Shown: positions 1-64,000 of the stretch, piece by piece
Layout: the number at the start of each line of letters is the position of its first letter
Position numbering within the stretch: position 1 is the first letter of the stretch
NCBI GenBank assembly: GCA_963556145.1
Contig: OY744472.1
Span: 3,534,001 to 3,598,000, forward strand
Length of the DNA stretch: 64,000 nucleotides
Origin: Hygrocybe punicea
Lineage: Eukaryota; Basidiomycota; Agaricomycetes; Agaricales; Hygrophoraceae
Direction: 5' to 3'
The notes under the pieces: generated by a model
Databases searched by the model: none
The model's input: only the letters and a program-made list of their open reading frames with translations
Told to the model about the DNA's origin: nothing
Made by a program: the position numbers and the translations under genes

Positions 1-3000
1 AGACTGAGCTGACAGGAAGGCTGACCCCATATGGTTGGTGAGTCAAAATGAATATACCCTAAGGCTGCCTGCTCGCGTCTGTTCAGGGCAAAAAAGCCAG
101 TTTTCTTCTTTGTATCGCCTGCTTTACTTGTCTTGGTCTTGGATGAAGATGGTGATATGGGATTATAGCGTAGATCGGTGTAGAAATGCGAGTTTTTCCT
201 GACAATTTGATCAAAAGTCTCTATACATTCCTCCAGTGAATCGGACCAGAATGTGACGCTGTTCAAAAACTTGACGGTGTCCTCACATTGAGAACTAACC
301 ATAAACACCAATGCATTGGCCAAACCTAGTCGTCCGGTGAGTTGCCTGGCTGGCAAGTGTTTTGCAAACAGAATCGCATATGGGCTGGCATGACGGAATG
401 GGTAAGTCTGACTAAGTGTATGTGTCCGTTGGTACTTCGGCTTCGTTTGGCCTAAGAGAACGCGATTGAGATGGAGGTCTTGAATGCCCTTTCCATGATC
501 CACAGATAAAGCTTCACGGCAGATTAAAGCAAGAGCACCAAAATGTGGCGCCTTGGAATCTGTCAATATGTCCTCCAATTTCTTGATGGGAAGAGCAGGC
601 TTGAGTGGGGACCGTGGAACGCATTTCTTCTTGGATCTCGATCCCTTGGATGCCCCACCTGGCAGAGCAGAAAGACTCCTATCACCGAGATCCACCAGAG
701 CACCACTAACCAACTTTCCAATGTAATCACACCAATCTGCTATCTTTGGTTTAGCGGCCAGCAAATCCTCAACATGAGTAATGAGAGGTTCCATAGTACT
801 TGCATAATCCCGAATGAGTTTACTGGCGAATGCGTCATCCTTCTGCAGGTTTTTGGTAAACATCCTGGCTGGACTGGATAGGAAATTGCGGATGCCATCA
901 GATGCCAGTATGCCCTCTCCAACAATATCAACTAATGCCATAACAATCCCACCTCGAACAATTGAGCGGTCAACTACATTCTTGTTCCAAGTTGTCTTTG
1001 AGTCGTTAGGAATTTTACGACGTCGAGAGGTGTTGAACAGGTTATCCGCTGTATCAAGTGAGGGGATGATAAGTGCATCACACCACAGTGCAAAGAGGAC
1101 TTCTGAAACAATGGCATAAAGTGCTGCATCACCATTGTTGATGGTCCGATTCACAATTGGCAGAGGTGTGACGGCAGAAGAACTGGACTTGATGCGATTG
1201 TCAACAAAATGGGAGGGTATGAGTGAAAGTCTTGTGAAATCGTCATTGAACTCGAGATGAGGAGTCGGTAAATTGGTTGTCTTTGCTGAGGTCTTGCGTC
1301 GTTTGGTTCCATGACTAACAATACTTTGTTGTCGAGTACGAACACATGTGACATATTGTACGACATGGTTGACGCAGTTTGCAAATGATGGGAAAGTAGC
1401 GTTAATTGTGTGTTCTCGATGACTGTTAGCCACCTGTCGCGCCAGATGTGGGCCACTTTCTTCATACCACTGAAAGAACACCAAGTAGGAACGACACATC
1501 TGCCACTGGATAGCTCTTTGGAGAAAATGCAGTTTTTCAGATTCCACCATCAGGGCAGGGAGAATATCGACTGAGCCAACGATCTGTTCCAAAATTAGGG
1601 TGGCTTCATCATTTGGTGATACGTTGGTGTACTTTGATTCTGGTGCAAGTTCCATAAATGCTGTGACCTGATTGTCAAGGTCAAGACGATCACGAAGAAG
1701 CTTGACAATGGTATTGGAATCCATAGGCTTGCCAACAAGGTTCTGACCAGCATCCAGCGCAATAGCTTCCTCTTGGAGTCTGGTCACATCAAGAAGTATA
1801 TCGAGCATCTTGAAGGACGTATCAGGCACAGGACCGAGAAACTGTGAAACCACAGGCATAACAAGCATGCCTGTAGTTACAGAGGAACTTGGTTGCTTTG
1901 TGGGTGGGTCAGTTATGATGTCGGGTTGAGGGCGTGCAGAAGATGTATTCTTTGGCTTTGGGTCTTGGTCGTCAACCCAATCCTCATCCGAAGTGTCGCT
2001 ATCATCATCGGACCCAGCTGATGACACCAGTTCATGTAAGGGACGAACATTGTTCTGGGGATTCCTATGAAACTCCTTGAGAAGGCAGGGAGCAGATTTT
2101 CTAAATCCAAAAGATTACAAAGATATTGGTATGGAATAAAAGAAACACATACGCAATTCCCTTATGCTCATACCACAAGTCCTCAGATGGTCCGTATCCC
2201 TTGAATCTTAGACGCCATTGGGGAATCCCCTAAACAAAGAGTTTCAGTTACAAAAGGAAATAGTAATGAGTAAGTGAAAGAATCCAGACGATACTTACAT
2301 CAATTATTGCAACCTCCTGGATAGATTCAATCTCATACTCTGAGCCATCATCATTCTCAATCTCTACAGTGTCATCTGCTTCAGGAAGATGGGAGTCATC
2401 CAACTGTTCGGTCACAGGAGAAAGAGCCTTTCGCTTTGATCCTGACTGTCTGACATTAGCAGCAACAGCTGCAATAGGCTCTTCAGAATTGATATCTATC
2501 ACCGATGCTGGGGGGGATGACAAAGGTGTTGAGAGAGTAGAATGAGCAGCGTCTGAATCCTGATCTGGAGTAACTGCAAGTCGTGGCTTGATGGGGAGTC
2601 GGACATTGAGAGGTGCAAGTCGTGGGCGAGAGGATTCCAATGAATTCTTGTATGATTCTCGCAAATGCTGCTGGGTATTTCCATATGCCGTCTTCGTAAT
2701 AGGAATATGATGTGGATCACATATCTTCTGCACATACCACGAGTAGTATCCTCTCATTCGTCGCACAAAAGACCTGTCTTTGACCGGATCGTATGGAAGA
2801 GGTGCCATCCTACAAATCTCCCCATTCTCATCGGTATAAGTCATGCTGGACAGCATAACAGAAGGATGCACAGGGGAATCTATGCCAGCAAGAATGGCGC
2901 TATTCCAGGAGTTACACACAAGGTCACGTGCAAGGAAATTCTTGTGTGTTGCGATATCTCCAAAGATTTGTAGGCCATCACTAGCAAAGGTAGGGTATCC

Positions 3001-4647
3001 ACGGCTGAAATGTGACTGAGATCCCATGTTTCCGAAGCCTGTGACTGGGGTAACGAGAAATGGGGTAATCCGTGTAAATGCAGCATGATTAGGATATACA
3101 ACCATGCCGACCCGATTTTGCATGCCGACCAAATCCGCAAGCTGACCAAGACCAGTCTGCGCCAGCCACTCCTTTGCCACAACTGGATCTGGATTTACAG
3201 TTGGCTTCTCACCACCATGAAGATCCTGTCCCTTGAACACTGAAAAAAACACGGCAACATTTATTGCCCTGAAGTATAAAGCAGGCCTCGGGAAGAAGAA
3301 GGGACCAGAATCACTGCCTATTGTGATTGTTAATAAATGCATTTAGAAAAGAAATATGACAAAAACATGTACCTGGAGGTAAGCGTATAGCCAGAATAAA
3401 AAGAGTAAATGCCGGATGAAAATCATTGCGATCGGTGTGCAATCTCCCCTGGAACTGACCAATCATGGAAGCCAGATCACCGATATCAGATGATACATTG
3501 ACTTGCAGACCAGTGTTGTTCGGTAAAGGACCACCAAATCCAGGCACATTGTTATCCCAAAAGATCCACTCAAACATATCCCACTCCAGCTTGGAGATGC
3601 AAGCTGGCATGATGTGTCGGAACAGCTGGTAACAGATGCGAAGAAGGCGGGATATCTGTGGATGTTGAACTTGAACAGCAGGTGCAATTACGCCACGTCC
3701 ATCACCCTCAATCTTGGTTGTGGCCAAACTGGAGGAACCATTACGAGGATCGCCAATGTCTGTTGTGGACCTGTCATTGTGCTTAAGTCCAAGGTCGTAT
3801 ATGGCAGGAACAGCAGGCTGGCCAATAACAGATGGTTTTCCAAAGGCTATTTCCAGTACTTCATCAGCGAGTCTGCTGACTTCTGGGCCGCACGCATACT
3901 GTTGCATGGAGGAAACGGTTTGAATGCAGGTGACGGTGATGATATGTTTATCGGAGCCATTTATACGATTAACGAATGGTATGCCAACAGGCATCAGGAT
4001 CATGCCAGGAACTGGAACGTGTACAAGTTTCCCATCAACCAAACTAGGACCTATGTTTGGAGGGGTAATGGTATGGAGCAGTGTTTCCAGAACCATGCTT
4101 TTCTTAGCCGTGTCGAAATTGGCTACATATGTGTATCCCCTTTGATAACGGTTATCTTGAACCAACGTATAAGATGGCGCATTAGGATAGACGAATCCAG
4201 ATCCCTCAGGAGGATTTGTGGGGGGAGGTGGAACCAATACAGCTGGTGACGATACAGGTGTCCTGGATATCTGATCTTCACACCAAAATGAGTCGTAGGG
4301 CGGTTCTGTTGTATAGGGATCCAGAGGAGATATGCTGTATACATCCCTGATACCAAAGAGAACTGGATTGTCTGATTCAGGATTATTGTGGCCTATTGAA
4401 GGAGAATTAAACAAAAGCAAGAAAATATAATGTTATAGAAACGAACATGATAGATTGTCCTGATTTCTGTTGACAACTGCGACATCCAAGTCCATCTGAT
4501 CGGTATTTGACCCCATAGGAGCATCAAACTGGTTGCCATCATCCTATGAGAACCTTGAGCAAGCAACTCAAATTAAAATGAGTACTCAGAACTCACCGGA
4601 GCATTTTGTTCACACATTTCCACATTAATCAAGTCAGAGAGATCCAT
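1..4647 (-). CDS. Dioxygenase-like / chromodomain protein, copy 2, 3' end outside window
   Basis: This is the inverted copy of the gene at 28002-33377. By coordinate reflection the exons are 4597-4647, 4447-4543, 3373-4392, 2299-3317, 2153-2229, and one that starts at 2100 and runs past position 1. The start codon is the ATG at 4647. Splice sites, the HxD...H dioxygenase-like motif and the chromodomain are all retained, and no stop codon interrupts the visible part. Amino-acid differences from the other copy include Pro for Ser near 4312 and Ser for Pro near 3833. Both copies therefore look capable of expression. The function is discussed at the right copy. The last part of the long sixth exon and the tiny seventh exon are not visible. 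Confidence 0.7.
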
Positions 4648-5879
4648 GAGTACGTCAAAGGACAGTGGGGAGTTTGGGATAGATGCGAGGTTGAAAATCA
4701 GTTCTCTGTGGATCTAGTACACACTACCAGTATATTCTCAAAGAGATGAAATCGGTGTCAACAGTGGTAGTTGATAATAGAGAATCTTCCAAATTGGAAG
4801 GGGAGGCAACTGTAAACCCGCCAGCCCAATCTCCCTACACACTGTATTACAGAGAGCGGTGCAGTGATTGGTTAGATCACAAGCAACTGGGGTAACACTC
4901 GTAGAGAGAGCCCAGGGAGGTAGCACTTCTCTGTAATTCACCTTGCTCTAGTCTCCTTTTAATAAACCAATGTGCAGCACTACAGCCACAGCAAGAACTG
5001 ATGAGAGTGATAATACGCGAGTCCAGAACTAGTCCCAGAAGTACCAGATCAATCGGAGACGAAAAGCCAAGCGCAAGTGAAAAAGCCAATGAAAAATTGA
5101 CTTGTCACGGGACCAGAGTGGTCTCTTGGAAAGGCCAAGATACCAGCAGAAAGAAGTTGCCAAGAGGTCCCAAATTGGCTACAAAATCAAGAGATTTGGA
5201 TGAGTATACTCTGAGACAAAGAGATAGGAGTGTGAGGATAGAAAAAGTCAAATACCTTGTGAACCAGCGGTTGGATTCTGCTGATTTAGTGGTAGTTGGA
5301 TAGAGGGAAGCAAGGGCTTCAAAATAATTGCTAGGATGATAAAATTATGATTAGGGGTTGCTGTAATATCAACCAAATGTACCTGAATAGTAAAACAGTT
5401 ATAGCTCCACAACCACTGAACCAAATGGAGATTTGGAGCTACGGAAAGGAAACCCTTGCAAAGATCTCCAAGATGGCTCTAGATGTGTAGGATGAAGACA
5501 CAAGATGAGTGAAATCCAGCTTTCAAAAAAGCAACGTACTTTGTCGTTTATGAGAGCTTTGACAGCAAAGATTGTTGGTGTACAACACCAAGAATCAGGC
5601 TAGGACAAGCACAGAGGCAGTTTAAATTGTCTGGGACTCCCAAAACAATTGTTGGGCTAGTAGGTATAGCAGAAAGCAAAAAGCAATGCACCACCGTGAC
5701 CAAACAACATTGTTTGCGCAAAAAATATAACATTTCAACTATTAAAGTAATACAACAAGGCTGAGAGAGCTCATTCAAGTGCAAACAAAGGTAGAGCATT
5801 GATTAAGTGTAGGCATAAGGTAAGGGTCTCCCAACAATGCTGGAGCAACAAAAAAAAACAGAAAAAAAAAGTGGGTGGA
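4648..5879. other. 5' region of the element upstream of the dioxygenase-like gene
   Basis: I see no convincing gene here. Short open frames on both strands have no recognisable motif and are duplicated exactly in the right copy (26770-28001). It probably holds the promoter and leader of the minus-strand gene starting at 4647. Confidence 0.4.
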
Positions 5880-7075
5880 GACAGAATGATTCTGTACGCA
5901 GCTGTTCCCCTCGCCCAAACTCATCCTTTCAGTTGGAAACAGGATACCAGAATTGATGAGGGTCTGTGTGAACTTAACTCAGTGGTATCCAAGCGACGGT
6001 GCACAAGAAAAATCAAGGGGGGGGGGCCACTCACAGATTGCGTGTGCGGCCGTTCCCCTCGCGCAAACACATCGCTTCGGGGGGAAACAGGGTGCCGGAA
6101 TCGACCACGGCCTGTGTGAACTTAAGTCAATGGTTTCCGAGCGACGGTGCACAAAAGAAAACAAGGGGGGGGGGAAACTCACGGATTGCGTGTGCAGCCG
6201 TTCCCCTCACCCAGACTTGTCGTTTCGGTCTGAAACGGGGTGCCGGAATCGACCACGGCCTGTGACAACATGAGTCAGTGGTTTCCGAACGACGGTGCAC
6301 AAAAAAAAACAAGGGGGGGGGCCACTCACGGATTGCGTGTGCGGCCGTTCCCCTCGCGCAAACACATCGTTTCGGGTGGAAACAGGGTGCCGGAATCGAC
6401 CACGGCCTGTGTGAACTTAAGTCAATGGTTTCTGAGCGACGGTGCACAAAAGAAAACAAGGGGGGGGGGAAACTCACGGATTGCGTGTGCAGCCGTTTCC
6501 CTGACCCAGACTTGTCGTTTCGGTCTGAAACGGGGTGCCGGAATCGACCACGGCCTGTGACAACATGAGTCAGTGGTTTCCGAGCGACGGTGCACAAAAA
6601 AAATCAAGGGGGGAGGGCAACTCACGGATTGCGTGTGCGGCCGTTCCCCTCGTGCAAACACATCGTTTCGGGTGGAAACACGGTGCCGGAATCGATCACG
6701 GCCTGTGTGAACTTAAGTCAATGGTTTCCGAGCGACGGTGCACAAAAAAAAATCAAGGGAGGGGGGAAACTCACGGATTGCGTGTGCAGCCGTTCCCCTC
6801 ACCCAGACTTGTCGTTTCGGTCGGAAACGGGGTGCCGGAGTGGATGAGGGTCTGTGTCAAACTAAGTCAGTGGTATCCGAGCAAAGGTGAACAAAAAAAA
6901 ATCAAGTGGGGGGCAACTCACGGATTGTGTGTGCGGCCGTTCCCCTCGCGCAGACTCGTCATTTCGGTTGGAAACGGGGTGCCGGAATCGATCACGGCCT
7001 GTGTGAACATCAGTCAGTGGTATCCGGGCGAAGGTGAACAAAAAATATCCAACTCACGGATTGCATGTGCGGGTC
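5880..7075. repeat. Minisatellite, ~148-bp unit, about 8 copies
   Basis: The words 'cggattgcgtgtgc' and 'gtgccggaatcga' recur at 6034, 6182, 6329, 6477, 6625, 6774, 6921 and 7057. Steps are 147-149 bp, with a last step of 136. Each unit has a G run of about 7-10 bases and the phrase 'gacggtgcacaaaa'. The open frames across it on both strands are by-products of a unit with few stops. The inverted copy at 26019-26769 has three fewer units. Confidence 0.95.
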
Positions 7076-7114
7076 ATGGTGGGGCTGTTGAAGTTGCCAT
7101 CTGCTGAATAAGCC

Positions 7115-7171
7115 GAAAGTGACTAGCAAAATCGCCTCGGGCATTGAGGCGATCTCTTGCTTGTCACTTTC
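7115..7171. repeat. 57-bp imperfect palindrome (A)
   Basis: GAAAGTGAC at 7115 pairs with GTCACTTTC ending at 7171, and CGCCTC pairs with GAGGCG in the middle. An AT-rich stretch with 'aattaattaatt' follows. Palindrome plus AT-rich DNA resembles the architecture of the Helitron 5' termini in this window, so it may be the fossil terminus of a related family. Confidence 0.7.
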
Positions 7172-8403
7172 TCTTACAAATATGGACATATCTATTTAAT
7201 AAATATTTTATTAATAATTAATTAATTCATTACCAAATGGACATTTTTGGTAGAGTATTTGATTTGTTTCTCACTCAATTCTCCATGGATTTTGAAGGTT
7301 ATATGGGAAAGGTTATAGTACTAAATGAAATGGAGGTGCTTGTCACCAGCACTAAGTGATTTGAGCCCAAATTCAGGCACTAGTGAGTTTACACCACACA
7401 TAGGCATTTGAATTTTCATGAGATATATATCATAGAAGTAGCTGTTTCTAGGGCTTTTACTGATATATTCTGAGGGGATGACAGTATTTTGAATACGGTA
7501 CAGGAACTGGTATACCTATTGATCAGAAATTACAAGTCATGTATGAGGTCACAGCACTCAGCTTTGCACACCTTATCCATGCATGTGACTTCCTGCTGCA
7601 CCCTCTTTTCTTACGATCCTTATCACGTGATTGGACACTATTTTTATTTCGTGCACATGATTTCCTGCTGTGCATTCTTTCTTCATTATTATCCAGATTG
7701 TTTTCACAAATGTAAATGACTTGCCGAAGAATGGCAAATATGGATGATGGTATATAGCTACATGGTGATAATACAACCCCTCTCATCTATTTGACGAACT
7801 CATGATGACATGATGAATGCATTGAACAACACAACATAACAAAACAGAAACGAATATAATGAAATGAAAAATTGAGTATGAAAAGATAAAGAAAAGGACG
7901 AACGACCATTAACCCTCCCGTTCCCAGCTAACCAGCAACCAAGACCCGCCCAAATAAAGACAAAGTGTTCACCCCAGAAAGAAAGAAGTCAATGTCAAGC
8001 ATTGACTTCAGGCCCATCCATCCTCCAGAATAGTTCAACGCGTTGATTGTTTAGGGTAGAAACATTGGCACAAAAAGGCCAGTCACAGACTTTGCGCTCT
8101 GTATGCAATCATCAAATAAAAATAATAATAAAGTATAAATGAAAAATGTACTTAGAGGGAGGACAGAGGACCTGTTCATAGCATCGGATAGTTTTTTATT
8201 ACAATTTATTGCACAGAGAAGCAGCAATAAAAAGGAGTAGACACCAGAAGACCATGGTGAAAGACTAGAGGAAAAGAAAAGACGGATCGTGAGAATTCAG
8301 GCATATGACCCCCAGCAAACACGTGATAAGCACATGTTTCCTTACATAACCAGAATAAATGGTCTGAACCAAGTAGATATCAACGATCTTAAAGATCTAT
8401 ATA
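7172..8403. other. AT-rich spacer between palindromes, no gene seen
   Basis: Short frames such as 7489-7719 (plus) have no motif and occur identically in the inverted copy. A small degenerate palindrome-like stretch ('ttcaacgcgttgat') lies near 8034-8050. I could not assign a function. Confidence 0.35.
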
Positions 8404-8494
8404 TCAAGGAATGATCAAATACTACTCGTTACATGATGCAAGGACAACAACCCATTGCACATTGAGTGACAGCTATGTGGAAAGCTCTTTTTCA
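8404..8494 (-). pseudogene. Relic of the 3' end of the many-exon cargo gene (left copy)
   Basis: Read on the minus strand, this stretch resembles the last coding exon and stop region of the gene ending at 37914. Shared words include 'gagctttccac', 'caatgggttgt' and 'gagtagtatttgat'. There are several substitutions and no upstream exons. Confidence 0.6.
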
Positions 8495-8615
8495 ATCCAC
8501 GTACTCATAGTGTATCCAATAAGACATATAGTTTGTTACAAATATATTAATGATTAATAGTATAATACCTATGTGCACACCCCTGATGATCATGAGGATT
8601 AAAGTCAGAGTCGCT

Positions 8616-8671
8616 GAAGTGGTTAGCAAAATTGCCTCAGGCATTGCGATGATCTCCTGCTAGCCACTTTC
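8616..8671. repeat. 56-bp imperfect palindrome (B)
   Basis: Related to the palindrome at 7115-7171: GAAGTGG...CCACTTTC arms, GCCTCAGGCATTGCGATGATC centre, and a similar 3' flank (ACAAATAGGGACTTATCTGT). The two lie about 1.5 kb apart in the same orientation. Confidence 0.6.
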
Positions 8672-8789
8672 TTCTACAAATAGGGACTTATCTGTAATTT
8701 AATTAATTTCATTAAATGTCAAATTATTTACAAAGTATTACAATATGGCTACAATGAAGGCAATGGATGGGAATGAGAGATAGTCGTGA

Positions 8790-9415
8790 TAAGTGAATGA
8801 TAAGAGAGTCAATAAAGGTCAAAGAAAGGATTGGAGAGGGGGAATGAGCAGAAGGGTGAAAAAGGGGCAGAACAGGCTAAGAGGGGTAAAGGAAGCAGTG
8901 GAGATGGTGACGAATGGGTGCTGGGACTACAGCGGGACTGAAAGAAGGCTGGGAGGGTGCTGAATAGGGTGGAAAGGCTGGGAGGAGCAGGTGACACCTG
9001 GGTGAGCACCCCATGGTCAATTCAGATCCAGGACAGCTAATAAAACAGAAAACTCATCTAGTATAGCAGGAGGTGGGTGCACCACATCCCCTGCTGCCCT
9101 CAGAAACCCTCCATGGCGCTCCAAAGCAGCCGGAATGTGCTTCTGTTGCTGGGGTTGCTGGTGACACTATTGCTAGACATCGGTGACCTTTTGGAGGCCA
9201 AAAGGTTTCCTGGAGAGAGTTAGGGGACAGTAGAGGAGGATGGGAAAGTTGTAGGGCAGTAGGTGTAGCAGGGGGCTGGCAGTAGAGTCTGAAATGGAGG
9301 GGGATGGGGCTGTTGACCAAGAGAAGGTTTTGGATTCATCTGAGCTCGAATGCTCTCAACATGGATTTCAAACTCCACTTGAATTTTAGCCACAACTCCG
9401 GGCCACCCTCACTTA
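8790..9415 (-). repeat. Dispersed repeat R1, left copy
   Basis: Its minus strand matches 51780-52440 with substantial divergence. Common phrases are 'ggagttgtggct', 'caaccttttggc/aaaccttttggc', 'ctgagggcagcagggg' and 'tcacccagg'. Frames inside are proline-rich with no known motif, so it looks like a noncoding interspersed repeat. An identical inverted copy is at 23679-24304. Confidence 0.75.
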
Positions 9416-9821
9416 TTTGCATTCTAGAGACTCAGATATCACATTTACCAGCTGCCTTAAGTGGACAAAAGTGTCCCAGACATACAATAGAATGTAGCTA
9501 GAAAGTACCATCTTTTACTTTGCCATATTACACCAGTTATTGTAGCTATACTCATATCTCTTGCAAAGAATAGCTCACAGGTAGCCCAAATTATACCAGA
9601 TGCACTCCATAACTTTTTTCCAGCAGGATGGTCCCCATCACATACTCATTGTCAAATTTGGTGAAGATCCATGCAGTGTGCAAGTCAATAGAGGCTCTGG
9701 ATTCTCGGATGAAACCAGTCAAAAGGGATTTAGAACTCAGTTGCTATATTTGGACACATTTTTCCCTCAGTCCCTGAGATGAATGAATGAATCACCTCAA
9801 TGGCTGAAAACCGGGTTTATA

Positions 9822-9855
9822 AGAACGAGTTTTCCATAAATGGAAGAACTCGTAA
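9822..9855 (-). other. Helitron 5' terminus (palindrome), left copy
   Basis: Read on the minus strand it starts TTACGAGTTCTTCCATTTAT and continues into GGAAAACTCGTTCTTA. ACGAGTT and AACTCGT pair in an imperfect palindrome. Homology between the adjacent DR units (9856 onward and 20697 onward) begins exactly at this boundary. Confidence 0.75.
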
Positions 9856-10509
9856 TAGAAGGGTATCTACTTACATATATTACTAGATACAAAGAAGGCG
9901 AGGGAGGGGGTGCAAAAGGTGGAAACATGGGCTTTGAATCCCCTTTCCTCTCATTTTCTATGGTAATGAAGTGCAGGGGCTGGCCGGAGGATGGTCCAAA
10001 ACGGGGTGGGTCGTCCTGGCGGTCAAAAAAAAGTAAAGGGGACCTGTTGGGGCAGAAGATGGCAGTGAGGGTGCCAGACCCCCTGTTGTCTTGTTTGTCA
10101 TGGAAACGTGGCACGAGGGATGTGTACTGGCCAGGGTTGAATGAAAATGGGGCAGGAGCTGTCCTGGTGGTCAAAAAGATGGGGGGGCTGGTGGGGCAGA
10201 AGGTGGAAACGCCAGGGATTAGGATCCCCCAGCCTCTCGTTTTCTATGGCAATGGGGCGCGGAGGACATATACTGGCCAGGGTTGGTCAAAAATGGGGTG
10301 AGGGGGACTGGTCCTGGTGAACAAAAAAAGGGGGGCAGGCTGGTGAGGCAGAAGGCGGAAACGCAAGGGATTTGGACCCCCCAGCCTCTCCTTTTCTATG
10401 GAAACGAGTCGCGGGGGATATGTACTGGCTGGGTGTGGTCAAAAACAGGGCGGGAAGGGGCATCCTGGTGGGTGACAATGGGGTGGTGCCACCGTGGTGG
10501 TAGAAAAAG
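9856..10509 (+). repeat. 1.01-kb direct repeat DR-L, part 1
   Basis: Matches 20697-21019 plus 22179-22500. Internally it is a degenerate tandem array: 'ggccagggttgg' and similar words recur at about 9983, 10130, 10277 and 10427. GC-rich frames such as 9840-10301 have no recognisable domain. The chromovirus at 10510-17647 splits it; the last five bases (AAAAG, 10505-10509) are the target duplication. Confidence 0.8.
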
Positions 10510-11075
10510 TGTTACGGATCACTGTTCTTATAGCGGGCTCCGGCAACAACAAACCAAACAAGAATGATTAAGATAAGAGCAGGTACAAACAATGGTAAGG
10601 AAGGAAAGGGGAGAGAAGTCTGGGTGTCTGGTAGCGGTCGGGGGAAGAGTAGCTAGACTAAACTTAAAGATTACTGACTACAAATGTCCATGATTATATA
10701 GTAGCAAACGACTTTAGGGTCGGCTTCTTCGTCATGCGTGGTTGCGGGGAGGACGAGCTCCGAGATGAACGGCGTCTTGCTTGACTTCGTGGTCTATGCG
10801 TTTTGGGGTGCCAACGTGGTGGCCAACGGCTGCGTTGTGGGCCTGGTGTCAGCAGACAACTGATCCGGTGATTGTGCTGTGCGGTGTTGTTGAGTGCTTG
10901 TATAAGCGTGTATGATGTATCGGCGGTGATCGGGTAATGAGGGTAATCGTATGGATTAGGATACCTTCGTCGATTGTCGTTGATGATGTTCTGGACCCAG
11001 GTTATGACGTTGTCGTGAGATGCGGAGTCAGAGATGGGGTCAGAAACGGGGGTTAAATCGGGGTAAAAAGTAACA
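10510..11075 (-). repeat. 3' LTR of the chromovirus
   Basis: 566 bp, TGTTACGG...AGTAACA as written on the plus strand. It differs from the other LTR at around ten or so sites that I noticed by eye. The end of the third reading frame (to 10694) lies inside it. Confidence 0.95.
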
Positions 11076-11455
11076 ATACCCCCGGAACAAGGGGAATCGT
11101 CCCGATTATCCAGAGGAAAAACGCAATCATACATGGCAGCACAATCGATGAACTCGTGGTAGGGATCGACGGGGTCATTGGAGAACCAGATAGGAACAGT
11201 GGGGGGAACAGCAGGAGGGGGAGGCCCAACGGGACACGTGGAGTAGAAGGTTCAGGGGGCAAAGAAAGGATCAACGCCAAGATGGGTGATAGACGACGTG
11301 GGGTGGACAGAGCCAAAGGAAGAAGGACGCATGAGGTCGACGGTGAAGCGAACACTACAATTGCAGAGGTGGCGTTTTGAACGAGGGATGCGAAAACGAG
11401 GAGGAAGAAGACGATGATATGGGGAAGAAGGAAGATAGACAGCGGAGGCAGACAT
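10694..11455 (-). pseudogene. Third reading frame of the chromovirus, running into the LTR
   Basis: An ATG at 11455 opens a frame downstream of pol. It is interrupted once, by TGA at 11252-11254, and otherwise stays open to a stop at 10694. That gives about 250 codons, of which roughly the last 125 lie within the LTR. The interrupting TGA is what a C-to-T change in a CGA codon would give. The C-terminal half is rich in Arg, Ser, Pro and Lys. I recognise no domain and cannot assign a function. The 5' LTR carries the same C-terminal frame (17266-17646). A multi-frame accident cannot be excluded, but continuity on both sides of one nonsense codon argues for an old coding sequence. Confidence 0.5.
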
Positions 11456-11538
11456 GGGGGAGTGAAGGTAAGGAGTGAAGGGAAGAAAAGAAAAGAAAAG
11501 AAACTATATATATGAAAAAGAAAGATTAGGGCAGGCAA

Positions 11539-14500
11539 TTAATACACGAGGTGATCGGGGTTAACGGGATGATTGCGGGTAAAAGAAGAAGGAAGAAGAG
11601 AGAAATGATGCGGGGTTGAAATGTCATATTCGTGTGAAAGGGCGGTGGAGGGGATTGGTGATGGAAGGTGATAACAATGGACAATTGGGAAAGCGTAAGG
11701 ACAGAGTTTCTTGCGTGAGTTGAAATCGAGATTACTAAATCCGGTGGTATTGGTGATGTGAGCGGGGGCGACGACGGGGGAAGAGATTTCGATGATGGAT
11801 GTGATGGCATCAACGGGGGCGGTTTCGTAGAGGTACGCGTGTGTGATGCCGGGAGGAAAGAGGTATTTGCGGAATTCGTGGTTTTTGGAACCGTCAAGGA
11901 TAAGGGCGGCATTGTGTGGGTAAATAGTGAGTAAAATGGAAGAAGAAGAAAAAGGAGGGATAACGGAAGGGGGAAGAGTGAAAAGGGAATGAAGAGATAA
12001 TGAAGAAGGAGCACGGGGATGTAATTTATGGAAATCGTCGACAAGATCCTGGCAGTATGTAGTTTCGGATGCAGGAATCCAGGAATCTTCGTCGCGGGGA
12101 TAGTCGAGCCAATGTACTAAATAATATAATTTGTTACGGCGTATACGGGAATCAAGGATGTGTTCTATTTCGTAATGATCGTCATTGTCGATAATCTCGG
12201 GAGGGGGTCGAAGATGGTATTTTTGTTGGATGGGGGAAGAAGGAGGTTGGAATGGTGATAGGAGGGCGACGTTAAATATGGGAAAGATCTTCCAGGCTTT
12301 CGGCAATTTTAGTTTGTATGATGATGAACCGATTTTGTCGAGAATGGTGAATGGACCGAATTTTTGATTGTCAAGTTTCTTGCTAGGACGATCTGTGGTC
12401 AAATTCTTTCCATTTAGCCAGACTTTATCGCCAGGGGAAAAGATGATTTTCTTGACATGGCTGTCATACTTATCCTTCATTGTCTGTTTTGTGACATCTG
12501 CGATTTCACCGATTTTTTGTTGTATCGCCTTCATTCGTGTAATGAAATCATGAACAGCTTCATTGGCGATAGGCATATGTATGTCGAGATTGAGGCCTGT
12601 CCATGGATGTTGTCCTTGTGTCGCAAAGAAAGGAGAAGTTTTGATCGCAGATGATTCGCGATTGGCTAATGCAAATTCTGCAAGGGCAAGCCATTTGTGC
12701 CAGTCATCTTGTCGATAATTGGTGAAGAAACAAAGAAAGATTTCGAGTTCTTGGTTCATCTGTTCTGTTTGTCCATCAGCATGTGGATGATATGCTGTTG
12801 TGGGTCGTCCTTTGATGCCGATTAAGGAATACAATTCGGTGATGAATCGTGAAATGAAAACAGAACCACGATCTGAAATGACAAAGCATGGCATGCCAAA
12901 ACGTTTGAAAACGTGATCGCGGAACAATCGTGCCCATCCTTCTGATGTCAATGTCTTGTTCGTCGCGATGAAGATAGGATGTTTTGATTGTTTGTCAACA
13001 ATAACCAGAATGGCGTCAAAGCCATGTGATTCTGGTAAGGGACCAATCATGTCGACAGAAATCGTATGCCAGTTGTATGGTGGTACATCGTGGGGGAAAA
13101 GTTGTCCAAGTTGCTTCCCATGTTGTGGTTTGTTCTGTTGGCATTCGGTACAACCACTGATGTATCGTTCAACATCTTCCCGAATAGTTGGCCATGTCGT
13201 CATCTGCGAAATCAATTCGATTGTCTTATCACGGCCGGGATGGCCTGCGATGGGATTATCGTGGTGCAAGGAAATAATATTATCATTCGTAGGGGACATG
13301 TGAAGTATTTGTCGAATTGATTGTTCTGGTGGAATAAAAAGTGAATCAGGAAGACCAATAATACCTTTATTGTCCATTTCTCTTGGTTTATGATCAACAC
13401 GTCGTGAAAGGAGATTGGCCTTTTTATTTTGTGAACCTTTTCGATATAATAAACGAAAATTGTAGTCCTGTAGGAATGCAATCCAACGAGCCTGTCGTTG
13501 GGTAAGATCTTGTGGTTTTCGGTAATACTCCAAATTACGGTGATCGGTAAAAACGCCGATTTGTTCTCTTGCACCAAGGAGGAATTGTCGCCACTCTTCA
13601 AAACTCCGTATGATCGTGAGTAATTCTTTGTCGAAGACTTGGTAATTCCGTTCCGCTGGTGTCATCGTTGTTGACATGTAAGCTACAGGGCGGAAAAGGC
13701 CATTGGGTTGTTCTTGGGACAAGATCGCACCAATTGCATAATCAGATGCGTCGCATTCAATGGTAAACTTCTTGTTGGGGACAGGTAGAACGGGAATTGG
13801 GTTGGTCGTTATGATGGTCTTTAACCGATCAAATGCATTTTGTTGTTGTTCTGTCCAGTCCCATTTTGCTTTTTCTGTCAATTTGTGTAATGGACTCGCG
13901 ATTTGTGAGAAGTTTTCAACAAAACGATGATAAAAGTTCAAGAAACCAATGAATTGTTGCAATTCGATCTGATTTGTCAGGATGGGCCAGTCGGTGATGG
14001 CATTGGTTTTGATTGGATCCATCTGGACTTGGCCATGTCCGACGATGAGTCCGAGGTAATCGACTTTTTCTTTGTCGAATGTACATTTCTTCGGTTTCAG
14101 GAATAGATTATTTTCGCGGAAAATCTTCAATACTTGTTTTGTTCGCTTTTGGTTTTCTTCAAGGGACTTCAAGAAGATCAGGATGTCGTCCATGTAGACC
14201 AACAACCATCCTTCACGTATTTCGTATCAGAAAACGTGGTTCATCAGTCGTTGAAATGTCGGTGGTGAATTCTTTAGACCAAAGAACATGACTGTTGGTT
14301 CGAACAAACCTTTCGGTGTCAAGAAGGCGGCTTTGTGTTCATCACCTTCCTTGATGCGTACATTGTTAAATCCCCATCGCACATCAAGTTTTGTGAAGTA
14401 TTTTGCTTCCGCCAATTGATTGATGATGTCATTGATCAATGGCAATAGGTATTTGTCGTCAACCGTCCATGAGTTTAACCATTGATAATCTTGTATTGGT

Positions 14501-15816
14501 CTTCGTTCGGCTGCATCCTTCTTTGATACGAAGAAAAAAGGAGAAGCATACGGTGATTTTGACGGTCGAATTCGTCCTGTCTTCAAGTTTTCATCAAGGA
14601 ATTTATCGAGGTCTTGTTTTTCGACTGGTGACAGTGGATACAGTTTGCAATCATGGTGATCTGGCGCATCTGGCTTCAAGGTAATCACATGATCCTATGG
14701 TTTTCGTGCTGGCAATTTGTCGAAACCAGATGGTTCGAAAACATCACGATATTCATGATATGTCTCTGGAACCAATTCTTCAAACATCTTTTCCTTCTGT
14801 TGTTCTTGTGCCTTTATTGCGAGTTCCGTTGACTTTGTCATGAATGAACGAAAATGTACCGGATCCATTGTTTCTTCCATCACCTGATCGAACCAGAGAG
14901 GTCGTTCCCAAACGACAGTGTTGAATTCAGTTGAACGTATTGTTGATGGTTTACCGCAACCAGAAAGACATCGCGAGAATTTGATTTTGTTTTCGCGCCA
15001 ATCAATTTCTGGATTATGTTTCTTCAACCAATCATACCCAAGGAAAATGTCCATTTTCGCCAATGTCGTTACTGCGAAGCGCAGTAATTCTTGATGATCA
15101 CTGAGACACATTTGTAATTCGCAATATTCCATAATCTGTCCTGTCTTCGGTTGTGTTCCATCACTCATATACGAATTGAATGGGTTCAGATATGATTTTG
15201 TCGGTATATTGTGTGCTTTGACGTATCCGACATCGATGGCGCAAATGGTACAACCACAATCAATCAGACTTGTCATGGGGTATTGTCGTCCATCTTGAGG
15301 GACAGAAACAAAACCATGAACCAACAACGCCATACGAAGTTCGGAATCTTTTTGCGTTATGGCACGTATTGGTTCTAGCGTCCATGGTTCTTGTGGTGAA
15401 TCTTGTGGCATGTTTTGTACCAGCCATTGTACTGCTTCTGCGATTGGCCGTTGATTGAGTGACAGGACAAGTCCTGGTGAAATCTTCTCTGTCCATTGAT
15501 TGTGAATGTCAAAATCATGCAAGAGATCGAGGGCATAGCCCATTGTGGTCGAGCGAATAGCAACGATTGTCTCGAATGCATTGAATTCTGATTCGATTGT
15601 TGTTTTTCTTTTCTGGGGAATTGTTTTCTCTTCTTCGTCTACAACATGGGTATCTTGCCACGTGTTGCTTTCCTCTTTCGGCTCTGGTTTCATTGTTTGT
15701 CGCAATTCATTGCGGAGGACTTTGAGTTTGGTGAAAATGTTGTTGAATTGTTTACATACGTGTACATCATTCTCGAGTCATGTGATCGTGGCCTCCTGTG
15801 CTTCATGTCGCTTCTT
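11539..15816 (-). pseudogene. pol: pol polyprotein: protease, RT, RNase H, integrase, chromodomain, ASCH-like tail
   Basis: On the minus strand the order is aspartic protease (LIDCGCT near 15260; Cys replaces the usual Ser of DSG), reverse transcriptase (YMDD near 14190), RNase H (FTIECDASDYAIG near 13770), zinc-binding HHCC and DDE integrase (SVDMIGP near 13060, ISDRGSVF near 12880, DGQTEQMNQELE near 12760), and a chromodomain (about 12015-12170). The tail at about 11655-11940 resembles an ASCH/PUA-like fold (LTIYPHNAALILDGSKN). Pol lies in the -1 frame relative to gag, overlapping at a T run before the gag stop, so frameshifting is likely. Three in-frame nonsense codons are visible: TGA at 15778-15780, TAG at 14695-14697 and TGA at 14227-14229. 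The copy is therefore dead. Confidence 0.93.
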
Positions 15817-16835
15817 TAAAAACCCTCTTGCTTCAACTTCAACGCCGTCAATTCATCCATCAATGCTGCTGCGATTCGGGCATCCTTGCCGTCATCTTCT
15901 TGTTGTTTCGTTGTCTGTGGGATCATTTGCATTGAACGAATCTGTTGTCGTCCTTGTTGCTCCAGACAGTTATGTGAAACATGTCCAGGTTGTCGACATT
16001 TAAAACAAATCCCTTTCTTCATATACTCCTGCCGTTGTTCGTCTGTCAGACGCATAAACGTTTGTTGCCTTGGTTGGGTTCGTCGAGTGTCGACGTCCAT
16101 CGGTACTGATTCCGATTGGGGATGAGGTGTCATTGTCTGTGCGCGAGGAGTTGTTGTCGTGGTTGTTGTCCCGGGATTGTAATGTGGTTTTGCTGGTAAA
16201 TTCATGGACCGTATCTGGTCCTGACGACGTCGCCATTGTTGATCGAGCTTGACCGTCTGTTCCCGCCATCCCTGTATAGTGGTCGGGATTGTCATGCCAG
16301 TGTAGATTTGATTGATCAATGGTTTGTTCATGTGTAATTCAACGAGTTGAATGAGATAGCTATCATTCAAGACTTCGCCGAGTCCAGCAATACGTCGGAG
16401 AGTATCGAACTCGATCCAGAACTCATCTGCTGTCATCTTTCCCTGACGCAAGTCATTCAACTTCGTCAGTGTGTCTTTCTTCTGATCAGGTTTCTCGAAA
16501 TGTCGCCTGAATTCTTTGGTGAAATCGTCCAAGGATCCGAAGTTGACAGGGGAGTGCTGCAGGGCGATGTCGACATACTTGTCTGCCCATCGTCCGGCGA
16601 GTCCTCCTTGCAGATACGAGAGGATAAAAAGGATCTGTTTTTCCTCTGTGTCGAATGCGGCCCTGTTGGCCCGGATGTAGATGAAGGCCCCACGGAAGAA
16701 TGTTTTGAATCCTTCTTTGTTTCCGTCGTACTTAGCTGGCGGAGCAATATGAGATTTCGGAGGTGATGGGGCTGCGGGTGCTGTAGTGGTGGTGTCTTGG
16801 GTTTCAAGGGTTTCTCCAGATGTTTCACCTGACAT
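15816..16835 (-). CDS. gag: Gag capsid/nucleocapsid protein of the chromovirus
   Basis: A 339-codon frame starting at the ATG at 16835, 246 bp inside the 5' LTR. The capsid-like core includes ILSYLQGGLAGRWADKY and FGSLDDFTKEFRRHF. A CCHC zinc knuckle (CFKCRQPGHVSHNC) lies near 15975-16020. It would assemble the cytoplasmic virus-like particle and bind element RNA. The stop at 15816-15818 (TAA) follows GGT TTT, and pol continues in the -1 frame across the T run. No nonsense codon is present, unlike in pol and the third frame. Confidence 0.92.
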   Translation of the reverse strand: MSGETSGETLETQDTTTTAPAAPSPPKSHIAPPAKYDGNKEGFKTFFRGAFIYIRANRAAFDTEEKQILFILSYLQGGLAGRWADKYVDIALQHSPVNFGSLDDFTKEFRRHFEKPDQKKDTLTKLNDLRQGKMTADEFWIEFDTLRRIAGLGEVLNDSYLIQLVELHMNKPLINQIYTGMTIPTTIQGWREQTVKLDQQWRRRQDQIRSMNLPAKPHYNPGTTTTTTTPRAQTMTPHPQSESVPMDVDTRRTQPRQQTFMRLTDEQRQEYMKKGICFKCRQPGHVSHNCLEQQGRQQIRSMQMIPQTTKQQEDDGKDARIAAALMDELTALKLKQEGF

Positions 16836-17081
16836 TCTGGTTTGTGATTGAGTTTGATGGTGAGAAGTAGTTGTTGAATAAGGAAATGATGACGAGGGGA
16901 AAGGCGCGGATTGGACACTGGTCTGTGTTGCGACGTACTGGTCAAAGTCGTTGTCAGAGGAATCTGACGTTTCGGGTGCAAGATGGTACTCGTCGTCACG
17001 GTCTGAATCTGGGGTTCGATATCGTCGAGGTTCCAGGATGTCTTGGTTTGATGTCGAGGGAGTAGAGAAAATTTAGTCTTA

Positions 17082-17647
17082 TGTTACGGATCGCTGTTCT
17101 TATAGCAGGCTCCGGCAACAACAAACCAAACGAGAATGATTAAGATAAGAGCGGGTACAAACAATGGTAAGGAAGGAAGGGGGAGAGAAGTCTGGGTGTC
17201 TGGTAGCGGTCGGGGGAAGAGTAGCTAGACTAAACTTAAAGATTACTGACTACAAATGTCCATGATTATATAGTAGCAAACGACTTTAGGGTCGGCTTCT
17301 TCGTCATGCGTGGTTGCGGGGAGGACGAGCTCCGAGATGAACGGCGTCTTGCTTGACTTCGTGGTCTATGCGTTTTGGGGTGCCAACGTGGTGGCCAACG
17401 GCTGCGTTGTGGGCCTGGTGTCAGCAGACCACTGATCCGGTGATTGTGCTGTGCGGTGTTGTTGAGTGATTGTATAAGCGTGTATGATGTATCGGTGGTG
17501 ATCAGGTAATGAGGGTAATCGTATGGATTAGGATACCTTCGTCGATTGTCGTTGATGATGTTCTGGACCCAGGTTATGACGTTGTCGTGAGATGTGGAGT
17601 CAGAGACGGGGTCAGAAACGGGGGTTAAATCGAGGTAAAAAGTAACA
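17082..17647 (-). repeat. 5' LTR of the chromovirus
   Basis: 566 bp, same ends as the other LTR, followed on the plus strand by the AAAAG target duplication at 17648-17652. Confidence 0.95.
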
Positions 17648-17652
17648 AAAAG

Positions 17653-18012
17653 GGAGTCTGGTGGTGGTTGGGCATGAGGGCTTGAGACCCCCTGGTCGCT
17701 CGTTTTCAATGGAAACGGAGTGCAGGGAGTGTAGGCTAGCTGGGGGTGGTTGAAAATGGGATGGGAGCGGGTGTCCTGGTGGTAGAAAATGGGGTGGTGG
17801 TGGTGGTTGCGTAGACAGCCAGAACGTGAGGGCCTAAAGCCCCCTGACCATTCATTTTCAACCCAAACGAGGTGCGGGAGGTTGATTCACGTCAGCCATG
17901 GTCGAAATCCCTGGGACAGCGGGTCTTGACTGTGGAAGAAGTCAGGGAGTTGAGAGCTGAGACTCCTGTGACACAAAGTGGCGACTTCCTTTTTCAATCA
18001 AATTCTGCGTCA
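17653..18012 (+). repeat. 1.01-kb direct repeat DR-L, part 2
   Basis: Continues the repeat interrupted at 10509 and matches about 22500-22868. Joined, DR-L is 1014 bp and DR-R is 1013 bp. It ends at 'tctgcgtca', directly before a TTACGAG-type terminus. Confidence 0.8.
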
Positions 18013-18277
18013 TTACGAGTTCTTCCATTTATGGAAGAATCGTTCTTATGGGTCCAGGATATATGGCAGGTCGTCAGTAATTAATTAATTAATTAATTAA
18101 TGTTTGAAATCAACTATAGAGCCAAATTCTGCATTTCTGACCCATTTTTTTTGGGAAAATTCAGGATTAAACTAGATTTTTGGAATTTCATTCTGAAATA
18201 TTTTCATGAATATAGGATTTATTTTGAGGTTGTAAAAAATCAAACACCTCTCCAGAGGAGCAGAAAAAAAATTTGTA
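18013..18277 (+). mobile_element. Short element with Helitron 5' terminus (B)
   Basis: Starts TTACGAGTTCTTCC with the same palindrome as the giant Helitron, then AT-rich DNA, and ends in an A run plus TTTGTA. No coding capacity. It is 265 bp. The next ~35 bases (from TGACGCGG, 18278) are an imperfect inverted copy of its left flank (17978-18012), so the element sits at the centre of a larger inverted repeat. Confidence 0.65.
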
Positions 18278-18350
18278 TGACGCGGAATTTGATCCAAAAA
18301 GGAAATTGTCACAGTCAGTCACACACTCCTCCAAACATGCCTTCAGTCTC

Positions 18351-19240
18351 AGATCTCTACCCCCGGATCATGGACGACCAAACCACATGAGGACCAGTCA
18401 GGGGGGACCCAATGGACTGTAAGTATGCCCCCAGAAGTGGTCTGATGCTTCCCGTTGAGTCATACTGACCCTCTCCTCCTCATGCCCCCATACACCAGAT
18501 CTCTACACCCCACAGTCGGACGGCCAAACCACACACGGAGTAGAGAGGAGGGACCTAATGGAGTGTAGGGATCACCCCAAAAGTGGTACGATGTTTCCCC
18601 TTTTGCCATACTGACCCCCTCCTCATACCCCCCCATATCCAGAGCTCTACCCCCAGACAACGGACGGCCAAACGGTGGGAGGAACAGTCATGGGGGACCT
18701 AATGGAGTGTAGGGATCACCAGAAAAGTGGTACGATGTTTCCTGTTGAGTCATACTGACCCCCTCCTCCTCATGCCCCCACATCCCAGATCTCTACCCCC
18801 TGAAGTCGGACGGCCAAACCCTTTGGGGACCAGTTAGGGGGGACCCAATGGAGTGTAGGAATGGCATCAAACATGGTACGATGTTTCCCGTTGAGTCATG
18901 GTAACCCCCTCCTCCTCATCCCCCCCACATCCCAGATCTCTACCCCCTGAAGGTGGACCACCACACCACTTGAGGAGCGGATGTGGGGGACCCAATGGAC
19001 TGTAAGTACACCCCCAGACATGGTCCGATGCGTCCCATTGAACCACACTGATCCCCTCCTCCTCCTGCCCCCCCATACACCAGATCTCTACCCCCCGAAG
19101 TCGGACAACCACACCACTTGGGGACCGGTTCAGGGGGACCAAATGAACTGTAACTACACCCCCACAAGTGGTCTGATGTGTCCCATTGAGTTGTACTGAC
19201 TCCCTCTTCCTCATGCCCCCCCATATATGAGATCTCTATC
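18351..19240. repeat. Minisatellite, 144-148-bp unit, about 6 copies
   Basis: 'agatctctac' or a close variant occurs at 18351, 18497, 18641, 18787, 18934, 19082 and 19230 (steps 146, 144, 146, 147, 148, 148). Units share 'gtcggacggccaaacc' and 'gggggacccaatgga'. Minus-strand frames here are artefacts of the repeat. Confidence 0.95.
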
Positions 19241-19324
19241 CCCTGCAGCCGAGAGGTCAGTACTGACATGTAGTTTCATTAGTTTCCTTAGTTTTCCTAG
19301 CTGCGTAGCATAGAAGGGTGGCTA

Positions 19325-19545
19325 TCTGAGCCATGGAAGGTGTGATTGTGCAGTCTGTGCATGATTCCCTTTCACCCTTCTGAAATCAACGGAGGGGGAT
19401 GGCTGTCTGGGCCGTGGAGGGTGTGGTTGTGCAGTCTGTGCATGGCCCTCCTTCAGTCTCCAATATAAGTAGAGGGGGCAATCTGTGCCATGGGAGTTGT
19501 AATTGTGCAGTCTGTGCATCATTCACTTCCACCCTCTGGATGTGT
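19325..19545. repeat. Short tandem repeat, ~76-81-bp unit, 3 copies
   Basis: 'ttgtgcagtctgtgcat' recurs near 19347, 19428 and 19504 within a similar surrounding of 'gccatgga/gccgtgga'. Confidence 0.85.
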
Positions 19546-19854
19546 GGTTTTGAGGATAGTCTCACTGGACCCTTCGATGACTCGAGACCAGGACTTTGTC
19601 GGACCTCCCTTGAGACTTGTCCAGAAGGACACTCAGTAAAATTAAATAAGGGTGATCTCTCTGAGGACATGATACTATGACTTTGTTGGATGTCCTTTGA
19701 GACTTGCTATATTTGTGTAAATAATGTTTTTTCTTATTAAATCAGGACATGCATATATACAACAAATGAGATGGTGTGTACTATCCAGGTGTTGTCAATA
19801 GGTGCATCAGAGAAGCATCTTTACCAGAAAACAAGTCGACACATCATACAATGA

Positions 19855-20132
19855 TTACGAGTTCTTCCATTTATGGAAGAATCGTTCTTATCAGTCCAGG
19901 ATATAGGGCAGTTCATCAGTAATTAAATAATTAAAATAATTAAATAATTGATTAATGTTTGAAATCAACTATAGAGCCAAATTCTGCATTCCTAATGCAT
20001 TTTTTTTGGAATAAATCATGAATAAACTAGAGTTTTGGAATTGTGTCCTCAAATATTGTCAGGAATATAGGATTCATCTTGAGGTCATAAAAAATAAAAA
20101 ACCGCTCCAATGGATGAAAAAAAAAAATTGTA
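19855..20132 (+). mobile_element. Short element with Helitron 5' terminus (C)
   Basis: 278 bp, starts TTACGAGTTCTTCC after an A and ends in an A run plus TTGTA. About 280 bp of it, plus ~90 bp of left flank, is repeated in inverse orientation at 22869-23238 (positions sum to 43001). No coding capacity. Confidence 0.65.
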
Positions 20133-20696
20133 CTTGTTTAGTGGGCCACTGCTTCGCATGGCATGAACGAGTTCTTTCATCATTTTGTATTCAGAGTCAT
20201 TCCCCACAATGTCATTTCCCACCACAAGATATTGTTTTGGCCAAGATTTACAGCCTTTTAATAATTCATGGCACTCACAGCTCAAAGGACAAAAATAAAG
20301 GAAAACACAGTATATGTACTTCTAGCCCTTGAAAAACTAAACAAGTTTCTCCCTACAATCTTCTTCACAGGACTTCATCTGACAGCATAATTTGATAATA
20401 CCACTTTGGATGTCAGTTTACCTTTCAAGTTTATCCACAGCTCACCATGTACAAAAGATTGTCCAAATCTAATTACAGCAGTATGTAGCCCTTAAAGAAT
20501 AGTACAACTTTCCCTCTATAACCATCTCAATCCATGCAGTATTTCATGAGATACAAGATTCAGCACTTGAAATTCCACTAAGTCAAAATTTCTCAATTGC
20601 AAAAAGTGGAGTGCCATGAATTACTAAAACAACTATAATCAGAAAGGATTTTCCTGAATAGATGCATGCATGCATTTCTCTAAACAAATATATTGA
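20133..20696 (-). mobile_element. 3'-end fragment of a non-autonomous Helitron
   Basis: Read on the minus strand it ends ...AAGAACTCGTTCATGCCATG, then a hairpin (GCCATGC...GCAGTGGC), then CCACTAAACAAG next to T at 20132. This is the same terminal layout as at 47721-47765. No matching 5' terminus is present on the other side, so it is truncated or fused to unrelated DNA. Confidence 0.6.
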
Positions 20697-21019
20697 TAGA
20701 AGGGTATCTACTTACATATATTACTAGATACAAAGAAGGCGAGGGAGGGGGTGCAAAAGGTGGAAACATGGGCTTTGAATCCCCTTTCCTCTCATTTTCT
20801 ATGGTAATGAAGTGCAGGGGCTGGCCGGAGGATGGTCCAAAACGGGGTGGGTTGTCCTGGCGGTCAAAAAAAGTAAAGGGGACCTGTTGGGGCAGCAGAT
20901 GGCAGTGAGGGTGCCAGACCCCCTGTTGTCTTGTTTGTCATGGAAACGTGGCACGAGGGATGTGTATTGGCCAGGGTTGGATGAAAATGGGGCAGGAGCT
21001 GTCCTGGTGGTCAAAAAGA
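20697..21019 (+). repeat. 1.01-kb direct repeat DR-R, part 1
   Basis: Matches 9856-10177 nearly base for base. Interrupted after 'tcaaaaaga' by the element at 21020-22178; the uninterrupted join 'tcaaaaagatggggg' is seen in DR-L near 10172-10186. Confidence 0.85.
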
Positions 21020-22178
21020 CTTGTTTAGTGGGCCAGTGCTGCGCATGGCATGAACGAGTTCTTTTTTTCCCCTCCTCACTTTCATGATGAGTTAAACAAT
21101 AACATTAAATTGCATAAAGCATGTTACATGTGGTATAAGACATATAGTATATGTTGTATATTGATAAGCCCACCTCTCACCATAGCAACATAAAAAGTAG
21201 AAAAAATAAAACTACATGGTGTGTCTTGAGTGTTCATTGACCTTCTCTCCTACTGTCATGTCTTCTTTGCTTCATCATTATGCAATATTCTTAGCCAAAA
21301 GAGAGAGCAACAGGTCAACTGTCAAATACAACTGCCTCTAAACAGCATAATAACAATTGACTTACATTTGCTTAACCATACTCCTCTATAACCTTGCTGC
21401 ACAACAGATGATAATATGAAGACAGCTATGCTTGAGTGGGCCAATGTTGCATATGGCATGAACAAAGTCTCATTTCTGTCACTGGATTTTTATTTGTATG
21501 ATTATTACAAACATGGATAAGTGATTTTGCTTGAAATCTATAATTAGCATATAATACATACAGCGATATCACATTGAATTATATGTTTCAAGTAAAAATA
21601 TCATTATATCATCTGAGTTATACTAATTTCGGCTTATATGGCTGATATATCTATATATAGTAATGGTGGTCACATGTGACTATGACTCCTGTGATCACCT
21701 CAAAATTTAGCATATATGGTGTAAAATTGCCTTATATGATTAGACTGGTCACATGTGACTGTTACCATTGCGATCAGCAAAAAATTTGGTATATAATATC
21801 AAAAATTACCTTATATGGTTAGACTGGTCACATGTGACTGTCACATCTTGCCCAAAATGTTTATATTAGTCAGCAGTTCAATTTTCAGCTCATTCCGATG
21901 AGAACTGAAGGTAGTATGAATATTTTGAATATAATTGGAAGGTAATTTGTCTTGTGTGAGACATCCCATATTTGGATGCTTATGTAAGCCACTCCAAACA
22001 TGGCCCAGATTTTATGTTACATTCCAGCATAAGAAGTAGAATCATATCTCTTGCCCAAAAAAAATTTCTCTATAGGCGATGCAAAAACATTAATGAATTA
22101 ATTAATTAATTACGAACCTTCACTGAACCAGGTCTGATAAAGAACGAGTCTTTTAATAAATTAAAAGAACTCGTAATG
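21020..22178 (-). mobile_element. Non-autonomous Helitron, 1159 bp, complete
   Basis: On the minus strand it runs from TTACGAGTTCTTTTAATTTA to a hairpin (GCCATGCGCAGCACTGGC) and CCACTAAACAAG. It sits exactly between A (21019) and T (22179) of the direct repeat, whose empty site exists in DR-L. There is no target duplication, as expected for rolling-circle insertion. It carries the asymmetric terminal inverted repeat (ACGAGTTCTT at the 5' end, AAGAACTCGT inside the 3' end) shared with the giant element. There are no long reading frames. A three-fold motif 'ggtcacatgtgactgt' lies near 21668-21842. Confidence 0.82.
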
Positions 22179-22868
22179 GGGGGGCTGGTGGGGCAGAAGG
22201 TGGAAACGCCAGGGATTAGGATCCCCCAGCCTCTCGTTTTCTATGGCAATGGGGCGCGGAGGACATATACTGGCCAGGGTTGGTCAAAAATGGGGTGGGG
22301 GGGACTGGTCCTGGTGAACAAAAAAAGGGGGGCAGGCTGGTGAGGCAGAAGGCAGAAACACGAGGGATTTGGACCCCCCCGGCCTCTCCTTTTCTACGGA
22401 AACGAGTTGCGGGGGGCATGTACTGGCCGGGGGTGGTTGAAAACGGGGTGGGAAGGGGTGTCCTGGTGGGTGAAAATGGGGTGGTGGTAGAAAAAGGGAG
22501 TCTGGTGGTGGTTGGGCAGACAGCCGGATCGTGAGGGCTTGAGACCCCCGGTCACTCGTTTTCAATGAAAACGGAGTGCAGGGAGTGTAGGCTAGCTGGG
22601 GGTGGTCGAAAACAGGATGGGAGTGGGTGTCCTGGTGGTAGAAAATGGGGTGGTGGTGGTGGTTGCGCAGACAGCCAGAACTTCAGGGCCTAAAGCCCCC
22701 CAACCATTCATTTTCAACCCAAACAAGATGCGGGAGGTTGATTCACATCAGCCATGGTCAAAATCCCTGGGACAGCAGGTCTTGACTGTGGAAGAAGTCA
22801 GGGAGTTGAGAGCTGAGACTCCTGTGACACAAAGTGACAACTTCCTTTTTCAATCAAATACCATGTCA
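22179..22868 (+). repeat. 1.01-kb direct repeat DR-R, part 2
   Basis: Continues DR-R and matches 10178-10509 plus 17653-18012. It includes the intact target site 'ggtagaaaaagggagtctgg' of the chromovirus near 22485-22504. Confidence 0.85.
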
Positions 22869-23146
22869 TACAATTTTTTTTTCTCATCCATTGGAGCGGT
22901 TTTTTATTTTTTATGACCTCAAGATGAATCCTATATTCCTGACAATATTTGAGGACACAATTCCAAAACTCTAGTTTATTCATGATTTATTCCAAAAAAA
23001 ATGCATTAGGAATGCAGAATTTGGCTCTATAGTTGATTTCAAACATTAATCAATTATTTAATTATTTTAATTATTTAATTACTGATGAACTGCCCTATAT
23101 CCTGGACTGATAAGAACGATTCTTCCATAAATGGAAGAACTCGTAA
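22869..23146 (-). mobile_element. Short element with Helitron 5' terminus (C', inverted copy of C)
   Basis: Reverse complement of 19855-20132 with small length changes in the A run. The 5' terminus TTACGAG is at 23146 on the minus strand. Its matching flank (23147-23238) stops exactly where the giant Helitron begins. Confidence 0.65.
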
Positions 23147-23238
23147 TCATTGTATGATGTGTCGACTTGTTTTCTGGTAAAGATGCTTCTCTGATGCACC
23201 TATTGACAACACCTGGATAGTACACACCATCTCATTTG

Positions 23239-23274
23239 TTACGAGTTCTTCCATTTATGGAAAACTCGTTCTTA
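23239..23274 (+). other. Helitron 5' terminus (palindrome), right copy
   Basis: TTACGAGTTCTTCC then ATTTATGGAAAACTCGTTCTTA: imperfect palindrome with ACGAGTT/AACTCGT arms. The same start occurs at 18013, 19855, 9855(-), 22178(-) and 23146(-), and in diverged form at 53822(-). Confidence 0.75.
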
Positions 23275-23678
23275 TAAACCCGGTTTTCAGCCATTGAGGT
23301 GATTCATTCATTCATCTCAGGGACTGAGGGAAAAATGTGTCCAAATATAGCAACTGAGTTCTAAATCCCTTTTGACTGGTTTCATCCGAGAATCCAGAGC
23401 CTCTATTGACTTGCACACTGCATGGATCTTCACCAAATTTGACAATGAGTATGTGATGGGGACCATCCTGCTGGAAAAAAGTTATGGAGTGCATCTGGTA
23501 TAATTTGGGCTACCTGTGAGCTATTCTTTGCAAGAGATATGAGTATAGCTACAATAACTGGTGTAATATGGCAAAGTAAAAGATGGTACTTTCTAGCTAC
23601 ATTCTATTGTATGTCTGGGACACTTTTGTCCACTTAAGGCAGCTGGTAAATGTGATATCTGAGTCTCTAGAATGCAAA

Positions 23679-24304
23679 TAAGTGAGGGTGGCCCGGAGTT
23701 GTGGCTAAAATTCAAGTGGAGTTTGAAATCCATGTTGAGAGCATTCGAGCTCAGATGAATCCAAAACCTTCTCTTGGTCAACAGCCCCATCCCCCTCCAT
23801 TTCAGACTCTACTGCCAGCCCCCTGCTACACCTACTGCCCTACAACTTTCCCATCCTCCTCTACTGTCCCCTAACTCTCTCCAGGAAACCTTTTGGCCTC
23901 CAAAAGGTCACCGATGTCTAGCAATAGTGTCACCAGCAACCCCAGCAACAGAAGCACATTCCGGCTGCTTTGGAGCGCCATGGAGGGTTTCTGAGGGCAG
24001 CAGGGGATGTGGTGCACCCACCTCCTGCTATACTAGATGAGTTTTCTGTTTTATTAGCTGTCCTGGATCTGAATTGACCATGGGGTGCTCACCCAGGTGT
24101 CACCTGCTCCTCCCAGCCTTTCCACCCTATTCAGCACCCTCCCAGCCTTCTTTCAGTCCCGCTGTAGTCCCAGCACCCATTCGTCACCATCTCCACTGCT
24201 TCCTTTACCCCTCTTAGCCTGTTCTGCCCCTTTTTCACCCTTCTGCTCATTCCCCCTCTCCAATCCTTTCTTTGACCTTTATTGACTCTCTTATCATTCA
24301 CTTA
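23679..24304 (+). repeat. Dispersed repeat R1, right copy
   Basis: Inverted counterpart of 8790-9415; diverged relative at 51780-52440. Confidence 0.75.
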
Positions 24305-24422
24305 TCACGACTATCTCTCATTCCCATCCATTGCCTTCATTGTAGCCATATTGTAATACTTTGTAAATAATTTGACATTTAATGAAATTAATTAAATTAC
24401 AGATAAGTCCCTATTTGTAGAA

Positions 24423-24478
24423 GAAAGTGGCTAGCAGGAGATCATCGCAATGCCTGAGGCAATTTTGCTAACCACTTC
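24423..24478. repeat. Imperfect palindrome B, right copy
   Basis: Inverted counterpart of 8616-8671. Confidence 0.6.
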
Positions 24479-24599
24479 AGCGACTCTGACTTTAATCCTC
24501 ATGATCATCAGGGGTGTGCACATAGGTATTATACTATTAATCATTAATATATTTGTAACAAACTATATGTCTTATTGGATACACTATGAGTACGTGGAT

Positions 24600-24690
24600 T
24601 GAAAAAGAGCTTTCCACATAGCTGTCACTCAATGTGCAATGGGTTGTTGTCCTTGCATCATGTAACGAGTAGTATTTGATCATTCCTTGA
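24600..24690 (+). pseudogene. Relic of the 3' end of the many-exon cargo gene (right copy)
   Basis: Resembles about 37845-37930, including the 'gagtag' stop region, but with several substitutions and no upstream exons. It implies that an older copy of that gene was once placed here inside the element. Confidence 0.62.
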
Positions 24691-25922
24691 TATATAGATC
24701 TTTAAGATCGTTGATATCTACTTGGTTCAGACCATTTATTCTGGTTATGTAAGGAAACATGTGCTTATCACGTGTTTGCTGGGGGTCATATGCCTGAATT
24801 CTCACGATCCGTCTTTTCTTTTCCTCTAGTCTTTCACCATGGTCTTCTGGTGTCTACTCCTTTTTATTGCTGCTTCTCTGTGCAATAAATTGTAATAAAA
24901 AACTATCCGATGCTATGAACAGGTCCTCTGTCCTCCCTCTAAGTACATTTTTCATTTATACTTTATTATTATTTTTATTTGATGATTGCATACAGAGCGC
25001 AAAGTCTGTGACTGGCCTTTTTGTGCCAATGTTTCTACCCTAAACAATCAACGCGTTGAACTATTCTGGAGGATGGATGGGCCTGAAGTCAATGCTTGAC
25101 ATTGACTTCTTTCTTTCTGGGGTGAACACTTTGTCTTTATTTGGGCGGGTCTTGGTTGCTGGTTAGCTGGGAACGGGAGGGTTAATGGTCGTTCGTCCTT
25201 TTCTTTATCTTTTCATACTCAATTTTTCATTTCATTATATTCGTTTCTGTTTTGTTATGTTGTGTTGTTCAATGCATTCATCATGTCATCATGAGTTCGT
25301 CAAATAGATGAGAGGGGTTGTATTATCACCATGTAGCTATATACCATCATCCATATTTGCCATTCTTCGGCAAGTCATTTACATTTGTGAAAACAATCTG
25401 GATAATAATGAAGAAAGAATGCACAGCAGGAAATCATGTGCACGAAATAAAAATAGTGTCCAATCACGTGATAAGGATCGTAAGAAAAGAGGGTGCAGCA
25501 GGAAGTCACATGCATGGATAAGGTGTGCAAAGCTGAGTGCTGTGACCTCATACATGACTTGTAATTTCTGATCAATAGGTATACCAGTTCCTGTACCGTA
25601 TTCAAAATACTGTCATCCCCTCAGAATATATCAGTAAAAGCCCTAGAAACAGCTACTTCTATGATATATATCTCATGAAAATTCAAATGCCTATGTGTGG
25701 TGTAAACTCACTAGTGCCTGAATTTGGGCTCAAATCACTTAGTGCTGGTGACAAGCACCTCCATTTCATTTAGTACTATAACCTTTCCCATATAACCTTC
25801 AAAATCCATGGAGAATTGAGTGAGAAACAAATCAAATACTCTACCAAAAATGTCCATTTGGTAATGAATTAATTAATTATTAATAAAATATTTATTAAAT
25901 AGATATGTCCATATTTGTAAGA
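24691..25922. other. AT-rich spacer, no gene seen
   Basis: Inverted counterpart of 7172-8403. Short frames (25308-25571 plus, 25375-25605 minus) overlap each other and show no motif. Confidence 0.35.
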
Positions 25923-25979
25923 GAAAGTGACAAGCAAGAGATCGCCTCAATGCCCGAGGCGATTTTGCTAGTCACTTTC
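25923..25979. repeat. Imperfect palindrome A, right copy
   Basis: Inverted counterpart of 7115-7171. Confidence 0.7.
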
Positions 25980-26018
25980 GGCTTATTCAGCAGATGGCAA
26001 CTTCAACAGCCCCACCAT

Positions 26019-26769
26019 GACCCGCACATGCAATCCGTGAGTTGGATATTTTTTGTTCACCTTCGCCCGGATACCACTGACTGATGTTCACACAGGCCGT
26101 GATCGATTCCGGCACCCCGTTTCCAACCGAAATGACGAGTCTGCGCGAGGGGAACGGCCGCACACACAATCCGTGAGTTGCCCCCCACTTGATTTTTTTT
26201 TGTTCACCTTTGCTCGGATACCACTGACTTAAACTCACACAGGCCGTGGTCAGTTCCGGCACCGTGTTTCCACCCGAAACGATGTGTTTGCGCGAGGGGA
26301 ACGGCCGCACACGCAATCCGTGAGTGGCCCCCCCCCTTGTTTTTTTTTGTGCACCGTCGTTCGGAAACCACTGACTCATGTTGTCACAGGCCGTGGTCGA
26401 TTCCGGCACCCCGTTTCAGACCGAAACGACAAGTCTGGGTGAGGGGAACGGCTGCACACGCAATCCGTGAGTTTCCCCCCCCCCTTGTTTTCTTTTGTGC
26501 ACCGTCGCTCGGAAACCATTGACTTAAGTTCACACAGGCCGTGGTCGATTCCGGCACCCTGTTTCCCCCCGAAGCGATGTGTTTGCGCGAGGGGAACGGC
26601 CGCACACGCAATCTGTGAGTGGCCCCCCCCCCTTGATTTTTCTTGTGCACCGTCGCTTGGATACCACTGAGTTAAGTTCACACAGACCCTCATCAATTCT
26701 GGTATCCTGTTTCCAACTGAAAGGATGAGTTTGGGCGAGGGGAACAGCTGCGTACAGAATCATTCTGTC
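26019..26769. repeat. Minisatellite, ~148-bp unit, about 5 copies
   Basis: Inverted counterpart of 5880-7075 but 445 bp shorter, i.e. three units fewer. Confidence 0.95.
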
Positions 26770-28001
26770 TCCACCCACTTTTTTTTTCTGTTTTTTTTTG
26801 TTGCTCCAGCATTGTTGGGAGACCCTTACCTTATGCCTACACTTAATCAATGCTCTACCTTTGTTTGCACTTGAATGAGCTCTCTCAGCCTTGTTGTATT
26901 ACTTTAATAGTTGAAATGTTATATTTTTTGCGCAAACAATGTTGTTTGGTCACGGTGGTGCATTGCTTTTTGCTTTCTGCTATACCTACTAGCCCAACAA
27001 TTGTTTTGGGAGTCCCAGACAATTTAAACTGCCTCTGTGCTTGTCCTAGCCTGATTCTTGGTGTTGTACACCAACAATCTTTGCTGTCAAAGCTCTCATA
27101 AACGACAAAGTACGTTGCTTTTTTGAAAGCTGGATTTCACTCATCTTGTGTCTTCATCCTACACATCTAGAGCCATCTTGGAGATCTTTGCAAGGGTTTC
27201 CTTTCCGTAGCTCCAAATCTCCATTTGGTTCAGTGGTTGTGGAGCTATAACTGTTTTACTATTCAGGTACATTTGGTTGATATTACAGCAACCCCTAATC
27301 ATAATTTTATCATCCTAGCAATTATTTTGAAGCCCTTGCTTCCCTCTATCCAACTACCACTAAATCAGCAGAATCCAACCGCTGGTTCACAAGGTATTTG
27401 ACTTTTTCTATCCTCACACTCCTATCTCTTTGTCTCAGAGTATACTCATCCAAATCTCTTGATTTTGTAGCCAATTTGGGACCTCTTGGCAACTTCTTTC
27501 TGCTGGTATCTTGGCCTTTCCAAGAGACCACTCTGGTCCCGTGACAAGTCAATTTTTCATTGGCTTTTTCACTTGCGCTTGGCTTTTCGTCTCCGATTGA
27601 TCTGGTACTTCTGGGACTAGTTCTGGACTCGCGTATTATCACTCTCATCAGTTCTTGCTGTGGCTGTAGTGCTGCACATTGGTTTATTAAAAGGAGACTA
27701 GAGCAAGGTGAATTACAGAGAAGTGCTACCTCCCTGGGCTCTCTCTACGAGTGTTACCCCAGTTGCTTGTGATCTAACCAATCACTGCACCGCTCTCTGT
27801 AATACAGTGTGTAGGGAGATTGGGCTGGCGGGTTTACAGTTGCCTCCCCTTCCAATTTGGAAGATTCTCTATTATCAACTACCACTGTTGACACCGATTT
27901 CATCTCTTTGAGAATATACTGGTAGTGTGTACTAGATCCACAGAGAACTGATTTTCAACCTCGCATCTATCCCAAACTCCCCACTGTCCTTTGACGTACT
28001 C
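26770..28001. other. 5' region upstream of the dioxygenase-like gene
   Basis: No gene recognised. Inverted counterpart of 4648-5879. Probably includes the promoter of the gene starting at 28002. Confidence 0.4.
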
Positions 28002-31000
28002 ATGGATCTCTCTGACTTGATTAATGTGGAAATGTGTGAACAAAATGCTCCGGTGAGTTCTGAGTACTCATTTTAATTTGAGTTGCTTGCTCAAGGTTCT
28101 CATAGGATGATGGCAACCAGTTTGATGCTCCTATGGGGTCAAATACCGATCAGATGGACTTGGATGTCGCAGTTGTCAACAGAAATCAGGACAATCTATC
28201 ATGTTCGTTTCTATAACATTATATTTTCTTGCTTTTGTTTAATTCTCCTTCAATAGGCCACAATAATCCTGAATCAGACAATCCAGTTCTCTTTGGTATC
28301 AGGGATGTATACAGCATATCTCCTCTGGATTCCTATACAACAGAACCGCCCTACGACTCATTTTGGTGTGAAGATCAGATATCCAGGACACCTGTATCGT
28401 CACCAGCTGTATTGGTTCCACCTCCCCCCACAAATCCTCCTGAGGGATCTGGATTCGTCTATCCTAATGCGCCATCTTATACGTTGGTTCAAGATAACCG
28501 TTATCAAAGGGGATACACATATGTAGCCAATTTCGACACGGCTAAGAAAAGCATGGTTCTGGAAACACTGCTCCATACCATTACCCCTCCAAACATAGGT
28601 CCTAGTTTGGTTGATGGGAAACTTGTACACGTTCCAGTTCCTGGCATGATCCTGATGCCTGTTGGCATACCATTCGTTAATCGTATAAATGGCTCCGATA
28701 AACATATCATCACCGTCACCTGCATTCAAACCGTTTCCTCCATGCAACAGTATGCGTGCGGCCCAGAAGTCAGCAGACTCGCTGATGAAGTACTGGAAAT
28801 AGCCTTTGGAAAACCACCTGTTATTGGCCAGCCTGCTGTTCCTGCCATATACGACCTTGGACTTAAGCACAATGACAGGTCCACAACAGACATTGGCGAT
28901 CCTCGTAATGGTTCCTCCAGTTTGGCCACAACCAAGATTGAGGGTGATGGACGTGGCGTAATTGCACCTGCTGTTCAAGTTCAACATCCACAGATATCCC
29001 GCCTTCTTCGCATCTGTTACCAGCTGTTCCGACACATCATGCCAGCTTGCATCTCCAAGCTGGAGTGGGATATGTTTGAGTGGATCTTTTGGGATAACAA
29101 TGTGCCTGGATTTGGTGGTCCTTTACCGAACAACACTGGTCTGCAAGTCAATGTATCATCTGATATCGGTGATCTGGCTTCCATGATTGGTCAGTTCCAG
29201 GGGAGATTGCACACCGATCGCAATGATTTTCATCCGGCATTTACTCTTTTTATTCTGGCTATACGCTTACCTCCAGGTATATGTTTTTGTCATATTTCTT
29301 TTCTAAATGCATTTATTAACAATCACAATAGGCAGTGATTCTGGTCCCTTCTTCTTCCCGAGGCCTGCTTTATACTTCAGGGCAATAAATGTTGCCGTGT
29401 TTTTTTCAGTGTTCAAGGGACAGGATCTTCATGGTGGTGAGAAGCCAACTGTAAATCCAGATCCAGTTGTGGCAAAGGAGTGGCTGGCGCAGACTGGTCT
29501 TGGTCAGCTTGCGGATTTGGTTGGCATGCAAAATCGGGTCGGCATGGTTGTATATCCTAATCATGCTGCATTTACACGGATTACCCCATTTCTCGTTACC
29601 CCAGTCACAGGCTTCGGAAACATGGGATCTCAGTCACATTTCAGCCGTGGATACCCTACCTTTGCTAGTGATGGCCTACAAATCTTTGGAGATATCGCAA
29701 CACACAAGAATTTCCTTGCACGTGACCTTGTGTGTAACTCCTGGAATAGCGCCATTCTTGCTGGCATAGATTCCCCTGTGCATCCTTCTGTTATGCTGTC
29801 CAGCATGACTTATACCGATGAGAATGGGGAGATTTGTAGGATGGCACCTCTTCCATACGATCCGGTCAAAGACAGGTCTTTTGTGCGACGAATGAGAGGA
29901 TACTACTCGTGGTATGTGCAGAAGATATGTGATCCACATCATATTCCTATTACGAAGACGGCATATGGAAATACCCAGCAGCATTTGCGAGAATCATACA
30001 AGAATTCATTGGAATCCTCTCGCCCACGACTTGCACCTCTCAATGTCCGACTCCCCATCAAGCCACGACTTGCAGTTACTCCAGATCAGGATTCAGACGC
30101 TGCTCATTCTACTCTCTCAACACCTTTGTCATCCCCCCCAGCATCGGTGATAGATATCAATTCTGAAGAGCCTATTGCAGCTGTTGCTGCTAATGTCAGA
30201 CAGTCAGGATCAAAGCGAAAGGCTCTTTCTCCTGTGACCGAACAGTTGGATGACTCCCATCTTCCTGAAGCAGATGACACTGTAGAGATTGAGAATGATG
30301 ATGGCTCAGAGTATGAGATTGAATCTATCCAGGAGGTTGCAATAATTGATGTAAGTATCGTCTGGATTCTTTCACTTACTCATTACTATTTCCTTTTGTA
30401 ACTGAAACTCTTTGTTTAGGGGATTCCCCAATGGCGTCTAAGATTCAAGGGATACGGACCATCTGAGGACTTGTGGTATGAGCATAAGGGAATTGCGTAT
30501 GTGTTTCTTTTATTCCATACCAATATCTTTGTAATCTTTTGGATTTAGAAAATCTGCTCCCTGCCTTCTCAAGGAGTTTCATAGGAATCCCCAGAACAAT
30601 GTTCGTCCCTTACATGAACTGGTGTCATCAGCTGGGTCCGATGATGATAGCGACACTTCGGATGAGGATTGGGTTGACGACCAAGACCCAAAGCCAAAGA
30701 ATACATCTTCTGCATGCCCTCAACCCGACATCATAACTGACCCACCCACAAAGCAACCAAGTTCCTCTGTAACTACAGGCATGCTTGTTATGCCTGTGGT
30801 TTCACAGTTTCTCGGTCCTGTGCCTGATACGTCCTTCAAGATGCTCGATATACTTCTTGATGTGACCAGACTCCAAGAGGAAGCTATTGCGCTGGATGCT
30901 GGTCAGAACCTTGTTGGCAAGCCTATGGATTCCAATACCATTGTCAAGCTTCTTCGTGATCGTCTTGACCTTGACAATCAGGTCACAGCATTTATGGAAC

Positions 31001-33377
31001 TTGCACCAGAATCAAAGTACACCAACGTATCACCAAATGATGAAGCCACCCTAATTTTGGAACAGATCGTTGGCTCAGTCGATATTCTCCCTGCCCTGAT
31101 GGTGGAATCTGAAAAACTGTATTTTCTCCAAAGAGCTATCCAGTGGCAGATGTGTCGTTCCTACTTGGTGTTCTTTCAGTGGTATGAAGAAAGTGGCCCA
31201 CATCTGGCGCGACAGGTGGCTAACAGTCATCGAGAACACACAATTAACGCTACTTTCCCATCATTTGCAAACTGCGTCAACCATGTCGTACAATATGTCA
31301 CATGTGTTCGTACTCGACAACAAAGTATTGTTAGTCATGGAACCAAACGACGCAAGACCTCAGCAAAGACAACCAATTTACCGACTCCTCATCTCGAGTT
31401 CAATGACGATTTCACAAGACTTTCACTCATACCCTCCCATTTTGTTGACAATCGCATCAAGTCCAGTTCTTCTGCCGTCACACCTCTGCCAATTGTGAAT
31501 CGGACCATCAACAATGGTGATGCAGCACTTTATGCCATTGTTTCAGAAGTCCTCTTTGCACTGTGGTGTGATGCACTTATCATCCCCTCACTTGATACAG
31601 CGGATAACCTGTTCAACACCTCTCGACGTCGTAAAATTCCTAACGACTCAAAGACAACTTGGAACAAGAATGTAGTTGACCGCTCAATTGTTCGAGGTGG
31701 GATTGTTATGGCATTAGTTGATATTGTTGGAGAGGGCATACTGGCATCTGATGGCATCCGCAATTTCCTATCCAGTCCAGCCAGGATGTTTACCAAAAAC
31801 CTGCAGAAGGATGACGCATTCGCCAGTAAACTCATTCGGGATTATGCAAGTACTATGGAACCTCTCATTACTCATGTTGAGGATTTGCTGGCCGCTAAAC
31901 CAAAGATAGCAGATTGGTGTGATTACATTGGAAAGTTGGTTAGTGGTGCTCTGGTGGATCTCGGTGATAGGAGTCTTTCTGCTCTGCCAGGTGGGGCATC
32001 CAAGGGATCGAGATCCAAGAAGAAATGCGTTCCACGGTCCCCACTCAAGCCTGCTCTTCCCATCAAGAAATTGGAGGACATATTGACAGATTCCAAGGCG
32101 CCACATTTTGGTGCTCTTGCTTTAATCTGCCGTGAAGCTTTATCTGTGGATCATGGAAAGGGCATTCAAGACCTCCATCTCAATCGCGTTCTCTTAGGCC
32201 AAACGAAGCCGAAGTACCAACGGACACATACACTTAGTCAGACTTACCCATTCCGTCATGCCAGCCCATATGCGATTCTGTTTGCAAAACACTTGCCAGC
32301 CAGGCAACTCACCGGACGACTAGGTTTGGCCAATGCATTGGTGTTTATGGTTAGTTCTCAATGTGAGGACACCGTCAAGTTTTTGAACAGCGTCACATTC
32401 TGGTCCGATTCACTGGAGGAATGTATAGAGACTTTTGATCAAATTGTCAGGAAAAACTCGCATTTCTACACCGATCTACGCTATAATCCCATATCACCAT
32501 CTTCATCCAAGACCAAGACAAGTAAAGCAGGCGATACAAAGAAGAAAACTGGCTTTTTTGCCCTGAACAGACGCGAGCAGGCAGCCTTAGGGTATATTCA
32601 TTTTGACTCACCAACCATATGGGGTCAGCCTTCCTGTCAGCTCAGTCTATTCTCAAAAATCCCCCATCGAGATCCTCTGGTGAATCGTTTTACTGAACTC
32701 TTCAGTGATGATTTTCAGACCAGGTGGACGAACTTTCTTGGACCGCTTTTCAACCAAGACCCTGCTTCCTTCACAGGAAATAAACCCACATGGAATGATA
32801 TGCATCAGTTTATTTGCAAGCTCAGTGTAGCTGGCTTAGGATCAACAACACAATCCTCCCTTACTGCGTTTCAACTCACAAATAATCTCACACTTGCACA
32901 CCTCTGCACGCCTCCTCTTGTAGAAGACGTAACAGCCTGGATATGGAAGATGAAGAAGGCTGGTGCTTATCGTGGTCTACAGGAACTAGGATTCGATGTC
33001 ACATCTCTCCACAGGACCCACACATCATTCAAATGTGTGTTCAAACACTTTGATGATAATCTGTCGCAGCGGGATCGGTCTTCAATGGGATTTGACATCG
33101 GTTGTGGTGTCATTTTTGTGGAGCATATACTGTGCAAAGTCGTTCGCTGGGATAAGCGCTTGGTGTACAATTGTGGTCAGGGTGCCAGTCTGGTTGGGCT
33201 TGGAGATGTAGCGGCTGGTAAGGTAACATGGGCAAAGGGTGCTAATCATGACGATGCATCCCTTTTTCCAATTCCTCTTAAAATGAGTCAGGATCGTCTG
33301 ACAGAGCTTTTGGTTGACGGTAAGATATCTCTTATATATTTGTTATTGGTTCTCATATCACCTCTTCAGCTTCTTAG
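28002..33377 (+). CDS. Fe(II)/2OG dioxygenase-like (possibly TET/JBP-type) protein with chromodomain
   Basis: Seven exons: 28002-28052, 28106-28202, 28257-29276, 29332-30350, 30420-30496, 30549-33319, 33370-33377. They sum to 5043 nt (1680 codons plus stop) with consistent GT..AG introns, which supports the model. Residues ~355-435 look like a double-stranded beta-helix: His368-x-Asp370 in LHTDRND, hydrophobic strands, then FKGQDLHGG with His423. This is the metal-binding pattern of 2-oxoglutarate oxygenases. Around residues 720-765 a chromodomain spans exons 4-6 (WRLRFKGYGPSEDLW). A Ser/Asp/Glu-rich linker and a long alpha-helical C-terminal region of unknown fold follow. If TET/JBP-type, it would oxidise methylated bases in DNA, with the chromodomain targeting chromatin. 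That is inference: only fold motifs are seen. It lies inside the giant Helitron; a near-identical inverted copy is at 1-4647. Confidence 0.72.
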
Positions 33378-33613
33378 TTCCATTGCCCTAAATTCTGAAT
33401 ACGTCACTTGAACTTTTGACTTGGTTGTAACATTAATGTATCTTACTGTACTTGTATGTGATGCGGTCCCATGATTTATATCGAGTTTCACATGTTTTGT
33501 TATGCATGTATTTTGTGCTACTACTACTCAATTTGTCTGTTGGTGATTAAACCGAAGATTTTATATGATTGAGTCTTTGATTAAACAGTGTTAAATATCT
33601 GAAATGTTGAGTA
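33378..33613. other. Convergent 3' intergenic region
   Basis: Separates the dioxygenase-like gene and the minus-strand gene ending at 33614. AT-rich; probable shared 3' processing region, no gene. Confidence 0.4.
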
Positions 33614-34756
33614 CTACGTCTCTTGTTCATCCTCAGAAAAGTCCGCATTCCTCTTTAATGTCTTTAAAACTTTGGGCTTCTGAAACAATGCTTGTGCTTG
33701 TGCAAGCGCAGCTTTCTGATAAGACATTAACAATTGGGATAACAACGGACAATGAAATTTGATTTCCAACCTTTGTGAATGTATTGTCAATCAAGGCAAG
33801 CGATCGAAGCACAATCACAAGTCTAAAATCTTTGCTGACATTGTTTTTATCACCACTGGCAAGAGGGACTACCAAGAATGAAAGTCGTGCTTCCACAATA
33901 TCTCCGACAGAAATATTGGTTGGATTCATGCGGGTATATCTAAGGTAGAGTATTTGACATGGGAAATTTCATATAACTGTAAACCTTACCGGAAGCTACC
34001 ATCATCCTTTGTCGCCCTTTGAAAATAGCCAACTTCATTATCCACAGTATGGCGATACTTGGAATCTACAGATGCCAGAATTCCATCAGGATCAACAAGG
34101 TTGTTGAAAGGTACAACTTCAGCAGATGCCGCAATTGCACCAGTGCTGAAATATCGGTTGCCAGCTCCTACAACAATCCATTCCTCGAACATATCAGGCA
34201 TCCAGTCTTTTAACGTGTCCGAACGCATATGCTTGGCAAAGGTCGAACAAATTGTTGATATACCCTCCAAAGCCGCCTTGTACTTGTGGGTATCCAAACC
34301 AGTCAATTGTATTGCCTGCCTAATACGCATTGGATTCCTGAAATTTGAGTAAGTTCTTCATTCACGTCATTGTGCTGGAAATACCTGGGTAGCTTGAGAA
34401 CTGGTGGTAGTTCACAGTGAGTGAGGATGCCTGTCAGACGTAATACTACTTCTTCAGGTCCTTCTCCCAGTCCCCCCTTTACAAGTTGGTACTGATGACG
34501 GTCTTTCTTATAGCGGACTTGCAGTGAATCAAGAAGGCCATCAGCCTGTATGCAGCTAAGTTTTTGCTGTGTCGCAAAGATATTCAGGCTCTTACTTTAG
34601 TCAACGTGCAGAGATAGCTAGCTTGCTTGGAACCGTTATACTGTATGGAGGCTTCAAGTTCCAGTTTTTCACCTGTAATTATATGATTGAATCAAGCTAT
34701 GACAGTATAAAATTCTTCTACTCACCAGCAGCTACCAGCTCATAAAACTTATTCAT
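33614..34756 (-). CDS. Cargo gene of unknown function, 295 codons
   Basis: Six exons on the minus strand: 34726-34756, 34596-34672, 34385-34545, 33990-34337, 33771-33939, 33614-33715. They total 888 nt, 295 codons plus stop, and all junctions keep frame. The protein begins MNKFYELVAAG. It has a central region with DWMPDMFEEWIVVGAGNRYF and a later block VGDIVEARLSFLVVPL followed by FRLVIVLRSLALID. It ends in a Lys/Ala-rich tail and an acidic end (SEDEQET). I see no signal peptide, membrane span or catalytic motif. From memory, proteins of this look form a repeated family in Agaricomycetes with no assigned role, so it may itself travel with mobile DNA. It lies between two plus-strand cargo genes in the giant Helitron. 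Confidence 0.7.
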
Positions 34757-35158
34757 AGATTGCTATGGGAGGGAGGTACTTGCGTATACAGACTATATAT
34801 GCAGATTTTCGCACGTTGGATTATATTCATATTGGTATGTCTTGTAACAAATAGCATTGATTAGGTCTCTGGCTGTTCTCCTCTAATATATACTTTAACC
34901 AGATAAAATCGCCTCATTAATGTACAATCTGTATTTGTCGCACTACACATGAACATTCTGTACAGTTAACAATTTGTTGAGCACATGTCTTGTAGAATGT
35001 GCTGGAAAGACGATTACATTTCTGGTACACGTGATACATCACGTCTTGTAGAATATGCTGGAAAGACGATTACATTCCTGGTACACGTGATACATGTGTA
35101 TCATTATTTGTAAAAAGAGGTTATTGAAAACAAACTTGTCCTTGTATTTTACTGTATC
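34757..35158. other. Divergent intergenic region with a short repeat
   Basis: Lies between divergent starts at 34756(-) and 35159(+). It contains a ~57-bp direct repeat: 'cttgtagaatgtgctggaaagacg' at about 34990 and 'cttgtagaatatgctggaaagacg' at about 35045, each followed by 'attacattt/cctggtacacgtgatacat'. This could be a duplicated regulatory element for the two genes. Confidence 0.5.
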
Positions 35159-37914
35159 ATGTCATCCATGTCCCGTCGTGCTGCAACAAAGCAAAGCTCC
35201 AAGTATGTTTTCATTTCTGATTTAGCATAACTATTCCACCTGGGACTGATTGCTTTGAATTAGATCTATTTCTCGTAAAAAAGCAACCAAGCAAGTCAAC
35301 GAGCGTGAATATGGTTCCAGGTATTCATTAAACTTCTACATGTCACTACTTACTAAGATGTTTCTACAGTGACATGGATGTACTGTATGTTGTTCAGGAC
35401 TTTACACATCAACTCACAACTTACATTAAATAGAGGGGAATCGGACGGTGACAATGTCATCAAGTATCTACTTGTTCTTGCCTTAGTGACCGACCACTCA
35501 TCCACTCATTTCTAAACAGAGATGTGTCATCAAAGATTAATCCGTCCACTCCTACAAGGGCTTCCCGATCCATCCAGCGTTCCAAGAAACGCGCTGTATC
35601 TGAGTCTGACTCTGAAGGTCAGCCTATTGCAAAGCTACCGTAAGTGCCACCTTTGTGTATTCTAGGTCATTGGTTTAGCACACAATAGGGTTAACAAACG
35701 CCAAAAGTCTTTGTATGCATGCGTAAATGACTTAGCCATTTTTATCATGTGCTGACTTTGCAAATCTAGAAATAACAAGAAGTCCAAGTCCAAAGATGTT
35801 CCATTGGTTTATGAGGATGAGGATGAGGATGATGTATTTTTGTAAGCACCAACCGCTTTTGCATTATCTGTTAACATGAACATGCTGATGGGACATTTAC
35901 TAGCGTTAAATCTAACACAAAGAAAGCAAAAGGGTATGTATCATATGATTGCAAATACACTATATTAACCGTATATCTGTTACCATCTATCAGCCATCAG
36001 TCTGACTCTGCATTAATTGATGTTGACGCTGAAGAATCTGAAGGGTATGCCACTTTACATTTGTGGATATGTGCTGAGGAGATCTTATCAATAGTCTTCC
36101 TGTACCGGATGATACGGCTACTGACAATATTTCTGAGGATAATCAGTCAGTGGCACGTACTAATCGTGCAAAGTAAGTTTGTGTTGATTCTGTGTGGTAC
36201 TTCCCTTATAATCCTTCACAGGGTTGTGGACAGTGATAGCGATATTGAGTTGGTCAAGTTTGTCGCTCATATGTTACTGTATCCATGCATCAATACTAAT
36301 ATTCTGTAGTCCTCATGTCAAAGGAAGAAAGGAGCGGTGAGTTATTCAAACTGATGCTTCATAGGTATACTTGATTCACACCATACCAGAGTACGTGTAC
36401 AAGAAACGTCAAACATCACCAATGAATCAAAGGGCTCAAACGATGAAGCTATGATACGTTCTTCAGGCAAGAATACCAAGTAGGAGCTGTCTTCATCTCT
36501 GGAGTTACGCTTATATTTCCGTAGGACTGTGGTCAAGAAGAGCAAATTCAAACCAGCGACACCCAGTGAGAATATGGTTCCAGTATATCAGAGGACAACT
36601 GAGAACAAGTTTAGTTTTTCATCGTTGATCATGTTCACCATTTGATTAGTTTCCAGGCCAGTATCCAAGGGCAAGAAGAAAGTCACCGACCAGGAGGAGA
36701 AACTTGTGTATATGGAGGATTTGCCTGAAGCGTACGTATTGCGTATCTAATTCTATATGGCAGCTGATTAGGTAATAGTGATTCGTTTGTTAATCCTACT
36801 ACTGAGAAGGCACCATTGGACTGTGAAGTCACTGACCCGGGTCTGTTTGATCCTTTCATTGCTGACACATATGGAAATCTTCCTCACCTCCGGTGTGTAT
36901 GTTGTTTCTCAAGTCTTATTCTAACTCACATGTTCGATCAAGTGCTGGTACACTTGTCACATCAAACAATGGACCGAATCCCATGGGTCCCTTTTATTTG
37001 AGCTTAATTCCTGATGTTTGTCCAGGTGTCAATATCGAGTGAGATTTATTTTATTACATTGAAAAATATACTGATGTAGTTACTCACCAATATAATTAAT
37101 AGTGTTATCATCAAGGCCATTACGTTCACGAGAGCTGGGATCTTTGTTAATCCTTCACGTGCATCACCCTCTATTGTCAAGTCCGCTGCATCTTCTGATT
37201 CTGTTCGGAGCACAAGATATGCCATTCAAGCGAACGCTCCCCACAATTTTCTCTACACCATTTTCACTTCCGTTCTTGCTGTCAACTCCTCCAATTTGCA
37301 TGAGCGTGATCCTCAAGGGATGTTCCGCCAGATAACCGGCACTTTGTGCACCCAGGAGTGGGAACGCTTCTGTGCCTTCTTTTGTATGGTTTTTAAGGCC
37401 AAAGAACTTCATGCCCAGATCTATGAAGATGCGATATCCATCAGCACCAGAGCCAAGCCTAAGGACGGTGGAGGTAAACCATGATTAACTTTGTTAATAT
37501 GATTGCTGAGTTGTGTATAGACCGTTCTCAGCAAGGATTCAGCCGTTTGTTGGCTAAAGGCTCACCTGCCAAATCACCTGTTAAAGTAGCCGGATCATCG
37601 AGGACTGGAGCAGTGAAGGGTGCTCTCAATTTTGATGACCATGGTGAGTTGTCGTATTTCGTTAAATTGTGTTACCAATCATTAATATGTGCTATGTATG
37701 TAACTCAGTTCCAATTTACGATGGGAGAAAGGGCAACTTCAACACGAATCAACTGCAACTTCTAGATACAACGTTGAATCCTTGGACTGACGATTTATCT
37801 GGCAGCATCTGTCTTGTTGGATACACCGCGAATACTTGGGTTGGCAAAGAGCTTTCCACGCAGTTGTCACTCAACGTGCAATGGGTTGTCGTCCTCGCAT
37901 CATGCAATGAGTAG
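35159..37914 (+). CDS. Many-exon cargo gene of unknown function
   Basis: Starts with ATG at 35159 (MSSMSRRAATKQSSK) and ends with TAG at 37912-37914. Many short exons are separated by ~50-nt introns. The first half encodes basic Lys/Arg/Ser pieces and acidic stretches (EDEDEDD near 35815), suggesting a disordered nuclear protein. The second half is more conserved-looking: FTRAGIFVNPSRASPSIVK near 37130, then HNFLYTIFTSVLAVNSSNLH and EWERFCAFFCMVFKAKELHA up to about 37420. Two further exons end in ...LNVQWVVVLASCNE. I do not recognise the fold and cannot name a function. Exon boundaries in the first half are approximate. A diverged 3' relic of the same gene is at 24600-24690. Pairing with the minus-strand neighbour suggests they travel together. 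Confidence 0.6.
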
Positions 37915-38513
37915 TATTTGATTATCTCCAATATCTGTCGCTGAATACCTTGTATATACCTGTACCACCTCCACCCCCCTTTGGATTCGTCTTTGTCTGG
38001 AATTGTCTGTTGATACCCTAGCCTGTACATTTTTGTATTCATGTTTTAAATTATTGCCAGCCGGTCTGCATATTGTTCTTGTCTGATTACTAAGAGTTTT
38101 TCTTACTCTGAAAGCTAAACTCCGAAAATTAAACTCAACGGTTTCAATACTCTTGCCTGCATACCATGTTGTTCCACTGTGTTGTGTTTCTATTATTGTT
38201 GCTTTTTCCTGCTCCATCTTGTCATTTGAACAGTGCTAAGGTGGGTGTCATAACTAGATTGCTGTCTTGCCGCAACTAATATCTATCGAGAGTATAGGCT
38301 AGTTCAATTGACCCGTATCATATGGCATATACAGATGATGCGGACATGTTTGCTGGTATATATTTCAAAATCCCATAGTCATTTGAAGCTGATAAGAATC
38401 ATAGACACAAATGCATCATCGAGTATATAACTTCTGACCAATCGCATTTGTGTTAGCTGACCTATTCATAACAACAGAAACATCTCATGGCCTTGTCCAT
38501 AAGGTACAAGGCT
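37915..38513. other. Intergenic region upstream of the Rep/helicase frame
   Basis: No gene recognised. The Rep frame is open from about 38450 but has no ATG here, so this may hold promoter, leader or an unseen first exon. Confidence 0.4.
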
Positions 38514-38549
38514 GGGTGTTATACTATCGTCCTGATACACCCCAGGATA

Positions 38550-39095
38550 GGGTGTTATACTATCGTCCTGACACACCCCAGGATAGGACACAAATATCTA
38601 TTTATCGTCTTGCTGTGTCCCAAGACAGGGTGTTATACTATCGTCCCGACACACCCCAGGATAGGACACAAATATCTATTTATCGTCTTGCTGTGTCCCA
38701 AGACAGGGTGTTATACTATCGTCCTGACACACCCCAGGATAGGACACAAATATCTATTTATCGTCTTGCTGTGTCCCAAGACAGGGTGTTATACTATCGT
38801 CCTGACACACCCCAGGATAGGACACAAATATCTATTTATCGTCTTGCTGTGTCCCAAGACAGGGTGTTATACTATCATCCTGACACACCCCAGGATAGGA
38901 CACAAATATCTATTTATCGTCTTGCTGTGTCCCAAGACAGGGTGTTATACTATCGTCCTGACACACCCCAGGATAGGACACAAATATCTATTTATCGTCT
39001 TGCTGTGTCCCAAGACAGGGTGTTATACTATCGTCCTGAAACACCCCAGGATAGGACACAAATATTTTCTTATCATCTTGTTCATCTGTCCCAAG
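38550..39095 (+). repeat. 78-bp tandem repeat, 7 copies, in frame with the Rep/helicase
   Basis: 'gggtgttatactatcgtcc' recurs every 78 bp (38550, 38628, 38706 and so on to 39018), with a partial unit from 38514 and degenerate copies continuing to about 39500. Because 78 is divisible by 3, each unit encodes 26 residues beginning RVLYYRPDTPQD in the Rep frame. No ATG occurs in this frame until 39134, so translation of the array is not established. Confidence 0.92.
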
Positions 39096-39133
39096 ACTGG
39101 GTGTTATATCATTGTCCTGATACACCCCAGGAT

Positions 39134-42100
39134 ATGGTGCTTTTTTATCATCCTGTTTATGCACCGCAGAACTTGAGTGTAAAAACACAATCATCTTATC
39201 ATCTTGCTCATGTGTCCCATAACATGCTCTTGAATTATCAACCCGATGCACTCCAGGATATGGTGCTTTTTTATCATTCTGTTCATGCACTGCAGAACCT
39301 GAGTTTAACGACACAAATATCTCCTTATCATTTTGCTCATGTGTCCCAAGACAGGCTATTCAATTATCAAGCTAATGCATGCCAGGATATAGTGTTTTTC
39401 TATCATTCTATATATAGGTCTGCACCACAGAAATTGATTTCAAGGACACAGACAATGTGTGATTATCTTGCTCATCATGTGCCCCACAGGAGAATATTAA
39501 ACAATAGTGGAGATTATCATTTTTCTCATGATATCTCTCATATAACAGAAGAAACAGTACAATGTCTTCCTGACCTAGATCACCTTTGTTCAAACCATTG
39601 GATTTTAAAGCCCAACAAAGAACTACCATTTATTATTGAATTCTATGTACGACTTCTTCTATATGTCAATGCATCCATGCATGACTCATTATTTGTGCAT
39701 GAAATACTTCCCTGGAAGTGTCAAAGAATACATCTAAAGCTGCTACAAAACATGTATGTAGCACATGACTTTGCAGTATATATGCAAAAATATCAAACAT
39801 TAATGATATATAGTTTATTGTTTATCTTTCAAGTATTTCTGGTATATTATTCACAATATTTTATAGGTCTTAATGTCATATGTACCACTGCTTTGAAACA
39901 TGAATCTGCATCAGATAATAAATATTGCTCTAATGATAATAATACCAAGGAGAACGATACAAATATGCATAATATTGTTGGTGGTGGATCAAAGTTGTTC
40001 ATATTTAATGAGCTGTCTCCTTATTTATCAAATTCCATAAGATATCCTACTCATGTGAAATTCAAATTCAGAGAATATATAAAACAATCAGATACAAGAA
40101 CTGATACATTAAATACATTAACATGTTTTGTGCCATGGGATGTGTTATTACCACAATTAACAACAGATCAACTAAAGTCCATTGCAGCAGCTCATAATAT
40201 TGTCACATATGCTAGATCTCATAAGGCAGATATTCAAACTTCAATCAAGAGCCATATATGTGCAAGTTGTGCTCAATATCTACCTGTATTTGATGTCATA
40301 GATATTGAAGTTTTAAATAAGGAATCAAAGGCATCTAATGCAAGAGCAGTGAAACGATATCAAAGCCAAAATATAGAATACAAAGTAAAAAATATGCAAT
40401 CAGTAACAAGATATCAACAAACAAAAGGTGTAGAATACAAAGTAAACAACTCACATTCTGTGACAAAATACCAACAAAAAAAAGGTGTAGAATATAAATT
40501 AAATCATGCAAAGTCAGAACAGAAATACAAAAATAAACACAAAAACATATTTCCACCCCCACCTCTCACAGCTGCTCTACAACATACAATTATAGCTAAC
40601 GCATGTCAAGATATGTCACCTGATCAGATATCAGAATCAGGATGTGCGATATGTGGTCAATTGACTTCAATTAAAGATTTATTAAAGCTCTCTAATGTCA
40701 ACGCAGACTTGAAGATATTAAGAAACCCAGATGTGACACAAGCAGAGCGGTTGACTGCTGAAGATCCCATCAAAGGCTTGGATGGCCCTGTCTTAATTAA
40801 ACAGCTGCACAATATATGCATAAGTTGCCATAAATCTTTGACAAAAAACAAAGTCCCATTGTTGTCATTAGCAAATGGAAAATGGTTAGGAGATGTTCCA
40901 GTACAGTTGATGGATTTATCATTTGCAGAACAGTTGCTGGTTGCAAGAGTACGACACAATCGTTGCATTGTAAGAGTGTCTTCAGGGATGCATAAAATGA
41001 GAGCAAATGCAATCACTTTTGCTAATCCTATTCCTAAAGTGTATGATATTCTACCTCCACCCATTGAAGACTTGGATGAAGTTCTGGCATTTATTTATAC
41101 AGGGCCATGTAAGCCCACTAAATCAGACTTTGAGAGAACACCTCTTCTTGTAAGAAGAAACAAGGTTAAAGCGGCATTGGAATGGTTGAAGTTGAATCAT
41201 TGTAATTATTACGATCTGGAGATATCACAAAGAAATCTTGATCAGTATCCAGAAAATGGTCCTCCAGTTGTTGTAGATTATCATCAATCTTTTACAAATA
41301 AAAATCCAGAGTCAACAGCTGTTAATGACATTGAAGAGGAAGATGGTGTTGAATCAGGAAAATGTCCATTTGTTGTTCATGGTTTGACAGGTGAAGAATA
41401 TTCCAACAAAAGTGCCAAAGCTCTCAAGGCCATTGCATTAAAGCATTTGACTTCAAATGAAAAAGTTCTAGCCATAGGTCATGCAGCTCATCCTGAATCT
41501 ATTTATGGCAATCCACAGTTATTTCCTCAAATGATGCCCTGGTTGTTTCCATATGGACTTGGTGGAATTGGCAATGCCTATCAGCAGGGAGAATTATCAG
41601 ATATTAGACACAAAAGACATTTGCTTATGTATCATGACAAAAGATTTCAAAAAGATCCATATTTTCCATTGATTGCATTTAATCACGAACAGATAAAACA
41701 ATGCACTACAGCAGGATATTTATTAGCGGAAAAGTCAAAATTCCAGGAGATTTCTAATAGGTTGTTAGATGTCAACATTCATACACTAGCAGACATTTCT
41801 AAAAGAATGGAAAATGGTGATAAAGTAATACCAGAAACAGATGAGGAAAAATTGTGTTTTAAACTCATTAATGATATTGATCATGTTGGAGGTGGTGTAA
41901 AAGGATCTGTCACCAGCAAAAAATATATGCGCAATGAAATTTGGTCTTTGATTTCATTTGTTGGTGCACCCTCTTGGTTTATTACATTTGCTCCTGCCGA
42001 CAACAAACATCCAATCTCATTATATTTTGCAGACACCAAAGAAACATTTAATCCTGTTCTAAGGGATTATAATGAAAGATATCGATTAATTGCCCACAAT

Positions 42101-45100
42101 CCAGTAGCTGGTGCAAGATTTTTTCATTTTATGACACAGTTATTCATTAAGCATGTACTTGGTGTTGGAGAAAATCATCCAGGAATCTATGGCAATACAG
42201 AAGCATATTATGGAACAGTTGAACAACAAGGACGGTTGACATTGCATATGCATATGCTCTTGTGGCTTAAAGGAGTATTATCACCGCAACAAATCAGAGA
42301 CAGAATTATGGATCCAAATTCTGATTTTCAACAAAGATTGGTGGAGTATCTTGAGAGTGTGCATATTGGAGAGTTTGTTACTGGATCCATGGCTGATGTA
42401 AAAGCCAACATTGAAGAAAACAGTCAATCTAAGGATTATCAGGATCCTACTCAGACATTACCGGATGCACCTCCACCAATGTGCAATAAGTCAAATCATG
42501 TTTGTAATGAACATTGTTCTAACAAGTCACAACTTAATTTGTGGTGGGATAAATTTTCAAGTATAGTTGATGACTTGATTATGCGTTCTAATATACATAA
42601 TTGTGGTAGAAATCAGTCAAGTAGCGAGAAGGCCAACAAAAAAGATAGACCGACGTGTATGAACAAGCATGGCAAATGCAAAGCCAGATTTCCAAGACAA
42701 ACCTTTGAACAGACTCAAATTGATCCTAAATCAGGAGCTTTGAACATGAAAAAAGGTGAAGCTTGGATCAACACATTGACACCATGCATAACATATCTCC
42801 TTCGGTGCAACTCAGATGTGACAAGCCTCCTCTCAGGTACTGCTATCAAGGCTATAGTGGCATATGTCACTGATTATGTTACAAAACCTGGTCTGAAAAC
42901 ATACACTATCTTTGACTCTATTCGGAGTGTTTTTACTAAAAATTCTGAAATGCTGGGAGGATCTATGAAACAAAAAGACAAAGCTAGACGTTTGATAACA
43001 CAGATAATTAATTCATTGACATCAAAGATGGAAATAGGTGGTCCAATGGCATCTTTGTATCTGCTAGGTAATCCAGATCACTATACAAGCCACAAGTTTG
43101 TAACAGTGTATTGGAAAAGTTATGTGAGAGAAACAATGAAGGTGTTCAAATCTGACCAGGATACTGTTGAAAACAGTGAGACAGACAAGGTTCTCTTGCA
43201 AAAAAACCAAAATCAATATGTTGGCTTTACAGCAGTCCATGATTACATGTATAGACCAAATACCTATAATGTTACATGCCTATATGAATGGATACAAATG
43301 GCAAGACGAGTAAAAATACCTACTCCAACACAGAAAAATCATAATGCTCAAAACAGTGATGATGAGCTGGACTTGATTGATTCAAATGCAAAAAATCAAC
43401 AATATGAAGCAACAGCTGGATGTAATCTCAGGTCACTAGGTGATATTGATGATGATGAGCTCAATTTAGGAAATAATGAGAATAGAGTTGACAGTTGCAA
43501 TGAAAATAGTGATTACAGTGGTAGTTATGATAGCAACACTGATTCAAGTGGGTCTATTACTGCTGATGAAGATGGAAATGACATTTCTAAAGAGGACAGT
43601 GATAATGCCTGCAATATTAATGCAAATTCAGATTCAATTGGTTCTGATGGCACAGACAATAAACAGGCTCATAAATATTTTTTGTCAGCTCATCCATTAC
43701 ATGAAACACACTGGATAGAATATCATTCATCATATAAAAAAGTTGTGCCTAACTTTGTAGGTGGTTCACTTCCAAGAAGAGATCGAGGAGATAGAGAATA
43801 TTACTGTGCCACCATGCTTACTTTATTCAAGCCCTGGAGAACAGGCCAAGATCTTAAGAATAACAATGAGTCGTGGGATGAGGCATTCACAGACTATAAA
43901 TTTACATCACGACAAAGCCAAATAATGGATCATTTTAATATTAGATATGAATGCAATGATGCTCGAGATGATTATTCAGCTCAGCTCAAAAAGGGTGATG
44001 CTACAGCTGGTATATTTCATTCTTGGATGACATCAGAAGAAATGGATAACATGGATGATATCAATGAGAATGGTCATGGTGATGATTTTGGTGATAATGA
44101 AGGAATTGATAATGAGGATTATGGATTAAATAAATACTCGACCCTTGGATCAAAAGGAAGACTAATCAATGCACAAATGAATGCCACTGAAGATAGTGTC
44201 AGAAATGCTGGTTGGCTGGATTTCAGTCCTGATGGCATCAATACAATTGATACTTCTCCACTTAAGCCTGAAATCATACAGCCTGGTGGTAAATGGAAAA
44301 CAGCTGTTCAAGATAAAAGACAAGAAATCATTGCTGATAGAAATGCACGTGTCGCTAATGCTGAACACACCAGAAAAACTCATGCATCTGAAAATGACGT
44401 TAAAGTTGTTGACCAATCATATTTAAAACATGATTTCCAAGCAAAGATGCAAGTTGTTCAGGAATTGATAGATGGCACAGTTACTTTTTTCAAATTAAAT
44501 ACTGAACAACAAAGAGCATTTAGAATTGTTGCTAATCACACTGCGACTTTAAATTCAGATCAGCTAAAAATGTATCTAGGTGGCATGGGTGGAACTGGCA
44601 AAAGTCAAGTAATCAAAGCACTCAAGCATTTGTTTGAACATAGACATGAATTACATCGTCTTGTTATACTGGGTCCAACTGGAACATCTGCAGCATTACT
44701 GGGTGGCTCAACTTACCACTCATTCCTAGGCATTCGCATGAATAATGATACCAGTAATCAAAGTGTAGCAATTGCTCAAGTGAGAGCAAGGCTAGAGGGA
44801 ATTGATTATATTTTCATAGATGAAGTATCTATGTTGGCATGCCATGAATTATACAAAATCAGCTCACAACTTGCCAAAGCTCTGAATGTATTTGATGTGC
44901 CATTTGGAGGCATTAATATTATTTTTGCGGGAGATTTTGCACAACTGCCACCTGTTGGAGGTGCATCTTTGTATAGTGGTTCAGTAGGAACACAAATAGA
45001 TTCTGGCCTGAAGCCACATTATCAAGAAGCAGCTATTGGCAAAGCACTCTGGCATCAGATCACAACAGTTGTCATTTTGAGAGAAAATATGCGTCAAAAG

Positions 45101-47218
45101 ACACAAACACCTGATGATGCATCATTGCGATCAGCTTTAGTAAACATGCGATATGGTGCATGCACTCCTGAAGACATCAGATTTCTAAGAAAGAGAATTG
45201 CTGGCAAACGCTCAGATCAGCCAAATGTTGCTGCAAAAAATTTCAGAAATGTTGCTATCATCTGTGGGGTGCACTCTCAAAAAGACAGAATCAATCAGCT
45301 TGGATGTGAGCGTTTTGCAGAGGATACAAATCAAAAGTTGACCCACTTCTACTCTATGGACAAATGGGGCAAAGAAAGTGATCCAGCTAATAAAACCAAA
45401 TGGGGGAAATCCAAAGTGGCATCAAAGACAATTCACAAATCAAATCAGATTAATTTTGATGAACAACTTGAGATTTGGAAACTCAACCATGGAGCAACTG
45501 AACACTTTCCTGGAAAGCTCCCATTGTGTCTTGGCATGCCTGTGATGATCCGAAACAATGATGCAACTGAATTATGCATCACCAAAGGCCAGGAAGGCAT
45601 TGTTGTTGGCTGGCAATCAATCAAAGGCCCTCATGATAAACGTGTTCTCGACACACTCTTTGTGAAATTGGATAATCCACCTCAATTGGTTCAAATACCT
45701 GGTCTACCAGATAATGTTGTTCCTATTGTGAAGAGCACAAAAACAATTCACTGTCTATTTCCAAGTGACCTAAAAGAATCTGTTGAAAGACAACAAGTAT
45801 GGGTGCTGCCCAACTTTGCTATGACAGCTCATGCATCTCAGGGAAAAACCCGCCCTTACAATGTTGTACATTTAAACAGCTGTTTTTCACACATGTCATA
45901 TTACACAGCTCTGTCTAGAAGTGCAAGTGCAGCAGGCACCATCATTATCCAAGGTTTTGACCCTAATGTTATTACAAGAGGTTGCAGTGGCTATCTCAGA
46001 CAAGAATTCAGAGAACAAGAAATATTAGATGATATCACAAGGCTTAGATATGAAGGACAACTACCTGATCACTTAACTGGGCAACTCCGCAATACATTGA
46101 TTCGTCAATATCAATTATGGAAAGGCACTGATTATGTTCCTGCCAAAGTAGATGCAGCATTAAGATGGTCTGCCAGAGATCCACTACCTATGCTTCCTGT
46201 GGTTGTTGACAGTTCATGGCAACTCATTGGAAAATCTACTGATGGAAAAGGTAAGAAAAATTTACTTCAACAGGCCAGTCTTGGTTTTGTGGCTGCAAAA
46301 GGAAGCTCACCAGTAAAGCAAAATTTGAAACGTACTTATGATGAACATGATGAGACACCACTTTTGAGTAGGAAAAAGAGAATAATAACTCATGAAGGCA
46401 GTTGCACTATTCTTACTCCTCGTGGCATACATTGGGATGAAAACAACTGGAGTTGTGCATATGATTCACTCTTTGTTATTTTGTACAATATATGGGCAGA
46501 ACATCCTGCAAGTTGGACAACAAGATTTCAGTCAATTGGAAACATTTATCTGTCAACACTTGTACATGGGTTTAACATGATGGCATCACAATTAAGCTTG
46601 GAAAATGTAAGAAATGCAGTGAGAATGAAACTCCATGCCAAGAATCCAGAACAATTTCCCATGGGTGCTACTGGCATCAGTGTTGCTACACTATGTATGG
46701 AAATGCTGAAACCACGAGATTGTATTGCATCTTCACAGCTCATTTGTTCTCACTGTGATTATGAAGGTCCAGAAAAAGATGACAATCTTACCTATGTATT
46801 GCATGCTGATTCATCTGTTTCTGGCTCAACATCTGATTGGGTGCAAACCATTGCATATCATGTTAGAAATAAATGTCCACAATGTAATGTTTCAATGATG
46901 CGTACCATATACTATACAAAAACACCTGATTTGCTAGTATTAGAATATCCCAACATAAACATGATTACCAGCCATCAAATAACTGTAAATGTAAATGAAA
47001 AGTCCATAAATTTGCATCTAAGAGGTATTGTATATGCTGGAGGATATCACTTTACATCTCGATTCATATCAGAAGATGGAAAAATTTGGTATCATGATGG
47101 AATGACAATGGGAGCAACATGTAAGCGAGATGGCCACATTGGTATGATGTTGGATGATGATTTTAAAAGATATGAAAATAAAATTCTTGTGCTAGCAGTT
47201 TATGCACGAAACCAGTAA
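39134..47218 (+). CDS. Helitron Rep/helicase with C-terminal cysteine-protease-like domain
   Basis: The frame is open from about 38450; 39134 is its first ATG, giving about 2694 codons. The true start could be later or in an unseen exon. In order: Cys-rich region (CAICGQL near 40645), Helitron N-terminal region, HUH nuclease motif (LTLHMHMLLWLKG near 42240) and its two-tyrosine motif (AYVTDYVTK near 42860). A CxxC-rich stretch (42480-42700) and acidic low-complexity DNA follow. The Pif1-type SF1 helicase has Walker A GGMGGTGKS at 44580, FIDEVSML at 44815, GDFAQLPPVGG at 44932 and HASQGKTRP at 45832. At 46430-47200 there is a peptidase-like domain: NWSCAYDSLF (Cys), two CxxC pairs, then GGYHFTSRF (His) and WYHDG (Asp). 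It would nick, unwind and transfer element DNA in the nucleus. No stop interrupts it, so this copy may be active. Confidence 0.9.
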   Translation: MVLFYHPVYAPQNLSVKTQSSYHLAHVSHNMLLNYQPDALQDMVLFYHSVHALQNLSLTTQISPYHFAHVSQDRLFNYQANACQDIVFFYHSIYRSAPQKLISRTQTMCDYLAHHVPHRRILNNSGDYHFSHDISHITEETVQCLPDLDHLCSNHWILKPNKELPFIIEFYVRLLLYVNASMHDSLFVHEILPWKCQRIHLKLLQNMYVAHDFAVYMQKYQTLMIYSLLFIFQVFLVYYSQYFIGLNVICTTALKHESASDNKYCSNDNNTKENDTNMHNIVGGGSKLFIFNELSPYLSNSIRYPTHVKFKFREYIKQSDTRTDTLNTLTCFVPWDVLLPQLTTDQLKSIAAAHNIVTYARSHKADIQTSIKSHICASCAQYLPVFDVIDIEVLNKESKASNARAVKRYQSQNIEYKVKNMQSVTRYQQTKGVEYKVNNSHSVTKYQQKKGVEYKLNHAKSEQKYKNKHKNIFPPPPLTAALQHTIIANACQDMSPDQISESGCAICGQLTSIKDLLKLSNVNADLKILRNPDVTQAERLTAEDPIKGLDGPVLIKQLHNICISCHKSLTKNKVPLLSLANGKWLGDVPVQLMDLSFAEQLLVARVRHNRCIVRVSSGMHKMRANAITFANPIPKVYDILPPPIEDLDEVLAFIYTGPCKPTKSDFERTPLLVRRNKVKAALEWLKLNHCNYYDLEISQRNLDQYPENGPPVVVDYHQSFTNKNPESTAVNDIEEEDGVESGKCPFVVHGLTGEEYSNKSAKALKAIALKHLTSNEKVLAIGHAAHPESIYGNPQLFPQMMPWLFPYGLGGIGNAYQQGELSDIRHKRHLLMYHDKRFQKDPYFPLIAFNHEQIKQCTTAGYLLAEKSKFQEISNRLLDVNIHTLADISKRMENGDKVIPETDEEKLCFKLINDIDHVGGGVKGSVTSKKYMRNEIWSLISFVGAPSWFITFAPADNKHPISLYFADTKETFNPVLRDYNERYRLIAHNPVAGARFFHFMTQLFIKHVLGVGENHPGIYGNTEAYYGTVEQQGRLTLHMHMLLWLKGVLSPQQIRDRIMDPNSDFQQRLVEYLESVHIGEFVTGSMADVKANIEENSQSKDYQDPTQTLPDAPPPMCNKSNHVCNEHCSNKSQLNLWWDKFSSIVDDLIMRSNIHNCGRNQSSSEKANKKDRPTCMNKHGKCKARFPRQTFEQTQIDPKSGALNMKKGEAWINTLTPCITYLLRCNSDVTSLLSGTAIKAIVAYVTDYVTKPGLKTYTIFDSIRSVFTKNSEMLGGSMKQKDKARRLITQIINSLTSKMEIGGPMASLYLLGNPDHYTSHKFVTVYWKSYVRETMKVFKSDQDTVENSETDKVLLQKNQNQYVGFTAVHDYMYRPNTYNVTCLYEWIQMARRVKIPTPTQKNHNAQNSDDELDLIDSNAKNQQYEATAGCNLRSLGDIDDDELNLGNNENRVDSCNENSDYSGSYDSNTDSSGSITADEDGNDISKEDSDNACNINANSDSIGSDGTDNKQAHKYFLSAHPLHETHWIEYHSSYKKVVPNFVGGSLPRRDRGDREYYCATMLTLFKPWRTGQDLKNNNESWDEAFTDYKFTSRQSQIMDHFNIRYECNDARDDYSAQLKKGDATAGIFHSWMTSEEMDNMDDINENGHGDDFGDNEGIDNEDYGLNKYSTLGSKGRLINAQMNATEDSVRNAGWLDFSPDGINTIDTSPLKPEIIQPGGKWKTAVQDKRQEIIADRNARVANAEHTRKTHASENDVKVVDQSYLKHDFQAKMQVVQELIDGTVTFFKLNTEQQRAFRIVANHTATLNSDQLKMYLGGMGGTGKSQVIKALKHLFEHRHELHRLVILGPTGTSAALLGGSTYHSFLGIRMNNDTSNQSVAIAQVRARLEGIDYIFIDEVSMLACHELYKISSQLAKALNVFDVPFGGINIIFAGDFAQLPPVGGASLYSGSVGTQIDSGLKPHYQEAAIGKALWHQITTVVILRENMRQKTQTPDDASLRSALVNMRYGACTPEDIRFLRKRIAGKRSDQPNVAAKNFRNVAIICGVHSQKDRINQLGCERFAEDTNQKLTHFYSMDKWGKESDPANKTKWGKSKVASKTIHKSNQINFDEQLEIWKLNHGATEHFPGKLPLCLGMPVMIRNNDATELCITKGQEGIVVGWQSIKGPHDKRVLDTLFVKLDNPPQLVQIPGLPDNVVPIVKSTKTIHCLFPSDLKESVERQQVWVLPNFAMTAHASQGKTRPYNVVHLNSCFSHMSYYTALSRSASAAGTIIIQGFDPNVITRGCSGYLRQEFREQEILDDITRLRYEGQLPDHLTGQLRNTLIRQYQLWKGTDYVPAKVDAALRWSARDPLPMLPVVVDSSWQLIGKSTDGKGKKNLLQQASLGFVAAKGSSPVKQNLKRTYDEHDETPLLSRKKRIITHEGSCTILTPRGIHWDENNWSCAYDSLFVILYNIWAEHPASWTTRFQSIGNIYLSTLVHGFNMMASQLSLENVRNAVRMKLHAKNPEQFPMGATGISVATLCMEMLKPRDCIASSQLICSHCDYEGPEKDDNLTYVLHADSSVSGSTSDWVQTIAYHVRNKCPQCNVSMMRTIYYTKTPDLLVLEYPNINMITSHQITVNVNEKSINLHLRGIVYAGGYHFTSRFISEDGKIWYHDGMTMGATCKRDGHIGMMLDDDFKRYENKILVLAVYARNQ

Positions 47219-47720
47219 TTTAATATCATTGAGGACTATTGGGTGGGAAAGTGGGACATTCAAAATTTTCACCAGCTGAAATTCATATTGGACATCAAAA
47301 TTGGAGGAAATCTTCTGGGTGGGAAAGTGGGCCATTAAATATAGGAATGTTATAAATCGATTACATGATGTCAAACACTTAAGTTCTTATTGTTACTTAT
47401 TGCCCGAGCACTGATAAGTAAGGGTAACAGTGGTAGTAGTAAATGCCAGGATAAACTGTTGTATAACTAGTAATATACAAGTATGGCAGGAACAAGTGTA
47501 AATAATATTGTCCAAGAGATTGGTAGTCTCTTGATCAAAGGCCCCAACTGCAGATAAATAGTACATTGTCACTAACAGAACAGGATAACATAGAATGTAT
47601 GATTCCAAATTCCAACAATGTTCATATATACTACGATTATTCTTGTTATACATTACACAAACAAATTAGTGCAGCTTATGTAGAATAAATAATGTACATT
47701 AAATGATTGAATAGAACCCA
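47219..47720. other. 3' noncoding region of the giant element
   Basis: AT-rich, no gene. A direct repeat 'ctgggtgggaaagtggg' / 'attgggtgggaaagtggg' occurs at 47238 and 47315. Confidence 0.5.
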
Positions 47721-47765
47721 GAAGAACTCGTTCATGCCATGCTTGCGATGGCCCACTTCCCCAAG
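47721..47765 (+). other. Helitron 3' terminus (inverted repeat, hairpin, tail)
   Basis: GAAGAACTCGT is the inverse of the 5' terminus (23241-23251). TCATGCCATGC...GATGGC forms a small hairpin, and the element ends CCCACTTCCCCAAG before T. Related ends are at 21020(-) and 20133(-), and a weaker one is near 21425(-). Hairpin plus short tail at the 3' end is the transposition stop signal of Helitrons. Confidence 0.75.
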
Positions 47766-48131
47766 TTATTCTTGGTCCCACTGGTACATCTGCAGCTCTA
47801 CAAAATGGCTCAACTTATCACTACTTCTTGGGCATCAATCCAAACATGTCAAATAGAAATGAAGCAATGGGCATTGCTCAGCTCAAAGGTAGACTAGAAG
47901 GAGTTGACTATATTTTCATTGATGAAGTCTCAATGTTGTCTTGTCATGATCTCTACAAAATCAGTGCTAGACTGGCTAAAGCTTTAAACATACATGACAT
48001 CCCATTTGGTGGAATCAACATGATATTTGCTGGAGACTTTGCTCAGTTACCACCAGTTGGAGGTGCACCATTGTACAGTGGAACAGTTGGCACTCAGATC
48101 ACATCAGCCTTGACAACACTCTTTGAGAGTC
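47766..48131 (+). pseudogene. Second Helitron helicase, 5' fragment
   Basis: Encodes the start of a Pif1-type helicase: VILGPTGTSAALQNGSTYH, FIDEVSML and GDFAQLPPVGG. It is related to but clearly diverged from the intact protein at 44670-45000. The Walker A motif is missing because the fragment begins directly at the 3' end of the giant Helitron. The reading ends where a 1.9-kb insert begins. It continues at 50021. Confidence 0.85.
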
Positions 48132-48544
48132 TGTTACGGTGAAGCTTAGATTGCAAGGTAGAAGAGAGGTAGGAAAGGTGCAAGGCAGGGTCACTTACTT
48201 GTAAGAAAGAGTGAGTGAAGAGAAGGGTTGGGTGAAAGCCAGAGGGCTTCCCGGCCCCGAGAAGGATGGATCTGTCTGTGGGAAGGAACTAATGTGAGCA
48301 GCGAATCCCAGTGCCTTGGTAGGAGGACGACGACGCATCGAGCAAGCATTGGTTCCCATTTTTTAGGAGACGGCCGAGAAAAGGGACTCACAAAACATTT
48401 TAGCGGGATGGAGGTATAGTGAGATGGATGGTGCTATCATGCAGGTGGTGACCTGGAGCGAGAGTGGCGGTTCCAATCCTGGGAAGCACTCTTTCAGCTG
48501 CCTTTGGGGAGTGGGGAACGGGGCCGTGATCTCATCTGGGAGGG

Positions 48545-48715
48545 AAGGGGGGTCAGCAAGGTGCGAAGCAGGTGCGAAGCGAAGCGGAGCGCGAAGCAGG
48601 GAAGCGGTGCATGGGTAGGGTGTGGTGCAGGTGCAGTATGGCGCAGGGAGAGGTGCGGTGCGGTGCAGGTGTGAAGCGGTGCAGTGCGAAGCGGTGCGGT
48701 GCGAGGTGCAGAAAG
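48545..48715. repeat. GC-rich simple repeat (ggtgc/gaagc words)
   Basis: Irregular repetition of 'gaagcg', 'ggtgcggtgc' and 'ggtgcag'. It lies in what would be an intron of the adjacent minus-strand pseudogene. Confidence 0.8.
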
Positions 48716-48723
48716 AAAGGGGG

Positions 48724-49789
48724 GACTGACCTCATGAAGGGATGCTTGGTGGTCCAGGTAAAAGGCTTCGCGAGTGATCTTGGCGAGGAGATCTTCATCG
48801 ATGAGGCCGATGTTGAAGCCAGCATCTTTCTGCTCAAGGGTGGCATGCCATTCCCGGCGGGCCCAGGCCTGGTACAAGAGGAGGATGCGTTGTCCATCGG
48901 GTTGGGAACGGAGTTCGTGGGCGTTGTGGTGAACGCGGCCTGGGTAGGCACGGATTCGTTGTGCAAGTCCGTTGTCAGTGGGGTAAAAACCCAAAACTCT
49001 TCTTGTTTGTGACTATTTACAACAGCCACTACATACAAATAGAACAAATAGGAAATATAGTAAAATGAGTGAATACATACCCAGAGATATAGATGTCTCT
49101 ACAGTGTAGAGTTTGTACCAGAAGATCAAGAGGGCGTCTGTGGCGATTTTGGGCCAGTGTAGTTGGCGTTGGTTGCGGAGCATGAGGGTGCTGCCAATTT
49201 CCATCTGGTCCCAGGTGAGATCTTCATCTTTTATAGCCTTGCGAGAGGCACGGACGGTGGCAACTGGTTTGAGGACCATGAGGTTGGAGTCGGTTTTGGT
49301 GATACCAAATGTGTCATCTGCGGCGGAGCGTTGGGTCGTGGCGGCATCGTTGCAGCCCTCTGGAGTGAACTACCAGAGCTCGATGTATTCAAATTTGCGG
49401 AGCCTTTCGAGGGCGTAGGTTGAGGGGCGTTGGGAGATGTTGGTGCCAATTGATTTTGTTAGGTCGAAGGTGTGCATCTTTGGTTTCTTCTTTCCTGCCT
49501 CCTTAAGCTCGTCTGCAGCTTCTTTGTCTCATAGGGCCTGCGCAGCTGCCTCTGCGTCCGCAGCTGCCTGGGCAGCTATGTCCTCGAGGAGCTGGTCGGC
49601 GTCCACTTGGGCCGCCCAAGCCGCCTTTTGTGTGTTGTTCTGTGCTGACCAGGAGGCCACAAGGTTGAGGGCAGCTTGTTCGGGGGTGATATGCGTGGCT
49701 GCGGCAATGGTATCGCGGATGTTGAGAAAATCATCCGAGCCGAAGTCGGGGCATATCTGGAGATTGGGGTCAGATTTGATCCACGGCAT
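48724..49789 (-). pseudogene. Broken gene of an uncharacterised repetitive fungal family
   Basis: ATG at 49789 opens a frame beginning MPWIKSDPNLQICPDF with an Ala-rich helical stretch. In-frame TGA follows after AAQAL (just below 49529), and a second nonsense codon (TAG) comes after EYIELW near 49370. Between and after them the frame reads on sensibly: ASRKAIKDEDLTWDQMEIGS, then an intron starting GTATGT near 49083. The next exon includes GQRILLLYQAWARREWHATL and ends at a GTCAGT donor near 48732. Both nonsense codons are single-base changes from plausible sense codons (CGA, TAT/TAC). I recall similar proteins as a repeated Agaricomycete family of unknown role. Any 3' exon below 48720 is not resolved. 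Confidence 0.65.
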
Positions 49790-50020
49790 TTTTAGGGAAA
49801 TTTTGGAAGAGGAGAAGGCTTAATGGTGGCTTTTTTATGGGGAAAAGGGCAAGTAGCGAGAGAATTGTATTCTAGAGTGGGTAGAGACTGAAGAAAACGA
49901 GCCGCAACGACGATGACAGCAGGACACAGAGTGTTGACTCCATGTCACACCTGTCACTCACTCAAAGACTATTTCTTATGTCACACTCATACCTCGCTTT
50001 GTCTTAAGATTGCAAACTCT

Positions 50021-51307
50021 CAGGACACTGCAATTGGAAAAGCACTCTGGCATCAAGTGACCACAGTGGTGATTCTAAGAGAAAACATGAGACAGAGGAC
50101 ACAAACAACTGAGGATGCATTGTTCAGAACTGCCCTTGTCAACATGCGCTATGGCAAATGTACTGCACAGGATATTCAATTTTTGAGAACCAGAATTGCA
50201 GGCAAGCGTCCAGACCAGCCCAATGTTGCCTCCAAGAATTTTAGAAATGTTCCTATCATATGTGGCATTCACTCACAAAAGGATCAGATCAATCTTCTTG
50301 GATGTGAAAGATTTGCTTCTGACACCAACCAGAACTTGACCAACTTCTACTCTATTGACAAGTGGGGAAAAGAAAAGGAGTCTGGTGTGAGAAGCAAGTC
50401 ACAATCCAAATCTAAAGCAGTACATCAATGCAGTGACATAGACTTTGATACACAAAGAAAGATATGGAAAGTGCGACATGCTGCAACTGATAACTTTGCT
50501 GGAAAACTCTCCTTGTGTCTTGGTATGCCTGTGATGCTTTGCAACAATGATGCCACTGAGCTCTGCATTACAAAAGGACAAGAGGGATTTGTTGTTGGCT
50601 GGCAGTCAATGAAAGCAAGTCATGGCAAAAGAGTACTTGACACCTTGTTTGTTGAACTGGACAAACCTCCAAAGCTTGTGCAGATTCCAGGACTGCCTGA
50701 CAATGTAGTGCCCATTGTAAAAAGCACCAAGACAATTCATTGTGTGTTTCCAAGTGACCTGAAGGAATCCATTGAGAGACAACAAGTTTGGGTGCTACCT
50801 AACTTTGCAATGACTGCTCATGCTGCTCAAGGAAAAACACGTCCGTTCAATGTTGTGCATTTAAACAGTTGCTTCAACCATATGTCATATTATTCTTCAT
50901 TGTCTAGAAGTGCTTCTGCTGCTGGAACTGTAATAATTCAAGGCTTTGACACTAAAGTGATCACTAGAGGTTGTTCTGGATATCTTAGACAAGAATTTAG
51001 AGAACTAGAATTGCTTGATGAGATTACTCGCTTGAAGATAGAACCTTCAGATGCTCAACTTCCTTTTCAATTTTTGCGCTTTCAATTTGCATTGTCTCTT
51101 GCTTTCGTCATGACCATCAATAAAGCTCAGGGTCAATCTCTCAAACTCGCTGGTTTAGATTTTAGAACTCCTCCTTTTGCTCATGGACAATTCTACGTTG
51201 CAGTTTCAAGAGCTACTTCAGTAAATAGTTTAAAAATAATTTGGGATCCTAAATTACCAGCTCCAACCACAAAGAATATCATATATCCTGAAGTATTATT
51301 AGATTAG
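50021..51307 (+). pseudogene. Second Helitron helicase, 3' fragment, chimeric with another helicase
   Basis: From QDTAIGKALWHQ the frame follows the intact protein at 45030-46050 through CITKGQEGFVVGW and HAAQGKTRP to EITRLKIEP (about 51045). It then switches to a different Pif1-type helicase C-terminus: FVMTINKAQGQSLKLAGLDF and GQFYVAVSRATS, ending at the stop after 51304. The fused protein therefore carries two motif-VI-like segments from two Helitron families. The second matches canonical Helitrons and is followed by a CTAG-type 3' end at 51406. The upstream part is separated from its N-terminal half by the insert, so the gene is dead. Confidence 0.85.
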
Positions 51308-51344
51308 CTTTTTTGTATTTTATACTTCAATATATGTCACTTTT

Positions 51345-51406
51345 CCTCCTAGCACTTTAGATCCCATCCTTGACAGGATTCAGACCCTGACGGGTCCTAA
51401 ACCTAG
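51345..51406 (+). other. Canonical Helitron 3' terminus (CTAG|T), copy 1
   Basis: CCTAGCACTTTAGATCCC leads into a hairpin GACCC-TGAC-GGGTC (51382-51395), then CTAAACCTAG ending at 51406, followed by T. CTRR before T after a hairpin is the standard Helitron 3' signal. It sits about 100 bp after the stop codon of the chimeric helicase. Confidence 0.8.
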
Positions 51407-51407
51407 T

Positions 51408-51779
51408 CTGTAGTTAATCAGAGCTTGGACACATGACCTGACAAATTAGGCGAATGATGACCAATAAGCTGAGTTCAAGTTTTGTTCCCAGGCAGAGTGG
51501 GGGGGGTCGGAAGGGTGACACGTTGGTCGGATGGCTGCAGAGTTGGGTGTGGAGGATGGCAGGGGTTGTGGGGGGGCCCTGTGAATTTTTTGGGGGGGTC
51601 CAGTTGGATTTGAGCTGGCAGGTGGGAGATTTATAGCAGATTGGGCACTGTTTGTGGTGCTGCGGCTGGAATAGGGCACATGAATTTTCGGTAAATTACA
51701 TGCATATTCTACACTATATACGCAACATTTTGTCCCACCAAAAGGAGTCCCCATGTGGTGTGTGTGAGCCTGCAGAATG
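51408..51779. other. Spacer without recognisable gene
   Basis: G-rich plus strand (runs near 51499-51510 and 51570-51597). Overlapping short frames on both strands lack motifs. Confidence 0.3.
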
Positions 51780-52440
51780 TCAGGAAAGTGAAGGTGGTCC
51801 AGAGTTGTGGCTGAAATTCGGACTCAGTTCGAAATCCACAGCCAGAGCGTTCACACTCAGCCGAACTCAAAACCTTCTGCTCATCAACATCCTATCCCCT
51901 CCATTCCCGACTCTCCTGCTGGCTTCCTGCTGCTCCTGCCGCCCCACAACTTTCCCATCCCCCTCTACTATCTCCTCCAGGCAACCTTTTGGCCCCCCCA
52001 AGTTGACCAATAGACAGCAACAGTGCCACCAGTGCCCCCAGCAAGAGGGGCGCATTCCAGCTGCTTTTGAGCACCATGGGGGAGGTCTGAGGGCAGCAGG
52101 GGTTGTGGTGCACCTACCCCCTGCTGTTCCAGGTGAGTTTTCAGTTTAATTGACTGTATTGGAGGTGGACTGACATGGGAGTGATCACCCAGGCTTCACC
52201 CCCCACTCTCTGCCCTCCCATCACCCCATCCAGCTCACCCCTACCTCCCCTCAACCCCCCTGCACTCCCCCCACCCATCCCCCCCCCCTCTGCTTCCCCC
52301 CCCTCCCTGGCCTGTTCTGGCCCCTCCCTCCACCTCCTTGCTCAATCCCCCTCTCCAGCCCTTTTATTTGGTCCTAATTCACTCCTCTTTCACTCTCCTG
52401 CTATGTCTCTCGCCACTCTGTGCCTGTACCCTCTGTAGTA
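51780..52440 (+). repeat. Dispersed repeat R1, diverged third copy
   Basis: Similar to 23679-24304 throughout, ending in the same C/T-rich stretch and an AATTAATTAATT tract. Proline-rich frames are a consequence of composition. Confidence 0.75.
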
Positions 52441-53040
52441 GCTCATTTTCTATGATATTGACATTCAATTTAATTTAATTTAACTTATTAATTAATTAAT
52501 TAATTAATAACTACTTAACAATGGCTGAACCAAAACAGTGTCAAGACTTCACTACTGTGAATCCTGTCTTCAGTAGGCAACCAGAATATTATCCATTGTA
52601 CAGGTGGGAGTCTACCTGATATTTACCAGTGACCTCAAGCATGGTGAGGTCTCAGCAGTAAACATAATATATTCCAGACATACATGAAATTATAAAAATC
52701 ATCCTTGGTAGGAATTCACAAATCTTTTCTTCTTTGCTCACTCTCAGCATTTACTACTGATGTGTACACCTACAAGTGGAATTAATCACTAAACCTGACT
52801 TGGTGAGCTCGCACAATGAGTGGTGGGATGATATCACCACACCCTGGGATCAGTGGCAAGAATCAAGGAAGAAAGGGTATTTGGTAGATAAGACAGTGAG
52901 ACAAAAAAGAGCAAAAAATCATGGGAGAAAGAATGCAAGGGGGTGCAAGAAAAATCTATTGGTCAGCTAACAATGCAACATTGTCAAAGCAATGCTTTAA
53001 AAAGAAGACATACTGAAAGACAGACTGTACAGATACAATT
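52441..53040. other. AT-rich spacer without recognisable gene
   Basis: Contains an AATTAATTAATTAATTAATT tract at about 52487-52508. No frame with motif. Confidence 0.3.
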
Positions 53041-53049
53041 TATGCAACA

Positions 53050-53525
53050 CACCTCAAGGGGGCAGGGCCGAGCAAAGCAAGGTCTCAGCCCCCTTCAGAA
53101 CATATTTCACATAAAAATAGAAACAAATATTCTCTACACCTATTGTTATTATTATGTGCCCATCTAAAACATTTAACACTCAATATTGAAGAGGGTGGAG
53201 CCCAGCCGTCTTCATCATATATTCCACCTAAAAATTTGTAAAAATATTCTCCATACATCTAAAACATTTAATATGAAATATCCAAGAGGGCTGAGACCTC
53301 GCTATGCTTGGCCCCACCCCTTCAGGACATATTCCACATACAAATCCCAAAAATATTCTCTGCACCTATCTTGATTATTATACACCAAATAAAAATTCAC
53401 AATTCTTCCTTTACGACCTATTACCATTAATTATTGACACCTAATAGTTGAGGGGGCGGGGCCAAGCGTAGCGAGGTCTCAGCCCCCTTCAGCACTTATT
53501 CCACATAAAAATTCAAAAAATAAAC
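53050..53525. repeat. Degenerate repeats with alternating orientation
   Basis: 'gagggggcagggccgagcaaagc' with 'ggtctcagcccccttcag' near 53057, its partial inverse 'gggctgagacctcgctatgc' near 53287, and another direct copy near 53450. Each is followed by 'cacttattccacataaaaat'-like AT-rich DNA. Probably part of the non-autonomous element ending at 53603. Confidence 0.65.
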
Positions 53526-53539
53526 TCTCCAATCCCTTC

Positions 53540-53603
53540 TTCCTAGCACTTTAGATCCCGTGCTTCACGGGATTATTGCGCCCTGCATGGGTCCTAAACC
53601 TAG
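53540..53603 (+). other. Canonical Helitron 3' terminus (CTAG|T), copy 2
   Basis: CCTAGCACTTTAGATCCCGT shares its start with the terminus at 51345. Strong hairpin ATCCCGTG-CTT-CACGGGAT, then GGGTCCTAAACCTAG ending at 53603 before T. It most likely ends a non-autonomous partner of the CTAG-type Helitron. Confidence 0.82.
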
Positions 53604-53637
53604 TAATTGATAGATAGTTTATCTTTTCAGAGACAAC

Positions 53638-53822
53638 CCATTTTGGGATGCTTATGTAAGCTTATCCAAACATGGCCCCAACTTGGTGTTATTTTCCAGT
53701 ATCAGAATTAGAATCATATCTCTTGCCCAAAAACGATTTGTCTATAGGCAATCAACTTTATTTATTAATCAATTAATTAATTAATTAGAATGAGTCTTTT
53801 AATAAATTAAAAGAACTTGTAA
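53638..53822 (-). mobile_element. Truncated 5' end of a non-autonomous Helitron
   Basis: Diverged copy of about 21960-22178, with the 5' terminus at 53822 reading TTACAAGTTCTTTTAATTTA on the minus strand. Shares 'ttggatgcttatgtaagc' and 'atcatatctcttgcccaaaaa'. The 3' half is absent. Confidence 0.75.
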
Positions 53823-54016
53823 CTAGAGTCATATCTCTGCTCCAAAAGACATTCTCTATAGACAATCAACTGATAAAGAACTCATAACTGTCTCAGGCCT
53901 AGGGTGCAGTCATTGACTTGCCCAAACACCCCTCTCCAGCCAATGGGGAAAATCTCTGACATAAATTGATTAGATCCACATAGCAACCCTTCAAAAAATT
54001 GCATCCCAGACAATAC
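53823..54016. other. Junction between mobile cluster and host genes
   Basis: Short transition zone, no gene. A second stretch resembling 'tcatatctctgctccaaaagac' suggests further Helitron debris. Confidence 0.4.
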
Positions 54017-55527
54017 CTATACAGTCTGGATCATATACCTCACCTCCTTGGCAGTTTCTTCAAATCTACCAATTGCCTTCTCACCATCAACCTTGAATCG
54101 TTCAAATTGCAACCCCATCTCATATCGAATCCACTCCTCAACTGTCATATTCATTTCTCCTTCAGTTACCGAAGCAACGTGGTTGACAGCAGTAGTTGCC
54201 AATGGAGGGACAAACGAAGGTGACAACACTTGATCGAATCCTTCGCCTATCCAAATATCGGCAGTTCTCCCCTCAGCACTTTGCAAGACAGCTTCCTCAG
54301 ACGATTGCATGCAATCTTTCGAAACGTCTGAACCGTTTTCAGTTTCGGAGCATTGTTTAGAAGAGATTGGGAGTGAAGGACCAATCGCAGACTTGTCTAT
54401 AGGCGTGTGAGACTTGGAGCGGGGTGAATTTCTCATCGGCTTAGAACCGGTCACAAGAATATCAGTATCCCTGCTGTCGGGGTCCACGGGGCGTGTTGCT
54501 CTCTCGTTGGGCTTCTTTTCAGGTCCCACTGGAAATACTGGCTCGTTCAGCGCTGTCTGTTGTGGAATGTGATCTTGTTCTCCCCTCATGTCCACATCCT
54601 CCTTCCCCTTGCGTTGGGGTCTCTTTAACGACCCGGTAGGCTTAGTATTGGCTCTGCGTTTGACTCGACCAGGGCCCGCAACGATTGTGTCCTCTGTCGC
54701 GAACTCATCCTCCGAGACTGCTAATTTAGACGGTACGGGCGACTTCTGAAGTGCGAGAAAGGGGCAACGGGCTTTTGCTTTTTTCTCCCGTTTACGATGC
54801 TCTTGCCTGATGTTCTTTAATTTCAACAGAATGTCTAAGGGTAAATGAAGACGTACAACGGGTCATCATTATCTTCCCAACCGTTGAGGGATATATTACA
54901 ATATAGGCAGGTAGCGGTGTCGTCAGCTGAGGACTGTGGTGTGTGTACGAAGCCAGCCTGAGACATCTGAACAACCGCCGGACGAATCAACGATAAACAT
55001 CTTATCCGATACGAGATTCACGATACCCGCCTTCTTTGAATTAGCTCCATGATTTCTGTTCGAATCATGAGGCCAATCAATAAAAGTTTGAAGTCGAGCT
55101 TTCTCCATGTTCTTGGAAGAAGGGATGCGCGCCGAATTCGAGAAAACATAGCTATATCATGACAATATTAAATATGAAGTTTGGAATAAGGGTTACTGGA
55201 TGCCTACTTTCCGTCGTGATCAACATCGTCACGCAACCCACACCTAACGATGGCCCAAGGACAGGACGTGCGACATTTAGTCCAATGAATGTCAAAAGGG
55301 TCGTCGCCTTCAACCCAGTCATTGAGTTCTTTTCCACACATAAAACATCTGACGGTGTCTCTTTCATCCCAGGTGGGGCAGAAGTAAAAGCCTGCTTCTG
55401 CAAGCGAGTTTGGAGTTGCAATAAAATGAGAAGGATGCGGCCATTTAAGAGCAACTGATTTTCCAGAGGAATTCTTGACGCGGTTGGGTTTGAGGAAGGA
55501 GTCGAGACGGGCCTGCAGTGACTCCAT
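54017..55527 (-). CDS. bir1: Survivin/Bir1-type protein with two BIR domains
   Basis: ATG at 55527. Exon 1 (55208-55527) carries BIR 1 with CFMCGKELNDW...H...C, ending at a GTAGGC donor. Exon 2 (55022-55151) starts BIR 2 (MEKARLQTFIDWPHD) and ends at a GTGAAT donor. Exon 3 starts at 54966 with AGFVHTPQ and CLYCNISLNGW. The junction near 54840-54850 is unclear, because the expected DDPLDILLKLK reading needs a shift I could not place. The last exon supplies ARCPFLALQ, a long Ser/Pro/Lys-rich region, and a C-terminal helix (TVEEWIRYEMGLQFERFK) before the stop at 54017. Members act in the chromosomal passenger complex with Aurora B and INCENP at centromeres and the spindle midzone. Its start is only 47 bp from that of the divergent WAPL gene. 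Confidence 0.9.
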
Positions 55528-55574
55528 ACAAGTGTTGGGTACAGTGAAACAAGAACGTGATCGTTCATCACCGG
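55528..55574. promoter_or_regulatory. Very short divergent promoter region
   Basis: Only 47 bp separate the start codons of bir1 (minus) and the WAPL gene (plus), if the WAPL start at 55575 is right. Transcription start sites probably overlap, suggesting co-regulation of two chromosome-segregation genes. Confidence 0.45.
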
Positions 55575-58500
55575 ATGAAAAAGGTCATCCACTACGGTCG
55601 AAAACGACAAGCTCAAGACGACTATGGAGAGTCTTCTCAAGGACCGCCCCTTCCAGTCGCACATGTAGGTCGTGCTTGGAAACGCCCAAAGGTTAGGGCG
55701 CAAACTTTATATTCGAGCGACACACCTGTTCATGAGGAAGTGTTGCCGCAAGCATTGACATCGGCAGGTACGCCTCTGTCGTCCGCTGTTCGTTTCAGTA
55801 GGAATTATGTATCATAGACCGCCGCCCTTCCCCCGACTATTCACAACGACCCAATGTCCGTCCCCAGACACGTCACTCGTCAAAGTTGTGGCCAAAAGGT
55901 AACAAAAAAATCTCAAACATCGCATGCAGATCTTATAACGGGCTGAATCTGGTTCATTTAGAATACGGTGGAAGAGAGGCGTCCGCAGACATCGATGATT
56001 TGATGACTACTCGTGGCTCCTTTTCTATCAGGCGTAAATTGTTCTCCTTCCCTCTTTCTTCACTCCGTGATCCGTTCCATTCACCCAGAACCAAGCAAGA
56101 CTGAGGACGATCACACATTTTCCAGTGGTTCCCATCGGCCTCATTTAACATGGTCTCCAAGTAAAACCATAGCACTCGATCGCTTTATTTATCTACTCAT
56201 TGTCTTGTTTGTCAGCGCCACAGAATATCGGCATTGAAACGATGAATGGCCCATTAACACTCCAAAAGCCATCCAGCGACCTCTCCCAACTGTTCAATCC
56301 ATCTCCTTCACCGAGTAGTTCCTTTGCAAGAGCAAGAGTCTTGAATCGTTCTCTTACGGAACCCGCTATTGGCAGCACACGACGTGCGACTTCCTTTGAC
56401 TTGCTTACTTCAGATATACTTGAAAATTGTATGCCTGGATCTGACAAATCCCGGAGATCCTCCGATGATTCGGCATCATCATTGCCCAATCTTGCACACC
56501 GTCGTCTTGCCACTACTCCTACCCGCACATATGCTGGCAGATCTCGCTCTTTCCTTGTAGCTCTCCCAACAACTAAGTTGGGGTCCCCTCCCATCCCTGA
56601 GATTGATGTGGATAGTCTTTCCGAAGTACGAGAAGACTTTGAAACCCGAGAATCTTATACGGACCTGCGCACTCGCTGGGGAGTAGATATTTCCGATGAT
56701 GATCCTCGAGATCCCTCCCCTCGGTCATCACCCAACGCGTTCCCTAACCGCAAAAGCAAAGCAGCTTCTATCGTCCCGCCACATGTTAACCCCTTACCGG
56801 TTGGAATGATGAACGAGTTGAAAAGCATCACTGAACTGAGAACCAAAGGCGAGAGCAGACGGTTCCACGATGAAGTCGGCTACTTATTCGAAGGGATGGG
56901 CTCAACAAGTGGCATTGGTTTACGAAGAGCCAGGTACGATTTCCCTGGGTCTCGTTGGTTGTGTGTTGTGCATAACGGAACACCATATCCCATGCTAGCG
57001 CCTTGGAAATAGTCACGAAACTATGCGACGCTGACTTCGTTCGAAGAGCCAAGGCAGCAGATTTTCTGAGTCGAGCATGGGATCTCTTGCGAGAAGCCGG
57101 CGCCGGGCATGGTGACAAGGTTGACTGGCTTGCTCTCTTACCACTTATTTCCCTGCTGAGTTTGGCCCGTTCTGGTACAGGTCTTGGATATAATTCTTGC
57201 TTTCTTCGCTGCACTCGTCGCTCGGGATCCCATGTCTCTTTCCGAGCTGGCTCATAAATCTGACTTTGTTTCTACTCTATTTGGCATGCTTTTCTCCGCG
57301 AGACATGAGAACGATGTCCTTTCGTGTATCTCAGTAGGTATGCATGATTTCGCGTGTAAGAAGTTTGGCATCATCAAGACAGAGAAAGCTCATGTACGTG
57401 TTATTCATTTCGCTGCGTCTTATATACTATATGTTTTCCAGCTCAAGACACTATCGAAAACGATATCAAAATCTGGACTTTTCTCGGAAGCAATCCCGGT
57501 TTGTAATAGCAGTTGGGCCCGGCTGAATGAGGTTGAAATGATTTTTGTTAGATGTCAACTCGCCTACTCACATCACACGCTCTCCTTTCGCTTTCTCCTA
57601 CTTTCTTTTGTTCCCAAGATGTGTCAGCATTGCGGCATAACCTGATATCAGAATTGTCGCTTGTGTCGTCCCGCTGGAACGCTTACATGGCTGGCCTTCC
57701 GCTTTTAACCCTGCCTCCATCCTCCTGTCTCGAGACACCATCTTTCAAACACATCGAAAATTGTTTACATCTGCTGGATTCTTTTTTGCTAGGGAGGTGG
57801 AGTCGAGTCAATGAGGCTGTTATTCGCAGAAACGATGTAATGGACCAGGATGACGATGATTTAGCAAATGGCCTGGTTTCGTTGTGCCTTGTAGCCGAGG
57901 TCATGACCATTGACCATTATCGTGATAGACGAAAAATTGGTAAGTTTCTTATCGATGGTGTCAGCCTTTACCGGTTGAGATTTTTGGCGTCACAGCGTAT
58001 CAGTGCATCGAGATGACCTTGCGAGTCCTTGTCAGTCTCACACACGAAAGTCAGCACTGGAATCAACGTCTTATTCAGCAGGAGTTCATCCTGCCGTTTG
58101 TCGTGCGGACCATTGTCAGTTCTCACCGCAAGCGTTTTGCCCCCACAACAGACCTGGAAGACCTGGAGTCCCAAGCCTTGGATCGCTTTTGCCTTGCTCT
58201 AGGCCTTCTAACAAACATGGTTCAAGGCGCTCCTGATGCGAAAGAGAAGTGTCGAGAAACCCGTAAATATATTTATTCTTGGTCGCTTGCTCTGTTAATA
58301 TTTTATACCAGGTATAGATCCTACATGTCCTGCGCAGCGAAATTGCATAAGGAGTTGTCGATGCGAAAACCGCGTCAGCGCACTAAAATGCCTGGCTTTT
58401 GTTTACATTCAGCAAGAACAAGTCCAAGACCAAAGTAATCCTACAACAGATTTCCTTCACGGTCACCTAGCCGTGCTTTTCGGTCTACTTATGCGCCAAA

Positions 58501-58796
58501 GCCTTGCCAACCAGTCGGAACTGCTGAAAGCATTACCTGGCGTATCTGACCGTGCCAAACTCGACACCCTCCTTAACCAGGCTCAAGAATTTGTCACGAT
58601 TTATGCAGAATTTACCTCCCGATTGGCCACCGCAGCTGCAAAAGCCAATAACAACAACGGAGATGTCAACAAAGGCGAAACATCAATCCTTCAGTGGCAT
58701 GACCGAAACGTGGACAGGATGATTAGGGATGGAAAGGCCGAGAACGTGGCTCGTGATGTGGTTTCCCTTTTGAAGATGCTGCGCGATAAAGCGTAG
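55575..58796 (+). CDS. wpl1: WAPL-domain cohesin release factor
   Basis: Probable start ATG at 55575 (MKKVIHYGRKRQAQ). The N-terminal exons up to about 56160 are tentative. A large exon from about 56214 encodes a Ser/Pro-rich region and then the WAPL domain start (NELKSITELRTKGESRRFHD). After the GTACGA intron at about 56935 come LEIVTKLCDADFVRRAKAADF and, after an intron starting GTTGAC near 57120, VLDIILAFFAALVARDP. Later exons give the helical repeats (LRVLVSLTHESQHWNQRL, SQALDRFCLALGLLTNMVQG) and the C-terminal helix ending LLKMLRDKA at 58796. The protein opens the cohesin ring at the Smc3-Scc1 gate by acting with Pds5, releasing cohesin from chromatin. The domain order matches the family, and I see no break in the conserved part. 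Confidence 0.88.
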
Positions 58797-58863
58797 AAGC
58801 TGTGATTACTACAATAAATTCTCTTCCACGATCCCTGTCATCATCCGCTAAGTTGAATATAAT
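58797..58863. terminator. Short convergent 3' region
   Basis: 67 bp between the stop codons of the WAPL gene (plus) and the tRNase Z gene (minus); 'acaataaattct' at about 58810 could serve polyadenylation on the plus strand. Confidence 0.35.
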
Positions 58864-61800
58864 CTATCTGCTCTCCATCTCCAAAATAACAGGATCCTGT
58901 TCGTCATCCCCCTCTATTGTGTCGGAGAAACTCTGTTCAATAGCTGGCATGTAGAAATTCAACTTCCACATATTTGCGATCGAGACGCGAGCCTGGTCGA
59001 ATGCAAGGGCTACTATAGGCCCTGGTTTCCGAGAATTTTCACCGAAGCTTGGTGGCACCAAGCTTCCAGATGGCATCTTAGGATATCGAGCCGAAAAATG
59101 TGTCAGGAGTAAGTGTTGAGCATTCATTCTGCGGACATAGAGCCCTGTTAATGAGAACGGCGTCCACTACCCGGAGATCACGCACCTCTTCCCGACATCC
59201 ACAGCTTGTCCAAACGTGCTGTGAGCTTTCTTGAAAGCCATGTCAACCTGATCATCCGCCATTGTGGCCTCGTGTATCAGCAGAGTCACATTTTCGCCTG
59301 CCTTGACGAGATTTGGCGTAGGCATGGTATCTCCCGAATACCTAGGGTAAAGATTAGGCATGAATGAGAAGCATTGAGACGAGTCGGACACGATACTCCA
59401 GCCCTCCTTATGCTTCATCACACAACCAAAGCACCGGATTCTGTGATGTACATCGACAGTGCCGAAGCTCTGTAAACCAAGAGCCACACACAATTCTTGG
59501 GCGAAATCCTGAGATCTAGGCGAGATAAGTATCAATATCCTACGCCAGGAATGTCAATGCTAACTTTCGTATGTCAAGCCATGAGTCATCTGCCCGTGAC
59601 CCAGAGCATTGATCTGCGACAGGTTTTTTCCAATGCAAGGCTTCGCTGGACACAGTCTTCACGAGATTAGGATCTCCATCTAAACCCAGATCTTCAAGGT
59701 CGGTCCATTCGCGTAAATAAAGGTGGACGGAGCGATCAGCTATCAGATAAAGCGGTTCCAGCGACCGTGGATCAAGCTAAGCAATCCAATATGATGTCAA
59801 GGAACATCAGAATGAGTAAAGCAATCACCAACACGTCGTCGCATAGCTAAGATTTTCGCTAACCCAATGTGATGGTCACCGTGAATATGGCTGATGAAGA
59901 TACATTTAACGTTTCGCAAAACGTTCCAAACATGTGACGGGATCGACTCGTCGACTCCGAAATTTCGGCACAGCTGGCCCCAAGTACCTTCGCCTGCGTC
60001 TAGGAGGATGTTACCCCATTTCGGGACTTGTATGAGAGTTGCGGAGACTACAGGGTATGTGATCAGAGCCGTGTGAGAAACATTGTGGAGGGAAGGAACA
60101 GAATACCGTTGCGATATTTACTCGGTAAGGCACCGCCAGTTCCGAGAGTTACAATGGTAATGTCCGATCCCGCACCGATCTGGACGTTTCCATTCTTCAT
60201 ATACTCATCTGCATTAGCTCTTACTGCCGAAAAACATTGAAAGGTAGACGCGGGAAGAGAAAACGGTGTAGACGACGTGACTGCGGGATGAAAAAGATCG
60301 TACTTCGTGATAGATTCCATCAAGATAGGTGGCTTGGGTGGGCGTATATCGACAAGAAGATTCGACGACAACAAGTAAATTTTAGTCGGTAACTCGCGCA
60401 ACTCTGTAAGAAAAATGGTCATTGAGAAAAGTTGAAGAGAAGCTGAAACAATCGAATATCTGCGGTACAGTGAAAAAATGACAGTCTTCGACTCACTCCC
60501 GATATCCTTTTTGACGGTGAGGGAGAATTTTGGAAGGGTAAAGATCTCTGGGTCCAATTGGTTCAACCTCAACTGACTGAATGCGGCACTGGTGAAGGTG
60601 ACAGGATCAGGTGTGTGTTCCCTTGAGGCTACAACATGCTGGAAAACAACAGCAAGCTTTGCATAGAGCAAAAAAATGAAATTAGCGAATAACGACTAAC
60701 GTTGACATTGGTATCAAATCCGCTCATGAATTCTTGATATCTCTGGTCCTCCAATACACCATCGCCACAAAGATGAAAGATTGCGCGCACGGCGTATTCT
60801 CGCTTGTGATCCTCTCGGTTAGAACGGAATTTCGAAAAGAATGGCGAATCGTTGAATGATGATGACAAGGCAGGCACATGCGCAAGCGTCGGTATGTCCA
60901 AAATCAATATTACCTATGGGATAAGATGTTGCCGTTCAATAGTGATCGTAGCAGGCTCTAAACAGCTGAGCACCTCAAGAATCACTCACCCCAGGACTCT
61001 CACTTTCAGCCATACAATCCTGAGGATGGACAAGCCTTTCTACCATTCCGCCCCGCCCCAAGCCATCGTCGGCCAGATAGCTAACCGTCTCTCCTCTCGC
61101 CAATTGACCTCTGATTCGGCCCGAAGGTAATCCCAAAGCCTCAGCCTTTTTAACATCAAACTTGCCACGCACACGAGGGCCGACCACGACATAAGCGAGT
61201 GTTGGTTTCACCGTTCCTGAATATGGCGCAAGAAATTTTGGGAGACGTTTGTAGAAACCGGCCGGCGGAGGAATGCGTTTATACCCTTGGGTATGTCGTT
61301 CGTTGTCCGCTCTGCTTCCAGAAGCCAAGGCCTGTCCTCCGCGTAGACTCGCAGTTGCCGTTTCGGTAGAACCCACGTCTTTCCTTGATATTGTTGCTTT
61401 CCTGATTCTTGCCTCCTCTCTCTCGTCTCTCGGTGGTTGCGTGGCCGGAAACATGGCATTGACCATGATGCTTCTCCACTGCTGTCCGAATTCGCCTTCC
61501 AGCTTTTCTGGCGTGAAGTCGGGGTGTTTAGTGAAATCAAGGAGTGAAGACGGTATTTCTTCCACATGCACTGATCTAGAACCAGCATTGTTGAGTTCTG
61601 AAACGACTGTCTCGTTGGAGTAGGAAGCCCGACGTTTCGAAGATAATGGGGGAGATTGAGTGCGTTTGCGCTTGAGAGATGTGAATGCGATGTCATTCGG
61701 TTGGGCACCAGTCAGATCAGTATTAATATGTCCTGGTGTAGCATGTAGATTTGAAGGGTTATGCGATGGCAAGATGGGTACAGTGTACACGGTGATATTT

Positions 61801-62314
61801 TCGTCCTTGTAAGCAGGTGTAGGTTCTGTTTGAGAAGAAAGAGCCGACAGGGGTATCATAGCAGCTTCCGTAGGTCTAACGCGTATAGTTTCCCTGAGTA
61901 CATTCTGATTAGAATACAAGCTGAAGAGTTGACGCGTGAAACGCACCGAAATGTGTACAATCGCATAGCAGCCAGGAAGTGAAGTAGACCTGGAGGGCCA
62001 ACCAACTCCAATTTCGGGATTGTCGCATCGGCGAAACTCATTAGGATGCCTGAAAAGATATTTATTATTTTCCAGGAGTGTTGCAGCGCAGAACGCAGAA
62101 CGCAGAACACACCAGCAAGCCCACTTGCTCGCTGAGTGTCAACAGAGGTCAGAAAAATGCCCCGAGTTTTCCGCCAATTCCATCTGCTCTGCAAAAAGGC
62201 TCTGTTGGTGTTCTCGCCGACATTGAATATATATTTCGCAGAAGGAAATGTGACGACAATGGTTGGTTCCGTGTCAGAAGAAAGCGCGCTGAGCACATAA
62301 GCCGACCAGTTCAT
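58864..62314 (-). CDS. trz1: tRNase Z, long form (tRNA 3'-processing endonuclease)
   Basis: ATG at 62314. The N-terminal half has the degenerate metallo-beta-lactamase lobe of long tRNase Z: KYIFNVGENTNRAFLQSRW, GIFLTSVD and LVGPPGLLHFLAAMR. After a basic Ser/Thr-rich linker, the C-terminal half holds the catalytic histidine motif SHIHGDHHIGLA (about 59864-59893), GDTMPTPNLV with HEATMADDQ and KAHSTFGQA (about 59190-59340), and LLTHFSARYPK near 59100. It removes the 3' trailer of precursor tRNAs in nucleus and mitochondria. Several introns are present. One is clear at 62050-62112, donor GTGTTC and acceptor TTTTCAG. The junction near 61930-61945 is ambiguous: a 26-nt intron would be needed to keep frame. 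The conserved motifs are intact and the length is right for the long form. Confidence 0.94.
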
Positions 62315-62603
62315 GGTGTGCTGGGCGTTTCGAAAACGGGATGTGTGAATTGAACGACGAAGTAGAATGCACTGGCAAAGTCGAGGGAACCATAAGTTCC
62401 TCAGAGCGGCCAGTTTGTAGTTTGTCGCTCAGCGCGATCTCAGAGCGCGGGTAACTCAAATATGGATTTGACGTGTCATTTTGCCGAATATTGGCATTGC
62501 AGACGACCTCCGCGTCTCCTCGGTGCAAGCCAGAGCATAAATAGCAGGTCTATATATGCGTATGGTCTCAGCTTGCTCGCTCCCTCCAATTTGCTTGTTT
62601 TCG
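62315..62603. promoter_or_regulatory. Divergent promoter region of tRNase Z and desaturase genes
   Basis: 289 bp between the two start codons. 'gcataaatagc' at about 62535 is TATA-like for the desaturase. Minus-strand frames overlapping here have no motif. Confidence 0.4.
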
Positions 62604-64000
62604 ATGTGGTTTGCGAACAGTGCAGAGTACGAAGCAAGGTACTTATAAGAATTGCTGCCGTTGAATTTCCTCTCATGGGTCGTTCCCCATAGGTTGAACC
62701 GTCCGTTTACACCACCTTCCGTCACCCTCAAACAGATCCACGACGCAGTGCCAAACAAGTTGTTACGTCGGAATCCCTGGTTTGCCTCTACCTATATAGC
62801 CCGAGATATCTTACTATGCGTTACACTGTTTAAATTTGCGGCTTCAATCGACCCATGGGCTTGCAACAGTTTTGGCGGACTTGTCCGCGCAGGATGGCAG
62901 ACATCTTTGACCAAGTCCGCTCTATGGCTTGTTTATTGGTGGTTCCAAGGATTGGTATGGGCCGGAATGTTTTGTTTAGGTGCGTCTAAGATGCTATTGA
63001 ATCGCCATCTCATATAATTTGCGATCCCAAGGACATGATGTGCGTGTACACGATATGGTACAACCTCTCTCTTTCTAGCTGATGAAAATACGATTAGGCT
63101 GGTCATGGAACACTTTTCAACTCAGGAAATCTCAACAATATGGTTGGGTTCATCCTTCATACGGTAAATTCGATCACGGTACATTGTCACAGTCGCTTAA
63201 CATCGTTTCAGTTCCTGATGATCCCCTATTTTTCCTGGCGCGCGACTCACCAAGCCCACCATGCAAGCATTTCCAATTCCTCGTCTGAATTATTCTCAAT
63301 AGATTGCAACAGAAAGCAACAGCTTCGATAGAGCGTGACGAGAACTACGTGCCATATACACGCCGTGATTATAATCTTCCAGAAAAACAGCATGCACGCA
63401 AGTCAGATTATACCGATGTTTTCGAGGAAACACCCCTTTTTACACTGGTCAGGATGCTTGTCATGCAACTGTTGTAAGACTCCCTGACGTCATCATTCTG
63501 CAACATGGGTTGATGCTGTTACTCAGCGGTTGGTGGATGTATTTGACGTGAGTGGCTCATTCTTTCAGTGAATGGCATTTCACCATTTTTTTCAGGTTTA
63601 ATACCTTAGGCTCGAAGAAGTATCCCCCCGGAACCAGTCACTGGAAACCCAGTTCCCCACTCTTCAAGAAGGAACAACGTAAGTCCCACTCACATCCCGA
63701 CGTACAAACGCTCCAGTTCCATCTCCACTCAGGCACCTCAGTCATGTTAACCAACGTCGCTCTGTGCATCATGGTGGCCATCCTCGTTCACTTGGGACCC
63801 ACCTTTTTCTTTAAATACTATCTTGTCCCTTACATTGTATGACATTTTGTTGCCTTTGATATGCACAGCTCTTAGACGAACCGCTCATCCTGAACTTTTT
63901 AGCTCACAAATCATTGGTGATTGATATTTGCATCTCTTAACTGTCCAATAATGATTCCCTTCATCATACTCCCCATTAGGATAGGTGAGCTCGTATGTGT
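62604..64000 (+). CDS. Membrane fatty-acid desaturase (Delta-12 type), 3' end outside window
   Basis: ATG at 62604 (MWFANSAEYEAR). Exons: 62604-62638, 62693-62979, an 8-nt exon 63032-63039, 63098-63163, one starting at 63212 and further ones to the window end. After RPFTPPSVTLKQIHDAVP come membrane segments. Histidine box 1 (HDAGHG) is assembled across the tiny exon, and box 2 is WRATHQAHHASI. FKKEQR and KYYLVPYIV follow near 63670 and 63810. The third His box lies beyond 64000. The enzyme would introduce a double bond into acyl chains in the endoplasmic reticulum; Delta-12 oleate desaturation is the likeliest activity from the N-terminal pattern. Regiospecificity cannot be proven from sequence, and related Delta-15 enzymes look similar. 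Confidence 0.9.

Follow-up and report, generated by a model that had tools for sequence, protein, structure and literature searches.

The window analysed here, a stretch of 64,000 nucleotides (C40:3534001-3598000 of an assembly of 92.2 Mb in 42 contigs), contains a complete giant Helitron, copy A, in which three intron-containing genes precede a long Rep/helicase frame, and the beginning of an inverted second copy, copy B (Table 1). The models of the three genes, drawn by eye on the genomic sequence, use GT-AG introns and are open throughout, in line with the original prediction of three intron-containing genes.

Table 1. Features of the window (position 1 is its first nucleotide)
Feature	Position	Strand	Remarks
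Start of copy B, 9.9 kb	1..9855	-	copy B is 24738 nt and continues outside the window to C40:3519118
Unoccupied target (copy A left flank plus copy B right flank)	19613..19912	-	300/300 identical, no gap
Copy A, complete giant Helitron	23239..47765	+	24527 nt; both termini; the same ends pair copy B and 11 others
5' terminus, palindromic hairpin	23239..23275	+	genome pattern matches and fold
5' arm of the 11-base asymmetric inverted repeat	23241..23251	+	ACGAGTTCTTC
Tandem array	26022..26792	+	unit of about 148 bp; array length unequal in copies A and B
Gene 1	28002..33411	+	6 exons, 1708 aa, open with GT-AG introns; homologues P0001-P0004
Gene 1 exons	28002-28052, 28106-28202, 28257-29276, 29332-30350, 30420-30496, 30549-33411	+	
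Gene 1 chromodomain	30300..30597	+	edges approximate, spans two introns; weak PDB/Pfam matches
Gene 2	33614..34756	-	6 exons, 302 aa; one modelled intron of just 29 nt
Gene 3	35159..37914	+	18 exons, 540 aa, K/R-rich N-terminal part; intact in 8/8 copies
Rep/helicase frame	38438..47218	+	2926 codons; DUF6570, Helitron_like_N and PIF1
3' arm of the asymmetric inverted repeat	47721..47731	+	
3' terminus	47720..47765	+	inverted repeat, weak hairpin, end CCCCAAG
Right flank of copy A, pieces of a related Helitron's helicase	47766..51027	+	DNA identity to the copy A helicase

Ends and genes of the giant element

The element starts with TTACGAG and ends with CCCCAAG. The palindromic 5' terminus that had been predicted at 23239 (TTACGAGTTCTTCC) is a true hairpin, with a folding energy of −9.2 kcal/mol (z −3.9), equalled by none of 200 shuffles. 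At the other side, the predicted end at 47765 stands, and the hairpin preceding the tail is weak: its 5-bp stem (−3.3 kcal/mol, z 0.16) is no better than shuffled sequence, 108 of 200 shuffles folding at least equally. The 11-base asymmetric inverted repeat expected to join the two ends is present; shuffling the two 60-base ends gave a repeat of this length in 3 of 5000 trials, and random window places paired at equal spacing gave one in 7 of 2000. Also as predicted, no other plus-strand 5' terminus was found between 23239 and 47765 with up to 5 mismatches. With the same tolerance, further 5' termini lie in the window at 18013 and 19855 on the plus strand and at 23146 and 9855 on the minus strand; those at 18013, 19855 and 23146 represent another subtype, with 2 mismatches, GGAAGAATCG replacing GGAAAACTCG. 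In the right flank of copy A, the helicase pieces at 47765-48099 and 50030-51027 have 72% and 74% DNA identity, respectively, to the copy A helicase, with other sequence between them.

Counted from its first Met (codon 233), the Rep/helicase has 2694 codons, close to the about 2700 originally predicted. Pfam recognised Helitron_like_N (1.9e-35) and PIF1 (6.1e-24) in it, and the motifs HMH (HUH) at residue 1269, YVTDY at 1476 and Walker A at 2051 were located, the Walker motifs being present. No endonuclease family was matched in the 2926-residue frame (Pfam, E up to 0.01), and the C-terminal part gave nothing better than E 0.78 against solved structures. Compared with the helicase of a 12.8-kb element described below, dN/dS was 0.249 over 2387 codons, or 0.365 with repeats included. 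At the start of the frame (window 38447-39158) there are 78-bp in-frame tandem repeats, and the frame length varies among copies.

For genes 1–3, no Pfam family was found, save a weak chromodomain when the corresponding segment of gene 1 was scanned alone; a Pfam scan of the 832-residue N-terminal part of gene 1 gave no chromodomain match. The best match of the segment in PDB (phmmer) was CBX5 (E 0.008), and 23 of its 30 matches there, with E up to 1, were CBX, HP1, CDY, MPP8 or SUV39H1 chains. Against Pfam Chromo the segment reached E 0.013 and 15.8 bits, compared with a curated cut-off of 25.1, and the Marasmius homologue P0004 reached E 1.5e-4 and 22.0 bits, also below that cut-off. Homologues of gene 1 were found at 91% and 65% identity (JGI collection, short contigs), at 35% in Schizophyllum commune and at 28% in Marasmius crinis-equi; the last two point to a mushroom-forming fungus as the probable source of this DNA. 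For genes 2 and 3, one search of the protein collection with a single chimeric query returned no homologues.

The dN/dS of gene 1 was 0.197 over 529 codons against an older paralogue with 2 in-frame stops, and 0.39 over 862 codons against a 94% identical paralogue, also with 2 stops; among recent copies, which have few changes, it ranged from 0 to 1.46. By the comparison with the older paralogue, gene 1 was under constraint.

Copies of the element and their insertion sites

The whole genome was searched with patterns of the two termini, allowing up to 3 mismatches and using the reversed sequences as controls. The 5' end was found at 243 places and the 3' end at 111, while both controls gave 0. 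When the best 100 of the 243 5' ends and the best 100 of the 111 3' ends were paired, at least 13 pairs, 24.2-28.0 kb apart, enclosed gene 1 and the Rep/helicase with no listed 5' end inside; other loci with both ends about 24 kb apart, by which the original prediction could be checked, thus exist. Three listed pairs of 12.7-13.0 kb have the helicase with no gene 1 match, 36 listed pairs of 2.9-4.3 kb share the ends of the giant element, and other listed pairs span from 5.4 to 38.5 kb, some of them nested. The genome has 22 full-length gene 1 matches (94-100% identity), 13 of which are inside giant end pairs and 9 without a listed pair of ends. Cargo genes at a fixed place without termini, which would have spoken against a mobile unit, were not seen, given these 13 matches inside end pairs.

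Eight of the 13 giant copies were retrieved whole and five by their ends only, all having been chosen for Helitron ends. The interior is common to all 8 wholly retrieved copies, and the sampled copies occupy different places with different flanking DNA. Copy B begins at window position 9855 with the same 5' end and closes with the same 3' end; beyond the first 3.5 kb it is 99.5-99.9% identical to copy A, compared with 97.4% in the first 3.5 kb. Relative to copy A, the first 3.5 kb of copies B, C40c and C35a is 2-3% diverged and the remainder 0.1-0.7%; this unequal divergence is a mosaic structure, produced by recombination or by end switching.

Smaller relatives were also compared. In one 3.5-kb element, the two ends enclose repeats and a fragment from close to the helicase end. 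The 12.8-kb element is 85% identical to copy A over the first 1.16 kb and about 93% across the helicase region and, because of these identities, we regard it as a sister lineage and not as a fresh deletion product. A 7.7-kb element of low-complexity content (C7:3137966-3145884) lies inside a giant copy, where it interrupts element position 3799/3800; it shares with the giant 547 bases at the 5' end (85%) and the final 49 bases. At C33:3597011-3597012 a giant copy stops, with its 3' end, exactly where another element starts with its 5' end; this head-to-tail contact would fit an insertion at the first T or a rolling-circle multimer.

Insertion sites were compared at 15 loci, namely the 13 giant copies, the 12.8-kb element and one 3.5-kb element. 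The base to the right of the insert is T in 15 of 15 loci and the base to the left is G in 9, A in 3 and T in 3. In the part of the genome searched, gapless empty sites were recovered with the own joined flanks of 5 of the 15 loci: C34 (160 nt, 98.1%), C36 (367 nt, 84.5%), C35b (200 nt, 96.0%), the 12.8-kb element (193 nt, 100%) and the 3.5-kb element (103 nt, 83.5%). The 7.7-kb element inside the giant copy also gives an uninterrupted target. In the same part of the genome a junction-spanning match was absent for C8a, C41, C35a, C40c, C8b, C3 and C1, and the one for C33b was merely a gapped match; the left flanks of C41 and C33b are not independent, since they lie 6 bases apart in copies of one repeat. 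Insertion is precise, between N and T, and without target duplication. The empty sites looked for by the original prediction were therefore found, at 5 of 15 loci and for copies A and B together, but not joined as A and T: A stands before T in just 3 of 15, and the predicted A-T target was not borne out.

When the own flanks of copies A and B were joined, none of 42 and none of 40 listed matches in the genome, respectively, spanned the junction by 12 bases. Instead, the left flank of copy A and the right flank of copy B form one uninterrupted repeat; of the 13 long matches listed for the A left flank, A itself included, 10 have both halves side by side. Therefore, the two copies seem to have swapped flanks, which is why neither has a contiguous empty site of its own; the swap was perhaps made by inversion of the 13.4 kb between them (window 9856-23238).

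The element is thus copied as a block: both termini, together with gene 1 and the helicase, are found within 24.2-28.0 kb in at least 13 copies, and empty sites exist, so that the single mobile unit of the original prediction is upheld. Two other readings of the block were weighed. The 5' and 3' ends might come from two different elements, the 24.5 kb being a chance pairing over nested insertions and host genes; 5' ends are many (243) and 3' ends fewer (111), and nesting does occur here. The same ends, however, enclose gene 1 and the helicase at similar spacing in 13 places, with an interior common to the 8 whole copies, and these recurrences led us to reject a pairing of unrelated ends, whose probability we put close to nil. 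The block could also spread mainly by segmental duplication or recombination among repeat-rich clusters and not by transposition, as might be argued from the flanks apparently exchanged between A and B, probably by recombination between inverted copies, from the first 3.5 kb being more diverged than the remainder in several copies, and from the near confinement of the listed ends to clusters. We consider this very unlikely: the copies stop at their termini with other sequence beyond, gapless empty sites are found, and the same ends pair the 36 small elements.

An HUH Rep fused to a PIF1-type helicase, common to all Helitron types, is present in the element, and so is precise insertion without target duplication (5 of 15 loci, A and B together, and the 7.7-kb element). 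Canonical Helitrons (Helitron1) have a 3' end CTRR. This type, which starts with TC and targets A-T, was rejected on the TTACGAG start, the CCCCAAG end and the A before T at 3 of 15 loci; a Helentron was likewise rejected, no fused AP endonuclease being among the Pfam matches of the helicase frame. As in Helitron2, there are asymmetric terminal inverted repeats (11 bases) and a Rep/helicase in which Pfam finds no endonuclease; of the palindromes that Helitron2 has at both ends, the 5' hairpin is strong and the 3' hairpin is no better than shuffles. Helitron2 is described as inserting between TTTT and T or C (PMC5148889); here the base after the insert is T at all 15 loci, and at none of the 15 does TTTT stand before it. 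We consider it very likely that the element is an autonomous, unusually large Helitron2-like rolling-circle transposon.

The three accessory genes and a second giant family

When splice sites were checked in the 8 whole copies, gene 3 was intact in all, gene 2 in 6 and gene 1 in 3, and all three genes together in 3 (A, B and C8a). In 4 of the 8 the helicase frame is long (at least 2796 codons), and only A and B (2 of 8) have genes 1–3 and this frame all intact. The predicted unusually large unit with intact multi-exon genes is therefore correct as to size (24-28 kb) and for the 3 copies with an intact trio.

A genome search with gene 2 gave 164 matches and, among those listed, relatives at 29-48% identity, some on chromosome arms. 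One locus, C36:4640173, has a 5' end matching 34 of 37 bases of the giant element, inside another helicase. Downstream of it lie tandem repeats and then two genes on opposite strands, one resembling gene 2 (minus strand, 35%) and one resembling gene 3 (plus strand, 50-55%), and next a minus-strand frame whose motifs are laid out as in TET/JBP, broken by a repeat-flanked insert. At a second locus, on C8, the order is as expected, with a gene 2-like gene at 2947707, the TET-like frame at 2951454 and, from 2957507 onwards, the helicase, which is 55-63% identical to the copy A helicase over most of its length and 32% in the N-terminal part. Stretches of this second family were noted at C36:4635800-4650700 and C8:2953200-2963100. 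The family is known from such partial loci, and no element with both ends was obtained. The frame, which we take to be TET-like, had no match in Pfam or among solved structures, so that its label is taken from the motif layout. At 17 or more of 46 places (17 among the 28 best), a TET-like match has a gene 2-like match 3-6 kb away, with side and strand as expected; among the gene 2 matches listed, no such pair has the wrong side or strand. Gene 1 and the TET-like gene thus alternate between the two giant families.

Since genes 2 and 3 recur in the second family in a similar layout, they look like accessory genes that the element lineage has had for a long time, and not like fresh captures, and they appear older than the split of the two giant families; the captured cargo of the original prediction is probably the wrong picture for these two genes. 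For gene 1, 76 genome matches were obtained with the N-terminal 636 residues; of these, the ones examined that lie clearly outside the clusters are either incomplete or decayed (50-92% identical) and, for this reason, a clear source gene was not seen.

Two further explanations of the trio have to be set against this evidence. Recently captured host genes, carried as passengers with no role for the element, would be in keeping with the capture of genes by Helitrons, including genes of unknown function that are expressed in Pleurotus according to PMC4289320, and the 12.7-13.0 kb elements, with a helicase and no gene 1 match, indicate that the cargo is dispensable for copying. On the other hand, the examined N-terminal matches of gene 1 offered no clear source gene, gene 1 was, by its dN/dS, constrained, and genes 2 and 3 are oriented to each other in the same way in the second family, which has a helicase at 55-63% identity, so that a passenger origin seems unlikely to us. 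The trio could instead be a different transposon that entered an ancestral Helitron; the gene 2-like family is large (164 matches), with some listed members on chromosome arms, and for 9 of the 22 full-length matches of gene 1 no pair of Helitron ends was listed. No second set of ends was met in the copies retrieved, all picked for Helitron ends, and the second family also has genes 2 and 3 between a Helitron 5' end and a helicase; we judge such an insertion quite unlikely. Taken as a whole, an autonomous giant Helitron2-like element, copied as a block and equipped with old accessory genes, is the explanation in which we have high confidence.

Chromosomal clusters, proposed mechanism and known systems

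Within 400 kb of one median per contig lie 97 of the 100 listed 5' ends and 96 of the 100 listed 3' ends, that is 193 of 200 listed termini on 13 contigs, in 10.4 of 92.2 Mb in all, the medians being computed from the same terminus data that they score. As a control, 4 of 40 scored copies of the LTR retrotransposon of the window were within 400 kb of the cluster medians; 21 of the 22 full-length gene 1 matches were within this distance and one was at 401 kb. The control element is a Ty3-type LTR retrotransposon with an integrase chromodomain (window 11539-17072, minus strand), dispersed over the chromosomes. A chromodomain alone cannot explain the clustering, because this dispersed element has one too; elements without gene 1 are also clustered. 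Copy A is the rightmost listed copy on C40 and the library used detected no Helitron sequence to its right between window position 54001 and C40:3618000, 36 kb beyond A. Beside this cluster edge is the host gene WAPL (window 56173-58435), seen as two frames just below the Pfam WAPL cut-off.

The 13 clusters are probably centromeres, by analogy with Agaricus bisporus, in which one large cluster on each of the 13 chromosomes is held to be the centromere (PMC7473861). Such a location is not new by itself, because rolling-circle elements are known in Drosophila and plant centromeres: DINE-1-like elements of Drosophila are Helitron-like elements in centromeres (PMC4067079), and truncated Helitrons in plant centromeres are cited in PMC5148889.

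The genes and the element are known here from sequence. By comparison with the Helitron family, the Rep/helicase would nick at the hairpin-marked 5' end, one strand would be peeled off to the CCCCAAG 3' end, and a circular intermediate would form. The copy would then be inserted between a base, mostly G, and T, with no target duplication, the whole 24-28 kb including the three spliced genes being copied as one block. Selection probably preserved the trio as long as the element was active, with piecemeal loss in dead copies. Through its chromodomain, gene 1 may link the element, or the complex of the element, with heterochromatin, and gene 1 might act in targeting or in escape from silencing. 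A wider proposal, which we hold to be less likely than not, is that these elements form a giant Helitron clade with a conserved gene 2-gene 3 module and an exchangeable chromatin gene (chromodomain reader or TET-like dioxygenase), which would use these genes to live in, and largely build, the centromeric cluster of every chromosome, as a rolling-circle counterpart of centromere-targeted chromoviruses. If chromatin-related genes steer or protect the element, the occupation of one cluster per chromosome by a DNA transposon becomes testable.

A unit of 24-28 kb with three intact spliced genes, copied many times, is exceptional in size for fungi: according to a 2019 review, fungal Helitrons reach 14 kb and maize Helitrons up to 39 kb with gene fragments, and capture of full-length genes is exceptionally rare (PMC6431247). 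In the titles and abstract openings of the open-access papers listed for the terms used, neither a chromodomain gene in a Helitron nor a Helitron-specific centromere cluster in a fungus is named. As described in PMC4289320, HELPO1 of Pleurotus ostreatus is, like our element, a basidiomycete Helitron with a Rep/helicase and no target duplication; it carries from one to four complete predicted genes, of which some have an unknown function, and has autonomous and non-autonomous members. Set apart by description, HELPO1 measures up to 13.7 kb, its genes lie downstream of the helicase and its 3' end is CT[A/T]G, whereas the giant element has 24-28 kb, genes upstream of the helicase, a CCCCAAG end, an asymmetric inverted repeat and one cluster per chromosome. 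The Helitron2 elements of Fusarium, FoHeli, share with it asymmetric terminal inverted repeats (12-16 bases in FoHeli, 11 here), a 3' arm about 20-40 bases from the end, a 5' hairpin, self-insertion and tandem copies, but they are reported to be about 5 to 11 kb long and to target TNAT before A or T, unlike the N before T found here (PMC5148889).

A chromatin-related gene is likewise carried by the TET-bearing fungal Helitrons, one of which is a Helitron2 in Agaricus bisporus (PMC12730594); the element of the window has instead a chromodomain gene, the TET-like frame being in the second family. The Proto-Helentron of Phytophthora can be likened to it, by description, for the several hypothetical proteins beside its Rep/helicase, although it is another lineage (PMC4067079). 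DINE-1-like and plant centromeric Helitrons resemble our elements in being rolling-circle elements enriched in centromeres or heterochromatin, but are short non-autonomous or truncated (PMC4067079, PMC5148889), whereas autonomous giants are present here too. Finally, the one large repeat cluster per chromosome is shared with Agaricus bisporus, in which the cluster-specific families are described as retrotransposons and unknown repeats (PMC7473861), while here a Helitron family is nearly cluster-specific. Gene capture by fungal Helitrons is already known, as are Helitron-like elements in the centromeres of other organisms, and what is new here is the size, the gene module and the clustering.
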